NCBI RefSeq assembly: GCF_026151205.1
Contig: NC_087073.1
Location: 8,469,411 to 8,533,410, forward strand
DNA length: 64,000 bases
Source of the DNA: Bolinopsis microptera
Taxonomy: Eukaryota; Ctenophora; Tentaculata; Lobata; Bolinopsidae
Direction: 5' to 3'
Under the pieces are notes generated by a model. The model ran no database searches, was not told the origin of the DNA, and was given only the letters and a program-made list of their open reading frames with translations. The position numbers were made by a program, and so were the translations under genes. The stretch's first letter is position 1; every line of letters starts with the position of its first letter. This document shows positions 1-64,000 of this stretch, one piece after another.

Positions 1-197
1 GCTAGTACTAGACTAGTCTATTACTAATCTATAACTCCTTTTAAACTAAGATGGTTCTCCACTTTTGACATGCTCCAGCTTATATAACACTTACTCCAGC
101 AATACATTTCTACATAACTCTAATAATAGTTCTCGCTTAATTTTTTAATCTCAATTTTGTTATTTTGATTAACGACTTCAAGTATGAAATATCACAG

Positions 198-3100
198 AAT
201 TGGTGGAACTGCTGGCTTCTATCTTGGAATTTGATTATGATTATGTGTTGTCGGAGGACAACAAGTTTGGTTCCCCTGAAGCTAATGGGACATGGAACGG
301 TCTGATCAAGATGCTGCTTGAAGGGGTATGTGGACACTGGAGCAGGAGTGCATGCTCAGTCTTGCAAATAATTATTATATTTCAATCATTAGTTTAAGTT
401 AACTTCTTCAATTGTTCCCATATCGCGAAATATTTCAGAGAATTGAATACAACTCCTAAGTTTACTCTAATTGATAAAAATTGATTTTAACATTGATATT
501 TTTCAGAAAATCGACGTTGGTGCAGTGAATTTTGCGATGAACAAAGCCAGAGAAAGTGCTATTGACTTCACCATGCCATTCATCAATACTGGGCTTGTGA
601 TGACGACCAAGATAAAGGAATCAAAAAGTGACCCTTTCTTCTGGACCAAACCTTTTGACATCGATTTGTGGTGAGTCTTCAGTTTTTATGCTTTAGAGTT
701 TAGACCCAGAATTCAGAGAAAATACCGCGTAGAGATACTCTACAGAAAGTGGGTTTTAAAAGTAAGTAATAGTTTAATGAAAGATTTGTTGCAGAACACC
801 ATCTCGTGAACTTATAATACAGACCGAAAAGTTAAATAGTGATATCCTAAGTTTTGCTGTTTTGGATGTTAAGCAAGGCAAAGCGGGTTTAATTTTATAA
901 TAAATTTTGGAGAGTTAATATTACGATGACCATGACCACGAATTCTACACGATCGCAGTTTTTAATGTACGACGGCAAAAGAAAAAGACAAGAATTGCTT
1001 TTATTGTCAAAACTAGCTACTGTACATCAATTCAACATAATCAATTTTAACCGATTTTATTTCGCAAGAACGGGACTGAAAAATTTTTTATATATAAAAA
1101 CTTCACTAAAAAAACAAAATGAGATCATTATATATATATGTATATATTCTAAAACCTGCTATGAAATAAGTATATGAAGTGGAAGAAAATCAGTTTTTTA
1201 TCTAAGCTTTTGGAACGAAGTCCTCTATGCACTCAGCCTCAAGACAGGACATTTCCAAGGAGGAAGGGTTTCTGTCCCTAGTTTCGGGAGCCACAGGGAG
1301 GTACGCATCACCCTTAACATAGCATCTGTTAATATTGGGAATGAAGACTATAGCCCTGCACAGTTCCAGTCCTTCACATTTGGTCACACAGGCCTGGAAG
1401 TTAGCGAGACTGTTATAGTAGCCTGGTGACAGCTGAGCCCCGGGAAGGACCTTGTTGAAGTACCTGCAAGAGTTGACGGTCGGCTTTGTGCAAATCTTTG
1501 GTGGTTCAGTAGGTGCTGCAGTTACCACTTTAGGTGGCTCAGTTACCACTTTAGCTGGCTCAGTTACTTCTTTAGGTGGCTCAGTTACCACTTTAGGTGG
1601 CTCAGTTACCACTTGAGGTGGCTCAGTTACTTCTTTAGGTGGCTCAGTCACCACTTTAGGTGGCTCAGTTACTTCTTTAGGTGGCTCAGTTACCACTTTA
1701 GGTGGCTCAGTTACCACTTTGGGTGGCTCAGTTACTTCTTTAGGTGGCTCAGTTACTTCTTTAGGTGGCTCAGTTACTACTTTAGGTGGCTCAGTTACCA
1801 CTTTGGGTGGCTCAGTTACTTCTTTAGGTGCCTCACAAAGAGGAGGGCAACTGCTGACATCTTTCTCGAGTTTAGCACACTTCTTTGCGGTCCGTTTATC
1901 CATTGTCTTTGCCTCGATGGTGCATCCTTCAAGCATTGCCTCAGACAGATCAGTTGGAACGTAACCTTCCTCCAAACACTTCTTTATAAAAGAAGATGAG
2001 GGCTTTTTACAAGCATCTTGCTCATCAGGTTTATTCAAACAAAGAGGAGGGCAACTGCTGACATCTTTCTCGAGTTGAGCACACTTCTTTGCGGCCCGTT
2101 TAGCCATTGTCTTTGCCTCGATGGTGCATCCTTCAAGCATTGCCTCAGACAGATCAGTTGGAACGTAACCTTCCTCCAAACACTTCTTTATAAAAGAAGA
2201 TGAGGGCTTTTTACAAGCATCTTGCTCATCAGGTTTATTCAAACAAAGAGGAGGGCAACTGCTGACATCTTTCTCGAGTTGAGCACACTTCTTTGCGGCC
2301 CGTTTAGCCATTGTCTTTGCCTCGATGGTGCATCCTTCAAGCATTGCCTCAGACAGATCAGTTGGAACGTAACCTTCCTCCAAACACTTCTTTATAAAAG
2401 AAGATGAGGGCTTTTTACAAGCATCTTGCTCTTTCTTTCCGCCAGCCTTCTCTTTCTTTCCGCAGGCTACTCCACCCAGCGCAATAATGAACAGCAGGAA
2501 TACTGTGGTTCTCATCTATTGGAGAATATTGGTTAGCAAATTATATGTTGTAATCAGTTTCAAAAAAAATTTCAACATATTTCATTAATGATCACACGCT
2601 TATATTTATTATTGGTAAATTGCAATTCAGAGTAAAAAATAACGATTAGCACGAATGGTATACAAAAATCAAGCCTTCACTCAACTGCAAGAGTGATGGT
2701 AACTAAGAAATGAAGTACCTAATGTTACAAATTTACGACTGACCAGATTCACAACAGACTTTTTATTTTATTGCTAGACAGAGAAATGCCGAAAATATAG
2801 AAATCCACCCGATTTGGTAATAAGACAAGAGTTGCTATTATTGTTCATGCTAGCTACTGTACATCAATTCAACAAGATTAATTTTGACGGATATTATTTC
2901 GCAAGAACGGTGATAAAAGGCTCTTTTCTTTACAATTTGGTTCAGGAAGGTGACAAGTAAAGGGAAAGTACTTCAAATTGAATAAACGGTTAAGAATTGT
3001 AAATACAATGTCTCAATGTTCCTCAATATAATATCTCAATAATTCAAATATCATAGGTCTTTAACTGTAAACATTGACTGTAAACGTCTGCTGTATTCAA

Positions 3101-6100
3101 ACCAAAAAGTGTCCTGCCATCCATCAAGCCCACTCTTAAATATCCCCAGATAGTATAAACAATCTCCCACTCGTTCTAGCAATCTTTAAACAATTCCCAA
3201 ACTATCCTCCTAGTAACCAAAACAGAGGTGTTAAAATGCACCCTCTGATAACCAAACCAGAGATGTTAAAATGAACTCTCTGCTCCCCAAACCTCTCTGC
3301 TCTAAACAATTCCTTAACTATCCTCTTTGTAACCAGAACAGAGGTGTTAAAATGCACCCTCTGATAACCAAAACAGAGATGTTAAAATCAACTCTCTGCT
3401 CCCCAAAACTCTCTGCTCTAAACAATTCCTAAACTATCCTCTTTGTAACCAAAACAGATGTGTTAAAATTCACCCTCTGATAACCAAAACAGAGATGTTA
3501 GACTGAACTCTCTGGGTTCCCGTACTGTAGTGCGACACGTACACTAGTGCGAAACCTTCAAGATCGACACTGTCGCATTAGAGTACGCTCCCTGGACCGT
3601 AGTGCGACACGTACCGTAGTGCGACAAAGAATTTTCAAGGCCGACACTGTCGCACTACAGTACGCTACCTGGACTGTAGTGCGACACGAACTTAAGTGCG
3701 ACAAAAAACTTTACACATTCAATAAAACTTCTGGGGAGTCCGGCCATGAGAGCATCGCATTGATTCCAGATCCAGTGGGTGTAGAGGAGAGATCAGAGGA
3801 AGTTTTTGTTCCGACCCAGGTACGTTCGTACAGTGTCAGTAGTGTCGTTCGTCAGATTTAGGCGTCCGGAGCAGGTCTTATCAGTGCATCGCCATTTGAT
3901 CTTGTCGTCGCGCTTCTTATCCAGGCAGTAGCGGTATCCGTCGTGGATAACGTTTCTTAAACCAGTAGTGCGTCCAGGAATGAAGGTGATTGTAGAAGAC
4001 ATGTTGATGTTGTTCGATGCACTCTCTCTAGCAATCTCTAACCAATTCTTAAACAATCTTCCTTGTAACAAAAACAGAGGTGTTAAAATGAACTCTCTGC
4101 TCCCCAAAACAGAGGTGTTAAACTGAACTCTCTGCACTACCCTGCTGTACTATATGTCGTACACTCTCTTCTTCTTCGTAGGGGGCAGTGGTCTTTACTA
4201 CTAAGGAATAGATCAAAACCACTAAAAGATAGAGCATTGAAGCCCTGTGCTCACCCCGGTAAAGTTAATCTGTGAAGAAAGCAAGGTTAAGCCTTGTCCT
4301 CTCCACATTTGGTAAAACGTTTTGTTGCTTGTATGAAGCCGATGATCCTTGGTAATGAGAACTTGTCCACTATATCTGTCACACTGAGGTAGAAGGAGTC
4401 AAAGTATCCTCCTCGCTGGTAAGACCATTTCGGGCACTGACCAATAAAGTGGTTCATTGTCTCCTCTTCCATGAGACAGTGTGGACAGGTGTCGTACACT
4501 AATAAATTCCCTAAAATACTACGCTAAAATACTGTTTAATATCTAGTAATAAAACTGCTAAAACGAGTAAATAACAACGGGACTGAAAATGTTTTAAAAA
4601 GTTGAAAACTTCACTTAAAAAGACAAAATGAGATCATCATATATATATATATGATGATCTCATTTTGTCTTTTTCGCTCTTAACATATATATATATATAT
4701 ATTCTAAAACCTGCTATGAAATATGTATGAAGTGGAAGAAAGTCAGTTTTTTATCTATGCTTTTGGAACGAAGTCCTCCAAGCACTCAGCCTCAAGACAG
4801 GACATTTCAACGGAGGAAGGGTTAATTGGTCCATAATTCTTGGGGATCGGGGACACAGGCTTGTAAGCATCGCTCTTAACATAACATTTGCTAAGCTTGG
4901 GAAAGAAGACTATAGCCCTGCATTTTTTCATTACTCGACAGAATTTCACACAGGCTGATAGGCTAGGAAGCGATGTATAGGTGCCTCCTGGAAGTACTGC
5001 TCCGGGAAAGAGTCTATCGTATTTCGTGCAAGTTTCGATTTGCGGCTTCGTGCACGTCTTCGGTGGCTGAGACGTTATCTTGGGTGGCTCAGTTGCTTCA
5101 GTAAAAGAAAGATCTGTCAGTTGGTTCCTACAAAAAGGAAGACAACTGCTGACTTGTTCCTCAACTTCAGCACACTTATTAAGGATCCGGGGTGGCAATA
5201 CCTTCTCCTCGTAGGTGCATTTTTCCCATCCTTTAATTTTTGTCACATACCCCTTCTTCAAGCATTTAAACTGAAAAAGAGATGTAAGTCTTTTACAAGA
5301 AATCTTCTCTTTCTTTTCGCCAGCTACCACTCCCAGCCCAACAACCACCAACATGAAAAAGACGGTGGCTTTCATCTATCAAAACATATGGGTTAGTATT
5401 CCACTTGTAGTTATCAATTGTTTTAGACACTCTATTTTTTGACGGGTTATTTAAGTACCTTAAAAGACATATTTATAACGTACGAAATGTGGCGGTTTTC
5501 CGAAAATTTCGCCATATTTTCGGACCGCCAAAATTTCGGTCGTCGTAATAGAATCCGTCGCATTATCTTTTAACTTATTTCAATGACTGTGCCTTCACTG
5601 CTTTATTTTGTTTCTAAAAAGTAATATCAAGTAAAATAAATAAATAAATTCTGGCATCTTGGGACAAATTATCACCACACCAATGACGAATTGAATGTCA
5701 AGCAATACAGTTTAAATTTGCATTAAAATACATGTATGTGCTAACATGAAAGTCTTACAGTCTTAATACAGACTAAGTTTGAACATGATTTTACTTAACG
5801 GGTGATACTCGTAAAATATCTGTTCCATATATTGGACCGTCGACGAGTCCAACTCGTCCTGGTAGGTTGTAAACCTACAAGATTTTACCGAATTTCAGAA
5901 ATTTCCTCACTGCTTACTGTCACAAAAAATGATGAAAAATACCCTTATTTTCTGTGACGTCCGAAATTTGACGGTTTTTGTTCAATTTCGCCATATTTTC
6001 GGACCGCCAAAATTTCGGTCGTCGCAAATTAGGCCGCCATAAATATGTCTTGTAAGGTAATACTGAATCTTAGTGTTTTCAAGGTAACATAACCTTATAT

Positions 6101-9100
6101 ATGAGTTAAATGTGGTTTTGGGTAACATTCTCAAACAATTCCTGGTGATTCACGCCTAATAGAGCGACACTCATTTCAATGATGCCACCCTAACAATGAT
6201 TGTGGTACAACAAGCTGTTTGGATATATCTTGTATATAGTATGAGTTTCTAAGGTATTGGACGAACAATGCCGATACGCGACAAGTTAACACGAACAACT
6301 CTGATCGTGTGTGTACAAGCTGGAATTGTACTTCAAATAATTGCGTATTCCAGCTTCATAATTTTTAAGAAATATTAAAATGACCATAGCGATTAAGAAA
6401 TGGTTTTGGCTACTCCAGTACTCATCACTGACACTCCAGGCTTCACAGCTCATCATTTTCGCTGTCAGTTTCAACTTTCATGAGATCATCACGTGGCAAC
6501 CTAAGTCTAGATGTTTGTTAACTTGCTGATAACTTGCTGAGGAATGTTCGCGATCGGGCAGTATCCAGATAGCCCGACTCCTGTTCGCGAACAGTTGTTT
6601 GAACGACTTCTGATACGACTCATTTTGAACGACTCCTTTTGTGAAACTGTAGTTTGCTTGCATCAAGAATCAAGATACCTTACTAGCTTGCATCAAGTTA
6701 TAACTTATAGTATGGTAGGTAAACTGTGCTACACTTCAGTCTGTTACTATGATCTGTGATAAATTTAGATTAAATTACAATTTGTTTGCGATGATGTGAA
6801 TCTTGCTTGATTCAGTGCCAAGGGGTTCACATCATCGCAAGCACGTCTATGTACTGTAATTATTATGCAGTCATACTTCCCACAGAGTAGATCAGTGAAT
6901 CGGGCAAATGAACAAATACTGAGCATACTTAACGATGATATATCATCAAAAGAGGTTGTTCAAGCAGTGGAAACACTTAAAGAACGGTAAGGCGGTTGGA
7001 CTAGATTGTTTACTCAATGAGCAGCTGAAGTCCGCTGTCCAGAACCACTGCGCTCTCTCAGTGTTGGTTAAGCTCTTTAATGGTTGCTTGGACCTTGGCG
7101 TCTATCCATGGAACACTACGATCGTGAGCCCACTCCATAAAAAAGGTTGTATTTACGACCCTGATAATAACAGGGCCATTGCAATAGGGAGCAACCTTGG
7201 TAAACTGTTTTCGACAATATTATTAGATCGATTGTTAAACTTCAGAAAGGAACATTGTCCGGACACAGTAAACCAGCTTGGCTTTTGTATGAACGCCAAG
7301 TTTTATCCTAAGTTTTACTGTTTTGGATGTTGAGCAAGGCAAAGCGGGTTTAATTTTATAATAAATTTTGGAGAGTTTATATTACGATGACCATGACCAC
7401 GAATTCTAAACGATTGCAGTTTTTAATGTACGACGGCAAAACAAAAACAGACGTTTTATTTTATTGCTAGACAGAGAAATGCCGAAAATATAGAAATCCA
7501 CCCAATTTGGTAATAAGACAAGAATTGCTTTTATTGATCAAACTAGCTACTGTACATCAATTCAACATAATCAATTTTAACCGATTTATTTCGCAAGAAC
7601 GGGACTGAACATTTTTTTCAAGTTGAAAACTTCACTTAAAAAGACAAAATGAGATCATTATATATATATATTCTAAAACCTGCTATGGAATATGTATGAA
7701 GTGGAAGAAAGTCAGTTTTTTATCTATGCTTTTGGAACGAAGTCCTCCATGCACTCAGCCTCAAGACAGGACATTTCCAAGGAGGAAGGGTTTCTTCCCA
7801 GAGTATCGGGAGCCGCAGCGAGGTACGCACCACTCTTAACATAGCATCTGTTAATCTTGGGCATGAAAACTATAGCCCTGCACAGTGCCAGTCCTTTACA
7901 TTTGGTCACACAGGCCTGGAAGTTAGCGAGAGTGTTATAGTAGCCTGGTGACAGCTGAGCCCCGCCAAGGACCTTGTTGGGGTAGGTGCAAGAGTTGACG
8001 GTCGGCTTTGTGCAAATCTTTGGTGGCTCAGTAGGTGCTGCAGTTACCACTTTAGGTGGCTCAGTTACCACTTTAGGTGGCTCAGTTACCTCTTTAGGTG
8101 GCAGAGTAGGTGCTGCAGTTACCACTTTAGGTGGCTCAGTTACCACTTTAGGTGGCTCAGTTACCTCTTTAGGTGGCTCAGTTACCACTTTAGGTGGCTC
8201 AGTTACCACTTTAGGTGGCAGAGTAACTTCTTTAGCCGGCTTAGTAACCTTAGGTGGTTCTGTAGAATAGGGTTCCGTCACATCAGGTATATTCAAACAA
8301 ACAGGAGGGCAACTGCTGACATCTTTCTCGAGTTGAGCACATTTCTTTGCGGTCCGTTTAGCCATTGTCTTTGCCTTTATGGTACATCCTTCAAGCATTG
8401 CCTCAGACAGATCAGTTGGAACGTAGCCTCCCTTCAAACACTTCCTTCTAAAAGAAGATGAGGGCCGTTTACAAGCATCTTGCTCTTTCTTTCCGCCAGC
8501 CTTTTCTTTCTTTCCGCCAGCCTTCTCTTTCTTGCTGCCAGCCTCTTTGTTCTTGCCACAGGCTACTACACCCAGCGCAATAATGAACAGCAGGAATACT
8601 GTGGTTCTCATCTATTGGAGAATATTGGTTAGTAAATTATATGTTGAAATCAGTTTTTTTAAAAATTCAACAAATTTCATTAATGACCACTAGCTTATTG
8701 CGAAAATTGCAATTCAGAGTAAAAAAATAACTACGATTAGCACGAATGGTATACAAAAATCAAGCCTTCACTCAACTGCAAGAGTGATGGTAACTAAGAA
8801 ATGAAGTACCTAATGTTACAAATTTACGACTGACCAGATTCACAACAGACGTTTTACTTATTGCTAGACAGAGAAATGCCGAAAATATAGAAATCCACCC
8901 AATTTGGTAATAAGACAAGAGTTGCTATTATTGTTCATACTAGCTACTGTACATCAATTCAACAAGATTAATTTTGACGGATACTATTTTGCAAGAATGG
9001 TACTGAACATTTTTTAAAAGATGAAAACTTCACTTAAAAAGACAAAATGAGATCATCATATATATATTCTAAAACCTGCTATGAAATATGTATGAAGTGG

Positions 9101-12100
9101 AAGAAAGTCAGTTTTTTATCTATGCTTTTGGAACGAAGTCCTCCAAGCACTCAGCCTCGAGACAGGACATTTCAATGGAGGAAGGGTTAATTGGTCCATA
9201 ACTCCTGGGGATGGGGGACACAGGCTTGTAAGCATCGCTCTTAACATAACATTTGCTAAGCTTGGGAAAGAAGACTATAGCCCTGCATTTTTTCAGTACT
9301 CGACAGAATTTCACACAGGCTGATAGGCTAGGAAGCGATGTATAGGTGCCTCCTGGAAGTACTGCTCCGGGAAAGAGTCTATTGTATTTCGTGCAAGTTT
9401 CGATTTGCGGCTTCGTGCACGTCTTCGGTGGCTGAGACGTTGTCTTGGGTGGCTCAGTTGCTTCAGTAAAAGAAAGATCTGTCGGTTGGTTCCTACAGAA
9501 AGGAAGGCAACTGCTGACTTGTTCCTCGACTTCAGCACACTTATTTAGGATCCGGGGTGGCAAAACCTTCTCCTCGTAGGTGCATTTTTCCCATCCTTTA
9601 ATTTTTGTCACATACCCCTTCTTCAAGCATTTAAACTGAAAAAGAGATGTGAGTCTTTTACAAGAAATCTTCTCTTTCTTTCCGCCAGCTACCACTCCCA
9701 GCCCAACAACCACCAACATGAAAAAGACGGTTGCTTTCATCTATCAAAACATATGGGTTAGTTTTCCACTTGTAGTTATCAATCGTTCCAGAGAATATTT
9801 CTTTGACGGGTTATTTAAGTAATATTAAAGCTTAGTGTTGTCAAGGTAACATAACCTTATTAGTAGTGTTGAGTTAAATTTGGTTTTGTGTAGAATTCTC
9901 AAACAATTCCTGGTGATTCACGCCTAATAGAGCGACACTCATTTCGATGATGCCACCCAAACAATGCTTGTGGTACAACAAGCTGTTTGGATGTATCTTG
10001 TATCTAGTATGAGTTGCTAAGGTATTGGAAATAAAATAAAGAAAGAAAAAAAGGATAAAGTTAAATCACGAACTGAAGTATCCTCAAGAGTAACGATCAG
10101 GCAAACAGATGTTGTTCTCAAGATTAACGATCATGCGAACAGATGTTGTTAACTTGAACTGAAACTCTGATAACTGTAAGGTAAAATATCTCCCGATGAA
10201 GTTACAACTACAGTCTAAACTGACCCCTTTCCAAGTTGTTCCGGAAACAATGCCGCTACACAATCCAAACAATAAGCTAGACGAACAATGCCGATACGCG
10301 ACAAGTTAACACGAATAACTCTGATCGTGTGTGTACAAGCTGGAATTGAACTTCAAATAATTGCGTATTCCAGCTTCACAATGTTTAAGAAATATTGAAA
10401 TGACCATAGCGAATAAGAAATGGTTTTGGCTACTCCAGTACTCATCACTGACACTCCAGGCTTCACAGCTCATCATTTTTCGCTGTCAGTTTCATAAGAT
10501 TTAAGAGATAATCACGTGACAACCTAAGTCTAGATGTTTGTTAACTTGCTGATAACTTGCTGAGGAATGTTCGCGATCGGGCAGTATCCAGATAGCCCGA
10601 CTCCTGTTCGCGAACAGTTGTTCGCGAACAGGGGTCGGACTATCTGGACACTGCCCGCGATCGTGGTCCTGTTCTTGTTAGGAAGGAATCCTCTGTAACA
10701 TGTGGCTCACTGGCATGCCAACTACAAGCGTGTCACTGACACTATCCCCTGGGCCGCCTCTGTCGTATGGTATTCAGGCTATATTTTTTCTCCTGTTCTT
10801 GGAACGTAAATTCTGTCTGCTATTGCTTGAAAATTAGGGCTTAGAGTTTTGCGATTTAATGTAGTACTCATGCAGCCAGCTTTAAATGCATCAAATTACA
10901 TCGAGCTTTTCATAACGTTTGCAGTAGCAGAAAATGGTGAATAATTGGTTATTTTTGAAGATGTTGCATCCCTAACCATCTTAGTTAAATTGGAAAAGTT
11001 ATTTTATAATTTAGATTGGTTGACGGGCGAGGAGTTGTGCTTAGTTAAACGTATACAATCTTAGCACTATTAGTTTGTATACAATATAGAGAGACTCATT
11101 CTGGTGTTGTAATCTCCAACAACGTGAGCGGAGAGTAGAATTATAAGTGACAAGAAGGTGGGAGCCGGCCTCCATGAGTGTACAATCCATAAATTTTGTG
11201 TAACATTCTCAAACAATACCTGGTGATTCACGCCCAATACAGCGACACTCATTTCGATGATGCCACCCAAACAATGCTTGTGGTACTTGAAGAGGTGGGG
11301 TTGAAGAACCAACAAGCTGGTTGGAGGTATGTTGAAGAACAATAAGCTGGTTGGAGGCGTGCTTGTGAATGATTAGAGAAAGTTGTTCTTCTCTCCAGCA
11401 TTATAAGTCTATAGCTAGTTAAAGGGGTACTGCAGTAACATGTTGATTGGAATTATAAGTAGATTTTGTACTTAATTTTAAGTAGATCCAACTTAATAAT
11501 TATTTACAATAAAAACCGAATGTATCTTGACAAATTTCCCCTTCATAACCATAGATCTTATGACCTATTTTAAACTTAAATGAGAACGCTCTCTATTCCC
11601 AGGTACGCTATCCTCGCGTTTGCACTGCTCATGGTTCTCCTGATCTGGTTGTATGATCATATGTCCCCGTTCGGGTTCTACGGTCGGAGGATGCACGCAG
11701 CTCTGCGGTGCTCCTGTAAGTCCTGTGAAGCGTTCAGATGTAACAAGGAGCCGAGTGGGAGTGACGAGGAAGATGAGTGTTTGTTTGAGACCAGACTTTG
11801 TGATCCTAGCGAGAATAACGAAGGTACCGACTTTACACTTTACAGCTGAAGTTTTACTTTTTGACGATTTCGATATTTAAAGCCTGTAATTCAAGAGGGG
11901 ATTTGGACGCACAGAAAAGTGCTGTCTGCCAAATTTGTTTGTTCTTATTTATATAGATTATATACATCCATTTCGATTTCTGTTCGGAAAGACTAAGGTA
12001 TTCTAAGTATGAAATATGAATAGATCATTATTTCGGAGAAAACTCTATCATCAACTACAATTATTTTCAGAATTGATGAATGTGGGGAACTCTCTGTGGA

Positions 12101-14823
12101 TGATAGCGGCCTGTTTGTTCAGCATAGGACCAGTCGAGGGAGTACCACGTAACATGTCAGGCAGAGTTATTCTAGCAATGTGGTGGTTCATGATCCTCAT
12201 CGTAACGGCTATGTACACTGCCAATTTGGCAGCCTTCTTGACAGTGACACGGATGGAGAACGGTATAAACTCAATAGTTGACTTGATTAGTCAGGACAAG
12301 GTGAAGTGGGGGACGGTTAACGGAACAAACGCCCAGATCCTCCTACAAGCTGCTAAAGCCCCTGATCTGGTCGAGGTCTACAAGAAGATGGTAAGTTGAC
12401 GTAGTCTCATAACGGTTCATCTTTTATACGATTGGTTAAATTGCCACTGTTCACTGCTCAACACAAACATTGAAAATATTATATGGAATAAAGTAAGTTA
12501 AATAAAAACAATCATGGTACCTTGATTTGAGAGATGGGTTAGGTGTTGAGGAGACAACATCATCAGTCATCTTTTTATTTCTGTCGAATCTGCATAGGAG
12601 CATATTCGCGACAGCAGCGTCTTCTCCTGAAAACAAATAAAATCTTAGCATCTAAACAAATACAAAATATCTTTAAAGATCCCCTTATAAAGATTTCTCA
12701 TATCAGCAAACAGTCAACTCGGTAGAAGAAGGATTCGAGAAAGCCAGGAACGAGGAATATATATTTTTCTACGGTGGCGCGATTGTAGCGTTCGAGGCGA
12801 ACACTCAGCCTTGTAACCTGCAGATTATTGGCGAACGGCTCTTCTCTTTCGGGTACGTTAACTTTTAAAAGTAATTATAGTACTAGTACTACATACACGT
12901 GACTAGAATCTACACTAAACTCCAATTTTCCACGTCCATACTGATTTATATCATTCGAATTCGAAATTACTATTCTTAAGAACAACTATTATAATCCCCT
13001 AGCCTTGGTCAGTAATAACACGGTTTACAATTTTATAGCTTAAAATAAAATTCCACGTTCTAATTTGCCAATCCTGCAGGTACGCGTTTGGGTTCCCACC
13101 CCAGTCGCCCTACCTAGAAACATTTAACTCTGCTCTGCTGAACCTGAGTGGCAGGAATGAGCTAGACGCTTTGTGGAAAAAGTGGAGTAAGGGAGATTGT
13201 GCTCAGAAAGGGAAGAAATCCTCCTCGTCTTCCTTAAACCTGGCTAATATCTACGGGCTGTGTTACACTTTCTTTGTGGTTATAGCAGTGTCTGGAGTCA
13301 TCCTCATTGGGGAGATATTGTATGAGAGTATTATGGATGTCAAGAGATTTAAAACGGTGAGCAAATTATCTTACTCCGGTCTGTCTATTAAAAGTGGGAA
13401 TTTTACTTATCGATAAGACGGCGACGGAAGTTGCGGTAAACACCGATTATGTCGATAATGAAAAGATAAATGCGCCAGTAAACACTAAGAAAATGACGGT
13501 AACTAAATCCTTACTCCAGACGTTCTTGAACGCGCTAAAGTACAGACTGGTTTACATATGGAAGAGACCAGAATACCAGATACTAAAAGATAACGACGGT
13601 GGTTCCAAGAGCCCAAAGTCAGAAGAGAGGGGGGATATTACATCCTACCTGCCGTCTGCTGTGGAATGTGACGCTAAACCTAAATCTATCAAATCCGAGG
13701 ACCTGTCTTTCCAGTTTCTACCCATCAGTATCGGACACGGCCAGGTAATCAATCATAATTGTAGGTTTTTTTCCAGAGGCAGAATTTCTTGCAAACATAG
13801 TTTGCTTTTAGTTTGGTTGGACTTTTTAACAGTTTCACATTGTTCAAACTATAATTTCGATAACAATTCTTTTTTACCTTGCTTACTTGTGAAATGTGTG
13901 TTTAACAGACTTTATAATTCCCGATCTTGTTGAGCCACGTTGAGTTTAACTGGTATGTAACGCGTTTATTTCAGAAACAGAGGCACCCCGACACAAATGT
14001 ACCATCCATACAAGATCAGGAAAAACTCATCCCGGTACGTCGCCCAGCTGAATTAGAATAAGCATTTTAAAATATGATAACCACTTATATTGACCGATAT
14101 TATAGTTGTTGAGAATGAGTCGCGCTAAAATAGTCATTAAACTGCAAATTCACAGATTGGCTGAGCGATAAGTTACTAACTGCTAAATACCTAAATACAA
14201 AATTGTAGAGGAGAATAATTTTCCACTTGACGATACATATTGAAACGTCTGAACTAAAATTTCCCAATTAGGTTCCAGGACACGAGTACAGACCCAACGG
14301 GTTCTCAGTCAGCCAGAAGTCCAGTAGTATGGACCGTCAGCCGAGTCTTAAAGAAGCTCTGCTGAAGCAACAAGCTATGCTGAACGACCCTCTTCTCAAC
14401 ACCAAGGAACCACACATCTCGTACGTTTCCAACAAGCTCCACCCCTACCACTCCCTCCCCCTCACCTTCTCCTCTCCAGCTGACAGCGACAACTCAAAGA
14501 CAGGCAGCATGCCCAGATCAGTGCACAAGTACCGGGGCAGGCACCCCAAACACTCCTCCAGAAGTCCATCCGTTAAAAACGACCACCCCCAGCATAGGTA
14601 CGAGGACCTCTTTGACCGAACCCTAGAAAGGATGACATCTCACAGTCACACCAACGGGGACGGTGCGTCCGAGAGGAGCAGTAAGGCAAAGAGAACCGCT
14701 CCCCTCCTCAAGGGGGCTTCTCTCTCCACCAGGTCTCCCAGTCCCATGTACAGCTCTCAGGAGAATGTTATGAGTGACACTGATGAGCTGAGGACGGAGA
14801 GTGATGTCTCTCCCCCGCCTTGA
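198..14823 (+). CDS. Ionotropic glutamate receptor, C-terminal two thirds (5' end outside window)
   Basis: Ligand-gated cation channel subunit of the plasma membrane. Coding exons read as 198-325, 507-670, 11603-11823, 12071-12390, 12707-12852, 13080-13356, 13418-13744, 13975-14034 and 14272-14823; phases agree at every junction and the stop is TGA at 14821-14823. The first two exons give the end of the S1 ligand-binding lobe, with the conserved Arg in ARESAIDFTMPF. Exon 3 carries M1 (YAILAFALLMVLLIWLY) and a Cys-rich loop; exon 4 carries the pore loop after SLWMIAACLFSIG and M3 with MYTANLAAFLTV; exons 5-6 carry S2 with its conserved Cys pair (QPCNL, KGDC) and M4. A roughly 310-residue cytoplasmic tail rich in Ser, Pro and Lys follows. 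The S1 exon and the M1 exon are separated by a 10.9-kb intron holding antisense genes. The 13357-13417 intron is only 61 nt and is the least certain. Subfamily (AMPA/kainate-like, NMDA-like or invertebrate-specific) cannot be fixed from this fragment. Confidence 0.93.
671..1201. other. Start of the 10.9-kb iGluR intron; 3' flank of PAN gene A1
   Basis: No gene seen. The stretch from about 850 to 1200 is repeated at about 7315-7723 in front of the second A gene's 3' end, so it belongs to the duplicated PAN cassette. It ends in a TA-rich run and a block just downstream of the PAN stop that is shared by all four PAN genes of the cluster and probably contains their 3' UTR. Confidence 0.7.
1202..2515 (-). 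CDS. Secreted PAN/Apple protein A1 with triplicated six-Cys domain and Thr-Pro-rich repeat
   Basis: 437 aa, one exon as seen. Residues 1-19 form a signal peptide (MRTTVFLLFIIALGGVACG), followed by a short Lys/Gly-rich stretch. Next come three nearly identical 68-residue units, each with six cysteines (starting EQDACKKPSSSF, ending CPPLC); at DNA level they are 204-bp tandem repeats. Then about 14 heptads of VTEPPK(V/E) type, a likely O-glycosylated stalk, and a C-terminal PAN/Apple-like domain with the spacing CVTKCEGLELC and NRCYVK, ending in DFVPKA. PAN domains bind proteins or sugars; the ligand here is unknown. The gene lies antisense in the iGluR intron and is a paralogue of the gene at 7724-8611, which has one six-Cys unit and a different stalk. 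The six-Cys unit is not a family I recognise. Function could be extracellular matrix, mucus or defence; the sequence does not decide. Confidence 0.85.
   Translation of the reverse strand: MRTTVFLLFIIALGGVACGKKEKAGGKKEQDACKKPSSSFIKKCLEEGYVPTDLSEAMLEGCTIEAKTMAKRAAKKCAQLEKDVSSCPPLCLNKPDEQDACKKPSSSFIKKCLEEGYVPTDLSEAMLEGCTIEAKTMAKRAAKKCAQLEKDVSSCPPLCLNKPDEQDACKKPSSSFIKKCLEEGYVPTDLSEAMLEGCTIEAKTMDKRTAKKCAKLEKDVSSCPPLCEAPKEVTEPPKVVTEPPKVVTEPPKEVTEPPKEVTEPPKVVTEPPKVVTEPPKEVTEPPKVVTEPPKEVTEPPQVVTEPPKVVTEPPKEVTEPAKVVTEPPKVVTAAPTEPPKICTKPTVNSCRYFNKVLPGAQLSPGYYNSLANFQACVTKCEGLELCRAIVFIPNINRCYVKGDAYLPVAPETRDRNPSSLEMSCLEAECIEDFVPKA
1515..1832 (-). repeat. 21-bp coding minisatellite (VTEPPK V/E heptads) in PAN gene A1
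   Basis: About 14 tandem copies of a 21-bp unit, in frame with the gene, alternating Val and Glu at one position. The same unit is present in fewer copies and interrupted by AAPT and LPPKE variants in the paralogue at about 8025-8255. Length change by slippage would keep frame. Confidence 0.9.
1833..2440 (-). repeat. Three 204-bp tandem coding repeats in PAN gene A1
   Basis: The block beginning AAGAGGAGGGCAACTGC on the plus strand recurs at a spacing of 204 bp, at about 1838, 2042 and 2246. The two units nearer the N-terminus are essentially identical; the one next to the stalk has a few changes (DKRT for AKRA, AKLE for AQLE). Recent in-frame unit duplication. Confidence 0.92.
2516..3150. 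other. 5' flank of PAN gene A1
   Basis: No gene recognised. Much of this stretch (to about 2950) matches the flank at 8612-9030 upstream of the second A gene, so it is part of the duplicated cassette and likely holds the promoter. No convincing core promoter could be singled out by eye. Confidence 0.5.
3195..3515. repeat. Tandem repeat, unit about 115 bp
   Basis: About two and a half copies of a unit containing ACAGAGGTGTTAAAATG, AACTCTCTGCTCCCC and TATCCTCTTTGTAACC. A related partial array in the same orientation lies at about 4040-4135, so the two arrays flank the FLYWCH fragment. Confidence 0.8.
3524..3710. repeat. TAGTGCGACAC-type repeat cluster
   Basis: About two copies of an 85-bp unit in which GTAGTGCGACACGTAC and its near reverse complement (CGACACTGTCGCACTACAGT) alternate. 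High CpG density compared with the neighbouring DNA. Could be a sub-terminal repeat of a DNA transposon, given the adjacent FLYWCH fragment. Confidence 0.7.
3793..4002 (-). pseudogene. FLYWCH-type zinc-finger fragment, probable transposon remnant
   Basis: From an ATG at 4000-4002 the frame reads about 69 residues with the FLYWCH layout: an aromatic-rich start (GYRYCLDKKR), then KWRCTDKTCSGRLNL, and no clear final His. FLYWCH fingers in invertebrate genomes are commonly the DNA-binding part of Mutator-like (MULE) transposases, but no transposase domain follows here. The frame extends upstream through repeat sequence to 4137, which I read as chance. It sits between two arrays of the 115-bp repeat and next to the TAGTGCGACAC repeats. 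A short host zinc-finger gene is possible but less likely. Confidence 0.6.
4287..4499 (-). pseudogene. Non-LTR retrotransposon C-terminal fragment
   Basis: 70 codons with the Cys-His motif seen after the reverse transcriptase of many LINEs (CPHCLMEEETMNHFIGQCP) followed by a short Phe/Ile-rich end (GFIQATKRF). No RT domain is attached, so this is a 5'-truncated remnant inside the iGluR intron. Confidence 0.65.
4617..4674. repeat. 58-bp perfect palindrome
   Basis: AAAAAGACAAAATGAGATCA followed by a short TA-rich centre and its exact reverse complement. The left arm is part of the normal 3' flank of the PAN genes (also at about 7638 and 9037); only this copy has the inverted second arm, so it is a local inverted duplication. 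Confidence 0.9.
4755..5375 (-). CDS. Secreted PAN/Apple protein B1
   Basis: 206 aa. Signal peptide MKATVFFMLVVVGLGVVAG, then one six-Cys unit (SCKRLTSLFQFKCLKKGYV to CLPFC) homologous to the repeated unit of the A proteins, a very short Thr/Pro linker (EATEPPKITSQPPK), and a PAN-like domain with CVKFCRVMKKCRAIVFFP and SKCYVK. The C-terminus DFVPKA is shared with the A proteins. It is nearly identical to B2 (9120-9740), differing at scattered residues. Together with A1 it forms the two-gene cassette duplicated in this intron. A MITE sits just upstream at 5459-6056, in DNA that is uninterrupted in the B2 copy. Extracellular binding protein of unknown ligand. Confidence 0.85.
   Translation of the reverse strand: MKATVFFMLVVVGLGVVAGEKKEKISCKRLTSLFQFKCLKKGYVTKIKGWEKCTYEEKVLPPRILNKCAEVEEQVSSCLPFCRNQLTDLSFTEATEPPKITSQPPKTCTKPQIETCTKYDRLFPGAVLPGGTYTSLPSLSACVKFCRVMKKCRAIVFFPKLSKCYVKSDAYKPVSPIPKNYGPINPSSVEMSCLEAECLEDFVPKA
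5459..6056. mobile_element. MITE with TA target duplication
   Basis: Ends are inverted repeats (CCTTAAAAGACATATTTAT and ATAAATATGTCTTGTAAGG) flanked by TA on both sides. The homologous flank of the B2 gene (about 9805-9815, TTATTTAAGTAATATT) is the empty site with a single TA. Inside are two direct copies of a CGGACCGCCAAAATTTCGGT block and one copy of a three-hairpin short repeat. No transposase frame. Confidence 0.85.
5796..5880 (+). repeat. Short structured repeat (three hairpins), copy 1
   Basis: Starts TTAACGGGTGATACTCGTAA (hairpin), then GACGAG-TCCAA-CTCGTC (perfect six-bp stem) and GTAGGTT-GTA-AACCTAC (perfect seven-bp stem). Related copies lie at 34782-34867 and 38431-38517. Confidence 0.75.
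6057..6924. other. Intronic DNA with repeat fragments
   Basis: No gene. About 6130-6600 is repeated at about 9895-10620 downstream of the second cassette. 6550-6598 is one arm of the palindrome found complete at 10572-10663. 6785-6841 forms a hairpin with 16-bp arms (TTTGCGATGATGTGAA and its complement). Confidence 0.65.
6925..7308 (+). pseudogene. LINE reverse transcriptase fragment
   Basis: Encodes the N-terminal part of a non-LTR reverse transcriptase domain: EVVQAVETLK, a frame break, then NGKAVGLDCLLNEQLKSA, SPLHKKG and NRAIAIGSNLGKLF, the usual RT blocks 1-2. It lacks the catalytic YADD block and stops abruptly where PAN cassette flank begins at about 7310. Dead copy marking the left edge of the second cassette. 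Confidence 0.8.
7724..8611 (-). CDS. Secreted PAN/Apple protein A2
   Basis: 295 aa paralogue of A1. Signal peptide MRTTVFLLFIIALGVVACG, three copies of a GGKKEKA-type Lys/Gly hexapeptide-like run, a single six-Cys unit (EQDACKRPSSSFRRKC to CPPVC), a shorter Thr/Pro stalk containing two AAPT interruptions, and a PAN-like domain (CVTKCKGLALC, NRCYVK) ending DFVPKA. Compared with A1 it lacks two six-Cys units and about half of the stalk heptads, while signal peptide and PAN domain are strongly conserved. Antisense in the iGluR intron; shares 5' and 3' flanks with A1, so expression control is probably shared too. Confidence 0.85.
   Translation of the reverse strand: MRTTVFLLFIIALGVVACGKNKEAGSKKEKAGGKKEKAGGKKEQDACKRPSSSFRRKCLKGGYVPTDLSEAMLEGCTIKAKTMAKRTAKKCAQLEKDVSSCPPVCLNIPDVTEPYSTEPPKVTKPAKEVTLPPKVVTEPPKVVTEPPKEVTEPPKVVTEPPKVVTAAPTLPPKEVTEPPKVVTEPPKVVTAAPTEPPKICTKPTVNSCTYPNKVLGGAQLSPGYYNTLANFQACVTKCKGLALCRAIVFMPKINRCYVKSGAYLAAAPDTLGRNPSSLEMSCLEAECMEDFVPKA
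8612..9119. other. Spacer between PAN genes A2 and B2
   Basis: No gene. 8612-9000 matches the A1 upstream flank at about 2516-2910; 9000-9119 matches the PAN 3' flank. In the first cassette this spacer is much longer (2516-4754) because repeats and transposon pieces were inserted. Confidence 0.7.
9120..9740 (-). CDS. Secreted PAN/Apple protein B2
   Basis: 206 aa, almost the same as B1 with a handful of substitutions (for example KTTSQPP for KITSQPP, VLKKC for VMKKC, RSYGP for KNYGP). Signal peptide, one six-Cys unit, short Thr/Pro linker and PAN-like domain in that order. Frame and all cysteines are kept, so both B copies look functional. Its upstream flank has the uninterrupted target site of the MITE that lies upstream of B1. 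Confidence 0.85.
   Translation of the reverse strand: MKATVFFMLVVVGLGVVAGGKKEKISCKRLTSLFQFKCLKKGYVTKIKGWEKCTYEEKVLPPRILNKCAEVEEQVSSCLPFCRNQPTDLSFTEATEPPKTTSQPPKTCTKPQIETCTKYNRLFPGAVLPGGTYTSLPSLSACVKFCRVLKKCRAIVFFPKLSKCYVKSDAYKPVSPIPRSYGPINPSSIEMSCLEAECLEDFVPKA
9741..11602. other. Right part of the iGluR intron
   Basis: No gene recognised. 9840-10620 repeats DNA from 6070-6600. A block with TGGTGATTCACGCC and AGCGACACTCATTTCGATGA occurs at about 6147, 9911 and 11219. A palindrome lies at 10572-10663. Confidence 0.65.
10572..10663. repeat. Large imperfect palindrome, arms about 45 bp
   Basis: Left arm CGCGATCGGGCAGTATCCAG to GTTCGCGAACA; right arm is its near-exact reverse complement, ending CTGCCCGCGATCG. 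The centre is itself a palindrome (TGTTCGCGAACA). A lone left arm lies at 6550-6598. Confidence 0.88.
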
Positions 14824-17199
14824 GCATGGGGGTAAACCCCGCTCAGGTAGGGGTGTGTCTCCCCTCCTTACGGGGCACGGTTACTGCTATAAGCATGGAC
14901 TGCATCTTATCTATTCAGATATTACATACTGCTGGTCGATATTGTCTCACCTATTAATTTACCCTAGCTCTCTTCTGTACCCCTAATTTGGTTCCGAACA
15001 CTAAACTTTCACCGTGGCTTTGACTCACGACCGTGGTCACAAACTACCTTGCTAAACGGATATGGATTGATTTTTGAACTGAATTTGTCATTGTATGATT
15101 GGACGCATAGTATTTGATGTAGCGTACGTGCACCATCACTTTAACAATCTGGAATGGTTATCAAAGACTGATTTCAAGTGGAATTTTCCGACATGAGTTT
15201 CGTAACAGACGAATCTATTGGTTCAATATTAGGTTAATTGTCTTTCACAGCTTATAAGTAAGAGGTGCAGGTTTTGAGTTTTATTGCAAAAAATCAAACT
15301 ACAGACTTTTTAACTATATGCGGTGCACATTGTACTTGATATCCAAAAACTTACCGAATTTTATGTTTTTATGATAAAATCATAGTTTTTAATCAACATG
15401 ACAGCTTTTTAATACCGAACGTAGAGGAAACCAAATCCAAATTTAACTCTTCAAAGTTCATACCTTAAATCTTCAGAAGAATGACATTACAGACATGAAT
15501 ATTTTACTCAAAGTATATTGCACATAACTTATTACTTATTACATATTGCAGTCAATCTTGCTTTGCTCATAAAATAGGTCATTCTGAGCTCCTCCTTTTA
15601 CCTCGGGATTGCCATGATGACTGTGCAGTCTCGGCACATGGTATGATGTTAGGTAGAACTGGAAGGAGACGTCATCTCAAAACTAGAAGCGATTATGAAG
15701 ATGGCATCGTTAGTCTAACAAATTAGTGCAGACAATTTTGGCAGTAATCAGTCTAACAAACACATAACATAACGATAGGAGAGTCGTTTGTATTGGATGA
15801 TTTCCATCACAAACAAAACCGATTACGGACAGCAGATTTGGTAAAACTTAGTCAAACTTTCCAAAAATGTTTAAGAGATCTAAAAACGGTAATCGTTAAA
15901 CACTATGTAAGTTACCATTGGTTACTGTTAGCAAAATGTAATAGAAGTAGCTCCGAAAGTTGAATAAGAAGAATTTGAATAAAGTGCTATTAATTGGTTA
16001 ATTTAGTACCTTTAGTGGGTCTCATTTAATCATTAGCTCTAATTAAAGAACCTCTCACCCTCTCAAAAAACTTCGTTTGGAGATATTCCTTATTACGCTC
16101 TAAGTTATTAATTTTCCTTGTGTTTGAATCCTGTCACTTTTTAACTGTTTTTAGTCTTTGTTATTTTCGGCCGATTTCTGCACTTTTACACTGGGTCATC
16201 ATTTATAATTTCTGGGATTGAGACGACTTGTATCAGCATTTAAAGAAGAGTTTGCTTGTCTGACTTACTTCATTAGACACTTCTGGTCAAGAACTGAACA
16301 AGAACCACATTCGAAAACTGGAACATCTGAATGACTCCGCAACCCAGGAATCAACTACTCAGTTATTATCGCTCAATAATCGGTTTGGTATCGACGTTAC
16401 ATACTTTATTATATTTTTTAAAAAAGCTGATTTTAGAAACCAGGGAATTAAAGTTACCCTCCTAAGGCTAACATTAAATCGCTGATTTTATTTATATATA
16501 TCACTTTTAGTTTTTTTTTTTACTTTCTTTTCCTTCAAAACATTTCAGTACATTGTGCAGAAAGTTGGAGATGAAGCCGTAGTACGTACATGTAGCATTG
16601 CACTGGATCGAACTTGCAGAGTGTGGTTTCCTCCAGTCTGCGCCGCGCAGATCGACTGGAGGAGATTGCACTGTGAAGGCTCCGGTGTAATGTGATATGT
16701 ATGTACTACAGCTTTACAAATTTTGGAAGCATGTAGGGATATATATCTGATACCAATCGTATATACTAAAAATACTCTAGCACAATTGTAACTGCAGTTT
16801 TACAGAACTCTAAATGCTTAATGAACACTCTTGCAGGTACCACCCGTATTCACACTCAGACCTGAGTTTAGTCATTTTCCGATACGAGATTTGGGACGGG
16901 TTCTATAAACAAACAAACAAACAAACATTAATTGCAGTACATAGACATTTTTCGATAATGTTTAAATACATCAATTACTAGAGGCAAGAGTTTCAAAAAA
17001 GAAAGCGATTAAATCTTGTAAAATTGTTAAATCTTTAAAAATCTATGTCTAATGTTTATTACTTGCTCCCCTCACGCAGTTTAGAGACAGAATCACAAAT
17101 TGAGTAACACGGCAAAAATAATTGCACTTGCCTTGGATTCTATAACAAATCTAAAACATTAGACACTCTCAATTCTCCACCTTCTGCACCAACCGCAAT
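14824..17199. other. iGluR 3' region and intergenic DNA
   Basis: The first part is presumably the iGluR 3' UTR. No further coding exon was recognised on either strand. A hairpin-forming stretch lies at 16579-16709, and a (CAAA)-type run at about 16908-16925. Confidence 0.5.
16579..16709. repeat. Imperfect hairpin, arms about 60 nt
   Basis: GTAGTACGTACAT at the left pairs with ATGTATGTACTAC at the right, and TCCTCCAGTCTGCGC pairs with GCGCAGATCGACTGGAGGA around a GC-rich turn, with mismatches between. It may be a fold-back MITE remnant; a structured RNA is possible but unsupported. Confidence 0.5.
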
Positions 17200-17535
17200 T
17201 TAACAGGAACCCTGGAGACAGCACATCTCCATAGCAAAAGGATACCGGCCCAGTTTGTCAGGAACGGCAGGTTTGTAACCTTGCTCCTTTACCACGCATC
17301 TCTGTGTCCGGGGTTTATACACCACAGCTCTACATCCCACCAACTCGTACCGGCACAAGTCCAAACATGCCCCAAAAGAAGAGATGTCACTCCGGGAACC
17401 AGACATGCGGGCTCCAGGCAGGTTTCTGTTGATCAGGGTACACTTCCTCATCAGTTCCACCAGATCCTCTTCTGGGATTGACAAGGTCGGGGTTACCATG
17501 AGGGTTGCGCTTAGTAGTAGGATAACGAGATTCAT
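17200..17535 (-). CDS. Small secreted PAN-domain protein
   Basis: 111 aa. Signal peptide MNLVILLLSATLMVTPTLS followed by a single PAN/Apple-like domain: CTLINRNLPGARMSG, then FGACLDLCRYELVGCRAVVY, QRCVVKEQGYKPAVP and a Cys-rich end MEMCCLQGSC. The domain lines up with the C-terminal domain of the A and B proteins (LPGA, CRA, KPAVP, EMxCL), so it is a diverged family member that lacks the six-Cys unit and stalk. It is outside the iGluR gene, convergent with it. One exon as seen; the start is fixed by the signal peptide. Confidence 0.8.
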   Translation of the reverse strand: MNLVILLLSATLMVTPTLSIPEEDLVELMRKCTLINRNLPGARMSGSRSDISSFGACLDLCRYELVGCRAVVYKPRTQRCVVKEQGYKPAVPDKLGRYPFAMEMCCLQGSC

Positions 17536-18796
17536 CCTTGTAATTTGTTATAACTTAAGTTATGACATTCAGAAATAAAATAAAAATGTAGATTAATGTA
17601 TATTCTTGCGGCTACTTAGAGAGGATCACTGTATAAGTGTTAAGGTGAACACTGAACAGCCAACAGGCAATCCATCCAACAAGAAATGTATGGTATGGTA
17701 CGATGTCGAAAAACTAATTACATTTTAACAAACAGAAACTTCAACCACTGATTCATAGTCTAAAGATATCAACAATTAAGAACATTTTAGTTGCAATCAG
17801 GCAAATCATCAATCGAATCTATAATGAATATTCATTATCCTGGAAATCTAAATGAAAATCGCAGCCTAAGTTCAACTTCAAACAGCAAGATCACAGATTA
17901 CTACTAGACGATATTCCGACAAACATTTGGTTGGTACGTAATATATTAGCCAGCTAATAAAATTATCAATTTTGATATCAGACTGGGCCGGGAATGTCAA
18001 GTATCATATTAATATTATGAATGTGAAAAAGTAGGAAATGTGATACAATGTTCTGGAAATTAGGTTAATGATATCAAGAAGGTTTCTAATCAAGATAGGA
18101 GGGTTAATTTTCTTAAACATTAAATTAAGGATTTTTCACGAAAACGTACTACCTTTAAATCCAGTGAGCTGCATGATTGGACCACTGACCCAATACCGAT
18201 AATTAAGTTAGGGACATTATTTAAATGATAACGGTAAAAATATGCGCTAATACAAAATTCCGCAGAGGTGGATATCAAAAGGAGGTTAACTGGTATGTGA
18301 TCGTGCAAGATAATGTTATATAAACATAATTAGACGTCAACGTGTAAATGATTTGGTTGAAATTAAATTTATGTCGGCAACCAATGAATAACTCGTGTGT
18401 GTGCACATCGGTTAAAATGCACCGCTCGAATTATCTGAGTCAGTCGAATCGAGCGTCACCTTAGTTGGGTTTAAAGAAATGTCTGAAACTTGAAACCAGC
18501 TTCACACAATCAAGTGTTAACGGTTGACGTTACCGGGTTCCCCCCCCCCCCTCCCCTCCCTCAGTAATAACAATTTACGATTATTGCTGTTATAGGTGCT
18601 AAAAGTACGCGAAAGTTATTAACTTTATAGCTCATGTGCACTGCCACTATTTTGTATAGACACGAAATGTTGCTGAAATTTGTGAACATTAGCCGATACT
18701 ATCAACGCTTACCTTGGCCTTAGCAGCAGTGTACCAACCGCAGACACCACGGTATATTCGACTCACAGTATACTTACGCCCCTAACTCCCTAACGT
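17536..18796. other. Intergenic DNA
   Basis: No gene or RNA recognised. A C-rich run (C11 then CT-rich) lies at 18540-18561. Confidence 0.5.
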
Positions 18797-19810
18797 TTAA
18801 GGGGGCATACACCAAATCTGTCCAGACCAAATGACCCCATAGGCAGTTCAGTGACCTTCTAGCGCACCGTTTCCACACCAAAAAAAATTATTTTGAGAAT
18901 ACCCATTTTTGTAATCGAGCATTTCCTAGTTAGGGTGGAATTTTCGGAAAAACACAATTTGTTTCGTGGAGAGGCTATAAGTTAATCATTTCTTGCGGTA
19001 TCGGGTTGAAATTTTGCTCGCCGTCTATTCACATCTATTTCAAGGTGTGTGTAAAATCTTGATATCGTATCTAAAAAGGCTGGTGTGTTATAAATTTTTA
19101 AAGTTAACAAAAGTCAAAAAGTTGAAATTGTCCTTTTCAGACTTATTTTAAACAAAAAGTCAGTCAGGGAAGATCGGATTGATTTGATGGTTGACATAAA
19201 CTTGTTCTCTGAATTCTGGCGCAGTTTTTGATGCTCTCTAAAATGTTTTTCCTCATTTGTGTTCAGATCTATTAGACTTCAAAGCCAAACAACAAATTTG
19301 GGCACATTTTTCGTTTTAAATATTTACTAATTTTTCTAAAATTTTGATAGGAATGTGCTAGTGACTTTTGGAAGGGTGCAAAATAACTGCAACTAGCACA
19401 TTTATATATGAGTTATGAACAACAAAACACCCTAAAATGCTTCCCTTTGAAGTTATTGGAGAAAATGTGATTTTTTGGCTTTGCAGATAAAAAATCACAT
19501 TTTATAACACACCAGCCTTTTTAGATACGATATCAAGATTTTACACACACCTTGAAATAGATGTGAATAGACGGCGAGCAAAATTTCAACCCGATACCGC
19601 AAGAAATGATTAACTTATAGCCTCTCCACGAAACAAATTGTGTTTTTCCGAAAATTCCACTCTAACCAGGAAATGCTCGATTACAAAAATGGGTATTCTC
19701 AAAATATTTTTTTTTGGTGTGGAAACGGTGCGCTAGAAGGTCACTGAACTGCCTATGAGGTCATTTGGTCTGGACGGCACAAACCACTGTTTTGGTGTAT
19801 GCCCCCTTAA
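18797..19810. mobile_element. Fold-back (MITE-like) element with TTAA target duplication
   Basis: The DNA between TTAA at 18797-18800 and TTAA at 19807-19810 has inverted arms of about 300 bp: left arm from GGGGGCATACACC to about 19095, right arm from about 19495 to GGTGTATGCCCCC. The right arm has a small extra segment (GGCACAAACCACTG). The middle, about 400 bp, has no long frame. A TTAA duplication is typical of piggyBac-type elements, which could have moved it in trans. Confidence 0.88.
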
Positions 19811-20091
19811 ACAACTTTCTATCAGATCACGTAAGATCAAATAACTTTACATAATTGCAAAGATGTAAAGAAAAATGATGAAATATAAATATGCATATGA
19901 TATGGTTGTATAAGTCACCTGAATCGAACTTCAACTGTCAGGAGGAGATTTAGGCGAACGGCTGACCTCCAATCGGGTATTCGGGTATAAGCATCACCAA
20001 TTACATTTTATTCCCCCTCTGATAAGATCCTGCTAATTTGGTCGAGCTAGGGAATGTATCCAGTAAATTTTGATGTGAGATTGTAGAAATA

Positions 20092-20274
20092 AGGGGACGT
20101 TCAGATGTTACGTTATCACTTTTTGGCCAATTTGTAACCCCCAGATCCTTCTAGTTCTTCCCTTCGTAATCAGTTTTACACATAGCTATTGTGTTAAAAT
20201 TAAATTACACTAGTGCAATAATTAAAGACCCCTCCCTCTGCCTCCGCGATTACGTAATATTTGAACGACACCTA
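20092..20274. mobile_element. Small MITE, family GGTCGTT, copy 1
   Basis: Ends GGGGACGTTCAGATGTTACG and CGTAATATTTGAACGACACC are inverted repeats. The core GTAATCAGTTTTACACATAG is shared with the copy at 63738-63895. Confidence 0.75.
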
Positions 20275-20917
20275 ACAGAGTTTATGTGGTATAGATACAG
20301 ATTCGGCTTCCTTTTGAAGAAGCATTATCTATCAAATAAATGAAATTAAGGTTTTCAGCTGTATGTTTATTTCTAACGTTTATGTGTTTAATATCTATTT
20401 TGATTCGTTCAATCGTATCTCGAACTTTCTTCAAGTATGACATTTAGAAGTCACGATATGTGCCGAATGGTTTGGTTGTATTACTATTAGTATTAGTCAC
20501 ACCGTAATGGTCGCTGCGACCCCTTCCAATTACATGACGGTACACGAATATGTTTAAAAAATTAATATCTGAATCTGAACTTCCATAACCATGGCAATCA
20601 ACCAATGAGACACGTTCTTATGATAAAAATTCTCCATTATAGTAAGTCAAACACAACATTACACGAGCAACATATAAAAAGCACAAAAATCAACCACAAC
20701 TAAACATGATAATTAGAATACTGCAGTATAACCAGCTATGTGTCATCAAATCTGACAGAGTTCTACAAGATGATTAGCACTGAAATGTCCTTAATAAGTC
20801 TTTAATTAAATCACCAAGTCGTCATAATCCGCTTTGTGCAGCAGTGGCACTCTATCCAAGAATCGTAATCACAGTCACTCGATGAATATAACACGAAGAT
20901 AAGTAGAGTGGTCCAGC

Positions 20918-21599
20918 TCAAGACTCGGCGATGCTGGAGAGGGGAGGTAGAATGTGATCTCGGAGAATTGAGAACTTTGTCATGAGAAGACCAGTCTCGG
21001 TAGACTGTTTGGAGTAGAGACACAGGATATACTGAGCTACTGCTCCTACTGCAACCTGGTGATAAGGCTAGTTTCAAATAGGTTCACAAGAAAATTAGTA
21101 CCAATAACAGTGCATGAATAAATCTGAGTTTATAATATTTCAATAACGGGGTACAGATAAGTAATTCCAGAAAAAAATTAGATTTCAAAAATCAAAGCAC
21201 TTTACTAATGACTTTCTATATAATATCATGATTAACAACAAATTATCACAATCACATACCTTCCCCTGATCACATTCGATCATCAAGTTTTCTAAGTTGC
21301 CTCCTCGAATGCTATCACCGGAGGCAGCATTCAACTGAAACATTGGAACCATGAAATAAAGGAAGGCCCAAATCCTAGACACAAGATAGCGGAAAATATT
21401 CTGACCACATTGTTCCCCTTCACAGTAGAATACATACCTTCCAAATATGAGCTGCTATAGAAGCAGTGGGACGTTCACTGTCCAAGATAGCTTGAGCAAT
21501 GGGACTTCCTGACTGATTTAACAACATTGCTGCGTATACTCCGCCAGTGTTAGCCTGATCAAGAGCCTTCTGTAGGGCTAGCGGTTTGAGTATCGACAT
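20918..21599 (-). CDS. LAMTOR2: LAMTOR2 (Ragulator/Roadblock subunit)
   Basis: Scaffold subunit of the Ragulator complex, which holds Rag GTPases and MAPK/mTORC1 signalling on the lysosome surface. Three exons: 21438-21599 (ATG at 21597-21599), 21260-21335 and 20918-21055, all junctions phase 0 with GT-AG ends. The protein is about 124 residues, the family's usual length. It starts MSILKPLALQKALDQANTGG, matching the LAMTOR2 start (LRPKALTQVLSQANTGGV), continues AAMLLNQSGSPIAQ, then the Roadblock/LC7 middle GGNLENLMIECDQGKVA and a C-terminal helix ending LSSIAES. The 3' splice site of exon 3 was chosen at CACCAG/GTTGCA because it keeps the frame and restores GKVAVG. No oddities. High confidence. 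Confidence 0.93.
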
Positions 21600-22743
21600 A
21601 CTGGAGCCTTCAATGGGTAATTGTTAAGTAAGAAGAGAACTTAAGTGTTATGGGACAATAAGTCGTTTACACCACAAATCCGGATAATACCTATTTTGGT
21701 TATCATATAGCAGATAAAAAGATTGGACGGGTATATCTTGGCTTAACAAACGAGAAAACGCATGTAAATAATTCTTTGATTTAACTCTGAAGAGCATGAA
21801 ATTTGTATCAACTACTTGTTTTACAATCTAATTTGGAACAAATTATTTAAAGAATCAAAAAGTGTGTCAGAGCCGTTCAACAGTGGTTAAAAAAGAGTCA
21901 TTGATACTGTAATAAAGTAAACAAGGCTAGTCAGCAAAGACGCATGTTCAGCGACCATGCATTTGAAAATCAAATCAAGATATTATGATATAAAAACGCG
22001 AGTGACCAGCATGATTAAACCTTTAAACTTCCACACAAATGCGCCATTGCGCGTAACGTCTATAAGATCTTGAACATTGGACTGCCCGGAAGTTGCGACT
22101 AGAGTTTTCTAATAACATTTTCTCAATATGAAAATATGTATCCTAAAAATCGAAGGGCATCTCATGTTACAGAATTAATCAATATCATCTGAGCACAAAC
22201 TCAACTTGAACATAGTTTGTCAGAGCATAAATCCAATCTAAGAAATGAATCTCTTAACGATCTACGATTCAATATCTAAAAGAACATTTGAAGCAACATA
22301 ATATATTGTTTGAAAAGCATTAATAGGATATCTACACATTATTTGCCAGTTAAAACCAAATTGAAGCTAACTTGTCCAGTGCCGCCGTCACTCAGGCAGC
22401 AGATTTATGGAATACTCGATACATACTACCATAGAGAATTACTTAAATCAAAATCACAACATCACCTCTTGCATCATAAATCAGTATTACAGGATCATTA
22501 CAGCATGAGCAGGATGCATAAATTAGAACAATCCAACCCCCTTTAATCAGCAATTTCCGGTTAATAGGAGTGCAAAACATATATAGTTCAAATTCATAAT
22601 GTTTTACACATCAAACCTGTGATTTCAGGAAGGGAAATTGAACAAGTAAAGAGGTTCTATACTATATAATTAATGTGAAACTTCACAAATTATCTACTGT
22701 AAATTGCATATTTTACAATCAAGTCATAATTAATCACTATGAA
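21600..22743. other. Intergenic DNA between LAMTOR2 and the BTB array
   Basis: Divergent or upstream region of LAMTOR2 and downstream flank of the first BTB copy. No gene recognised. Confidence 0.5.
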
Positions 22744-24341
22744 TTAATGTACAAGATTATATAACACTGTAAATCTACTTCCATAACTGAAACACCAATT
22801 ATACTCCCATTTGTTTCTCTTGTCGACCGCATCTTTCGAATGAAGCCAACCTAACCAAGATATTGGATACACAAAAGTACGACTAGAATATATCCGACAG
22901 AAATAAAGGTGCATATTGTCTGCCTGAACCACATCATGAAAGTGAACTGACTCATTATTATAATCTTCCTTCTCAGTACACAGTCTTAAGGTCCACAATG
23001 CAGCTTCACTAGGGACAGTTTTCAGAATAAACCCACATTTACCAGGTAGATTACACGAAGTAACTGAGGGGTGTTTGAAGTGGAACTTTAGTTTTGCTTC
23101 TTTGGACAGGAAGATAAGCGGCTGTATACACGTGTCTACACAATTAATGACAACATGATTATTCTTCTTTCCTTGAGATAAGACAAGCGATCCCAAGTCG
23201 AACGACGAACGACGTAAACTAATGTAATACGTATTAAATTGTGATGGTAAAAGTGACCATCTCGTCTGCCAGCAATATCTGCTAATCTAGTGGACAGTAT
23301 ATCAGTGTTAACTTTATAATCTATATTCTGATACTTGTTCCTGTACCAGTCCCATGTCCACACAGCTTCTATTGCCATCATCAAACCAGTAACATCCTCT
23401 GAAACAGATATCCACTCTAGAAGCTCCTCAAATGATAAGTTAAAATCCAGATCATGATAAATGTTAGGTATACTGTTACATCTGGACACCACAGCGGTCG
23501 ATCTTACTTCACTTGTTGTAGCTAAACAGTCATCCAAAGAACCAATTTTGATAGATTTTGAAAGAAGCTCGAAGCACCATCTTATTTTCAAATCAGGAAG
23601 TCCTTTTAAAGTTGCAAAAAGCTGATTAAACAAAACTCTGTTTGAAGTAAAGCAAAGAGAGAGGTTCAAATTATCCAGCAGATACTCACAAGATACAGGA
23701 ATATTAATTGAGCCCTGAACTTTCAACACTTCTAACAGCTGGTTACTCACAGTTTGTACCACACACTCTACTTCACAACCAGCTAGCTCTATCACCATGT
23801 CTAGCTTCTGTGTAGACAGTCTGTCTGCATTCTCCAAATACTTTTCTATAAACTCCTGTTTCCAGTTCAACATTTCTATCTTGTTGATGCTGATTTTCAG
23901 GAAATCTATGTTATTGAGGTTCTCAAATACAAAAGCTGCTTCCTCAAATAAGTAGAGTAGTTCAGTATAGGATGGTATTTTAACTGACTCAGCAACTTCA
24001 GTAAAATACTCTGCACACTTCCCAACAAGCCAAGTAACCTCAAACACATTAGCTATTTTGTTAATATCCCGGAATACTTCCCGGCTGATTCCCTCTGGAG
24101 TTCCAGAGTATGCCGCATCAACAAACAGCTGAACAGCAGCTTCACTGAACTCTAACATGTCCACACTGGTCATGTGAAGGGTAGTGGTCATGTGATCTAT
24201 TACTGGACTGTTAAAGGAGAGGATCACTGAACTGGCTCGTACCTCACCTCCCTCACTTGTGTTCAGTTTTAGGTTGCTGTGAGTTGGAGATCCTATCAGG
24301 TGTCTTCCAAAATCCATAGGTACACTTACTTTTGGCGCCAT
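22744..24341 (-). CDS. BTB/BACK-type gene, copy 1 (one-base frame break)
   Basis: The N-terminal 357 residues are the same as copy 2 (24796-26394), including flanking DNA, so this is the most recent duplicate of the array. At about 23259-23263 one T is missing (GACCATCTCGTC versus GACCATCTTCGTC), which shifts the frame after ADIAGRR; the remaining C-terminal part is open in the other frame and ends differently from copy 2 (KWEYNWCFSYGSRFTVLYN). Either a very young pseudogene or an assembly error; other genes in this window show similar single-base breaks. The C-terminal divergence from copy 2 begins around residue 482, so this copy has its own variant of the last two variable windows. Confidence 0.75.
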
Positions 24342-24795
24342 ACCTCTGAAAATAAAGTACAATTAAAGATGAAAATAATTCTATGATAGAATTGCTATTT
24401 GCAATGAAATGTGATGAATCTGAAAGAAAAGTAAGTTTAAAATTTGATGTGGTGAGTGAGCTCACATTAAATATTTTGATTAATATCAGATATTCAGTTA
24501 CTTACTTTGACACTACTGAATTAACTCAACTGTTACATTTTACTTTATCAGTCCTTATACATTTACACACATCCGATGGTACCAAATTAATTAAAACACT
24601 CTAAATTCATAGAAATATTCAATTTAATAAATAACAATATTTAAATCAGAGTTAGCGGAGATTTTAAAATCAAAGAAAATATATTGTCACATTGAAAGTT
24701 AGATTAAAAGTATTAAAAATATTATGGAATGTACCAAATGTGGTTTACATTTCAACAATCAAGTCATAATTAATTACGATAATTTAATGAGAGTA

Positions 24796-26394
24796 TCACA
24801 TCTTATACAACACTTTAAATCTACTTTTATCACTGTGACCAAATATAGAACCCCAATTGTTTCTCTTGTCGACTGCATCTTTCGAATGAAGCCAACCTAA
24901 CCAAGATATTGGATACACATAAATATTATCAATAGCAGAAAATATCTGACAGAAATAAAGATGTATATTGTCCGCCTGAACCTCATCATGAAAATGAACT
25001 GACTCATTATTATAATCTTCCTTCTCAGTACACAGTCTCAAGGTCCACAATGCAGCTTCACTAGAGACAGTTTTCAGAATAAACCCACATTTACCAGGTA
25101 GATTACACGAAGTAACTGAGGGGTGTTTGAAGTGGAACTTTAGTTTTGCTTCTTTGGACAGGAAGATAAGCGGCTGTATACACGTGTCTACACAATTAAT
25201 GACAACATGATTATTCTTCTTTCCTTGAGATAAGACAAGCGATCCCAAGTCGAACGACGAACGACGTAAACTAATGTAATACGTATTAAATTGTGATGGT
25301 AAAAGTGACCATCTTCGTCTGCCAGCAATATCTGCTAATCTAGTGGACAGTATATCAGTGTTAACTTTATAATCTATATTCTGATACTTGTTCCTGTACC
25401 AGTCCCATGTCCACACAGCTTCTATTGCCATCATCAAACCAGTAACATCCTCTGAAACAGATATCCACTCTAGAAGCTCCTCAAATGATAAGTTAAAATC
25501 CAGATCATGATAAATGTTAGGTATACTGTTACATCTGGACACCACAGCGGTCGATCTTACTTCACTTGTTGTAGCTAAACAGTCATCCAAAGAACCAATT
25601 TTGATAGATTTTGAAAGAAGCTCGAAGCACCATCTTATTTTCAAATCAGGAAGTCCTTTTAAAGTTGCAAAAAGCTGATTAAACAAAACTCTGTTTGAAG
25701 TAAAGCAAAGAGAGAGGTTCAAATTATCCAGCAGATACTCACAAGATACAGGAATATTAATTGAGCCCTGAACTTTCAACACTTCTAACAGCTGGTTACT
25801 CACAGTTTGTACCACACACTCTACTTCACAACCAGCTAGCTCTATCACCATGTCTAGCTTCTGTGTAGACAGTCTGTCTGCATTCTCCAAATACTTTTCT
25901 ATAAACTCCTGTTTCCAGTTCAACATTTCTATCTTGTTGATGCTGATTTTCAGGAAATCTATGTTATTGAGGTTCTCAAATACAAAAGCTGCTTCCTCAA
26001 ATAAGTAGAGTAGTTCAGTATAGGATGGTATTTTAACTGACTCAGCAACTTCAGTAAAATACTCTGCACACTTCCCAACAAGCCAAGTAACCTCAAACAC
26101 ATTAGCTATTTTGTTAATATCCCGGAATACTTCCCGGCTGATTCCCTCTGGAGTTCCAGAGTATGCCGCATCAACAAACAGCTGAACAGCAGCTTCACTG
26201 AACTCTAACATGTCCACACTGGTCATGTGAAGGGTAGTGGTCATGTGATCTATTACTGGACTGTTAAAGGAGAGGATCACTGAACTGGCTCGTACCTCAC
26301 CTCCCTCACTTGTGTTCAGTTTTAGGTTGCTGTGAGTTGGAGATCCTATCAGGTGTCTTCCAAAATCCATAGGTACACTTACTTTTGGCGCCAT
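24796..26394 (-). CDS. BTB/BACK-type gene, copy 2 (intact)
   Basis: 532 aa from the ATG at 26392-26394; I prefer this start to the ATG seven codons upstream because a 3' splice site (TTTATTTTCAG) ends five bases before it, in all full-length copies. Residues about 22-118 fit a BTB/POZ fold (NLKLNTSEGGEVRASSVILS, YSGTPEGIS, WLVGKCAEYF), and about 122-240 a BACK-like helical region. No kelch, MATH or zinc-finger repeats follow; residues 245-532 are a Cys-containing region (CVDTC, CNLPGKCGF) I cannot assign. BTB/BACK proteins usually recruit substrates to Cullin-3 ligases. Residues 165-238, 389-481 and 495-511 are almost invariant across the array, while 258-276, 328-350, 366-386, 482-494 and 512-522 vary. 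Confidence 0.82.
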   Translation of the reverse strand: MAPKVSVPMDFGRHLIGSPTHSNLKLNTSEGGEVRASSVILSFNSPVIDHMTTTLHMTSVDMLEFSEAAVQLFVDAAYSGTPEGISREVFRDINKIANVFEVTWLVGKCAEYFTEVAESVKIPSYTELLYLFEEAAFVFENLNNIDFLKISINKIEMLNWKQEFIEKYLENADRLSTQKLDMVIELAGCEVECVVQTVSNQLLEVLKVQGSINIPVSCEYLLDNLNLSLCFTSNRVLFNQLFATLKGLPDLKIRWCFELLSKSIKIGSLDDCLATTSEVRSTAVVSRCNSIPNIYHDLDFNLSFEELLEWISVSEDVTGLMMAIEAVWTWDWYRNKYQNIDYKVNTDILSTRLADIAGRRRWSLLPSQFNTYYISLRRSSFDLGSLVLSQGKKNNHVVINCVDTCIQPLIFLSKEAKLKFHFKHPSVTSCNLPGKCGFILKTVSSEAALWTLRLCTEKEDYNNESVHFHDEVQADNIHLYFCQIFSAIDNIYVYPISWLGWLHSKDAVDKRNNWGSIFGHSDKSRFKVLYKM

Positions 26395-26848
26395 ACCTCT
26401 GAAAATAAAGTACAATTAAAGATGAAAATAATTCTATGATAGAATTGCTATTTGCAATGAAATGTGATGAATCTGAAAGAAAAGTAAGTTTAAAATTTGA
26501 TGTGGTGAGTGAGCTCACATTAAATATTTTGATTAATATCAGATATTCAGTTACTTACTTTGACACTACTGAATTAACTCAACTGTTACATTTTACTTTA
26601 TCAGTCCTTATACATTTACACACATCCGATGGTACCAAATTAATTAAAACACTCTAAATTCATAGAAATATTCAATTTAATAAATAACAATATTTAAATC
26701 AGAGTTAGCGGAGATTTTAAAATCAAAGAAAATATATTGTCACATTGAAAGTTAGATTAAAAGTATTAAAAATATTATGGAATGTACCAAATGTGGTTTA
26801 CATTTCAACAATCAAGTCATAATTAATTACGATAATTTAATGAGAGTA

Positions 26849-28447
26849 TCACATCTTATACAACACTTTAAATCTACTTTTATCACTGTGACCAAATATA
26901 GAACCCCAATTGTTTCTCTTGTCGACTGCATCTTTCGAATGAAGCCAACCTAACCAAGATATTGGATACACATAAATATTATCAATAGCAGAAAATATCT
27001 GACAGAAATAAAGATGTATATTGTCCGCCTGAACCTCATCATGAAAATGAACTGACTCATTATTATAATCTTCCTTCTCAGTACACAGTCTCAAGGTCCA
27101 CAATGCAGCTTCACTAGGGACAGTTTTCAGAATAAACCCACATTTACCAGGTAGATTACACGAAGTAACTGAGGGGTGTTTGAAGTGGAACTTTAGTTTT
27201 GCTTCTTTGGACAGGAAGATAAGCGGCTGTTTACACGTGTCTACACAATCAATGACAACATGATTATTCTTCTTTCCTTGAGATAAGACAAGCGGTCCCA
27301 AGTTTAACTCCGTACCTACTAAATTAATTTTATATGTATTAAATTCTGATGGTAAAAGTAACCACCCTCGTCTGTCAGCTATGTCTGCTAATTTAGTGAG
27401 CAATATATCAGTGTTAACTTTATACCTTATATTCTGGTACCTGAACCTGTACCAGTACCATGACCACACAGCTTCTATTGCCATCATCAAACTAGTAACA
27501 TCCTCTGAAACAGATATCCACTCTAGAAGCTCCTCAAATGATAAGTTAAAATCCAGATCATGGTAAATGTTAGGTATAGTGTTACATCTGGACACCACAG
27601 TGGTCGATCTTACTTCACTAGCTGTAGCTGCAGATTCATTAAAAGAACTTATCTTGTTTGACTTTAAAACAAGTTCAAAACACCATCTCATTTTTTCATC
27701 AGAAAGCCCTTTTAAAGTTGCAAAAAGCTGATTAAACAAAACTCTGTTTGAAGTAAAGCAAAGAGAGAGGTTCAAATTATCCAGCAGATACTCACAAGAT
27801 ACAGGAATATTAATTGAGCCCTGAACTTTCAACACTTCTAACAGCTGGTTACTCACAGTTTGTACCACACACTCTACTTCACAACCAGCTAGCTCTATCA
27901 CCATGTCTAGCTTCTGTGTAGACAGTCTGTCTGCATTCTCCAAATACTTTTCTATAAACTCCTGTTTCCAGTTCAACATTTCTATCTTGTTGATGCTGAT
28001 TTTCAGGAAATCTTTGTTATTGAGGTTCTCAAATACAAAAGCTGCTTCTTCAAATAAGTAGAGTAGTTCAGTATAGGATGGTATTTTAACTGATTCAGCA
28101 ACTTCAGTAAAATACTCTGCACACTTCCCAACAAGCCAAGTAACCTCAAACACATTAGCTATCTTGTTGATGTCCCGGAATACTTCCCGGCTGATTCCCT
28201 CTGGAGTTCCAGAGTATGCTGCATCAACAAACAGCTGAACAGCAGCTTCACTGAACTCTAACATGTCCACACTGGTCATATGAAGGGTGGTGGTCATGTG
28301 ATCTACTACTGGACTGTTAAAGGAGAGGATCACTGAACTGGCTAGAACCTCACCTCCCTCACTTGTGTTCAGTTTTAGGTTGCTGTGAGTTGGGGATCCT
28401 ATCAGGTGCCTTCCAAAATCCATAGGTACACATACTTTGGGCGCCAT
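26849..28447 (-). CDS. BTB/BACK-type gene, copy 3 (intact)
   Basis: 532 aa, open throughout. It is a clear mosaic: the last 140 codons and 3' flank match copy 2 (NNWGSIFGHSDKSRFKVLYKM-type end), the stretch around residues 325-390 (WSWYWYRFRYQN, EFNTYKINLVGTELNLG) matches copy 4, and residues 256-275 (KSNKISSFNESAATAS) are its own. Conserved BTB and BACK parts as in copy 2, except LASSV for RASSV at the start of the BTB core. The mosaic pattern points to gene conversion or unequal crossing over between neighbours. Confidence 0.82.
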   Translation of the reverse strand: MAPKVCVPMDFGRHLIGSPTHSNLKLNTSEGGEVLASSVILSFNSPVVDHMTTTLHMTSVDMLEFSEAAVQLFVDAAYSGTPEGISREVFRDINKIANVFEVTWLVGKCAEYFTEVAESVKIPSYTELLYLFEEAAFVFENLNNKDFLKISINKIEMLNWKQEFIEKYLENADRLSTQKLDMVIELAGCEVECVVQTVSNQLLEVLKVQGSINIPVSCEYLLDNLNLSLCFTSNRVLFNQLFATLKGLSDEKMRWCFELVLKSNKISSFNESAATASEVRSTTVVSRCNTIPNIYHDLDFNLSFEELLEWISVSEDVTSLMMAIEAVWSWYWYRFRYQNIRYKVNTDILLTKLADIADRRGWLLLPSEFNTYKINLVGTELNLGPLVLSQGKKNNHVVIDCVDTCKQPLIFLSKEAKLKFHFKHPSVTSCNLPGKCGFILKTVPSEAALWTLRLCTEKEDYNNESVHFHDEVQADNIHLYFCQIFSAIDNIYVYPISWLGWLHSKDAVDKRNNWGSIFGHSDKSRFKVLYKM

Positions 28448-29030
28448 ATCTCTGAAAAGAAAGAACATTTATTGATAAATAATTAAAATGATAAAATTGT
28501 TATTTGTAATAATATTATATGCATCTGAAGGAAGAATAAGTAAATTAAATTTGGATGTGGAGAGTGAATTTACATTGAATATTTTGGTTTAGCAGTTAAT
28601 TGGTTGGTTATTTTAACAGTTTTGAATTAACACAACTGTTAACATTTCTTTTGTCAGTGCTCAAACAATACGACGTTCATTATCTGCCAGCAAATTAATG
28701 AAAAGATTTTAATTAATATCAGATATTCAGAACTTACTTACCTTTACTGTTCTGAATTAATTGAACTGTTAAATTTTTCTATATCAGTGCTTATACAATA
28801 AGTACATTATCTGCCACCAAATGAATGAAAATACAATTTTGTACCAATTTAATGTTAATAAATAACATAATGATAATCACTGAGATCTTAAAATAAAAGA
28901 AAATATATGTCACACTGCTACACTGAAAGTTAGATTAAAATTATTAAAAATATTATGGAATGTATCAACTGTGGTTTACATTAATTTCAATAATCATGTC
29001 ATAATTAATCAAGATAGTTAAATGCCGGTA

Positions 29031-30921
29031 TCAAATCTTATATATAACTTTAAATCTACTTTTATCACTATGATTAAAATGAGTATCCCATTTGTTTCTC
29101 TTGTCGACCGCATCTCTAGAATGAAGCCAACCTAACCAAGATATAGGATGCACTGAAGTATGACCATAAGATGATATACGACAGAAATAAAGGTGCATAT
29201 TGTCCGCCTGAACCTCATCATGAAAGTGAACTGACTCATTATTATAATCTTCCTTCTCAGTACACAGTCTCAAGGTCCACAATGCAGCTTCACTAGGGAC
29301 AGTTTTCAGAATAAACCCACATTTACCAGGTAGATTACACGAAGTAACTGAGGGGTGTTTGAAGTGGAACTTTAGTTTTGCTTCTTCGGAGAGAAATATA
29401 AGCGGCTGATTACACGTGTCTACACAATCAATGACAACATGATTATTCTTCTTTCCTTGAGATAAGACAAGCGGTCCCAAGTTTAACTCCGTACCTACTA
29501 AATTAATTTTATATGTATTAAATTCTGATGGTAAAAGTAACCACCCTCGTCTGTCAGCTATGTCTGCTAATTTAGTGAGCAATATATCAGTGTTAACTTT
29601 ATACCTTATATTCTGGTACCTGAACCTGTACCAGTACCATGACCACACAGCTTCTATTGCCATCATCAAACTAGTAACATCCTCTGAAACAGATATCCAC
29701 TCTAGACAGTGGCGTAACGTTGCCTGTTGGCGCCCCCCTGCCGAAAAGGCGCCCCCCTGTTGGCGCCCCTCCCCTTTTGGTGCCCCTCCCTAAAATTGAA
29801 CAAATTAGGTGATTTTAGAGGATACGCAGATAAAATCTCTAAAAAAGTGTGTATCTAGAGCAAAACGCGCAGTTTTGCTAGTACTTTAGTTAAGTTTTCG
29901 AAATTGTCCCACATTCAAACGACGATTTGGCGCCCCCCTAAGACGGCGCCCCCCTGCACAGCAGGGTCAGCAGGGCCCTTCGTTACGCCACTGACTCTAG
30001 AAGCTCCTCAAATGATAAGTTAGAATCCAGATCATGGTAAATGTTAGGTATAGTGTTACATCTGGACACCACAGTGGTCGATCTTACTTCACTTGCTGTA
30101 GCTAAACAGTCATTTAAAGAACCAATCTTGTTTGCCTTTGAGAGAAGCTCGAAACACCATCTCATTTTCTCATCAGGAAGCCCTTTTAAAGTTGCAAAAA
30201 GCTGATTAAACAAAAGTCTGTTTGAAGTAAAGCAAAGAGAGAGGTTCAAATTATCCAGCAGATACTCACAAGATACAGGAATATTAATTGAGCCCTGAAC
30301 TTTCAACACTTCTAACAGCTGGTTACTCACAGTTTGTACCACACACTCTACTTCACAACCAGCTAGCTCTATCACCATGTCTAGCTTCTGTGTAGACAGT
30401 CTGTCTGCATTCTCCAAATACTTTTCTAAAAACTCCTGTTTCCAGTTCAACATTTCTATCTTGTTGATGCTGATTGTCAGGAAATCTTTGTTATTGAGGT
30501 TCTCAAACACAAAAGCTGCTTCTTCAAATAAATAGAGTAGTTCAGTATAGGATGGTATTTTAACTGATTCAGCAACTTTAGTAAAATACTCTGCACACTT
30601 TCCAACAAGCCAAGTAACCTCAAACACATTAGCTATCTTGTTGATGTCCCTGAATACTTCCCGGCTGATTCCCTCTGGAGTTCCAGAGTAGGCAGCATCA
30701 ACAAACAGTTGAACAGCAGCTTCACTGAATTCTAACATGTCCACACTGGTCATGTGAAGGGTAGTGGTCATGTGATCTATTACTGGACTGTTAAAGGAGA
30801 GGATCACTGAACTGGCTCGTACCTCACCTCCCTCACTTGTGTTCAGTTTTAGGTTGCTGTGAGTTGGGGATCCTATCAGGTGCCTTCCAAAATCCATAGG
30901 TACACTTACTTTGGGTGCCAT
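29031..30921 (-). pseudogene. BTB/BACK-type gene, copy 4, interrupted by a hAT-type MITE
   Basis: The N-terminal part (30002-30921) and C-terminal part (29031-29698) are both open in frame but separated by a 287-bp MITE at 29707-29993 with an 8-bp target duplication. The insertion falls after residue 307 (SFEELLE). Apart from the insertion there is no other lesion, so it is recent. The C-terminal variable windows (RISSYGHTSVHPIS, KWDTHFNHSDKS) are unlike those of other copies. As it stands the protein would be truncated after the BACK region unless the MITE is spliced out. Confidence 0.85.
29707..29993. mobile_element. hAT-type MITE inserted in BTB copy 4
   Basis: Terminal inverted repeats CAGTGGCGTAACG and CGTTACGCCACTG, flanked by the 8-bp direct repeat ACTCTAGA at 29699-29706 and 29994-30001. 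Internal sequence rich in GGCGCCCCCCT; no transposase. The TIR start CAG-GGCGTA and 8-bp duplication are typical of the hAT superfamily. Other BTB copies have a single ACTCTAGA at this place. Confidence 0.95.
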
Positions 30922-31363
30922 ATCTCTGAAAAGAAAGTACAATTAATGATTAAAAATTCTATGATAGAATTGTAAATTGTAATAAAATGTGATGCATCCG
31001 AAGGAAAAGTAAGTTTAAAATTAGATGTGGAGAGTGAGCTCAAATTGAATATTTCGGTTTAGCAGTTAAACGGTAGGTTATTTTAGAAGTTTTGAATTAA
31101 CTCAACTTTTAACATTTCTTTTGTAAGTACTCAGACAGTACGTACATTATCTGCCACCTAATTAATGAAAATACATCTCATAAAAATAATCAATTTAATG
31201 TTAATGAATAACATAAAGATAATCACAGATATCTTAAAATCAAAGAAAATATGTGACACTAAAAGTTAGACTAAAAGTATTAAAAGTATTTAAGAATGTA
31301 CCCACTGTGGTTTGCTTTTTCAACAATCAAGTCATAATTAATTATGATAAATTAATGAGAGTA

Positions 31364-32965
31364 TCACATCTTATACAACACTTTAAATCTACTTTTATCA
31401 CTGTGACTAAAAATAGACTCCCATTGGTTTCTCTTGTCGACTGCATCTTTTGAATGAAGCCAACCTAACCAAGATATTGGATACACAAAAGTATCACCAT
31501 GATATATTTCACAGATATAAATGTGCATATTGTCCGCCTGAACCTCATCATGAAAGTGAACTGACTCATTATTATAATCTTCCTTCTCAGTACACAGTCT
31601 CAAGGTCCACAATGCAGCTTCACTAGGGACAGTTTTCAGAATAAACCCACATTTACCAGGTAGATTACACGAAATAACTGAGGGGTGTTTGAAGTGGAAC
31701 TTTAGTTTTGTTTCTTTGGACAGGAAGATAAGCGGCTGTTTACACGTGTCTACACAATTTATGACAACATGATTATTCTTCTTTCCTTGAGAAACCACAA
31801 GCCGTCCCAAGTTTAATTGCAAATCAGCAAAATTAACAAACCAAAGTTTATACGTACTAAATACTGATGGTAAAAGTGACCACCCTCGTCTGCCAGCTAT
31901 GTCTACTAATTTAGTGAGCAATATATCAGTGTTAACTTTATAATTTATATTCTGATACTTGTATCTGTAACAGTTCCATGTCCACACAGCTTCTATTGCC
32001 ATCATCAAACTAGTAACATCCTCTGAAACAGATATCCACTCTAGAAGCTCCTCAAATGATAAGTTACAATCCAGATCATGGTAAATTTTAGGTATAGTGT
32101 TATATCTGGACACCACAGTGGTAGATCTTACTTCACTTGCTGTAGCTAAGGAGTCATTCAAAGAACATTTCTTGTGTGACTTTAAAACCAGTTTAAAACA
32201 CCATCTCATTTTCTCATCAGGAAGCCCTTCTAAAGTTGCAAAAAGTTGATCAAACAAAACTCTGTTTGAAGTAAAGCAAAGAGAGAGGTTCAAATTATCC
32301 AGCAGATACTCACAAGATACAGGAATATTAATTGAGCCCTGAACTTTCAACACTTCTAACAGCTGGTTACTCACAGTTTGTACCACACACTCTACTTCAC
32401 AACCAGCTAGCTCTATCACCATGTCTAGCTTCTGTGTAGACAGTCTGTCTGCATTCTCCAAATACTTTTCTATAAACTCCTGTTTCCAGTTCAACATTTC
32501 TATCTTGTTGATGCTGATTTTCAGGAAATCTTTGTTATTGAGGTTCTCAAATACAAAAGCTGCTTCTTCAAATAAGTAGAGTAGTTCAGTATAGGATGGT
32601 ATTTTAACTGATTCAGCAACTTCAGTAAAATACTCTGCACACTTCCCAACAAGCCAAGTAACCTCAAACACATTAGCTATCTTGTTAATGTCCCGGAATA
32701 CTTCCCGGCTGATTCCCTCTGGAGTTCCAGAGTATGCTGCATCAACAAACAGCTGAACAGCAGCTTCACTGAACTCTAACATGTCCACACTTGTCATGTG
32801 AAGGGTAGTGGTCATGTGATCTACTACTGGACTGTTAAAGGATAGTATCACTGAACTGGCTCGTACCTCACCTCCCTCACTTGAGTTCAGTTTTAGATTG
32901 CTGTGAGTTGGGGATCCTATCAGGTGCCTTCCAAAATCCATAGGTACACTTACTTTTGGTGTCAT
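31364..32965 (-). CDS. BTB/BACK-type gene, copy 5 (intact)
   Basis: 533 aa, open throughout; starts MTPKVSVPMDFG (Thr for Ala at residue 2). Variable windows: KSHKKCSLNDSLATAS near 262-278, WTWNCYRYKYQNINYKVN near 328-346, VFSTYKLWFVNFADLQLNLG near 368-388 (three residues longer than copy 2), and IYICEIYHGDTFVYPIS near 482. The constant blocks are nearly unchanged. Shares the upstream splice acceptor directly before the ATG. Confidence 0.82.
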   Translation of the reverse strand: MTPKVSVPMDFGRHLIGSPTHSNLKLNSSEGGEVRASSVILSFNSPVVDHMTTTLHMTSVDMLEFSEAAVQLFVDAAYSGTPEGISREVFRDINKIANVFEVTWLVGKCAEYFTEVAESVKIPSYTELLYLFEEAAFVFENLNNKDFLKISINKIEMLNWKQEFIEKYLENADRLSTQKLDMVIELAGCEVECVVQTVSNQLLEVLKVQGSINIPVSCEYLLDNLNLSLCFTSNRVLFDQLFATLEGLPDEKMRWCFKLVLKSHKKCSLNDSLATASEVRSTTVVSRYNTIPKIYHDLDCNLSFEELLEWISVSEDVTSLMMAIEAVWTWNCYRYKYQNINYKVNTDILLTKLVDIAGRRGWSLLPSVFSTYKLWFVNFADLQLNLGRLVVSQGKKNNHVVINCVDTCKQPLIFLSKETKLKFHFKHPSVISCNLPGKCGFILKTVPSEAALWTLRLCTEKEDYNNESVHFHDEVQADNMHIYICEIYHGDTFVYPISWLGWLHSKDAVDKRNQWESIFSHSDKSRFKVLYKM

Positions 32966-33356
32966 ATCTCTGAAAATAAAGTACATTAAATGATTAATAA
33001 TTAAAGATAGAATTGTAATCTGCTATAATATATGGTGCATCTGAAGGAAAAGTAAGTTTATAATTTGATGTAGAATATTTTGGTTTAGCATTTAATCAGT
33101 TAGTTTTGAATTAACTCCACTGTTAACATTTCTTTTATAATTGCTCATATAATACGATACATACACTGTCTGCAACCAAATTAATGAAAATTCATCTTTC
33201 GTAAAAAATTATTTTATGAATACGTAACATAATAAGAATCACAGATATCTTAAATTCGAAGAAAACATGCCATGTTGACAATTGGATTAATTAATGTATT
33301 AAAAATATTTATAAATGTGTCCACTGTAATTTGAATTTACAACAATGAAGTCAAAA

Positions 33357-33775
33357 TTAATTATGATAATTTATGTCAACATCAAATCTTATATAACACA
33401 TTAAATCTACTTTTATCACTGTGACTAAATATATAGAATCCCATATGTTTCTCTTGTCGACCGCATCTTTAGAATAAAGCCAACCTAACCAAGATATTGG
33501 ATACACATAAGTACCACTAGAATATATCAGACAGCAATAAAGGTGCATATTCTCCGCCTGAATCTCATCAAGAAAGTGAACTGACTCATTATTATAATCT
33601 TCCTTCTCAGTACACAGTCTCAATGCAGCTTCACTAGGGACAGTTTTCAGAATAAACCCACATTTACCAGGTAGATTACACGAAGTAACTGAGGGGTGTT
33701 TGAAGTGGAACTTTAGTTTTGCTTCTTTGGACAGTAAGATAAGCGGCTGTTTACACGTGTCAACACAATTAATGA
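33357..33775 (-). pseudogene. BTB/BACK-type gene, copy 6, C-terminal fragment
   Basis: Only the last 130 or so codons of a BTB gene remain (from about VINCVDTCKQP). It has a 9-bp in-frame deletion (SEAALRLC, lacking WTL) and a 2-bp insertion near 33430 that alters the end. Upstream it is cut by a fold-back element beginning at 33778; beyond the element only some 30 bp of BTB sequence (about 34600-34630) remain before intergenic spacer DNA, so most of the gene is deleted. Confidence 0.8.
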
Positions 33776-33777
33776 TA

Positions 33778-34598
33778 CAGGGTGGCCCATTAAACACTAC
33801 CCATCCTTATCTCTTAAAATTGTTACAGGTCGCTGAGATCTTGCAAATTATTTTAAAAACAAAAAGTGGCATAACTTATGTTCTGATAAATATTTTTGCT
33901 TCTAAATTTCACAGAATGTTAATTTAACAAGTAGTATAGCTAAACCTTTGTGGCAAGTTTTGTGTGAGTGCGAGCTTCACTGAGCTTATTTGACCAATTT
34001 AGCCCCTGAGCGAGATAGCTTGAATTCCTCACTCATAACTGTTTACATTGGTTAATAGGAACCACAAAAAAAAATCCTGGGTAAAAAAATCTAAAAACCA
34101 GCGATTTATTCACGTTTTACCACTTATATTCGCCATGATCCATCGCACATTCCATTCTCTCTATATTTTAACTGATAAGGACTATCACAGATGATTCTTC
34201 CTGCTTGTTTATATATCGTTCTTCTCACATGGAATGTGCGATGGATCATGGTGAATAGAATTGGTAAAACGTGAATAAATCGCTGGTTTTTAGATTTTTT
34301 TACCCAGGATTTTTTTGGTGGTTCCTAATAGCCAATGTAAACAGTTCTAGGTAAGAAATTAAAGCTAGCACGCTCAGGAGCTAACTTTGTCAGACAAGCT
34401 GAGACTCATACAAAACTTAGCACGAAGTTGTGTCTAATTATGATTGACATTCTCTAAAAATTTGAAGCAAAAATATTAATCAGAACGTAAGTTATGGCAA
34501 TTTTCCATTCTGAAATAAAATAATTTGCAAGATCTCAGCGACCTGTAAAGCTGTAACAATTTTAAGAGATAAGGATGGGTAGTGTTTTATGGGCCATT
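33778..34598. mobile_element. Fold-back element (mariner/Tc1-like ends), copy 1
   Basis: Begins CAGGGTGGCCCATTAAACAC after a TA, with inverted arms of about 400 bp (AGATCTTGCAAATTATTTT at left; complement at right) around an AT-rich centre with further inverted blocks (CGCACATTCCATTCTCT and its complement region). The right terminus is degraded. BTB copy 9 at about 41138 has the empty site, a single TA in AATGATAACATGATT. Confidence 0.85.
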
Positions 34599-34781
34599 TT
34601 TTTATGGGATTATTTTTCTTTTCGTGAGATAAGACTTACTTAAGTTACTTACTTAAACAGTTTTAAATTAATAGAACTTTTAACATTTCATTTAACAGTG
34701 CTCATACGATACGAACACTATCTGCCAACAAATTAATCAACATGCACTTTTGTAAAAATTATACTTAATTTGATGTTCAGT

Positions 34782-34867
34782 TAACGGGTGATACTCGTAA
34801 AATATTTGTTCCAATTCCGTTGACGAGTCCAACTCGACGCGCGTCCTGGTAGGTTATAAACCTACAA
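34782..34867 (+). repeat. Short structured repeat (three hairpins), copy 2
   Basis: Same order of hairpins as at 5796: TTAACGGGTGATACTCGTAA, then GACGAGTCCAACTCG with an added ACGCGCG, then GTAGGTTATAAACCTAC. Lies in the spacer upstream of BTB fragment 6. Confidence 0.7.
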
Positions 34868-35043
34868 ATGTTCAGTAACATAATGAGAATCACGGAGATC
34901 TTAAAATCAAAGAAAATATATCACATTGAAAGTAAGATTTAATGCATTAAATATTAATTATAATTATAAATTTATCCACAGCCACTGTGAATCGCATTTA
35001 CAACAATCAAGTCAAAATTAATTATGATAATTTAATGAGAGTA

Positions 35044-36650
35044 TCACATCTTATACAACACTTTAAATATATTTTTATCGCTCAACCCATAATATTTAGC
35101 ATATTCAGACTTCCATTCGTTTCTCTTGACGACTGCATCTTTCGAATAAAGCCAACCTAACCAAGATATTGGATACACATAAGTACCACTAGAATATATC
35201 ACACAGAAATAAAGGTGCATATTGTCCGCCTGAACCTCATCATGAAAGTGAACTGACTCATTATTATAATCTTCCTTCTCAGTACACAGTCTCAAGGTCC
35301 ACAATGCAGCTTCACTAGGGACAGTTTTCAGAATAAACCCACATTTACCAGGTAGATTACACGAAGTAACTGAGGGGTGTTTGAAGAGGAACTTTAGTTT
35401 TGCTTCTTTGGACAGGAAGATAAGCGGCTGTTTACACGTGTCTACACAATTAATGACAACATGATTATTCTTCTTTTCTTGAGCTGAGACAAGCTGTCCC
35501 AAGTTTAACAGCGAACCATATAAACTTATTGTATGTACGTACTTAATTCTGATGGTAAAAGTGACCACCCTCGTCTGCCAGCTATGTCTACTAATTTAGT
35601 GAGTAATATATAAGTCACGTTAATTTTATACCTTATCTGATACCTGTTCCTGTACCAGCACCATGTATACACAGCTTCTATTGCCATCATCAAACTAGTA
35701 ACATCCTCTGAAACAGATATCCACTCTAGAAGCTCCTCAAATGATAAGTTAAAATCCAGATCATGGTAAATGTTAGGTATAGTGTTACATCTGGACACCA
35801 CAGTGGTCGATCTTACTGCACTTGTTGTAGCTGTACAGTCATCTAAAGAACTTATCTTGTTTGACTTTGAAAGTAGCTTGAAACACCATCTTATTTTCTC
35901 ATCAGGAAGTCCTTCTAAAGTTGCAAACAGCTGATCAAACAAAACTCTGTTTGAAGTAAAGCAAAGAGAGAGGTTCAAATTATCCAGCAGATACTCACAA
36001 GATACAGGAATATTAATTGAGCCCTGAACTTTCAACACTTCTAACAGCTGGTTACTCACAGTTTGTACCACACACTCTACTTCACAACCAGCTAGCTCTA
36101 TCACCATGTCTAGCTTCTGTGTAGACAGTCTGTCTGCATTCTCCAAATACTTTTCTATAAACTCCTGTTTACAGTTCAACTTTTCTATCTTGCTGATGCT
36201 GATTTTCAGGAAATCTTTGTTCTTGAGGTTCTCAAATACAAAAGCTGCTTCTTCAAATAAGAAGAGTAGTTCAGTATAGGATGGTATTTTAACTGATTCA
36301 GCAACTTCAGTAAAATACTCTGCACACTTCCCAACTAGCCAAGTAACCTCAAACACATTAGCTATCTTGTTGATGTCCTGGAATACTTCCCGGCTGATTC
36401 CCTCTGGAGTTCCAGAGTATGCAGCATCAACAAACAGCTGAACAGCAGCTTCACTGAACTCTAACATGTCCACACTGGTCATGTGAAGGGTAGTGGTCAT
36501 GTGATCTATTACTGGACTGTTAAAGGATAGGATCACTGAACTGGCTCGTACCTCACCTCCCTCACTTGTGTACAGTTTTAGGTTGCTGTGAGTTGGGGAT
36601 CCTATCAGGTGCCTTCCAAAATCCATAGGTACACATACTTTGGGTGCCAT
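35044..36650 (-). CDS. BTB/BACK-type gene, copy 7 (two-base frame break)
   Basis: Nearly identical to copy 8 (38632-40236) over most of its length. At about 35531-35537 it has TATGTACGTAC where copy 8 has TATACGTAC, a two-base gain that breaks the frame after SELSTY; the rest of the C-terminus is open in the other frame. Variable windows are of the copy 8 type (YTWCWYRNRYQIRYKINVTY, SLYGSLLNLGQLVSAQ). The 5' flank differs from most copies (acceptor AAATGTTTCAG) and matches that of copy 11, along with the INTS2 3' end next door, showing a segmental duplication. Young pseudogene or assembly error. Confidence 0.75.
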
Positions 36651-36955
36651 ATCTCTGAAACATTTACATATCAATTGATAGGGAAACAATGTCTGGCCAG
36701 ATCTGAGATAAAATATTATATTATATATTAATCAGTAATAAATATCATTAATTTCAATTTCCACGCAGTTTAGCTAGTCAATGTGTAGCAACTTACGTCA
36801 AATATATCATTATGAGTTATAGAAAAACTGATACGTCATGATAACTTCATAGTAAACGTCGAGAAATGATAATAGTAAACAATTAGTAAATGAGAAAGTT
36901 TCTTGTTGTCAAAATTCCTTGGTTTTCAAACAATATTAAACAATCATTTTGAATA

Positions 36956-37683
36956 TCAAGACCCTTTCATTCTAACAAGAATATCAGTAGTAATTTTCTG
37001 AAAGGCTGCATCAATCATCTGCTGCGGGTTACCAGGGTTACCAACAGACGACCCATCACTTGAATAAACTTTTAGTTTCTGCTTTATAGACCCAGCGCTG
37101 TATTTCGAAAGCATTTTCTTTTGATTAACCAACAGCCGAGTGATGGGATCCACCAGCGGAGGAAAAGCTTTAGAGATCCTCACCAGACTTTCCAACGACA
37201 ACAACGTCCACAAAGTTGAAAGTTGGCTGGTCTGAGAGATGGCCCACTGTAGCATCTCATTGCAAGCTTGGAGGGTCTGCTGTATCGGGTACTGGACAGC
37301 TAGGTGGGACAATAAACACACTGCAAACAGCTGCTTCTGGAGGGAGGCTTGTTGCAGCATGTTGGTGCTGAACTTGCAGGCTACGTGGAGGGACGGTACT
37401 CCGTTCACCACTCCCTCTATCTGGGATAACTTGAAAGTCTTCCAACAAACCAGCTTGCTTAAACCGTCATTGTTGATGAAGAAATCATTATTATAATCTT
37501 CCTTCTCAGTACACAGTCTCAAGGTCCACAATGCAGCTTCACTAGGGACAGTTTTCAGAATAAACCCACATTTACCAGGTAGATTACACGAAGTAACTGA
37601 GGGGTGTTTGAAGTGGAACTTTAGTATTGCTTCTTTGGACAGGAAGATAAGCGGCTGTTTACACGTGTCTACACAATTAATGA
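36956..37683 (-). pseudogene. Chimera of BTB C-terminal segment and INTS2 3' exon
   Basis: From about 37683 to 37489 the frame encodes a BTB C-terminal stretch (INCVDTCKQPLI to KEDYNN); at 37489 it passes, still in frame, into the last roughly 177 residues of INTS2 (FFINNDGLSKLVCWKTFK to VRMKGS). The INTS2 part and its 3' flank match 47391-47923 and beyond, with few changes. The junction lies in a short shared ATC. The left edge is a fold-back element at 37686. So one segment carrying the 5' half of a BTB gene plus the 3' half of INTS2 was copied and joined into another BTB copy. The open frame of about 240 residues has no evident promoter or BTB domain; expression is doubtful. Confidence 0.85.
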
Positions 37684-37685
37684 TA

Positions 37686-38251
37686 CAGGGTGGCCCATAA
37701 AACACTAACCATCCTTATCTCTTAAAATTGTTACAGGTCGCTGAGATCTTGCAAATTATTTTAAAAACAAAAAGTGGCATAACTTATATTCACCATAATC
37801 CATCGCACATTCCATTCTCTCTATATTTTAACTGATAAGGACTATCACAGATGATCCTTCCTGCTTGTTTATATCGTTCTTCTCACACGGAATGTGCGAT
37901 GGATCATGGTAAATAGAATTGGTAAAACGTGAATAAATCGCTGGTTTTTATATTTTTTTAACCAGGATTTTTTTGGCGGTTCCTATTAGCCAATGTAAAC
38001 AGTTCTAGGTGAGAAATTAAAGCTAGCACGCTCAGGAGCTAACTTTGTCAGACAAACTCAGACTCACACAAAACTTGGCACGAAGTTTTGTCTAATTATG
38101 ATTGACATTCTCTAAAAATTTGAAGCAAAAATATTAATCAGAACGTAAGTTATGGCAATTTTCCATTCTGAAATAAAATAATTTGCAAGATCTCAGCGAC
38201 CTGTAACAATTTTAAGAGATAAGGATGGGTAGTGTTTTATGGGCCACCCTG
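37686..38251. mobile_element. Fold-back element (mariner/Tc1-like ends), copy 2
   Basis: CAGGGTGGCCCATAAAACAC at left and GTTTTATGGGCCACCCTG at right, flanked by TA on each side (37684-37685, 38252-38253). Same insertion site in BTB sequence as copy 1 at 33778, but part of the left arm is deleted. Termini are intact, which defines the element's ends. Confidence 0.9.
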
Positions 38252-38430
38252 TAACATGATTATTTTTCTTTTCGTGAGATAAGACTTACTTAAGTTACTT
38301 ACTTAAACAGTTTTAAATTAATAGAACTTTTAATATTTCATTTAACAGTGCTCATACGATACGAACACTATCTGCCAACAAATTAATCAACATGCACTTT
38401 TGTAAAAATTATACTTAATTTGATGTTCAG

Positions 38431-38517
38431 TTAACGGGTGTTACTCGTAAAATATTTGTTCCAATTCCGTTTACGAGTCCAACTCGACGCGCGTCCTGGT
38501 AGGTTATAAACCTACAA
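38431..38517 (+). repeat. Short structured repeat (three hairpins), copy 3
   Basis: Almost identical to 34782-34867 (CGGGTGTTACTCG for CGGGTGATACTCG); both lie at the same place in duplicated BTB spacer DNA. Confidence 0.7.
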
Positions 38518-38631
38518 ATGTTCAGTAACATAATGAGAATCACGGAGATCTTAAAATCAAAGAAAATATATCACATTGAAAGTAATTACAACAATCAAGT
38601 CAAAATTAATTATGATAATTTAATGAGAGTA

Positions 38632-40236
38632 TCACATCTTATACAACACTTTAAATCTACTTTTATCACTCAACCCATAATATTTAGCATATTCAGACTC
38701 CCATTCGTTTCTCTTGTCGACTGCATCTTTCGAATAAAGCCAACCTAACCAAGATATTGGATACACATAAGTACCACTAGAATATATCACACAGAAATAA
38801 AGATGCATATTGTCCGCCTGAACCTCATCATGAAAGTGAACTGACTCATTATTATAATCTTCCTTCTCAGTACACAGTCTCAAGGTCCACAATGCAGCTT
38901 CACTAGGGACAGTTTTCAGAATAAACCCACATTTACCAGGTAGATTACACGAAGTAACTGAGGGGTGTTTGAAGTGGAACTTTAGTTTTGCTTCTTTGGA
39001 CAGGAAGATAAGCGGCTGTTTACACGTGTCTACACAATTAATGACAACATGATTATTCTTATTTTCTTGAGCTGAGACAAGCTGTCCCAAGTTTAACAGC
39101 GAACCATATAAACTTATTGTATACGTACTTAATTCTGATGGTAAAAGTGACCACCCTCGTCTGCCAGCTATGTCTACTAATTTAGTGAGTAATATATAAG
39201 TCACGTTAATTTTATACCTTATCTGATACCTGTTCCTGTACCAGCACCATGTATACACAGCTTCTATTGCCATCATCAAACTAGTAACATCCTCTGAAAC
39301 AGATATCCACTCTAGAAGCTCCTCAAATGATAAGTTAAAATCCAGATCATGGTAAATGTTAGGTATAGTGTTACATCTGGACACCACAGTGGTCGATCTT
39401 ACTTCACTTGTTGTAGCTGTACAGTCATCCAAAGAACTTATCTTGTTTGACTTTGAAAGTAGCTTAAAACACCATCTTATTTTCTCATCAGGAACTCCTT
39501 TTAAAGTTCCAAACAGCTGATCAAACAAAACTCTGTTTGAAGTAAAGCAAAGAGAGAGGTTCAAATTATCCAGCAGATACTCACAAGATACAGGAATATT
39601 AATTGAGCCCTGAACTTTCAACACTTCTAACAGCTGGTTACTCACAGTTTGTACCACACACTCTACTTCACAACCAGCTAGCTCTATCACCATGTCTAGC
39701 TTCTGTGTAGACAGTCTGTCTGCATTCTCCAAATACTTTTCTATAAACTCCTGTTTACAGTTCAACTTTTCTATCTTGCTGATGCTGATTTTCAGGAAAT
39801 CTTTGTTCTTGAGGTTCTCAAATACAAAAGCTGCTTCTTCAAATAAGTAGAGTAGTTCAGTATAGGATGATATTTTAACTGATTCAGCAACTTCAGTAAA
39901 ATACTCTGCACACTTCCCAACTAGCCAAGTAACCTCAAACACATTAGCTATCTTGTTGATGTCCTGGAATACTTCCCGGCTGATTCCCTCTGGAGTTCCA
40001 GAGTATGCAGCATCAACAAAGAGCTGAACAGCAGCTTCACTGAACTCTAACATGTCCACACTGGTCATGTGAAGGGTAGTGGTCATGTGATCTATTACTG
40101 GACTGTTGAAGGAGAGGATCACTGAACTGGCTCGTACCTCACCTCCCTCACTTGTGTTCAGTTTTAGGTTGCTGTGAGTTGGGGATCCTATCAGGTGCCT
40201 TCCAAAATCCATAGGTACACATACTTTGGGTGCCAT
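38632..40236 (-). CDS. BTB/BACK-type gene, copy 8 (intact)
   Basis: 534 aa, open throughout, starting MAPKVCVPMDFG. Distinct variants: Gly-Val in FGTLKGVPDEK, YTWCWYRNRYQIRYKINVTY near 328-347, TISLYGSLLNLGQLVSAQENK near 372-392, VIYSSGTYVYPIS near 483, and EWESEYAKYYGLSDKSRFKV at the end, four residues longer than in copy 2. BTB and BACK blocks are as in the other copies (residue ISSY for IPSY). With copy 7 it forms a close pair, part of a larger duplicated segment that also includes the flanking spacer and three-hairpin repeat. Confidence 0.82.
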   Translation of the reverse strand: MAPKVCVPMDFGRHLIGSPTHSNLKLNTSEGGEVRASSVILSFNSPVIDHMTTTLHMTSVDMLEFSEAAVQLFVDAAYSGTPEGISREVFQDINKIANVFEVTWLVGKCAEYFTEVAESVKISSYTELLYLFEEAAFVFENLKNKDFLKISISKIEKLNCKQEFIEKYLENADRLSTQKLDMVIELAGCEVECVVQTVSNQLLEVLKVQGSINIPVSCEYLLDNLNLSLCFTSNRVLFDQLFGTLKGVPDEKIRWCFKLLSKSNKISSLDDCTATTSEVRSTTVVSRCNTIPNIYHDLDFNLSFEELLEWISVSEDVTSLMMAIEAVYTWCWYRNRYQIRYKINVTYILLTKLVDIAGRRGWSLLPSELSTYTISLYGSLLNLGQLVSAQENKNNHVVINCVDTCKQPLIFLSKEAKLKFHFKHPSVTSCNLPGKCGFILKTVPSEAALWTLRLCTEKEDYNNESVHFHDEVQADNMHLYFCVIYSSGTYVYPISWLGWLYSKDAVDKRNEWESEYAKYYGLSDKSRFKVLYKM

Positions 40237-40720
40237 ATCTCTGAAAATAAAGTACAATTAATGATGAAAATGATTCTATGATAGAATTGTTATTTGTAAT
40301 AATGTGATGCATCTGAACATGAAGGAAAAGTAAGTTTAAAATTTGATGTGGTGAGTGAGCTCTCATTCAATTTTTAAATATTTTGATTAATATCAGGTAA
40401 TCAGTTACTTACTTTGACAGTTCTGAATTAACTCAACTCTTAAATTTTACTTTTATATCGGTGCTTTAAAACAATACATACATCCGATGGTACGAAATTG
40501 ATTTAAACACAATTCATAAGAATAATCAATTTTATGAATAACGTAATCAAAGTTAGTGGAGATCTTAAAACCAAAGAAAATATGTCATATTGAAATATGT
40601 CATATTGAAAGTTAGATTAAAAGTATTGAAAATATTATATAATTTACAAACTGTGGTTTGCATTTTGAACAAGGGCTCAACAATCAATCCATAATTAATC
40701 ATGATGATGTAATGTCATTA

Positions 40721-41836
40721 TCAAATCTTATATAAAACTTTAAATCTACTTTCATCACTCAAGCCATAATATATAGCATATTCAGACTCCCAATTGTTTC
40801 TCTTGTCGACTGCAGCTTTCGAATGAAGCCAACCTAACCAAGATATTGGATACACATAATGACGACTAGAATATAATATCACACAGAAATAAAGGTGCAT
40901 TATATTGTCCGCCTGAACCTCATCATGAAAGTGAACTGACTCATTATTATAATCTTCCTTCTCAGTACACAGTCTCAAGGTCCACAATGCAGCTTCACTA
41001 GGGAAAGTTTTCAGAATAAACCCACATTTACCAGGTAGATTACACGAAGTAACTGAGGGGTGTTTGAAGTGGAACTTTAGTTTTGCTTCTTTGGACAGGA
41101 AGATAAGCGGCTGTTTACACGTGTCTACACAATTAATGATAACATGATTATTCTTCTTTCCTTGAGATAAGAGAAGCGATCCCAAGTTTAATCGCGAATG
41201 AGCTAAATGAATTTGATAGGTTCCGAATTGTGATGGTAAAAGCGACCATCGTCGTCTGTCAGCCAGTTCAGCTAATTTAGTGAGTAATATATCAGAGTTA
41301 ACTGTATACTTTATATTCTGATACTTGTACCTGTACCAGCACCATGTATACACAGCTTCTATTGCCATCATCAAACTAGTAACATCTTCTGAAACAGATA
41401 TCCACTCTAGAAGCTCCTCAAATGATAAGTTAAAATCCAGATCATGATAAATGTTAGGTATTATAGTGTAACATCTGGACACCACAGTGGTCGATCTTAC
41501 TTCACTTGCTGTAGCTGCACAGTCATCCAAAGTACTCATCTTGTTTGACTTTGAAAGAAGCTTGAAACACCATCTCATTTTCTCATCGGGAAGCCCTTCC
41601 AAAAATGTAAACAGCTGATCAAACGAAACTCTGTTTGCAGTAAAGTAAAGAGAGAGGTTCAAATTATCCAGCAGATACTCACAAGATACAGGAATATTAA
41701 TTGAGCCCTGAACTTTCAACACTTCTAACAGCTGGTTACTCACAGTTTGTACCACACACTCTACTTCACAACCAGCTAGCTCTATCACCATGTCTAGCTT
41801 CTGTGTAGACTGTCTGTCTGCATTCTCCAAATACTT
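40721..41836 (-). pseudogene. BTB/BACK-type gene, copy 9, C-terminal part of a split gene
   Basis: Codes for residues from about 167 (KYLENADRQST) to the end. Upstream it runs straight into an inverted BTB segment at about 41837, so the BTB domain is missing. Variable windows differ from all others (TYQIHLAHSRLNLGSLLL, VILYSSRHYVYPIS, NWESEYAIYYGLSDES). The N-terminal fragment at 44666-45035 probably is the other half; about 45 codons between them are lost. At about 41138 this copy shows the empty TA site of the fold-back element found in copies at 33.8 and 37.7 kb. Confidence 0.8.
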
Positions 41837-42055
41837 TTTATTATGGTAATACTTATGTGTATCCAATATCTTGGCTAGGTTGGCTTCATACGAAAGATGC
41901 GGTCGACAAGAGAAACGAATGGGAGTCTATATTATTAAGTTACGGTAATGGAAATAAATTTTAAGTGGTGTATAAAATGTGATACTCTCATTAAATAATC
42001 ATGATTAATTATGACTTGATTGTTGAAAATTAAAATTATAGTGGGTTCATTTATA

Positions 42056-44350
42056 ACTGAGAATGAAGCTTATGTCAGTGAAAAAGAAGCAGGAACGTAA
42101 GCTTGAGATTCCTGCTATTGAGCATCTGCGTGATCATTCACTTGTTTCCGAATACAATATTGTTCTGAGAAACAAATTTGACTGTTTGGAACCTGAGGTT
42201 GACCTGGAATCAATGTGGGACAAATTCAAGACAACTGTCCAACAAGTTTCCATGGAAATCCTTGGGCAAAGACCTCGAAAAAAGAAGGACAGGCACCAAT
42301 CTCAGAAGACAAAAGAATTATTGAAGAACCGTAAGGAATTTAAGCGTAAAGACCCTAATTCGAACGCTAACAGGTCAGAGTATTCTAGATTGAATAAGCT
42401 CTTTAAAAAAAGTAGCAAGGTGGACGATAACAACTGGGCACGTAGAATGGCCAATGACTTGGAAGAAGCTGCTAGAAAAGGTCAGCAACGTGAGGTATGG
42501 CAGAAGATCAATGTCATATCTGGAAAGAAGAAGAAGCAGTCAACTGCAGTTAGAGACGTATCTGGCCAGTTGATTGCCGACCCACATGCCCAGAAAGAAA
42601 GGTGGAAAGAGCACTTCTCTAGGCTATTGAACCCTCCCCCGCAAGAGGCCAATATTTCTGACTTAGACAACATCCCTCCGCAACCCAGTTTTGACGACCT
42701 TTCCGATTCGGATGAAGCTCCTACAAGAAACGAGATTGTTGATGCCCTCAAAAAACTCAAGAATCACAAAAGTCCAGGAGTGGATGGTATCACCAACGAG
42801 CAACTTAAGTATGGACAGGATGGGTTGGTCGATCAACTAGTTGTGTTGTTCAAGAAAGTGTGGGAAGATGAGAAGATTCCTGAGGATTGGTCCAAAGGTG
42901 TTATTATCATCGTTGGAAAGAAAGGTGACACCTCTCATTGCGCTAACAACAGGGGCATTACATTAAGATCCACAGCCTCGAAGCTCCTGCAGATGATACT
43001 CCTGCGGAGACTTAGCAATGGCATGGAAAAATTCCTCCGGGAGAATCAAAGTGGTTTTAGACAGAATCGCTCATGTATTGACCAGGTTTATTCACTCCGC
43101 TGTATTATACACCAATGCATTGAGTATAATATCCCTCTGTATATTAATTTTGTTGATTTCAAAGCAGCTTTTGATTCAATTGACAGGCAGTTCATTTGGA
43201 GAAGTATGCAGCACTACGGCTTACCTGACAAGTACATTAGAATTATGAAGGCGTTCTTCACTCACACAGTTAGTGCTGTTAGGGTCAATGGAGAGGTTAC
43301 AGGTTGGTTTGATGTCAACTCGGGTACTGGGCAAGGCGATATACAGGGACCACCAGTCTTCAACTTTTGTTTGAATTTTTCGGCATACCTTATGGAACTG
43401 AACAAGGTCATTAGCAAAGGGGCTTTATTACAGCTGCCAGCCCCCGGGGTAGAAGAGAAACATCTTTTGGACACTGATTACGCTGATGACATGGCTATGT
43501 TAGATAACTCAAAAGAGGGGCTGCAAGAAACCACTGACCTTCTCTGCAAATACAGTGCCTATGCGGGTCTGAAGGTTAATGCTGGCAAAACACAGAGCAT
43601 GGTTGTCAGCAAAAGTGCATCGCAGAGGCCGTATTCTAAAGACGACACCATGGACATCAATGTGGAAGGTCTCCCAATACAGCAGGTCAGCAATTTCACT
43701 TACTTGGGTGCAATCATCAGTGCGAATGGAACAATTGACAAAGAACTGTCAGCTCGAATTCAAAAGGCCTCTGGGGCATTCTATCAGCTCAGCAGTATAT
43801 GGTACAGTCGCAACATCAAGACTCCAACTAAAATCAGGATTTACAAAGCGGCTGTTCTCACTATACTGCTTTATGGAAGTGAGGTATGGAATACCACACA
43901 GACGCAGATGAAAAGATTTGAGGTGTTCCATCATAGATGTCTGAGGAGAATCCTGAAAATAAAATGGTTTTATCATGTATCTAATGCTGATGTACTTAAG
44001 CGGGCTAACATCGCCCCTGTTGATACTTTCGTACGAGCAGCTAGACTCCGATGGTTTGGCCATGTGGTGAGGATGCCAGAAGAAAGAATACCCAACTATC
44101 TTCTGCACTGGATCCCAAAGCATGGTAAAAGGTCAAGAGGTAGACCTCGGAAAAACTGGTTGTCATGTGTCCGGGAGGATGCAGCAATCTTCACAGGTGT
44201 CGATAACATCACGATAGAAGATGCAGAACAACAAGCTACAGACAGGGTTCACTGGAGAGGTCTAATACACCGGAGAAAGGAGTTACTATGTGGTGCAGGC
44301 CACTCCAACGACTAGGAGGAGACCTTTTCAAGTACAAGTAGTAAGTAGTA
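42056..44350 (+). mobile_element. 5'-truncated non-LTR retrotransposon (LINE) with 8-bp target duplication
   Basis: Flanked by CATTTATA at 42048-42055 and 44351-44358; the homologous spacer at about 33290-33320 has one copy of this site. The 3' end is a short AGTA-rich simple repeat rather than poly(A). Confidence 0.9.
42063..44315 (+). CDS. LINE ORF2, reverse transcriptase part
   Basis: 750 aa, uninterrupted. Non-LTR reverse transcriptase: linker typical of the region after the endonuclease, then NHKSPGVDGITNEQLK, PEDWSKGVIIIVGKKGD, NNRGITLRSTASKLLQ, ENQSGFRQNRSCIDQV, FVDFKAAFDSIDR, SGTGQGDIQGPP and the catalytic DYADDMAML, followed by a thumb and a C-terminal region (RLRWFGHVVRM, RGRPRKNW) that is common in animal LINE families related to the craniofacial-development-protein-2-like elements. 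The apurinic endonuclease domain expected before it is missing, so the insertion is 5'-truncated and cannot move by itself, but the intact frame says it is young. RT would copy its own RNA at a nicked target. Confidence 0.93.
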   Translation: MKLMSVKKKQERKLEIPAIEHLRDHSLVSEYNIVLRNKFDCLEPEVDLESMWDKFKTTVQQVSMEILGQRPRKKKDRHQSQKTKELLKNRKEFKRKDPNSNANRSEYSRLNKLFKKSSKVDDNNWARRMANDLEEAARKGQQREVWQKINVISGKKKKQSTAVRDVSGQLIADPHAQKERWKEHFSRLLNPPPQEANISDLDNIPPQPSFDDLSDSDEAPTRNEIVDALKKLKNHKSPGVDGITNEQLKYGQDGLVDQLVVLFKKVWEDEKIPEDWSKGVIIIVGKKGDTSHCANNRGITLRSTASKLLQMILLRRLSNGMEKFLRENQSGFRQNRSCIDQVYSLRCIIHQCIEYNIPLYINFVDFKAAFDSIDRQFIWRSMQHYGLPDKYIRIMKAFFTHTVSAVRVNGEVTGWFDVNSGTGQGDIQGPPVFNFCLNFSAYLMELNKVISKGALLQLPAPGVEEKHLLDTDYADDMAMLDNSKEGLQETTDLLCKYSAYAGLKVNAGKTQSMVVSKSASQRPYSKDDTMDINVEGLPIQQVSNFTYLGAIISANGTIDKELSARIQKASGAFYQLSSIWYSRNIKTPTKIRIYKAAVLTILLYGSEVWNTTQTQMKRFEVFHHRCLRRILKIKWFYHVSNADVLKRANIAPVDTFVRAARLRWFGHVVRMPEERIPNYLLHWIPKHGKRSRGRPRKNWLSCVREDAAIFTGVDNITIEDAEQQATDRVHWRGLIHRRKELLCGAGHSND

Positions 44351-44665
44351 CATTTATAAATATTTTTTATACATTAATTAATCCAACTTTCAACATGGCA
44401 TATTTTCTTCGACTTTTTAGGTATCTGCGACTCACATTATGATATTCATAAAATTAATTATTTTTCCGAAAAATGTATTTTTATTAATTTGGTTGCAGCA
44501 GGTTGCAGACAGTGTTTGTATTGTATTATATGAGCACTGATAAAAGAAATGTTAACAGTTGAGTTCAAAACTAATAAAGTAAGTAACTGATTAACTGCTA
44601 AACCAAAATATTCCACATAAAATTATAAACTTACTTTTCCTTCAGATGCACCACATATTATTAGA

Positions 44666-45035
44666 TTATTTTAACTGATTCAGCAACTTCAGTAAAATAC
44701 TCTGCACACTTCCCAACAAGCCAAGTAACCTCAAACACATTAGCTATCTTGTTGATGTCCCGGAATACTTCCCGGCTGATTCCCTCTGGAGTTCCAGAGT
44801 AGGCTGCATCAACAAACAGCTGAACAGCAGCTTCACTGAATTCTAACATGTCCACACTGGTCATGTGAAGGGTAGTGGTCATGTGATCTATTACTGGACT
44901 GTTAAAGGAGAGGATCACTGAACTGGCTCGTACCTCACCTCCCTCACTTGTGTTCAGTTTTAGGTTGCTGTGAGTTGGGGATCCTATCAGGTGCCTTCCA
45001 AAATCCATAGGTACACTTATTACTTTGGGTGCCAT
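44666..45035 (-). pseudogene. BTB/BACK-type gene, copy 10, N-terminal part of a split gene
   Basis: Contains the start (MAPKVISVPMDFG, with one extra Ile) and the whole BTB-like part up to AESVKI, then stops at the inverted segment. Upstream spacer and splice acceptor are of the usual type. With 40721-41836 it likely represents one ancestral gene broken by an inversion. The BTB part alone (about 123 residues) could still be translated. Confidence 0.8.
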
Positions 45036-45482
45036 ATCTCTGAAAAGAAAGTACAATTAATGATTAATAATTCTATGATAGAATTGTTAATTGTAATGAA
45101 ATGTGATGCATTTGAAGGAAAGTAAGTTTAAATTATGATGTGGAGAGTGAGCTCACATTGAATATTTTAGTTTAGCAGTTAATTGGTTGGTTATTTTTAC
45201 AGTTTTGAATTAACTCAACTTTTAACATTTTTTTAAGTGGTCATACAGTACTTCAGTATGTATATTATCTGCCACCAAATTAATGAAAATACACTTTCGT
45301 AAAAATAATCAATTTAATGTTAATGAATATACATAATGAGAATCGCGGACATCTTAAAATTAAAGAAAATATGTCACATTGAAAATTAGATTAAAAGTAT
45401 TAAAAATATTATGGAATGTACCAAATGTGGTTTACATTTCAACAATCAAGTCATAATTAATTATGATAATTTAATGAGAGTA

Positions 45483-47086
45483 TCACATCTTATACAACAC
45501 TTTAAATCTACTTTTATCACTGTGACCAAATATAGAACCCCAATTGTTTCTCTTGTCGACTGCATCTTTCGAATGAAGCCAACCTAACCAAGATATTGGA
45601 AACATCCTAGTATCGCTAGCAGAAAATATACGACAGAAATAAATGTGCATATTGTCCGCCTGAACCTCATCATGAAAGTGAACTGACTCATTATTATAAT
45701 CTTCCTTCTCAGTACACAGTCTCAAGGTCCACAATGCAGCTTCACTAGGGACAGTTTTCAGAATAAACCCACATTTACCAGGTAGATTACACGAAGTAAC
45801 TGTGGGGTGTTTGAAGTGGAACTTTAGTTTTGCTTCTTTGGACAGGAAGATAAGCGGCTGTTTACACGTGTCTACACAATTAATGACAACATGATTATTC
45901 TTCTTTCCCTGAGATAAGACAAGCGGTCCCAAGTTTATCCCCCAACCTACTAAACTAATGTAATACCTATTAAATTCTGGTTGTAAAAGTGACCATCCTC
46001 GTCTGCCAGCAATGTCTGCTAATTTATTGAGTAATATATCAGTGTTAACTGCTTAACTGTATACTTTACATTCTGATACTTGTACTTGTACCAGCACCAT
46101 GTATACACGGCTTCTATTGCCATCATCAAACTAGTAACATCCTCTGAAACAGATATCCAATCTAGAAGCTCCTCAAATGATAAGTTAAAATCCAGATCAT
46201 GGTAAATGTTAGGTATAGTGTTACATCTGGACACCACAGTGGTCGATCTTACTTCACTTGCTGTAGCTGCACAGTCATCCAAAGAAACAATCTTGTTTGA
46301 CTTTGAAAGAAGCTTGAAACACCATCTTATATTCTCATCAGGAAGCCCCTCTAAAGTTGCAAACAGCTGATCAAACAAAACTCTGTTTGAAGTAAAGCAA
46401 AGAGAGAGGTTCAAATTATCCAGCAGATACTCACAAGATACAGGAATATTAATTGAGCCCTGAACTTTCAACACTTCTAACAGCTGGTTACTCACAGTTT
46501 GTACCACACACTCTACTTCACAACCAGCTAGCTCTATCACCATGTCTAGCTTCTGTGTAGACAGTCTGTCTGCATTCTCCAAATACATTTCTATAAACTC
46601 CTGTTTCCAGTTCATCATTTCTATCATGTTGATGCTGATTTTCAGGAAATCTTTGTTATTGAGGTTCTCAAATACAAAAGCTGCTTCTTCAAATAAGTAG
46701 AGTAGTTCAGTATATGATGGTATTTTAACTGATTCAGCAACTTCAGTAAAATACTCTGCACACTTCCCAACTAGCCAAGTAACCTCAAACACATTAACTA
46801 TCTTGTTGATGTCCCGGAATACTTCCCGGCTGATTCCCTCTGGAGTTCCAGAGTATGCCGCATCAACAAACAACTGAACAGCAGCTTCACTGAACTCTAA
46901 CATGTCCACACTGGTCATGTGAAGGGTAGTGGTCATGTGATCTATTACTGGACTGTTAAAAGAGAGGATCACTGAACTGGCTCGTACCTCACCTCCCTCA
47001 CTTGTGTTCAGTTTTAGGTTGCTGTGAGTTGGGGATCCTATCAGGTGCCTTCCAAAATCCATAGGTACACATACTTTGGGTGCCAT
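45483..47086 (-). CDS. BTB/BACK-type gene, copy 11 (8-bp duplication breaks the frame)
   Basis: First copy downstream of INTS2. N-terminal 355 residues open (MAPKVCVPMDFG to YTVK); at about 46040-46055 a direct duplication (TTAACTGC TTAACTG) shifts the frame; the C-terminal part reopens from about 45990 and ends NNWGSIFGHSDKSRFKVLYKM-like as in copies 2 and 3. It carries unusual changes in the BACK part (NMIEMMNWK, EMYLEN). The 5' flank between this gene and INTS2 (47087-47390) is duplicated at 36651-36955. An 8-bp duplication is less like a sequencing error than the single-base breaks, so a true pseudogene is likely. Confidence 0.77.
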
Positions 47087-47390
47087 ATCTCTGAAACATT
47101 TACATATCAATTGATAGGGAAACAATGTCTGGCCAGATTTGAGATAAAATATTATATTATATATTAATCAGTAATAAATATCATTAATTTCAATTTCCAC
47201 GCAGTTTAGCTAGTCAATGTGTAGCAACTTATGTCAAATATATCATTATGAGTTATAGAAAAACTGATACGTCATGATAACTTCATAGTAAACGTCGAGA
47301 ATTGATAATAGTAAACAATTAGTAAATGAGAAAGTTTCTTGTTGTCAAAATTCCTTGGTTTCAAACAATATTCAACAATCATTATGAATT

Positions 47391-50300
47391 TCAAGACCCC
47401 TTCATTCTAACAAGAATATCAGTAGTAATTTTCTGAAAGGCTGCATCAATCATCTGTTGCGGGTTACCAGGGTTACCAACAGACGACCCATCACTTGAAT
47501 AAACTTTTAGTTTCTGTTTGATAGACCCAGCGCTGTATTTCGAAAGCATCTTCTTCTGATTAACCAACAGCCGAGTGATAGGGTCCACCAGCGGAGGAAA
47601 AGCTTTGGAGATCCTCACCAGACTTTCCAACGACAACAACGTCCACAAAGTTGAAAGTTGGCTGGTCTGAGAGATGGCCCACTGTAGCATCTCATTGCAA
47701 GCTTGGAGGGTCTGCTGTATCGGGTACTGGACAGCTAGGTGGGACAATAAACACACTGCAAACAGCTGCTTCTGGAGGGAGGCTTGTTGCAGCATGTTGG
47801 TGCTGAACTTGCAGGCTACGTGGAGGGATGGTACTCCGTTCACCACTCCCTCTATCTGGGATAACTTGAAAGTCTGCCAACAAACCAGCTTGCTTAAACC
47901 GTCATTGTTGATGAAGAAATCGTGCAGGAAGTTGTAAACAAGTGCGCTGTTTTCGTAAGCATGGTTTGATTCTATAGCAGTGGAACCAGAGGCTCGTGTG
48001 TCAGAACCACTGGTGAGATCCAGCAGAAGCTGCACAATGGCAGAGTTCTGTAGGGTGATATACAAAGCCTTGTTGTCCTCGTGCTCTTTAGACTTGGTAG
48101 CCTGCTGGGGATCAGTCTTGTTTGCTTGCGGAGGATCAGACTCAGCAAGTCTTGCTCTGGACAGGGACAAGTAACCTTTCAAAATGTGCAGCAATATCTT
48201 TACACCCACAGGACTTCTGGTGATTTTCTCAGGTATCTGGAACAGCTGAAGGGGGTTTGCCCACACATCATCTTCAGTAAGTTTGGGGTTAATGAGAGTT
48301 TTAGCGGTGTTTAACCAAGTTTGTTGGGGATTGAGAGCAGCGCTCTTCTCCCACAGGAGGATGAAACTGCCCTGAACTCTAAAGCCATGCTTCACAACAT
48401 GGGGTACACACCGTGCAACTATTTCGCTGGGTATAAACTCGTGGTGTCTCTTCAGCATGTTCCTGATCATGTAATAACTCCTGCTCTCGTCACCCCTATC
48501 CAGTGACTCTAGGATCTGATGTAGGTACTCCTTCACGTCGAACGCATCAGAGTTTTTATCAAGCTTAGAAACGTGAGCTTTGGCTTCGTCCTCCGCAAGC
48601 AATTCCTTGGGATCACACAAGAATGGGAACTGAGACACGAGGAGTTTAAGGAAGGTAGGGTAGACGGCAGAGTAAAGTTGGATATTGTTGCGGGTGTGTA
48701 AGAGCAGTGTTTTAGCAGAATCGTCCCCAAATAAAGACACAGAATACTCGTGGGGAGGTGGTGCAGTGCTGCGCTGGGTCTCCACTTTCACCTTCAAGTC
48801 AGACAGACCCTTACGGTAGAGTAGGAGGTAGTAGAACGCGAGGACACGACAGGACATGTTGTTCGAGGGAGAGAGGAGTGAGGATAGCTCTGTTTCAGAG
48901 ATTCCGGACATTGAGCGACCTGGAGAAGAGAATGAGTTTTATCTAGAGTTGTACTTGACTTTCTCATAATATAGAAAATTGTCATGACAAATACTAAGAA
49001 ATTTATTGAGCACAAGTACTTGAAAGTATAAAGCTGTCATATTCAAAGCGTATCAAATACAAAATACCAAGAAAAAACAAAGCTATCTAAGACCCACTAA
49101 CCCTTGTTAGACATGAGGAAGTTAACACTCCCACTGATAAGCTCGCACAACACAGCAGGTACTGGTTCCTGTGTCTGGCGCAGCTGCTGGGGTAACCAGG
49201 TAAACAAGTTGGGGGGACACGCGGGTGCGCGCGAGTTAATCAGCTGAGAGATACAGTGTACTGGCAAGTAGCCAGTAACCAGTCCAGATAGACCCGGTGT
49301 GACGGGCACGTTGGTGAGAGCAGATACTATCTGTTCTTCACTTTGTATCTGGGACCATAGTGTCTGGATGGTAGCTGCGTGACCTGGTGTTGTTATCATG
49401 TTTAATATTGGTAGTGTAATATTACGTAAGATAATATTGATATGTATTTAAGCAGTAGAAAGTACCATATTTCATATTAAATGTTTTCTTTTCATTGAGA
49501 AATGAGAAGCAACCTTACATGTTACGTAGTCAGGGATTGTACAATATGCAGACAAAAAAGTTATTGATTAATGAGAAATCTTTTCTTTAACGTGCGCAGG
49601 AAAGAGAACTTGGATATCTAAAAATTACAAGATCTTGCTCCAATTACGACATCACAGCTCATTGCTGTAACTTACCTGCAGACACATTGACTTTGAGACC
49701 AGTAGTCTGGGACAGTACTGGTCCTATCATCTCATAAGTTCCGCTGTAAAGATGCATCCCTGTCAAGGAGTATGAGCTCTCCTTTCCTTCCTCCTTCGTA
49801 GGAGTAGTTCAGCAGATCCGTCAGCCATCTTCTTATCATGTTACCAACCTACAAATATAAAATATAATACAATTACAATAAAATGGTTAATAATATTTAC
49901 AACTAACATTTTATACCCCGGGCATATCATAGATTAACTGAACTAAAATCCTCAAGTACGAGAAGAACGCTATAAAGTTGAGCCCTTCATAATTTATCAA
50001 CAAATTAAAGAAGTTTCCAGTACGTCATAAGTACGTTTTAAGTACGTTTTAAATACGTTTTAAGTATGTTTAAAGTATTTTTAAGTACATTATAACACAC
50101 TACCTCGATGTTAGAGTTGAGCGAGGTGCAGGACATGTAGAGAGATAAGGATAGTTTGATAAAGAGGTCCCCTTCCTCTCCAGAAGGTGGCTTGTGTAAC
50201 ATTAGACTCACCAGCTCCCTGCTCTCACGTGGTTGCAGGGACAATCTGTGGTGTTGTGGTGCATGTTAAATATAATGGTTATGTTATCTAGTGATAAGAA

Positions 50301-53300
50301 AAGTTACAATATAGTAGCAGAGTGTAGTTCAGTATACTCTGCGACATGTATACTGTAAAGCAGCAGAGTGTAGTTCAGTATACTCTGTGACATGTTTGTA
50401 ATTAAGGTTATTCTACACCAAGAATCAAGATCATTTACAGTAGTTATGCAACTTATATCGGTCCCAACCCTAAGAGGTGAACTTTTTAAATTACCCTCAG
50501 GCGACCATTTCTAATTCTTGTAGTTGTACCACAGATAATCATACAGGGCGTAGAGACTTAAATTTCAGCTCAAATTATTGCAATGGACATATTCATTGTT
50601 CATACACAGAAGCAATATTGAATAACTGGAATAACTAAGAAATGATCTCATTATAACGGAGTAACTTGAGATGGAAAATGTTACACTTGCAGGGCAGCTC
50701 CGTTTGGCTGGCAGAATGGCTGGCATTCTTACTTCTAGTTAATAAAATTATTCTATTCGAAAATTAATGACTTTATTGAATTTCAACTAGCTCATTTTCT
50801 AACTTGATCTCAGACAGTAAAACTACAGCCTAATTACATGGTGACAATAATTAGTACCTGCAAGTATTAACGATGTTGAGGTAGAGAATGAGAAGGTGGT
50901 TTGCTCTGATAACTTGTGTTTCAGTGAGAGTAGTCTTCACAGTGCTCACTGTCTCCTGGCACGCTTTAGTCATGTCTTCTTGTATCGTCTCGTCTAGGAA
51001 CGAGCAGTAGAACGAATCTGAGGGGAAAATGTGTTTTTATGGTATGCAGACTGAAAAACAAATATTCTGATAATATATCAATCTATTTCCTTGAAACTAA
51101 ACATGCCACAATACTTCTACCATTACACTAAGCGACTCATAAATAATATTCCAAACCGGATTTACTTACATTACACTAAGAAATGAGCAATGCCCACAAA
51201 CCATCCTGATCCTTAGCTTTGTCCTGTTTCTCAGCAGATTAGCTGTAACATCACCATCGTTACTACCAGTACTAACACCCTCCTCCTCCTCCTCGTTACT
51301 GCAAGTCACACCTGATATCATCGTTATCATCCGCTCTCTGAAGTCGGAAAACCTCACTAACTTATCAAACACTTTACTCTGAAACGGAATGAGAGGTAAG
51401 TGTTAAAGCGTGTTGCTATGATACAATTACAGTTCCTACCCCCATATCCACATAATTAAAAATTTCCTCCCAAACCCATTTTCAGACCCTTCTGTGGCCC
51501 GCTCGCTTCGCTCGCAGCGGCTAAGTTACTTTCCCAACAGGGGCGTGCGCAGGATTTTTAAAAGGGGTGGGCGAGGAGTCGGCGCGATGCGCCGGCTCCG
51601 AGGCTACTGCGGCAGGGGCTCGGGGGCGCAGCCCCCGGAAAATTTTAACTGGATTATATGCTAAACCAATAGGATATCAATACAGAAGGTTCAAAACAGT
51701 TGATTAGACACTTGGTTATTAGTAATATTTTAAGAGGGCAGGGGGCGCAGCATCCGGAAAATTTTTAACTGGATTATATGATAGACCAATAGGATATCAA
51801 TAGAGAAGGTTCAAAGTAGTTGATTAGACACTCGGTAATATTTTGGATTCAAAACATTGGACAAATTAAAATTAAAGATGGCACGAATTTTAAGTCATTT
51901 AGAGAGGAAAAATTTCCTCTCGATACCCAATGATTGAACTGCTCTTTGCGGACTGCAATTGTCAGTCGCTAACCAAGAAATTTCCTCTCAGATGCCAAAA
52001 ATTTCCTCATTCTTCCCAAATTTCCTCCCAGATATCTGGTGGGTTTGCCAACTTTGTGGATATGGGTTCCTACCATTAGTAAAATTTAATAACGTCCTTG
52101 ATAAGATGCAAGATTGTTCGCGATTTTATCGAAATATAACCCTCTTTATTTAAACAACTAATGGGCACGAATATAACGTCCTCCTCACCTCGTTTTTAAT
52201 AAAATCAACAACAAGAGAAGTGTCCCTCTCAGAGAAAAGAGATAATATCATCCTGTCATGTGAGCACTTCCCCTCCTCGGGTGTCAGTAGAGCCTGTATT
52301 ACTATTCGCTTCCTTATGTTGGAGATAGTGTCCAGTGTAACGTACTGGCGCGAGTCTGACACTAGGGAGGCGATACTCCGCAGGTAGCCGAGAACTTTCT
52401 GAAATACAAAAAGGGGGCATGTGAGAATATGAGGCGAGCTATGTGTAGTTGAGAAGCTGGTATGAAGTTAATATTCGCACGTTGAATATTTGGAAACAGA
52501 CAACAATTTATATCTTAATCAGATCATTGATTTAATACCAAGATTGTAACCGTTGATGAAGGGTTTTAATATGTCATTCAAGTGTGCAATGGACTAACAT
52601 GTCGAACCATGCAATACATGTTAGAATTTATTTATTTCTTTATTACATTGATACTGTGATGCTTATGATAGTTACGCACCAAATCATACCAGGGTACAAG
52701 ACTACACACGACTGAACGATGTCCCTTAGTATAATCAGAAAATAAAGATCTACTACGATGTTCGGTTTCAAGAATGAATTGAAGTTACCTGCTCGAGAGC
52801 ACCTTTAGACTGGACGAACAGATCAATAAAACAAAGCAGCACTTCAACGTATCTCTCAGGGTTGTTGACTACCAGACTATTAATGTAGTGTGTAGTATCG
52901 TTAGTTAAGTGCACTAGTAACATCAGTAACTCCTTCATATCAAACACTTCAGGCATTCTGTAACACCTGTGATTATGGGAGGTTATATAACCTATATATA
53001 TATATTATATAGGTTATATCGTGGTAAACGTTATCGATCTTACCACTTTAGTCACCAAGGTTACAACATTAATAGCAAAGGTTGCCAAATTAGTTACCAT
53101 TATGGGCAGTATTTTATTTCTTACTAAGAATGTTAAAATGAATAAATATTAATTGATAAAAACTCACAAGATGCAGATAACAGCAGTGATAAGCCCCTGA
53201 TAGTCAGAGTAAGACAACAGATCACTCCCCACCCCTCCAACCGCCTCACTCCCCGCTCCTCCCACCGCCTCACTCCCGCCTCACTCCCCACCCCTCCCTG

Positions 53301-53693
53301 ACTGTACTGGGACTGTAAATATATCAGCTCCGCAGCTATAACCCTCACTTTATCACCAACATCATTCCCCGCGAACACACTATCCACAGTGCTGCCTCCA
53401 TCCGGCATCAACATGGAGTCCTCCCGCCGTGTCCCCGTCTTCCTCCGCAGCTGCTGCTCCTTGACAGCATCAGATAACACTGCTGTAAAGTCGTTGTTGA
53501 TGAGCTGATGTAGGGTTGGAGCCAGACTACTCTTGTGGAGAACGTGGATAATAGTGGTACGCTGGGGGCCCTGTACTACTTGCAGTAGTTTACACAGGTA
53601 GGGTAGGTAGGGTAGAAGCGAGATGTGGTCCTGGTCCTGGAGCGCTGCCTCCACCTCCCCCAGTGAGAGCCTCTCAAATATCTGGTGTGTCAT
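47391..53693 (-). CDS. INTS2: Integrator complex subunit 2
   Basis: Structural subunit of the Integrator complex, which acts with RNA polymerase II in the nucleus in snRNA 3'-end processing and transcription attenuation. Nine exons by eye: 53168-53693, 52789-52966, 52190-52398, 51177-51378, 50858-51017, 50104-50245, 49676-49848, 49102-49383, 47391-48919; about 1,130 residues, close to the usual 1,200. Family landmarks: DFTAVLSDAVKEQQLRRK in exon 1, SGVLICILCY-like SDLLSYSDYQGLITAVICIL, VIRANHLLILYLNIV, GYLPVHCISQLINSR, and VNGVPSLHVACKF with KQLFAVCLLSHLAVQY near the end. Two frame breaks: inside exon 1 at a GA-rich minisatellite (53220-53300), and in the exon at 49676-49848 near 49790-49803. 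Conservation on both sides argues for assembly indels rather than loss. The donor at 51171-51176 is ambiguous. A 3' part of this gene is copied at 36956-37489. Confidence 0.9.
51537..51850. mobile_element. Transposon fragment with tandem 95-bp repeats, in an INTS2 intron
   Basis: Begins CAGGGGCGTGCGCAGGATTT, a terminus type seen in hAT-like MITEs, followed by GC-rich sequence and two tandem copies (about 51626-51715 and 51727-51836) of a block with CCGGAAAATTTT and AACTGGATTATATG. The other terminus is not clear. Confidence 0.55.
53220..53300 (-). repeat. GA-rich coding minisatellite in INTS2 exon 1
   Basis: Imperfect copies of GGGAGTGAGGCGGTnGGAGG. One unit near 53270-53285 is shorter by a number of bases not divisible by three, so the frame entering and leaving the repeat differ. 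Confidence 0.8.
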
Positions 53694-54405
53694 GGTGCTG
53701 GGTCTACAACATGTTGCGCCTGGAGTGGAGTTAGTTTTATTAACGTTATGTAAGAATTTAGAAGTCTCTTTGAATTCAGAAACATAGTTTTATTTGAAAT
53801 TGCTAGTTTATAACGCTTGCTGAATGCTGATTAGATACCAAATAGTGACCAGTGCACTGAGTTGTTTATGTTAATTGTTACACCAACTAACTACAAAGCT
53901 AGTAAAATGAAACGGCTGCTCATCAAATTTATCGTTAATAAATTATGTTACTTTATTGATCGTTATCAAACTATCAAAGTGCAATGATATACATTTTACC
54001 ATCACGAGGAAAAAATAACACAAGAGTATTTTGAAATATAGCCAATATGACATTTGATTTTCAATACAAAATTACATTTAAACGATTATAAAAGAATGAT
54101 TAATATGACATCAAATTTTCAATAAAAAATACATCTAACTGATCAAAATAATGATTGATAAATTATAGAATCAATAAAAGCTAAAACATAACAAATCATC
54201 CAGGTCTCTGAATATCACAACTTTTTTATTAACAAATCATTATTTTCAACACAAATTATTATTATTTTCAACACAAACAATCAAAAGAATTAATATTTTC
54301 ATCTATCAAATACAATACGAAATAATAAAAAGTACGGATTATTACGGAGTTTGTTATAACCAATATTGTAAATAAATCCATTTTCCAATTTCTTTTTAAA
54401 ACTGT
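53694..54405. other. Intergenic DNA between INTS2 start and SQOR stop
   Basis: INTS2 upstream region and SQOR 3' flank. Very AT-rich (53930-54400); no gene recognised. Confidence 0.5.
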
Positions 54406-57400
54406 TTAAGCAGTTCCAAGATGTGCTATCTTTCTGACTAGCCCAGGGCCTCGCCATGTTCCTCTGAAACATAATCATATTTTAAAATTTGAACATTTAA
54501 TTACTTACGGGAAGGTAATGTTTCAAATAGTAAGTATGTCATAAATATGTGTATTGTGTATGTTAAAAAGTCACCTGATGAGTCCATGCCAATACAGTGG
54601 AGGCATCACCTCCTTCTTTAAGAAGTAAGTTAACCACCTCGGCTAAAAAGTATTGTAATGTCAGAGCTAGAAAACTGTACAATTTGTTTGACGATAGATT
54701 TAAATCTTGCAAGACGGACCTGAATAATATCTTGGTAATGTCTAGTAACAATAACTTTATAACATCATATTTAAATGTATTATATCATAATATCGTCACC
54801 AACAAACCTTGGCCTGGTTGAAAGGCAAGGTCTCCAATATAGCTCCATCATACCCAAACTCAGCCAGAATCAGCTTATCATTACCCACAGTAAGAGGACA
54901 GGAAGTATACCCATCATACCTCTTCTTCAGCTCCTTCCCTTTCATCAGTCTCCTCACATTACCGTACAGGACCCCACTCTCAGCAGCTACTTTAGCAGCT
55001 GTTTTACCAGTGGGACAACTGTTACAGTCCCCTATCCCAAACACGTTCTTGTAAGTGTTGTGTTGTAGTGTGTGCTTGTTAACATCTACCCATCCTGCTG
55101 AGTCAGCTAGTGGTGAGGTAGCGTACACTGGACTCGGAGCACAGGGCGGCCCCACATGTAGCATGTCAAACTGAGGGGTTCAAGGTCAGAAAACGAGCAA
55201 CTTTAACAGAGTACTATACGAAGTGTACTTTATCCGTAATAATATACTAATATTATCTTGTTATTAAAAGTTGTTATCAAATTGAAACCTTCTGTGTGGA
55301 CTGTTTCCCAGTTCCCATATCTTCAAACACCGCCTCCCTCCCCTCACCGTCAACCTCTACAAGATGACTCGTAGTCTCCACCCCACAGTCTTCTCAGCAG
55401 CTAGTTTAGAGAGAGCAGCAGCATACTTGGGTACTCCGAATATGGCAGGTAAGGCTGTGTGGTAGGTTAGACTACAGTTATCTCGTACCCCTGCCTGCCA
55501 TAAAATGTTTTTAGTACATTAATTAAATGTTGCTTGGAGAGGGAATCAAAACACGATTATCTTATCATTTAGTTAGAGCTGCTAGTGGAAGTTGTATTTT
55601 TCTCTCATAACTGAAATATTTGTAATATATACACTATACAGTGGTGGTAGAGTAATAGTGCTGAAGCTTATGTCTGATGACAAAATAAAACTAGAATAAA
55701 ACTTCTTTTTTTAACACTTACTTTTCTGAGATGAGCATCAGCAAGATACATTATCTTCTGTGGAGCACCAGCACACTTGATAGGGGCATTAGGGAATGTA
55801 AATAACAAATCCCCTCCCTTTATAGCTGACAGTACCTTCCAAGTGTAGTCAGCATTCCCTGGTAAGTGGTAATATATGGAAAGGAATTCATTGATTGAAG
55901 TTTAAATGACCAATTAGTGAGTTGACTGAGGATGAAAGCTAGATTACCGAAAAAAGCTTAGAAAAAGGGAACATCATCAGAATAGAAGGACACATTTCCC
56001 ACATTTGGAACATTTTTCTGCCGTTTCCTTTTTGAATTACCCTGTATATAATAATATAATACATAATATAACCCGCATCGTACAATTACTCATCAAACTT
56101 CGGACCGCTACATCTATTCTACACCTACTCTAGAACTTTAATTATCCCATCTGTTGCTTCTTATTTGTCGACTCTATCTAAAACTAACCTCATATATTAG
56201 CGTGTATTTGAGTGAGCCTTTATAAAATCATTATTATTAATTGTGTGTTTTAATGATCGGTACCAAATTGTTTTCCTGTTCCGTATTTTCACTGTTTATT
56301 TTCATTGTGCCTCTAATTTTGTTCCATAATTCATATAATATATATTATATAATAATAAGTAGAAGGACCACAATGCTCAGGCAGTAAACTAATTCTCTAA
56401 GTACAAAAAATTATCAGAATAAACTAACCTCTTACTAAGTATATAGTTGCAGTAGAATGGGTGACCCCTCCTTCATGGATAAAGCTGTAGAAGTGGGCTT
56501 GTCTGGTATAAGAAAAGGAGAAGGAGAGCCGTTTGCAGCTGTGGTAGTAAGAAACGGAGAGATTGTGGGGCAGGGAACCAACAGAATCACAATTAACATG
56601 GACCCAACAGCGCATGGAGAAGTTGAGGCTATTAGGGATGCTTGTAAGAATCTAGGTAATTGTAGTACTTTATAAATAGGTAACATGTTTCATTTTAATT
56701 TAAAACCAGGTCTCTTCGTTTACTAGAATGATACCCTCTGACTTTTTAATGAAACATTATGAAGTATTTGTGACAATTTGCAAATCAAGTCCTGTAGTCC
56801 TGTCTTGTTTCAGGCACAATTCTTAGCTCACTTTCACTTTCACTGTCTTATTTCAGGCACAATTCTTAGCTCACTTTCACTTTCACTGTCTTGTTTCAGG
56901 CACAATTCTTAGCTCACTTTCACTTTCACTGTCTTATTTCAGGCACAATTCTTAGCTCACTTTCACTTTCACTGTCTTATTTCAGGTACAATTCTTAGCT
57001 TACTTTCACTTTCACTGTCTTATTTCAGGCACAATTCTTAGCTTACTTTCACTTTCACTGTCTTATTTCAGGCACAATTCTTAGCTTACTTTCACTTTCA
57101 CTGTCTTATTTCAGGCACAATTCTTAGCTCACTTTCACTTTCACTGTCTTATTTCAGGTACAATTCTTAGCTAACTTTCACTTTCACTGTCTTATTTCAG
57201 GTACAGTTTACCTAACAGGATGTGATCTCTACACAACATGTCTACCATGTCCCATGTGTTTTGGAGCAGCTCACTGGTCTGACATTAGGACTGTTTACTA
57301 CGGGGCAGACACTGCAGATGCAACACAGTTCGGCTTCGGTGGACAAGAAGAGATATACAAGGAGATTAAGTTGGATATTGAAGATGGTGGGGGAAAGATT

Positions 57401-59386
57401 CCGTTTGTGCAGGTAGCACGGACAACAGCGCTGAAGTTGTTTGAAGAATGGAGGGAAAATGAAGAAAAAGGACAGAATTGAAGTAAAATACAGTTTACCT
57501 AACAGGATGTGATCTCTACACAACGTGTCTACCATGTCCCATGTGTTTTGGAGCAGCTCACTGGTCTAACATTAGTACTGTTTACTACGGGGCAGACACT
57601 GCAGATGCAACACAGTTCGGCTTCGGTGGACAAGAAGAGATATACAAGGAGATTAAGTTGGATATTGAAGATGGTGGGGGAAAGATTCCGTTTGTGCAGG
57701 TAGCACGGACAACAGCGCTGAAGTTGTTTGAAGAATGGAGGGAAAATGAAGAAAAAGGACAGAATTGAAGTGAATTTTATGAGACAAACGTGACAAAGTA
57801 ATACTTACTCGATATCATAATATATGTAATATATTTACTCAAAACTTTAGCTATTTGTTGAATAACTTGAATGTTCATTATTCGAATCGAAGCTAAAACA
57901 CATCAAAAATTACATTTTGCAAGTTAATAATATATTACATATCAAAACAGGTTTTACCTGGTCCATAGTTTGAGCAGACTCCGTTTTTACCAAGTGTCTC
58001 CTTAAGACCTTTTACTTTATCAAATCTCACATCTAAGCCAAGTGCTACAACTAAATAATCGTAGGTAATCTGAGGTAATCACCAAATCAGAACTCAATGA
58101 AGAATAATAATATATAATATAGGGGGGGGGGTCCAAGGGGAACTTTGGGGAGTTTTGGGGAACTTTTTTTTGGGGAACTTCAGGAAACCTGGGGGACTTT
58201 CCCAAAGTTCCCCAAAAATTATCAATGAAACAAATAATTTTGGGGAATTTTGGGGAACTTTTTTTTGGGGAACTTCAGAAAGTTCCCCAAAATTCCCCAA
58301 AATTCCCCAAAAAAATTATCATGCCAAAAAAATTATCATGCTGCAAGTATCAACAAGTAAGTTAAGATTATACCTTATAATAACATACATGTTAACATTA
58401 ATGGGTATTAATGTATATTAGAGAAATTTTGAATAATTTTGAATAATTTTGAATAATTTTGAATAATTTTGAATAATTTTGGGGAATTTTGGGGAACTTT
58501 GGGAAGTTTTGGGGAACTTTTTTTTGGGGAACTTCAGAAATCTTGGGGGACTTTCCCAAAGTTCCCCAAAGTTCCCCTTGGACCCCCCCCCCCCCCCCCC
58601 CCCCCAATATATTATTTTGGCTTAGAAAGTCGATTCAGTAAAAAAAGCTTTGCCTACATAATAGTGCAGAGTGGAATTTGCAATCGATTTAACTGATGAA
58701 ATTTTAAACATGTACTTAACTTCAAACAAAACTAAATTATTCTTTACCTTTTCACCACCAAAAGGTCCAAACAGTGATACACTATTTTTCTCTGGTTCAA
58801 AACCTTCGACTCTGGTCCTGTACCATTTAGCTTGGCCAGGAACACACAGACTTTGAGACTTACTCGATTGCTCTGTTGTCTTTATACCAGCTCCAACCAA
58901 TGTCCACATTGGTTGGTAATAGTGGGTCTGAGGGTTAAAAATATGAGATTGGAAATCTTTATCTGCTAGAAATGGGGGTTAAAAATGGTTAATTTATATG
59001 CAGTACATTCATTCAACTAATAATGACTGGAAAAAAAGATGTGAAGCCGAATTTTATGTTTCTCACGTTTTCCAAAAGCATAATCCTTGATACTTAACAA
59101 ATCATGGTAACAGGAATATCTTGTTGAATATGATTTTTTAAAACATCTAGCAGAACTATTGATGTACGGATTCCATGATTAATAACAAGAATAGACTTGT
59201 CAGATCATAACAAGATCATCTCACATCAGCAGGATCTATTACAGCCACTGTGCCATGTTTTAACAAGTTAGAGGCTGCAGCACATCCTCCCGCTCCACCC
59301 CCTGCCACTACAAAGTTATAGTGAGACGCAAACCTCGATAGTACTCCACTTGCAGAGCCATTTGTTATCAGTTTTAAAGACCTCAT
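54406..59386 (-). CDS. SQOR: Sulfide:quinone oxidoreductase, mitochondrial
   Basis: Flavoprotein of the inner mitochondrial membrane that oxidises H2S and passes electrons to ubiquinone. Eight exons: 59225-59386, 58748-58927, 57958-58069, 55722-55858, 55289-55494, 54808-55170, 54575-54642, 54406-54463. The start MRSLKLITNGSASGVLSRF looks like a mitochondrial presequence, followed by the FAD-binding VVAGGGAGGCAAA. Then THYYQPMWTLVGAG, TYDYLVVALGL, and both redox cysteines in their family contexts: IKCAGAPQKIMYL and DGYTSCPL. FGIGDC marks the second FAD contact, and the C-terminal membrane-binding helices are PPLYWHGLI and RGPGLVRKIAHLG. In the exon at 55289-55494 the frame breaks at a GGGG run (55380-55386): one more base would join AAEKT to VETTSHLVEVDG. 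An assembly error is likely. The 2.1-kb intron between exons 3 and 4 contains a plus-strand deaminase gene. Confidence 0.92.
56457..57481 (+). CDS. Guanine-deaminase-like protein of the cytidine-deaminase superfamily
   Basis: Zinc-dependent deaminase, 159 aa from two exons: 56457-56655 and 57201-57481 (phase 1 junction giving LGTVYLTG). The layout matches bacterial GuaD-type guanine deaminases in length and motifs: GEPFAAVVV, DPTAHGEVEAIRDAC (the His-x-Glu zinc/catalytic motif, with Gly where Ala is usual) and CLPCPMCFGAAHW (Cys-x-x-Cys zinc ligands), then the C-terminal GFGGQEEIYKEI that in GuaD contributes to the neighbouring active site. Animals normally use an unrelated amidohydrolase for guanine, so this could be an acquired gene or an old eukaryotic guanosine-deaminase-like paralogue. 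It lies antisense within an SQOR intron. The intron consists largely of a 43-bp repeat, and the second exon is duplicated downstream. A 5' UTR intron is likely (acceptor TATAGTTGCAG just before the ATG). Confidence 0.85.
56814..57200 (+). repeat. 43-bp minisatellite, nine units, in deaminase intron
   Basis: Exactly 387 bp = 9 x 43. Each unit runs from G(C/T)ACAATTCTTAGCT to CTGTCTTATTTCAG; the DNA just before the first unit also ends in TTGTTTCAG. The last unit's TTATTTCAG is the real 3' splice site at 57200. Confidence 0.95.
57489..57775 (+). pseudogene. Tandem duplicate of the deaminase last exon
   Basis: A 287-bp copy of 57202-57488 directly downstream, with about four base differences (for example GACATTAGGACT to AACATTAGTACT). 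It encodes the Cys-x-x-Cys zinc motif and the C-terminus in an open frame, but lacks the polypyrimidine tract and strong acceptor in front of exon 2; only a weak AAAATACAG precedes it. It could serve as an alternative last exon or be inert 3' sequence. Confidence 0.88.
58122..58605. mobile_element. Fold-back element with G-run/C-run ends
   Basis: Left end G10 then TCCAAGGGGAACTTTGGGG; right end CCCCAAAGTTCCCCTTGGA then about 22 C. Flanks show AATATA on each side (candidate 6-bp duplication). Inside are many AACTTTTTTTTGGGGAACTT blocks and five copies of TTTTGAATAATT at about 58427-58487. Lies in an SQOR intron. Confidence 0.75.
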
Positions 59387-59738
59387 GAATTCATTCAGCT
59401 GAGAATTGGGTAATGATTTAGTTAATTATTTAAGTTGTTTACAAGCTTAGCAGGATTCAATGTGTAAAGTATAATTAAATAAGTATTAAGGTTTTTATGA
59501 TAAAATGTAAATATCATCAAATGACTGAAATTATTAATTAGGGACAATGACATAACAGTTTTATAAGCAAATGAATAATATTGTATTATATACAAAAGGG
59601 GGAAAACACCTGTAATATTGTTCATTTTATTCTGTTCTGTAATACTTTCAAAGTTACACTAAAGATCAAAAATGTGATAAGTTTCTGCACTTACTGAATA
59701 GGTTTCTCTCATGGTTATTCATCAATTAATAATAAAAA

Positions 59739-60476
59739 TCATTTCTGTGAAAGTTGGTCAGACCAGTGTTGGCTCGGAATATCTGATTTTGACTTACTTA
59801 ATCTGTTCCTAAACCGCACCATTTCTCCCCACAACTGAGGGGTGCCGCACTTTGGGCATGTGCCAGACACTGGTAAAATGTCAGTTTTGGAGACCCATTT
59901 ATCAGCTAAACATATAAGATGGAAAGTACACTGATTATGGACACAGTATATGTTATTATCTTCAGAAACTGTGGTATGACACAACGTACAATTGGTTTCT
60001 CTACTTGTAACAGTATCTCCTATTTCTGATGGCTCCTCAATCGGTCCCAATGCAATAGGCATATGCAAAGGAGGAACAAGGGGAATTTTATATTCGCTTC
60101 TGAGCCATTGTATTGTTAATGGCAGCTTGTTCCATGGAGGAACATTTAACATACGCTCTAGGACACGGATCTGAAACTGAACACCGTTTTCTGTTTTTTT
60201 CTTTTGCCAGTCATACATTTTCAATCTCACTGATATCTTGGGATTTTGCCATGCCCATTCAAATCGTAAACCAGCAATTCTATTCGGAAAGTTGTGGATG
60301 CAAAGGATCATATCCCATGGGGCATATTTAGCAGTTTTGTGAGCACCACCTTTTTTAAATCTGTTGTGTTGGAGAATTCTTCTGCCAGGCAGAACTGTAT
60401 AGCCAATATATGTACCACGGACACTTTTGTTGTTTTCAATACTGCACAGCAAATATACACCATGAAAGTCAGGCAT
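59739..60476 (-). CDS. SLX1: Structure-specific endonuclease subunit SLX1
   Basis: Catalytic subunit of the SLX1-SLX4 nuclease, which cuts branched DNA (Holliday junctions, flaps) in repair and recombination. 245 aa in one exon. N-terminal GIY-YIG domain: GVYLLCS at 6-12, TYIGYT at about 22-27, RRILQHN with the catalytic Arg, GGAHKT, PWDMILCIHNFP and the metal-binding Glu in LRFEWAWQNP near residue 73. C-terminal RING-like zinc finger for SLX4 binding: CTLC, YCVHNQCTFHLICL, and GTCPKCG. Length fits animal SLX1. A 3' splice acceptor (TTCTCTCCTCAG) ends one base before the ATG, so a 5' UTR intron is likely. It is in tandem with SQOR, about 350 bp upstream of the SQOR start. Confidence 0.93.
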   Translation of the reverse strand: MPDFHGVYLLCSIENNKSVRGTYIGYTVLPGRRILQHNRFKKGGAHKTAKYAPWDMILCIHNFPNRIAGLRFEWAWQNPKISVRLKMYDWQKKKTENGVQFQIRVLERMLNVPPWNKLPLTIQWLRSEYKIPLVPPLHMPIALGPIEEPSEIGDTVTSRETNCTLCHTTVSEDNNIYCVHNQCTFHLICLADKWVSKTDILPVSGTCPKCGTPQLWGEMVRFRNRLSKSKSDIPSQHWSDQLSQK

Positions 60477-61430
60477 CCTGAGGAGAGAACAATTTAGTAA
60501 GGGGTCGTTCCAATATTACATAATCAGGGGGGTATATATTATCCAGAAAACAAAAAAATGTGTTTCACTATTTAATATGTGAACTACCCCTGATGACAGC
60601 CATCGAAAGCGATGCTGGTACGAAATATTGCTGATAACAAATAATAGTAGGAAGTAAGATTAAAACTATCTACAGTAAAACACGAATTCACAATTTATAT
60701 AATACAAATTTAAAAACTTAAAAACTTGGGCAAACTTCAGTCCTCAGAGAAACCCAAACCAACTGAAATTGAAATACGTTGAGAAAAGACATTAGCACAA
60801 ACCAAGAAAATATTATTTCCCATGTCGAAAAAGCTGGCCTTAGTGGACCTTAACTAATGATACTTTATTAAATATGAAGAGATTTATAATTTAATTTAGA
60901 AAATAATACAGATTTGAGACAATTGTTCCATCAATCTCAGGAAAGCACAAAGAACCTATAAAGGGATACAAAACAATTCCTTCGAACTGAAATAAAACTG
61001 TTAACAGTGTGTCATATCAATATGAACTGAATAAATTACATTCAATTTCAGCAATCGCCAATTGGCTGACTATTATAGGGTCATGGCCTGAACAAACAAT
61101 TTTTTTAAATAGTCAAGTGATGCTAAAGCAGAGCACAAATGTGTGTCATATTCCAACTACTACACCATCCCTATTATTAGTGAGCCGGGTTCAATGTTAG
61201 ACCGGACGAAGCATATGTATTGTGAGCCGGGTTAATCATTTATCAAGACCGGACGAAAAATGGCTACATCTCAACAATTAAATGGATAATACTGCAAAGG
61301 TGCTATTGCAGCTAAATTCTGTTACCTGAACTCAACTTTAAAACAGTTTTAATATTATAGCATATACCTTATAATATTATGAAATATATTTTATCTGCCA
61401 ATATTTTATCTGCCAAATATCGCTACTAAG
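60477..61430. other. Region upstream of SLX1
   Basis: No gene. 60501-60535 (GGGGTCGTTCCAATATTACA) is a partial copy of the GGTCGTT MITE. At about 61180-61258 GTGAGCCGGGTT and GACCGGACGAA occur twice in tandem. Confidence 0.5.
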
Positions 61431-62162
61431 GTGTTCAAAGAGTGGAATCTGAATATTAATGAATCAAAGACAGAGTTTGTACACGTCTACATAGCTGGGA
61501 AAGATGAGGTCATGGATGATGGTAAACCCCTTAGAATGAATGAAGAATGGTGCAGTAGCAAGTTATTGGGTTCTCTGCTAGAAAGTAGGAAAGATGTCAC
61601 CAGAAGAATCATGTTAGCCAATGTAGCATTCCAGAACTTCAAGAAGGTCTGGTGCCAGAGTAAGATCCCCCTACAGAAGAAGCTGAAGGTCTATGAGGCC
61701 CAAGTAGTATCTATCCTCATGTATAACTCTAGTTGCTGGGGAATGCCTAAATCGTACTGGGACAAACTAGATACATGTCACCGTAACCACCTCAGAAAGA
61801 TCATGAATGTCAGCTGGCCACGCAGTATGATGTCCAAAGATACCCTCTACAAACAGAGTAACTCTACCCCTATGTCTGAGCGTGCTGAGTTATCTAGGTG
61901 GAAGATGCTAGGACACATACTGAGGAGCGATGAAAGATCACCAGCTCAAGCTGCGCTGTGTTTTGCTGTCGAGATGTGCAGTGAAGTTGGTAGACTCGGG
62001 GCTCACAGACGTAACCTCCTACACCACCAGAAGGTTGACCTCTGGAAGCGTTTCATCTTGCTTGAGTCGTATGATGATATTCTTCATTTGAGAGAACTTG
62101 CTAGTGACCGTGGTTATTGGAGTAAATTGTTCGACTTTATACTTGAGTACAAGTCAATTTGA
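61431..62162 (+). pseudogene. LINE C-terminal fragment
   Basis: 243 codons corresponding to the part after the RT catalytic block of a non-LTR element: LNINESKTEFVHV, YLG-like KLLGSLLES, ILMYNSSCWGM, HRNHLRKIM and ELSRWKMLGHILR. The RT core is missing and no endonuclease is present. Different family from the element at 42-44 kb. The uninterrupted frame suggests recent 5'-truncated insertion; ends were not resolved. Confidence 0.8.
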
Positions 62163-64000
62163 CTTTTGGGACATATAATCTTACAAAGGATAACATTTCG
62201 GTTCTAAATTATTTTAGGATTGTTGACATTTGTAAGATTGACATGTTTGATAATAAATAATGTTTGATAATAATTTGAGGTTGTTTGATCATTCTTACAC
62301 ACCAAAGCACGAAGAGTTGTGTGTGCTTTTAATTTATTTGTTATTGTCATTATAAAGTTTATAATAAGAATTTTGTACAGTAATCTATATAAGACAACTT
62401 AAATTATTTTACATGTATGGTTAAGAATTTTATGAAATTGAACAAATCTATTTATTACAAGTATTAGGACTGCTAGTTTAGTATTTTTATTTATTTATTT
62501 TCACTTCTGCGCGTTTTATTTAGGCAGTTGCTCTTGTTAAGGATTTTGTTAGGAATTGGGTTTGGTTGGAATCAAATTAGAGGGTTAGCGGGTTTCGAAT
62601 AATAAATAATTGTCCATCAAAAATATTTATACTTTAAATAAAAATCCCTGGAAACCTTTGTCATACGTTGTATGACCCGCCGCGCACGAGTGCGCGGCTC
62701 CCCCTGTATCGTCGAAACTCTACTACTATAGTGAAGCGACAGTGGGGGTCACCACGTGATACAAGGAAACCTTATTGGCTGGGGCTTAACTTTGAAAGTA
62801 AAAGAGATACTATACTACTAGAAACTTCCGGTTTTTTGCAAAATCAAAAATGTTCGCCTTTTAAAAATGGCTTGACCATTAAGTTTATGGTTTGGCCCCG
62901 CGCGCGCTACTTCGTAGCACGTGCCATCGGGCCATTTCGGGAAGAAAGCAGTGTGCGTTACTTCGAAGAATTATTTAGACGAGTAACATCCGTAAAAAAA
63001 TGATGCAACGTCCCCCCCCCCCTAAAGGGAAAATTTACAACAACGTAAATTTTGAATTATCTCAAAATCTTCTGAAAAGTCTCATTTTGGGCCGATCAAA
63101 AGTTAAAACTTTAACTTTGCAAATTTCTGTACTCTGGTTGGCTAAATTGTGTCGTGTGATTCAATTGCATTTTTGCAACGTTTAAAGCTTGCAATAAACT
63201 TTCGACCGCGCGCGAGCTAGAACACGCTGTGAAGACGCAATCACCTGAAGTGATATGCTTTGCACGGCGGTAAAAAACGGCCTCGCGGCGGTAAAAACGG
63301 CCTCACGGCGGTAAAAACGGCGTACTTGTGAAACAAGCGCGCCCGTAGTGGCGCGAAAGCACATGGTTAGGTGAATTATATGCTCAGCCAGTAATAAGGT
63401 TTGCTGGGATTAATAGATAATATTAAATTGTACTGCTTTCTATACTCAATACTAGACTAGTTTTTAAAATATTTATTAAAAAATATTTACCTGGGGACCC
63501 CAGGCTATGATATTTATGTTTATAATCATAGAGATTATGCGGAATGACCAGTAATAAAATATTTGAATTGTATTTTGTTGGTCGAATTAATAATTCCGAA
63601 AATTATTTTGATCCCCTTACTTTACATCTAAATAATAACAAGGTTTGTTAGGTTGCTCTATCCAGAGCCCTTGCGTTTGCAGTAGCGCGCCCGCCTCACG
63701 TCAGTGGCGCGAAAGCACATGGTTAGGTGAATTTGTTAGGGGTCGTTGACATATTACGTAATCATGTTTTGGAACATTTTTACCCCCCCCCCTCTGTAAT
63801 CAGTTTTACACATAGCTATTGTGTCGAAATTACACTAGCGTAATCATTCGGAAACCCACCCCCTCAGCTGATTACGTTATATGTAAACGACCTCTTAATA
63901 TAAGGGCTGACAAACAGCTTGTTTAAACTTGTACTTGGTTATTTGTATTGTATTGACGCTAAATTGGTTTATGAATCATGTTCGATATCATTTTAAGATT
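62163..64000. other. Right-end region with small repeats and MITEs
   Basis: No host gene recognised. Three tandem copies of CACGGCGGTAAAAACGGCCT-like units at about 63266-63327. A block containing GGCGCGAAAGCACATGGTTA occurs at about 63350 and 63706. Confidence 0.5.
63738..63895. mobile_element. Small MITE, family GGTCGTT, copy 2
   Basis: Inverted ends AGGGGTCGTTGACATATTAC and GTTATATGTAAACGACCTCT around the core GTAATCAGTTTTACACATAG, which is also in the copy at 20092-20274. Confidence 0.8.

Follow-up and report, generated by a model that had tools for sequence, protein, structure and literature searches.

A tandem array of BTB-domain genes with recurrent hypervariable C-terminal windows in the ctenophore Bolinopsis microptera

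The stretch of DNA analysed here, 64,000 nucleotides of contig NC_087073.1 of B. microptera, carries repeated copies of a BTB gene, in which an earlier note made from the letters alone had seen a possible recognition or adaptor repertoire. Do these genes have the features of such a repertoire, namely a constant part under constraint and short parts that selection drives apart, and what could they recognize?

Organization of the array

The tandem BTB array was borne out: twelve pieces of one unit of about 2 kb (the W set) lie on the minus strand between positions 22744 and 47125, comprising four intact ORFs, three frame-broken copies, one interrupted copy and four fragments. Copies 1 (22744–24362; frame broken once, near residue 360), 2 (24796–26415) and 3 (26849–28468) are spaced 2052–2053 bp apart, the other spacings being irregular (1.4–4.8 kb), and copies 1 and 2 are identical in DNA over the first 14 of 18 30-codon bins. 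Copies 2 and 3 are intact ORFs; directly 5′ of the probable ATG of copy 2 (26394) stands an acceptor-like ...TTTTCAG. Copy 4 (29031–30942) is interrupted between an N part (29983–30942) and a C part (29031–29669), and copy 5 (31364–32986) is again intact, with a probable ATG (MTPKV) at 32965; in the acceptor-site count its position was set five codons 3′ of this probable start. Further along lie a 3′ fragment (copy 6, 33357–33806), the frame-broken copy 7 (35044–36689; break at V3, one of the variable windows defined below) and its near-twin copy 9 (38632–40257), which is an intact ORF. Between these two, a duplicated 3′ part of INTS2 (36956–37484, minus strand) is fused to the 199-bp fragment copy 8 (37485–37683), and the C-terminal part of INTS2 flanks the array at 47391–48911 on the same strand (Pfam INTS2 1.4e-64, profile positions 593–1044). 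A reverse-transcriptase ORF (42063–44315, plus strand; Pfam RVT_1 1.3e-25) lies inside the array between the 5′-truncated copy 10 (40721–41866) and the 5′ fragment copy 11 (44661–45056), which are possibly one unit split by its insertion. Copy 12 (45483–47125) is frame-broken near V2. All three frame breaks are thus near V2 or V3, and they may be real or assembly errors.

The genome holds dozens of related gene copies, in which the BTB part is constant and short C-terminal stretches change fast. The search returned 83 rows, of which 55 lie in open frames of at least 500 aa (six of the 55 contain stops within the matched region; another three rows are second parts of frames already counted). 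Five other paralog sets, 25–65% identical to copy 5 and some of them only 25–42%, were compared with array W; sets are located on C2, C3 and C8, while the MLP set is dispersed over C11, C5 and C3. The family is large and genome-wide. The selection sets were built without the fragments c6, c8 and c11, the broken or split frames L055, L057, L064, L066, L068 and L069, and L044–L049; L065 and L067 are in alignment A3 but in no selection set. Aligned members in no set are L005, L007, L011, L012, L015, L016, L028, L030 and L034–L040, and the partial or irregular L014, L017–L020 and L031 were left out; a C8b set (L029, L032, L033) served the entropy comparison only. Two collections that are not of animal genomes gave 43 pattern matches in viral contigs and 130 in prokaryote genome contigs, with zero relatives confirmed in either.

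Domains, constant blocks and variable windows

From its N-terminus, the gene product carries a BTB part and then a middle region, both conserved; the C-terminal region that follows combines a fixed core with four hypervariable windows. Scores for Pfam BTB (PF00651, cut-off 20.5 bits) lie above the cut-off for copies 5 (21.8) and 9 (23.8) and below it for copy 3 (18.1); at E ≤ 1 the domain is found in 35 of 36 members, in a table that does not give the number over the gathering score. The BACK half of the original "BTB/BACK" label had to be dropped: BACK (PF07707) is absent from the Pfam listings of all 36 members, and zero of the 46 BACK matches genome-wide fall at fetched family loci; there may be a divergent BACK recognisable from structure only. 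MATH and Kelch were found in 0/36 members at E ≤ 1, with the limit that HMMER filters lose most matches above about 0.1; NACHT, LRR and TIR are absent from the members' Pfam listings. Within the BTB part, an F-R-[DE] motif (32690–32698 in copy 5, minus strand) is retained at F in 35, R in 34 and D/E in 36 of the 36 members; we take it to be a candidate phi-X-E Cullin-3 motif.

The C-terminal region had been assigned to no recognised family, and Pfam indeed supports BTB alone. Its core, C-x5-C ... H-x-H-x8-H (31523–31669 in copy 5, minus strand), retains its residues in 36 (C), 32 (C), 35 (H), 35 (H) and 36 (H) of 36 members. Several candidate matches were rejected. Pfam DUF7830 was listed for four of 36 members, with a best E of 0.0036, below its cut-off where scores are shown. 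A PDB search with alignment A2 placed "Effector CCG28" over the C-terminal core (E 0.0073), which we take as chance because the broader alignment A3 no longer gave it at E ≤ 2; chain 9r1o (sc-apCC-6-DPH-NR; E 0.056, then 0.013) is likewise presumed to be a chance match. Copy 5 alone matched just three gp41 chains among PDB sequences (E 0.25–0.93). AlphaFold models built on array W sequences were unusable, with mean pLDDT of 31.6 for a 13-row alignment and 31.3 for a 7-row C-terminal alignment.

In the numbering of copy 2 (Met of MAPKV as residue 1), the five windows proposed earlier are V1 (258–276; 25567–25623), V2 (328–350; 25345–25413), V3 (366–386; 25237–25299), V4 (482–494; 24913–24951) and V5 (512–522; 24829–24861), all on the minus strand. 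Columns with at least three residue types make up 30/87 inside these windows and 5/445 outside in array W, a contrast that is circular because the windows were picked by eye on these same copies. An independent check is given by the entropy peaks at 325–348, 373–384, 481–492 and 505–528, which recur in the five other paralog sets. Compared with circular shifts over the full length, the entropy profiles of 14/15 pairs of the six sets did better than at least 97.8% of the shifts; when only residues from 239 onward were used, 10/15 pairs did better than 95%. Outside the windows, single sets vary at 265–288 (C8, C3), 397–408 (C8) and 457–468 (C2). Hypervariability covers about 325–350, 366–386, 481–494 and 508–527, that is, V2–V5. 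V1 is variable but linker-like, and selection on it is doubtful because block 231–310 was not significant in three sets (p = 0.21, 0.68 and 1.0); its codon 273 was flagged in the array W codon model.

Two descriptions proved too strong. The windows do not differ in nearly every copy, the distinct types being 7/9 for V1, 6/9 for V2, 7/9 for V3, 8/10 for V4 and 6/8 for V5, and some windows are common to neighbouring copies of array W. Nor are the constant blocks invariant: block 165–238 has 4 types in 9 copies and 495–511 has 5 in 10, while at 389–481 all 10 copies are distinct, each by a few residues only.

Selection and recombination

For pN/pS, the window columns of each set were chosen from the other sets. 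Ratios in windows versus the rest were 1.29 vs. 0.48 in W, 1.81 vs. 0.40 in MLP, 2.12 vs. 0.36 in C2, 0.74 vs. 0.38 in C3 and 0.73 vs. 0.45 in C8. The window value exceeds 1 in three of five sets, with a codon-bootstrap interval in W (0.89–2.01) that includes 1; values below 1 in C3 and C8 may reflect saturation or weaker selection. In C2 the high ratio arises partly because synonymous changes are few in its windows (pS 0.064 vs. 0.114). In W, pS is higher in windows (0.132 vs. 0.079).

Codon models, run with custom-written code, gave M1a–M2a LRT values of 110 (W), 83 (MLP), 98 (C3), 15 (C8) and 12 (C2). Simulations with recombination and no positive selection (n = 40, done for W only) yielded 6.7–47.6, against 114.4 for eight real W copies; as recombination strongly inflates the LRT in these simulations, nominal p-values were set aside, and the C8 and C2 values fall within the recombination-only range simulated for W. 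In W, MLP and C3, omega of 5–9 was obtained at 4–7% of codons, nearly all in windows. Sites with posterior above 0.9 lay inside V2–V5 (here 325–350, 366–386, 481–494 and 508–527) in 12/13 cases for W, 14/15 for MLP and 12/12 for C3; the flagged codons outside were 273 (W), 406 (MLP) and 210 (C3, in the run on residues 1–230). Residues 1–230 gave no significant positive-selection signal in these three sets, and in C2 the flagged sites are scattered over the whole protein.

Copies are also mosaics. PHI detected recombination in 4/4 sets (c10, L010 and L013 left out; c10 also left out of the simulations). When each block was given its own tree, the positive-selection signal persisted at nominal p < 0.05, uncorrected for multiple tests, in 10/12 window blocks and 1/9 other blocks (L013 left out). 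The non-significant window blocks were V5 in W and V3 in MLP, V5 being significant in two other sets, and the significant non-window block was MLP 401–470 (p 0.024).

The earlier note had named an outcome that would speak against its own reading, namely windows with dN/dS no higher than 1 while the remainder decays neutrally. This was not what was found: the omega 5–9 class falls mainly in windows in three sets, and pN/pS outside them is 0.36–0.48 in all five. Positive selection is concentrated in the recurrent windows, with the exceptions named above, and the data support a constant scaffold (residues 1–230) under purifying selection with windows under diversifying selection.

Interpretation and comparison with known systems

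The reading that we favour, by a little over even chances, is that the genes encode BTB substrate receptors, probably for Cullin-3, in a family that has expanded and whose recognition loops are diversifying. Array W would belong, as a single cluster, to a large group of recognition proteins, presumably intracellular; the BTB part would dock on Cullin-3, the windows would be loops contacting a protein target, and bound targets would be ubiquitinated. Duplication in tandem, mutations and indels in the loops, and gene conversion would be the sources of new specificities. The weakest step concerns the fast-changing targets, which would most simply be proteins of intracellular parasites or viruses, so that the family may serve in defence. 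A more specific version, which we put forward tentatively, is a ctenophore-lineage system of intracellular recognition, in which well over 50 germline-encoded BTB receptors with a previously undescribed C-terminal recognition module (C-x5-C/H-x-H core) would tag foreign or non-self proteins to be ubiquitinated, their four loops diversifying through selection and gene conversion. Of the earlier observation, the array and four windows stand; the repertoire reading gains from the selection contrast between scaffold and windows, the unassigned C-terminus and the family's size, and loses with BACK, the doubtful V1 and the sharing of some windows.

Selection and mosaicism are silent on what is bound. 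The same architecture could therefore serve an internal conflict, such as self/non-self recognition, gamete conflict or toxin-antidote-like selfish genes, and for the nematode adaptor families both defence and selfish-element readings exist; we consider this unlikely but the strongest of the rivals. Somewhat less likely is that these are BTB proteins without Cullin-3 recruitment, forming oligomers of transcriptional or structural function whose partner loops evolve fast. BTB by itself is no proof of Cullin-3 binding, BACK is absent by Pfam, and there are matches to EST1_DNA_bind (2/36), TFIIA_gamma_C (at most 3) and Stork_head (at most 2), with best E of 0.014–0.036; these nucleic-acid and transcription-factor matches, however, are isolated, weak and in no case recurrent, and F-R-[DE] is retained in nearly all members. 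Birth-and-death noise, with young broken duplicates, windows as unconstrained spacers and constant parts homogenised by gene conversion, would fit the 8/12 pieces of array W that are broken, interrupted or fragments, the clear recombination and perhaps V1. Yet neutral spacers should give omega of about 1 rather than 5–9, window positions would not be expected to recur in sets just 25–42% identical to copy 5, pS in array W is higher in windows, and most genome rows lie in long open frames, which together make this reading improbable. A chimeric or haplotype-confused long-read assembly with false tandem copies and mosaics is hardly credible, since, for all the three frame breaks and a wtdbg assembly polished with short reads as its report describes (PMC10232365), replacement changes at fixed positions account for most differences among the copies and the pattern is the same in the C2, C3, C8 and dispersed MLP sets.

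The defined windows of the favoured substrate-receptor family are concrete candidates for tests with parasite or self ligands. Among known systems, NLRs and other tandem immune receptors likewise join a constant signalling part to hypervariable recognition windows with gene conversion, and differ by the NACHT, LRR and TIR domains absent from the Pfam listings here. KLHL Cullin-3 adaptors are BTB-BACK-Kelch proteins; the family resembles them in its N-terminal BTB, conserved middle and C-terminal putative recognition region, but has neither a Kelch nor a BACK match and does have hypervariable windows. Analogous in design are the MATH-BTB proteins (bath in Caenorhabditis; also in grasses), which form tandem arrays with lineage-specific expansion and positive selection in the recognition part. 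They too fuse a BTB adaptor to a fast-evolving recognition part, whereas here MATH is unmatched, BTB is N-terminal, the variable part is C-terminal and the phylum is presumably another. In C. elegans, F-box proteins are likewise expanded ubiquitin-ligase adaptors, with F-box in place of BTB; a review puts them at 300–500 genes with a proposed targeting of intracellular pathogens, for which it describes the evidence as still scarce (PMC12919956). The main text of one survey of ctenophore immune receptors mentions BTB zero times (PMC11797021). Expanded adaptors of this kind with fast-evolving recognition parts are thus already known in nematodes and plants; if our reading is true, one of the earliest-branching animal lineages would have invented this evolutionary design independently, with a recognition module unrelated to theirs.

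Organization of the array and neighboring genes

The BTB copies form a tandem array on the minus strand at about 22.7–47.1 kb, with a repeat unit some 2,053 bp long, judged by the spacing of copies 1–3. Its twelve pieces comprise four intact ORFs (539–541 aa), three copies with a single frame break, one copy interrupted by about 290 bp, and four fragments. The coding part of every unit is a single open frame starting with MAPKV or similar; a splice-acceptor-like site lies directly upstream of the start in 29 of 44 members by a loose rule without background control, so that an untranslated first exon is possible. The frame breaks of copies 1, 7 and 12 all lie in, between or beside variable windows V2 and V3 (about residues 343–375) and may reflect chance, indel-prone windows or assembly error.

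Within the array we found an uninterrupted reverse-transcriptase ORF (42063–44315; Pfam RVT_1 match, DUF6451 slightly under cut-off) with inverted pieces of the BTB unit on either side; this element may have split a single unit into what are now copies 10 and 11. The 3′ end of the neighboring gene INTS2 is duplicated inside the array beside copies 7 and 8 and joined to a BTB-unit fragment (36956–37714), which suggests that the array grew from the INTS2 end; the fusion is likely a by-product of this growth. Two near-duplicate pairs of small secreted-looking proteins (437/295 and 206/206 aa; 1202–9740) are another young tandem family close to the array. The 437/295-aa pair carries PPKVVTEPPKE repeats, with a weak PAN match under cut-off in the one scanned. 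An SLX1-like endonuclease gene (Pfam GIY-YIG and SLX1_C) was observed at 59739–60476.

Family size, domains and recurrent variability

The genome searched comprised 264.65 Mb in 232 contigs; PMC11797021 gives 265 Mb and 13 chromosomes for B. microptera, and 248 Mb and 13 for M. leidyi. BTB matches were present on contigs C1–C11, C13 and the small contig C76. At least 83 stretches on many contigs match copy 5, used as query, at 29–100% identity (80 of 407 candidates scored), and frames open for 500 aa or more hold 55 of the 83 matching rows by our own count, six of these matches containing stops. Among the fetched relatives are clusters on C3 (10 units), C5, C8, C2 (9.5 Mb) and C11; the clusters at C3 (20.4 Mb), C5 (15.8 Mb) and C2 (9.5 Mb) fall outside the 83 listed matches.

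The array had been described from its sequence as BTB/BACK with a C-terminal region of no recognized family. Pfam BTB was detected in 35 of 36 members, but BACK in none, and the 46 BACK matches genome-wide include none at the fetched family loci. The C-terminal claim held in the searches made here. The 15 further Pfam families listed were weak and confined each to at most four of the 36 members, and PDB sequence searches gave no stable match. This region contains C-x5-C (first C in 36/36 members, second in 32/36), a subsequent G (36/36) and H-x-H-x8-H (35/36, 35/36 and 36/36, respectively), a conserved core that may be a metal site.

Column entropy was computed in 12-residue bins on a single 57-sequence alignment, separately for the window array (W, 9 copies) and five paralog sets: C3 (8), C8 (7), C2 (4), C8b (3) and MLP (9, from several loci). 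Residues 1–108 showed low entropy in all six (every bin ≤0.46). Four of the earlier note's five variable windows recurred: bins 337–348, 373–384, 481–492 and 505–528 were raised in all six sets and 325–336 in most, near V2–V5 (about 325–350, 366–386, 481–494 and 508–527 in copy-2 numbering). The fifth, V1 (258–276), is doubtful. Bins high in single sets were 265–288 (C8 and C3), 397–408 (C8) and 457–468 (C2). In all set pairs but one (14 of 15), smoothed full-length profiles agreed better than in 97.8% or more of circular shifts; the exception was W–C2, where 6.5% of shifts scored as high. With the comparison restricted to residue 239 onward, 10 of 15 pairs passed at 5%. Anchor spacing in the 36 members varies at V2 (21–43 residues), V3 (26–35), V4 (12–24) and after V4 (16–62), as well as elsewhere (V1 linker 60–92, after V3 29–44), a pattern in line with surface loops, though not confined to the windows.

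Selection and recombination

For each of five sets, pN/pS was measured at the columns with the top 15% entropy in the other sets. The ratio was 1.29 (0.89–2.01) vs. 0.48 elsewhere in W, 1.81 (1.28–2.68) vs. 0.40 in MLP, 2.12 (1.20–6.04) vs. 0.36 in C2, 0.74 (0.54–1.00) vs. 0.38 in C3 and 0.73 (0.59–0.88) vs. 0.45 in C8. Each of the five sets thus shows relatively more replacement change in its windows than elsewhere; the ratio exceeds 1 only in W, MLP and C2, and stays below 1 in C3 and C8. M1a/M2a codon models, run with our own code, gave LRTs of 110 (W), 83 (MLP), 98 (C3), 15 (C8) and 12 (C2), with omega of the extra class at 8.7, 5.2, 7.2, 2.9 and 2.1, respectively; this class covers 3.6–6.5% of codons in W, MLP and C3. 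Flagged sites fell inside V2–V5 in 12/13 (W), 14/15 (MLP) and 12/12 (C3) cases, the exceptions being codons 273 (within V1) and 406. C8 had two flagged sites (236 and 485), and those of C2 were scattered along the protein. Residues 1–230 alone gave no significant codon-model signal in W, MLP or C3, yet C3 codon 210 was flagged.

PHI rejected the absence of recombination in W, C3 and C8 (0/1000 permutations as low) and in MLP (p 0.006). Copies 1 and 2 show zero differences across 14 bins (30 codons each), beyond which they diverge. Between copies 2 and 3, many bins differ as far as residue ~450, after which the two are identical. Copies 3 and 4 are identical at 301–390 (V2 plus V3) and divergent on either side. 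In the C3 array, L053/L057 (by eye) and L054/L058 (also by the copy-pair comparison) share V3 and differ in other windows, which we read as additional signs of window exchange. Because 40 data sets simulated without positive selection but with recombination (five blocks, different trees) gave LRTs of 6.7–47.6, the nominal codon-model p-values are badly inflated; even so, the real value for the same eight window copies was 114.4. Against a null of this kind, simulated on the window copies, the C8 and C2 LRTs would be unremarkable. With a separate tree per block, 10 of 12 V2–V5 blocks were nominally significant (exceptions W 501–end and MLP 361–400) vs. one of nine other blocks (MLP 401–470, p 0.024), the p-values being uncorrected for multiple tests.

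A candidate recognition adaptor

Our results show a conserved BTB scaffold, selected windows and mosaic exchange among copies. The BTB part, with its conserved F-R-[DE] (presumably resembling the phi-X-E motif), would dock on Cullin-3, the windows would bind targets, and the targets would be ubiquitinated. As a whole, we consider this recognition-adaptor reading somewhat probable; parasite defence as the reason for the family is rated lower.

Titles and abstract openings of the open-licence literature yielded no description of a BTB expansion or of selected BTB adaptor families in ctenophores; with this scope, the result is not proof of novelty. Among the 36 members, the Pfam listing lacks MATH, which separates the family from MATH-BTB, and BACK and Kelch, which separates it from KLHL. 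For nematode adaptors, evidence of targeting pathogen proteins is still scarce according to a 2026 review (PMC12919956); these nematode families offer the nearest analogy to the BTB family described here.
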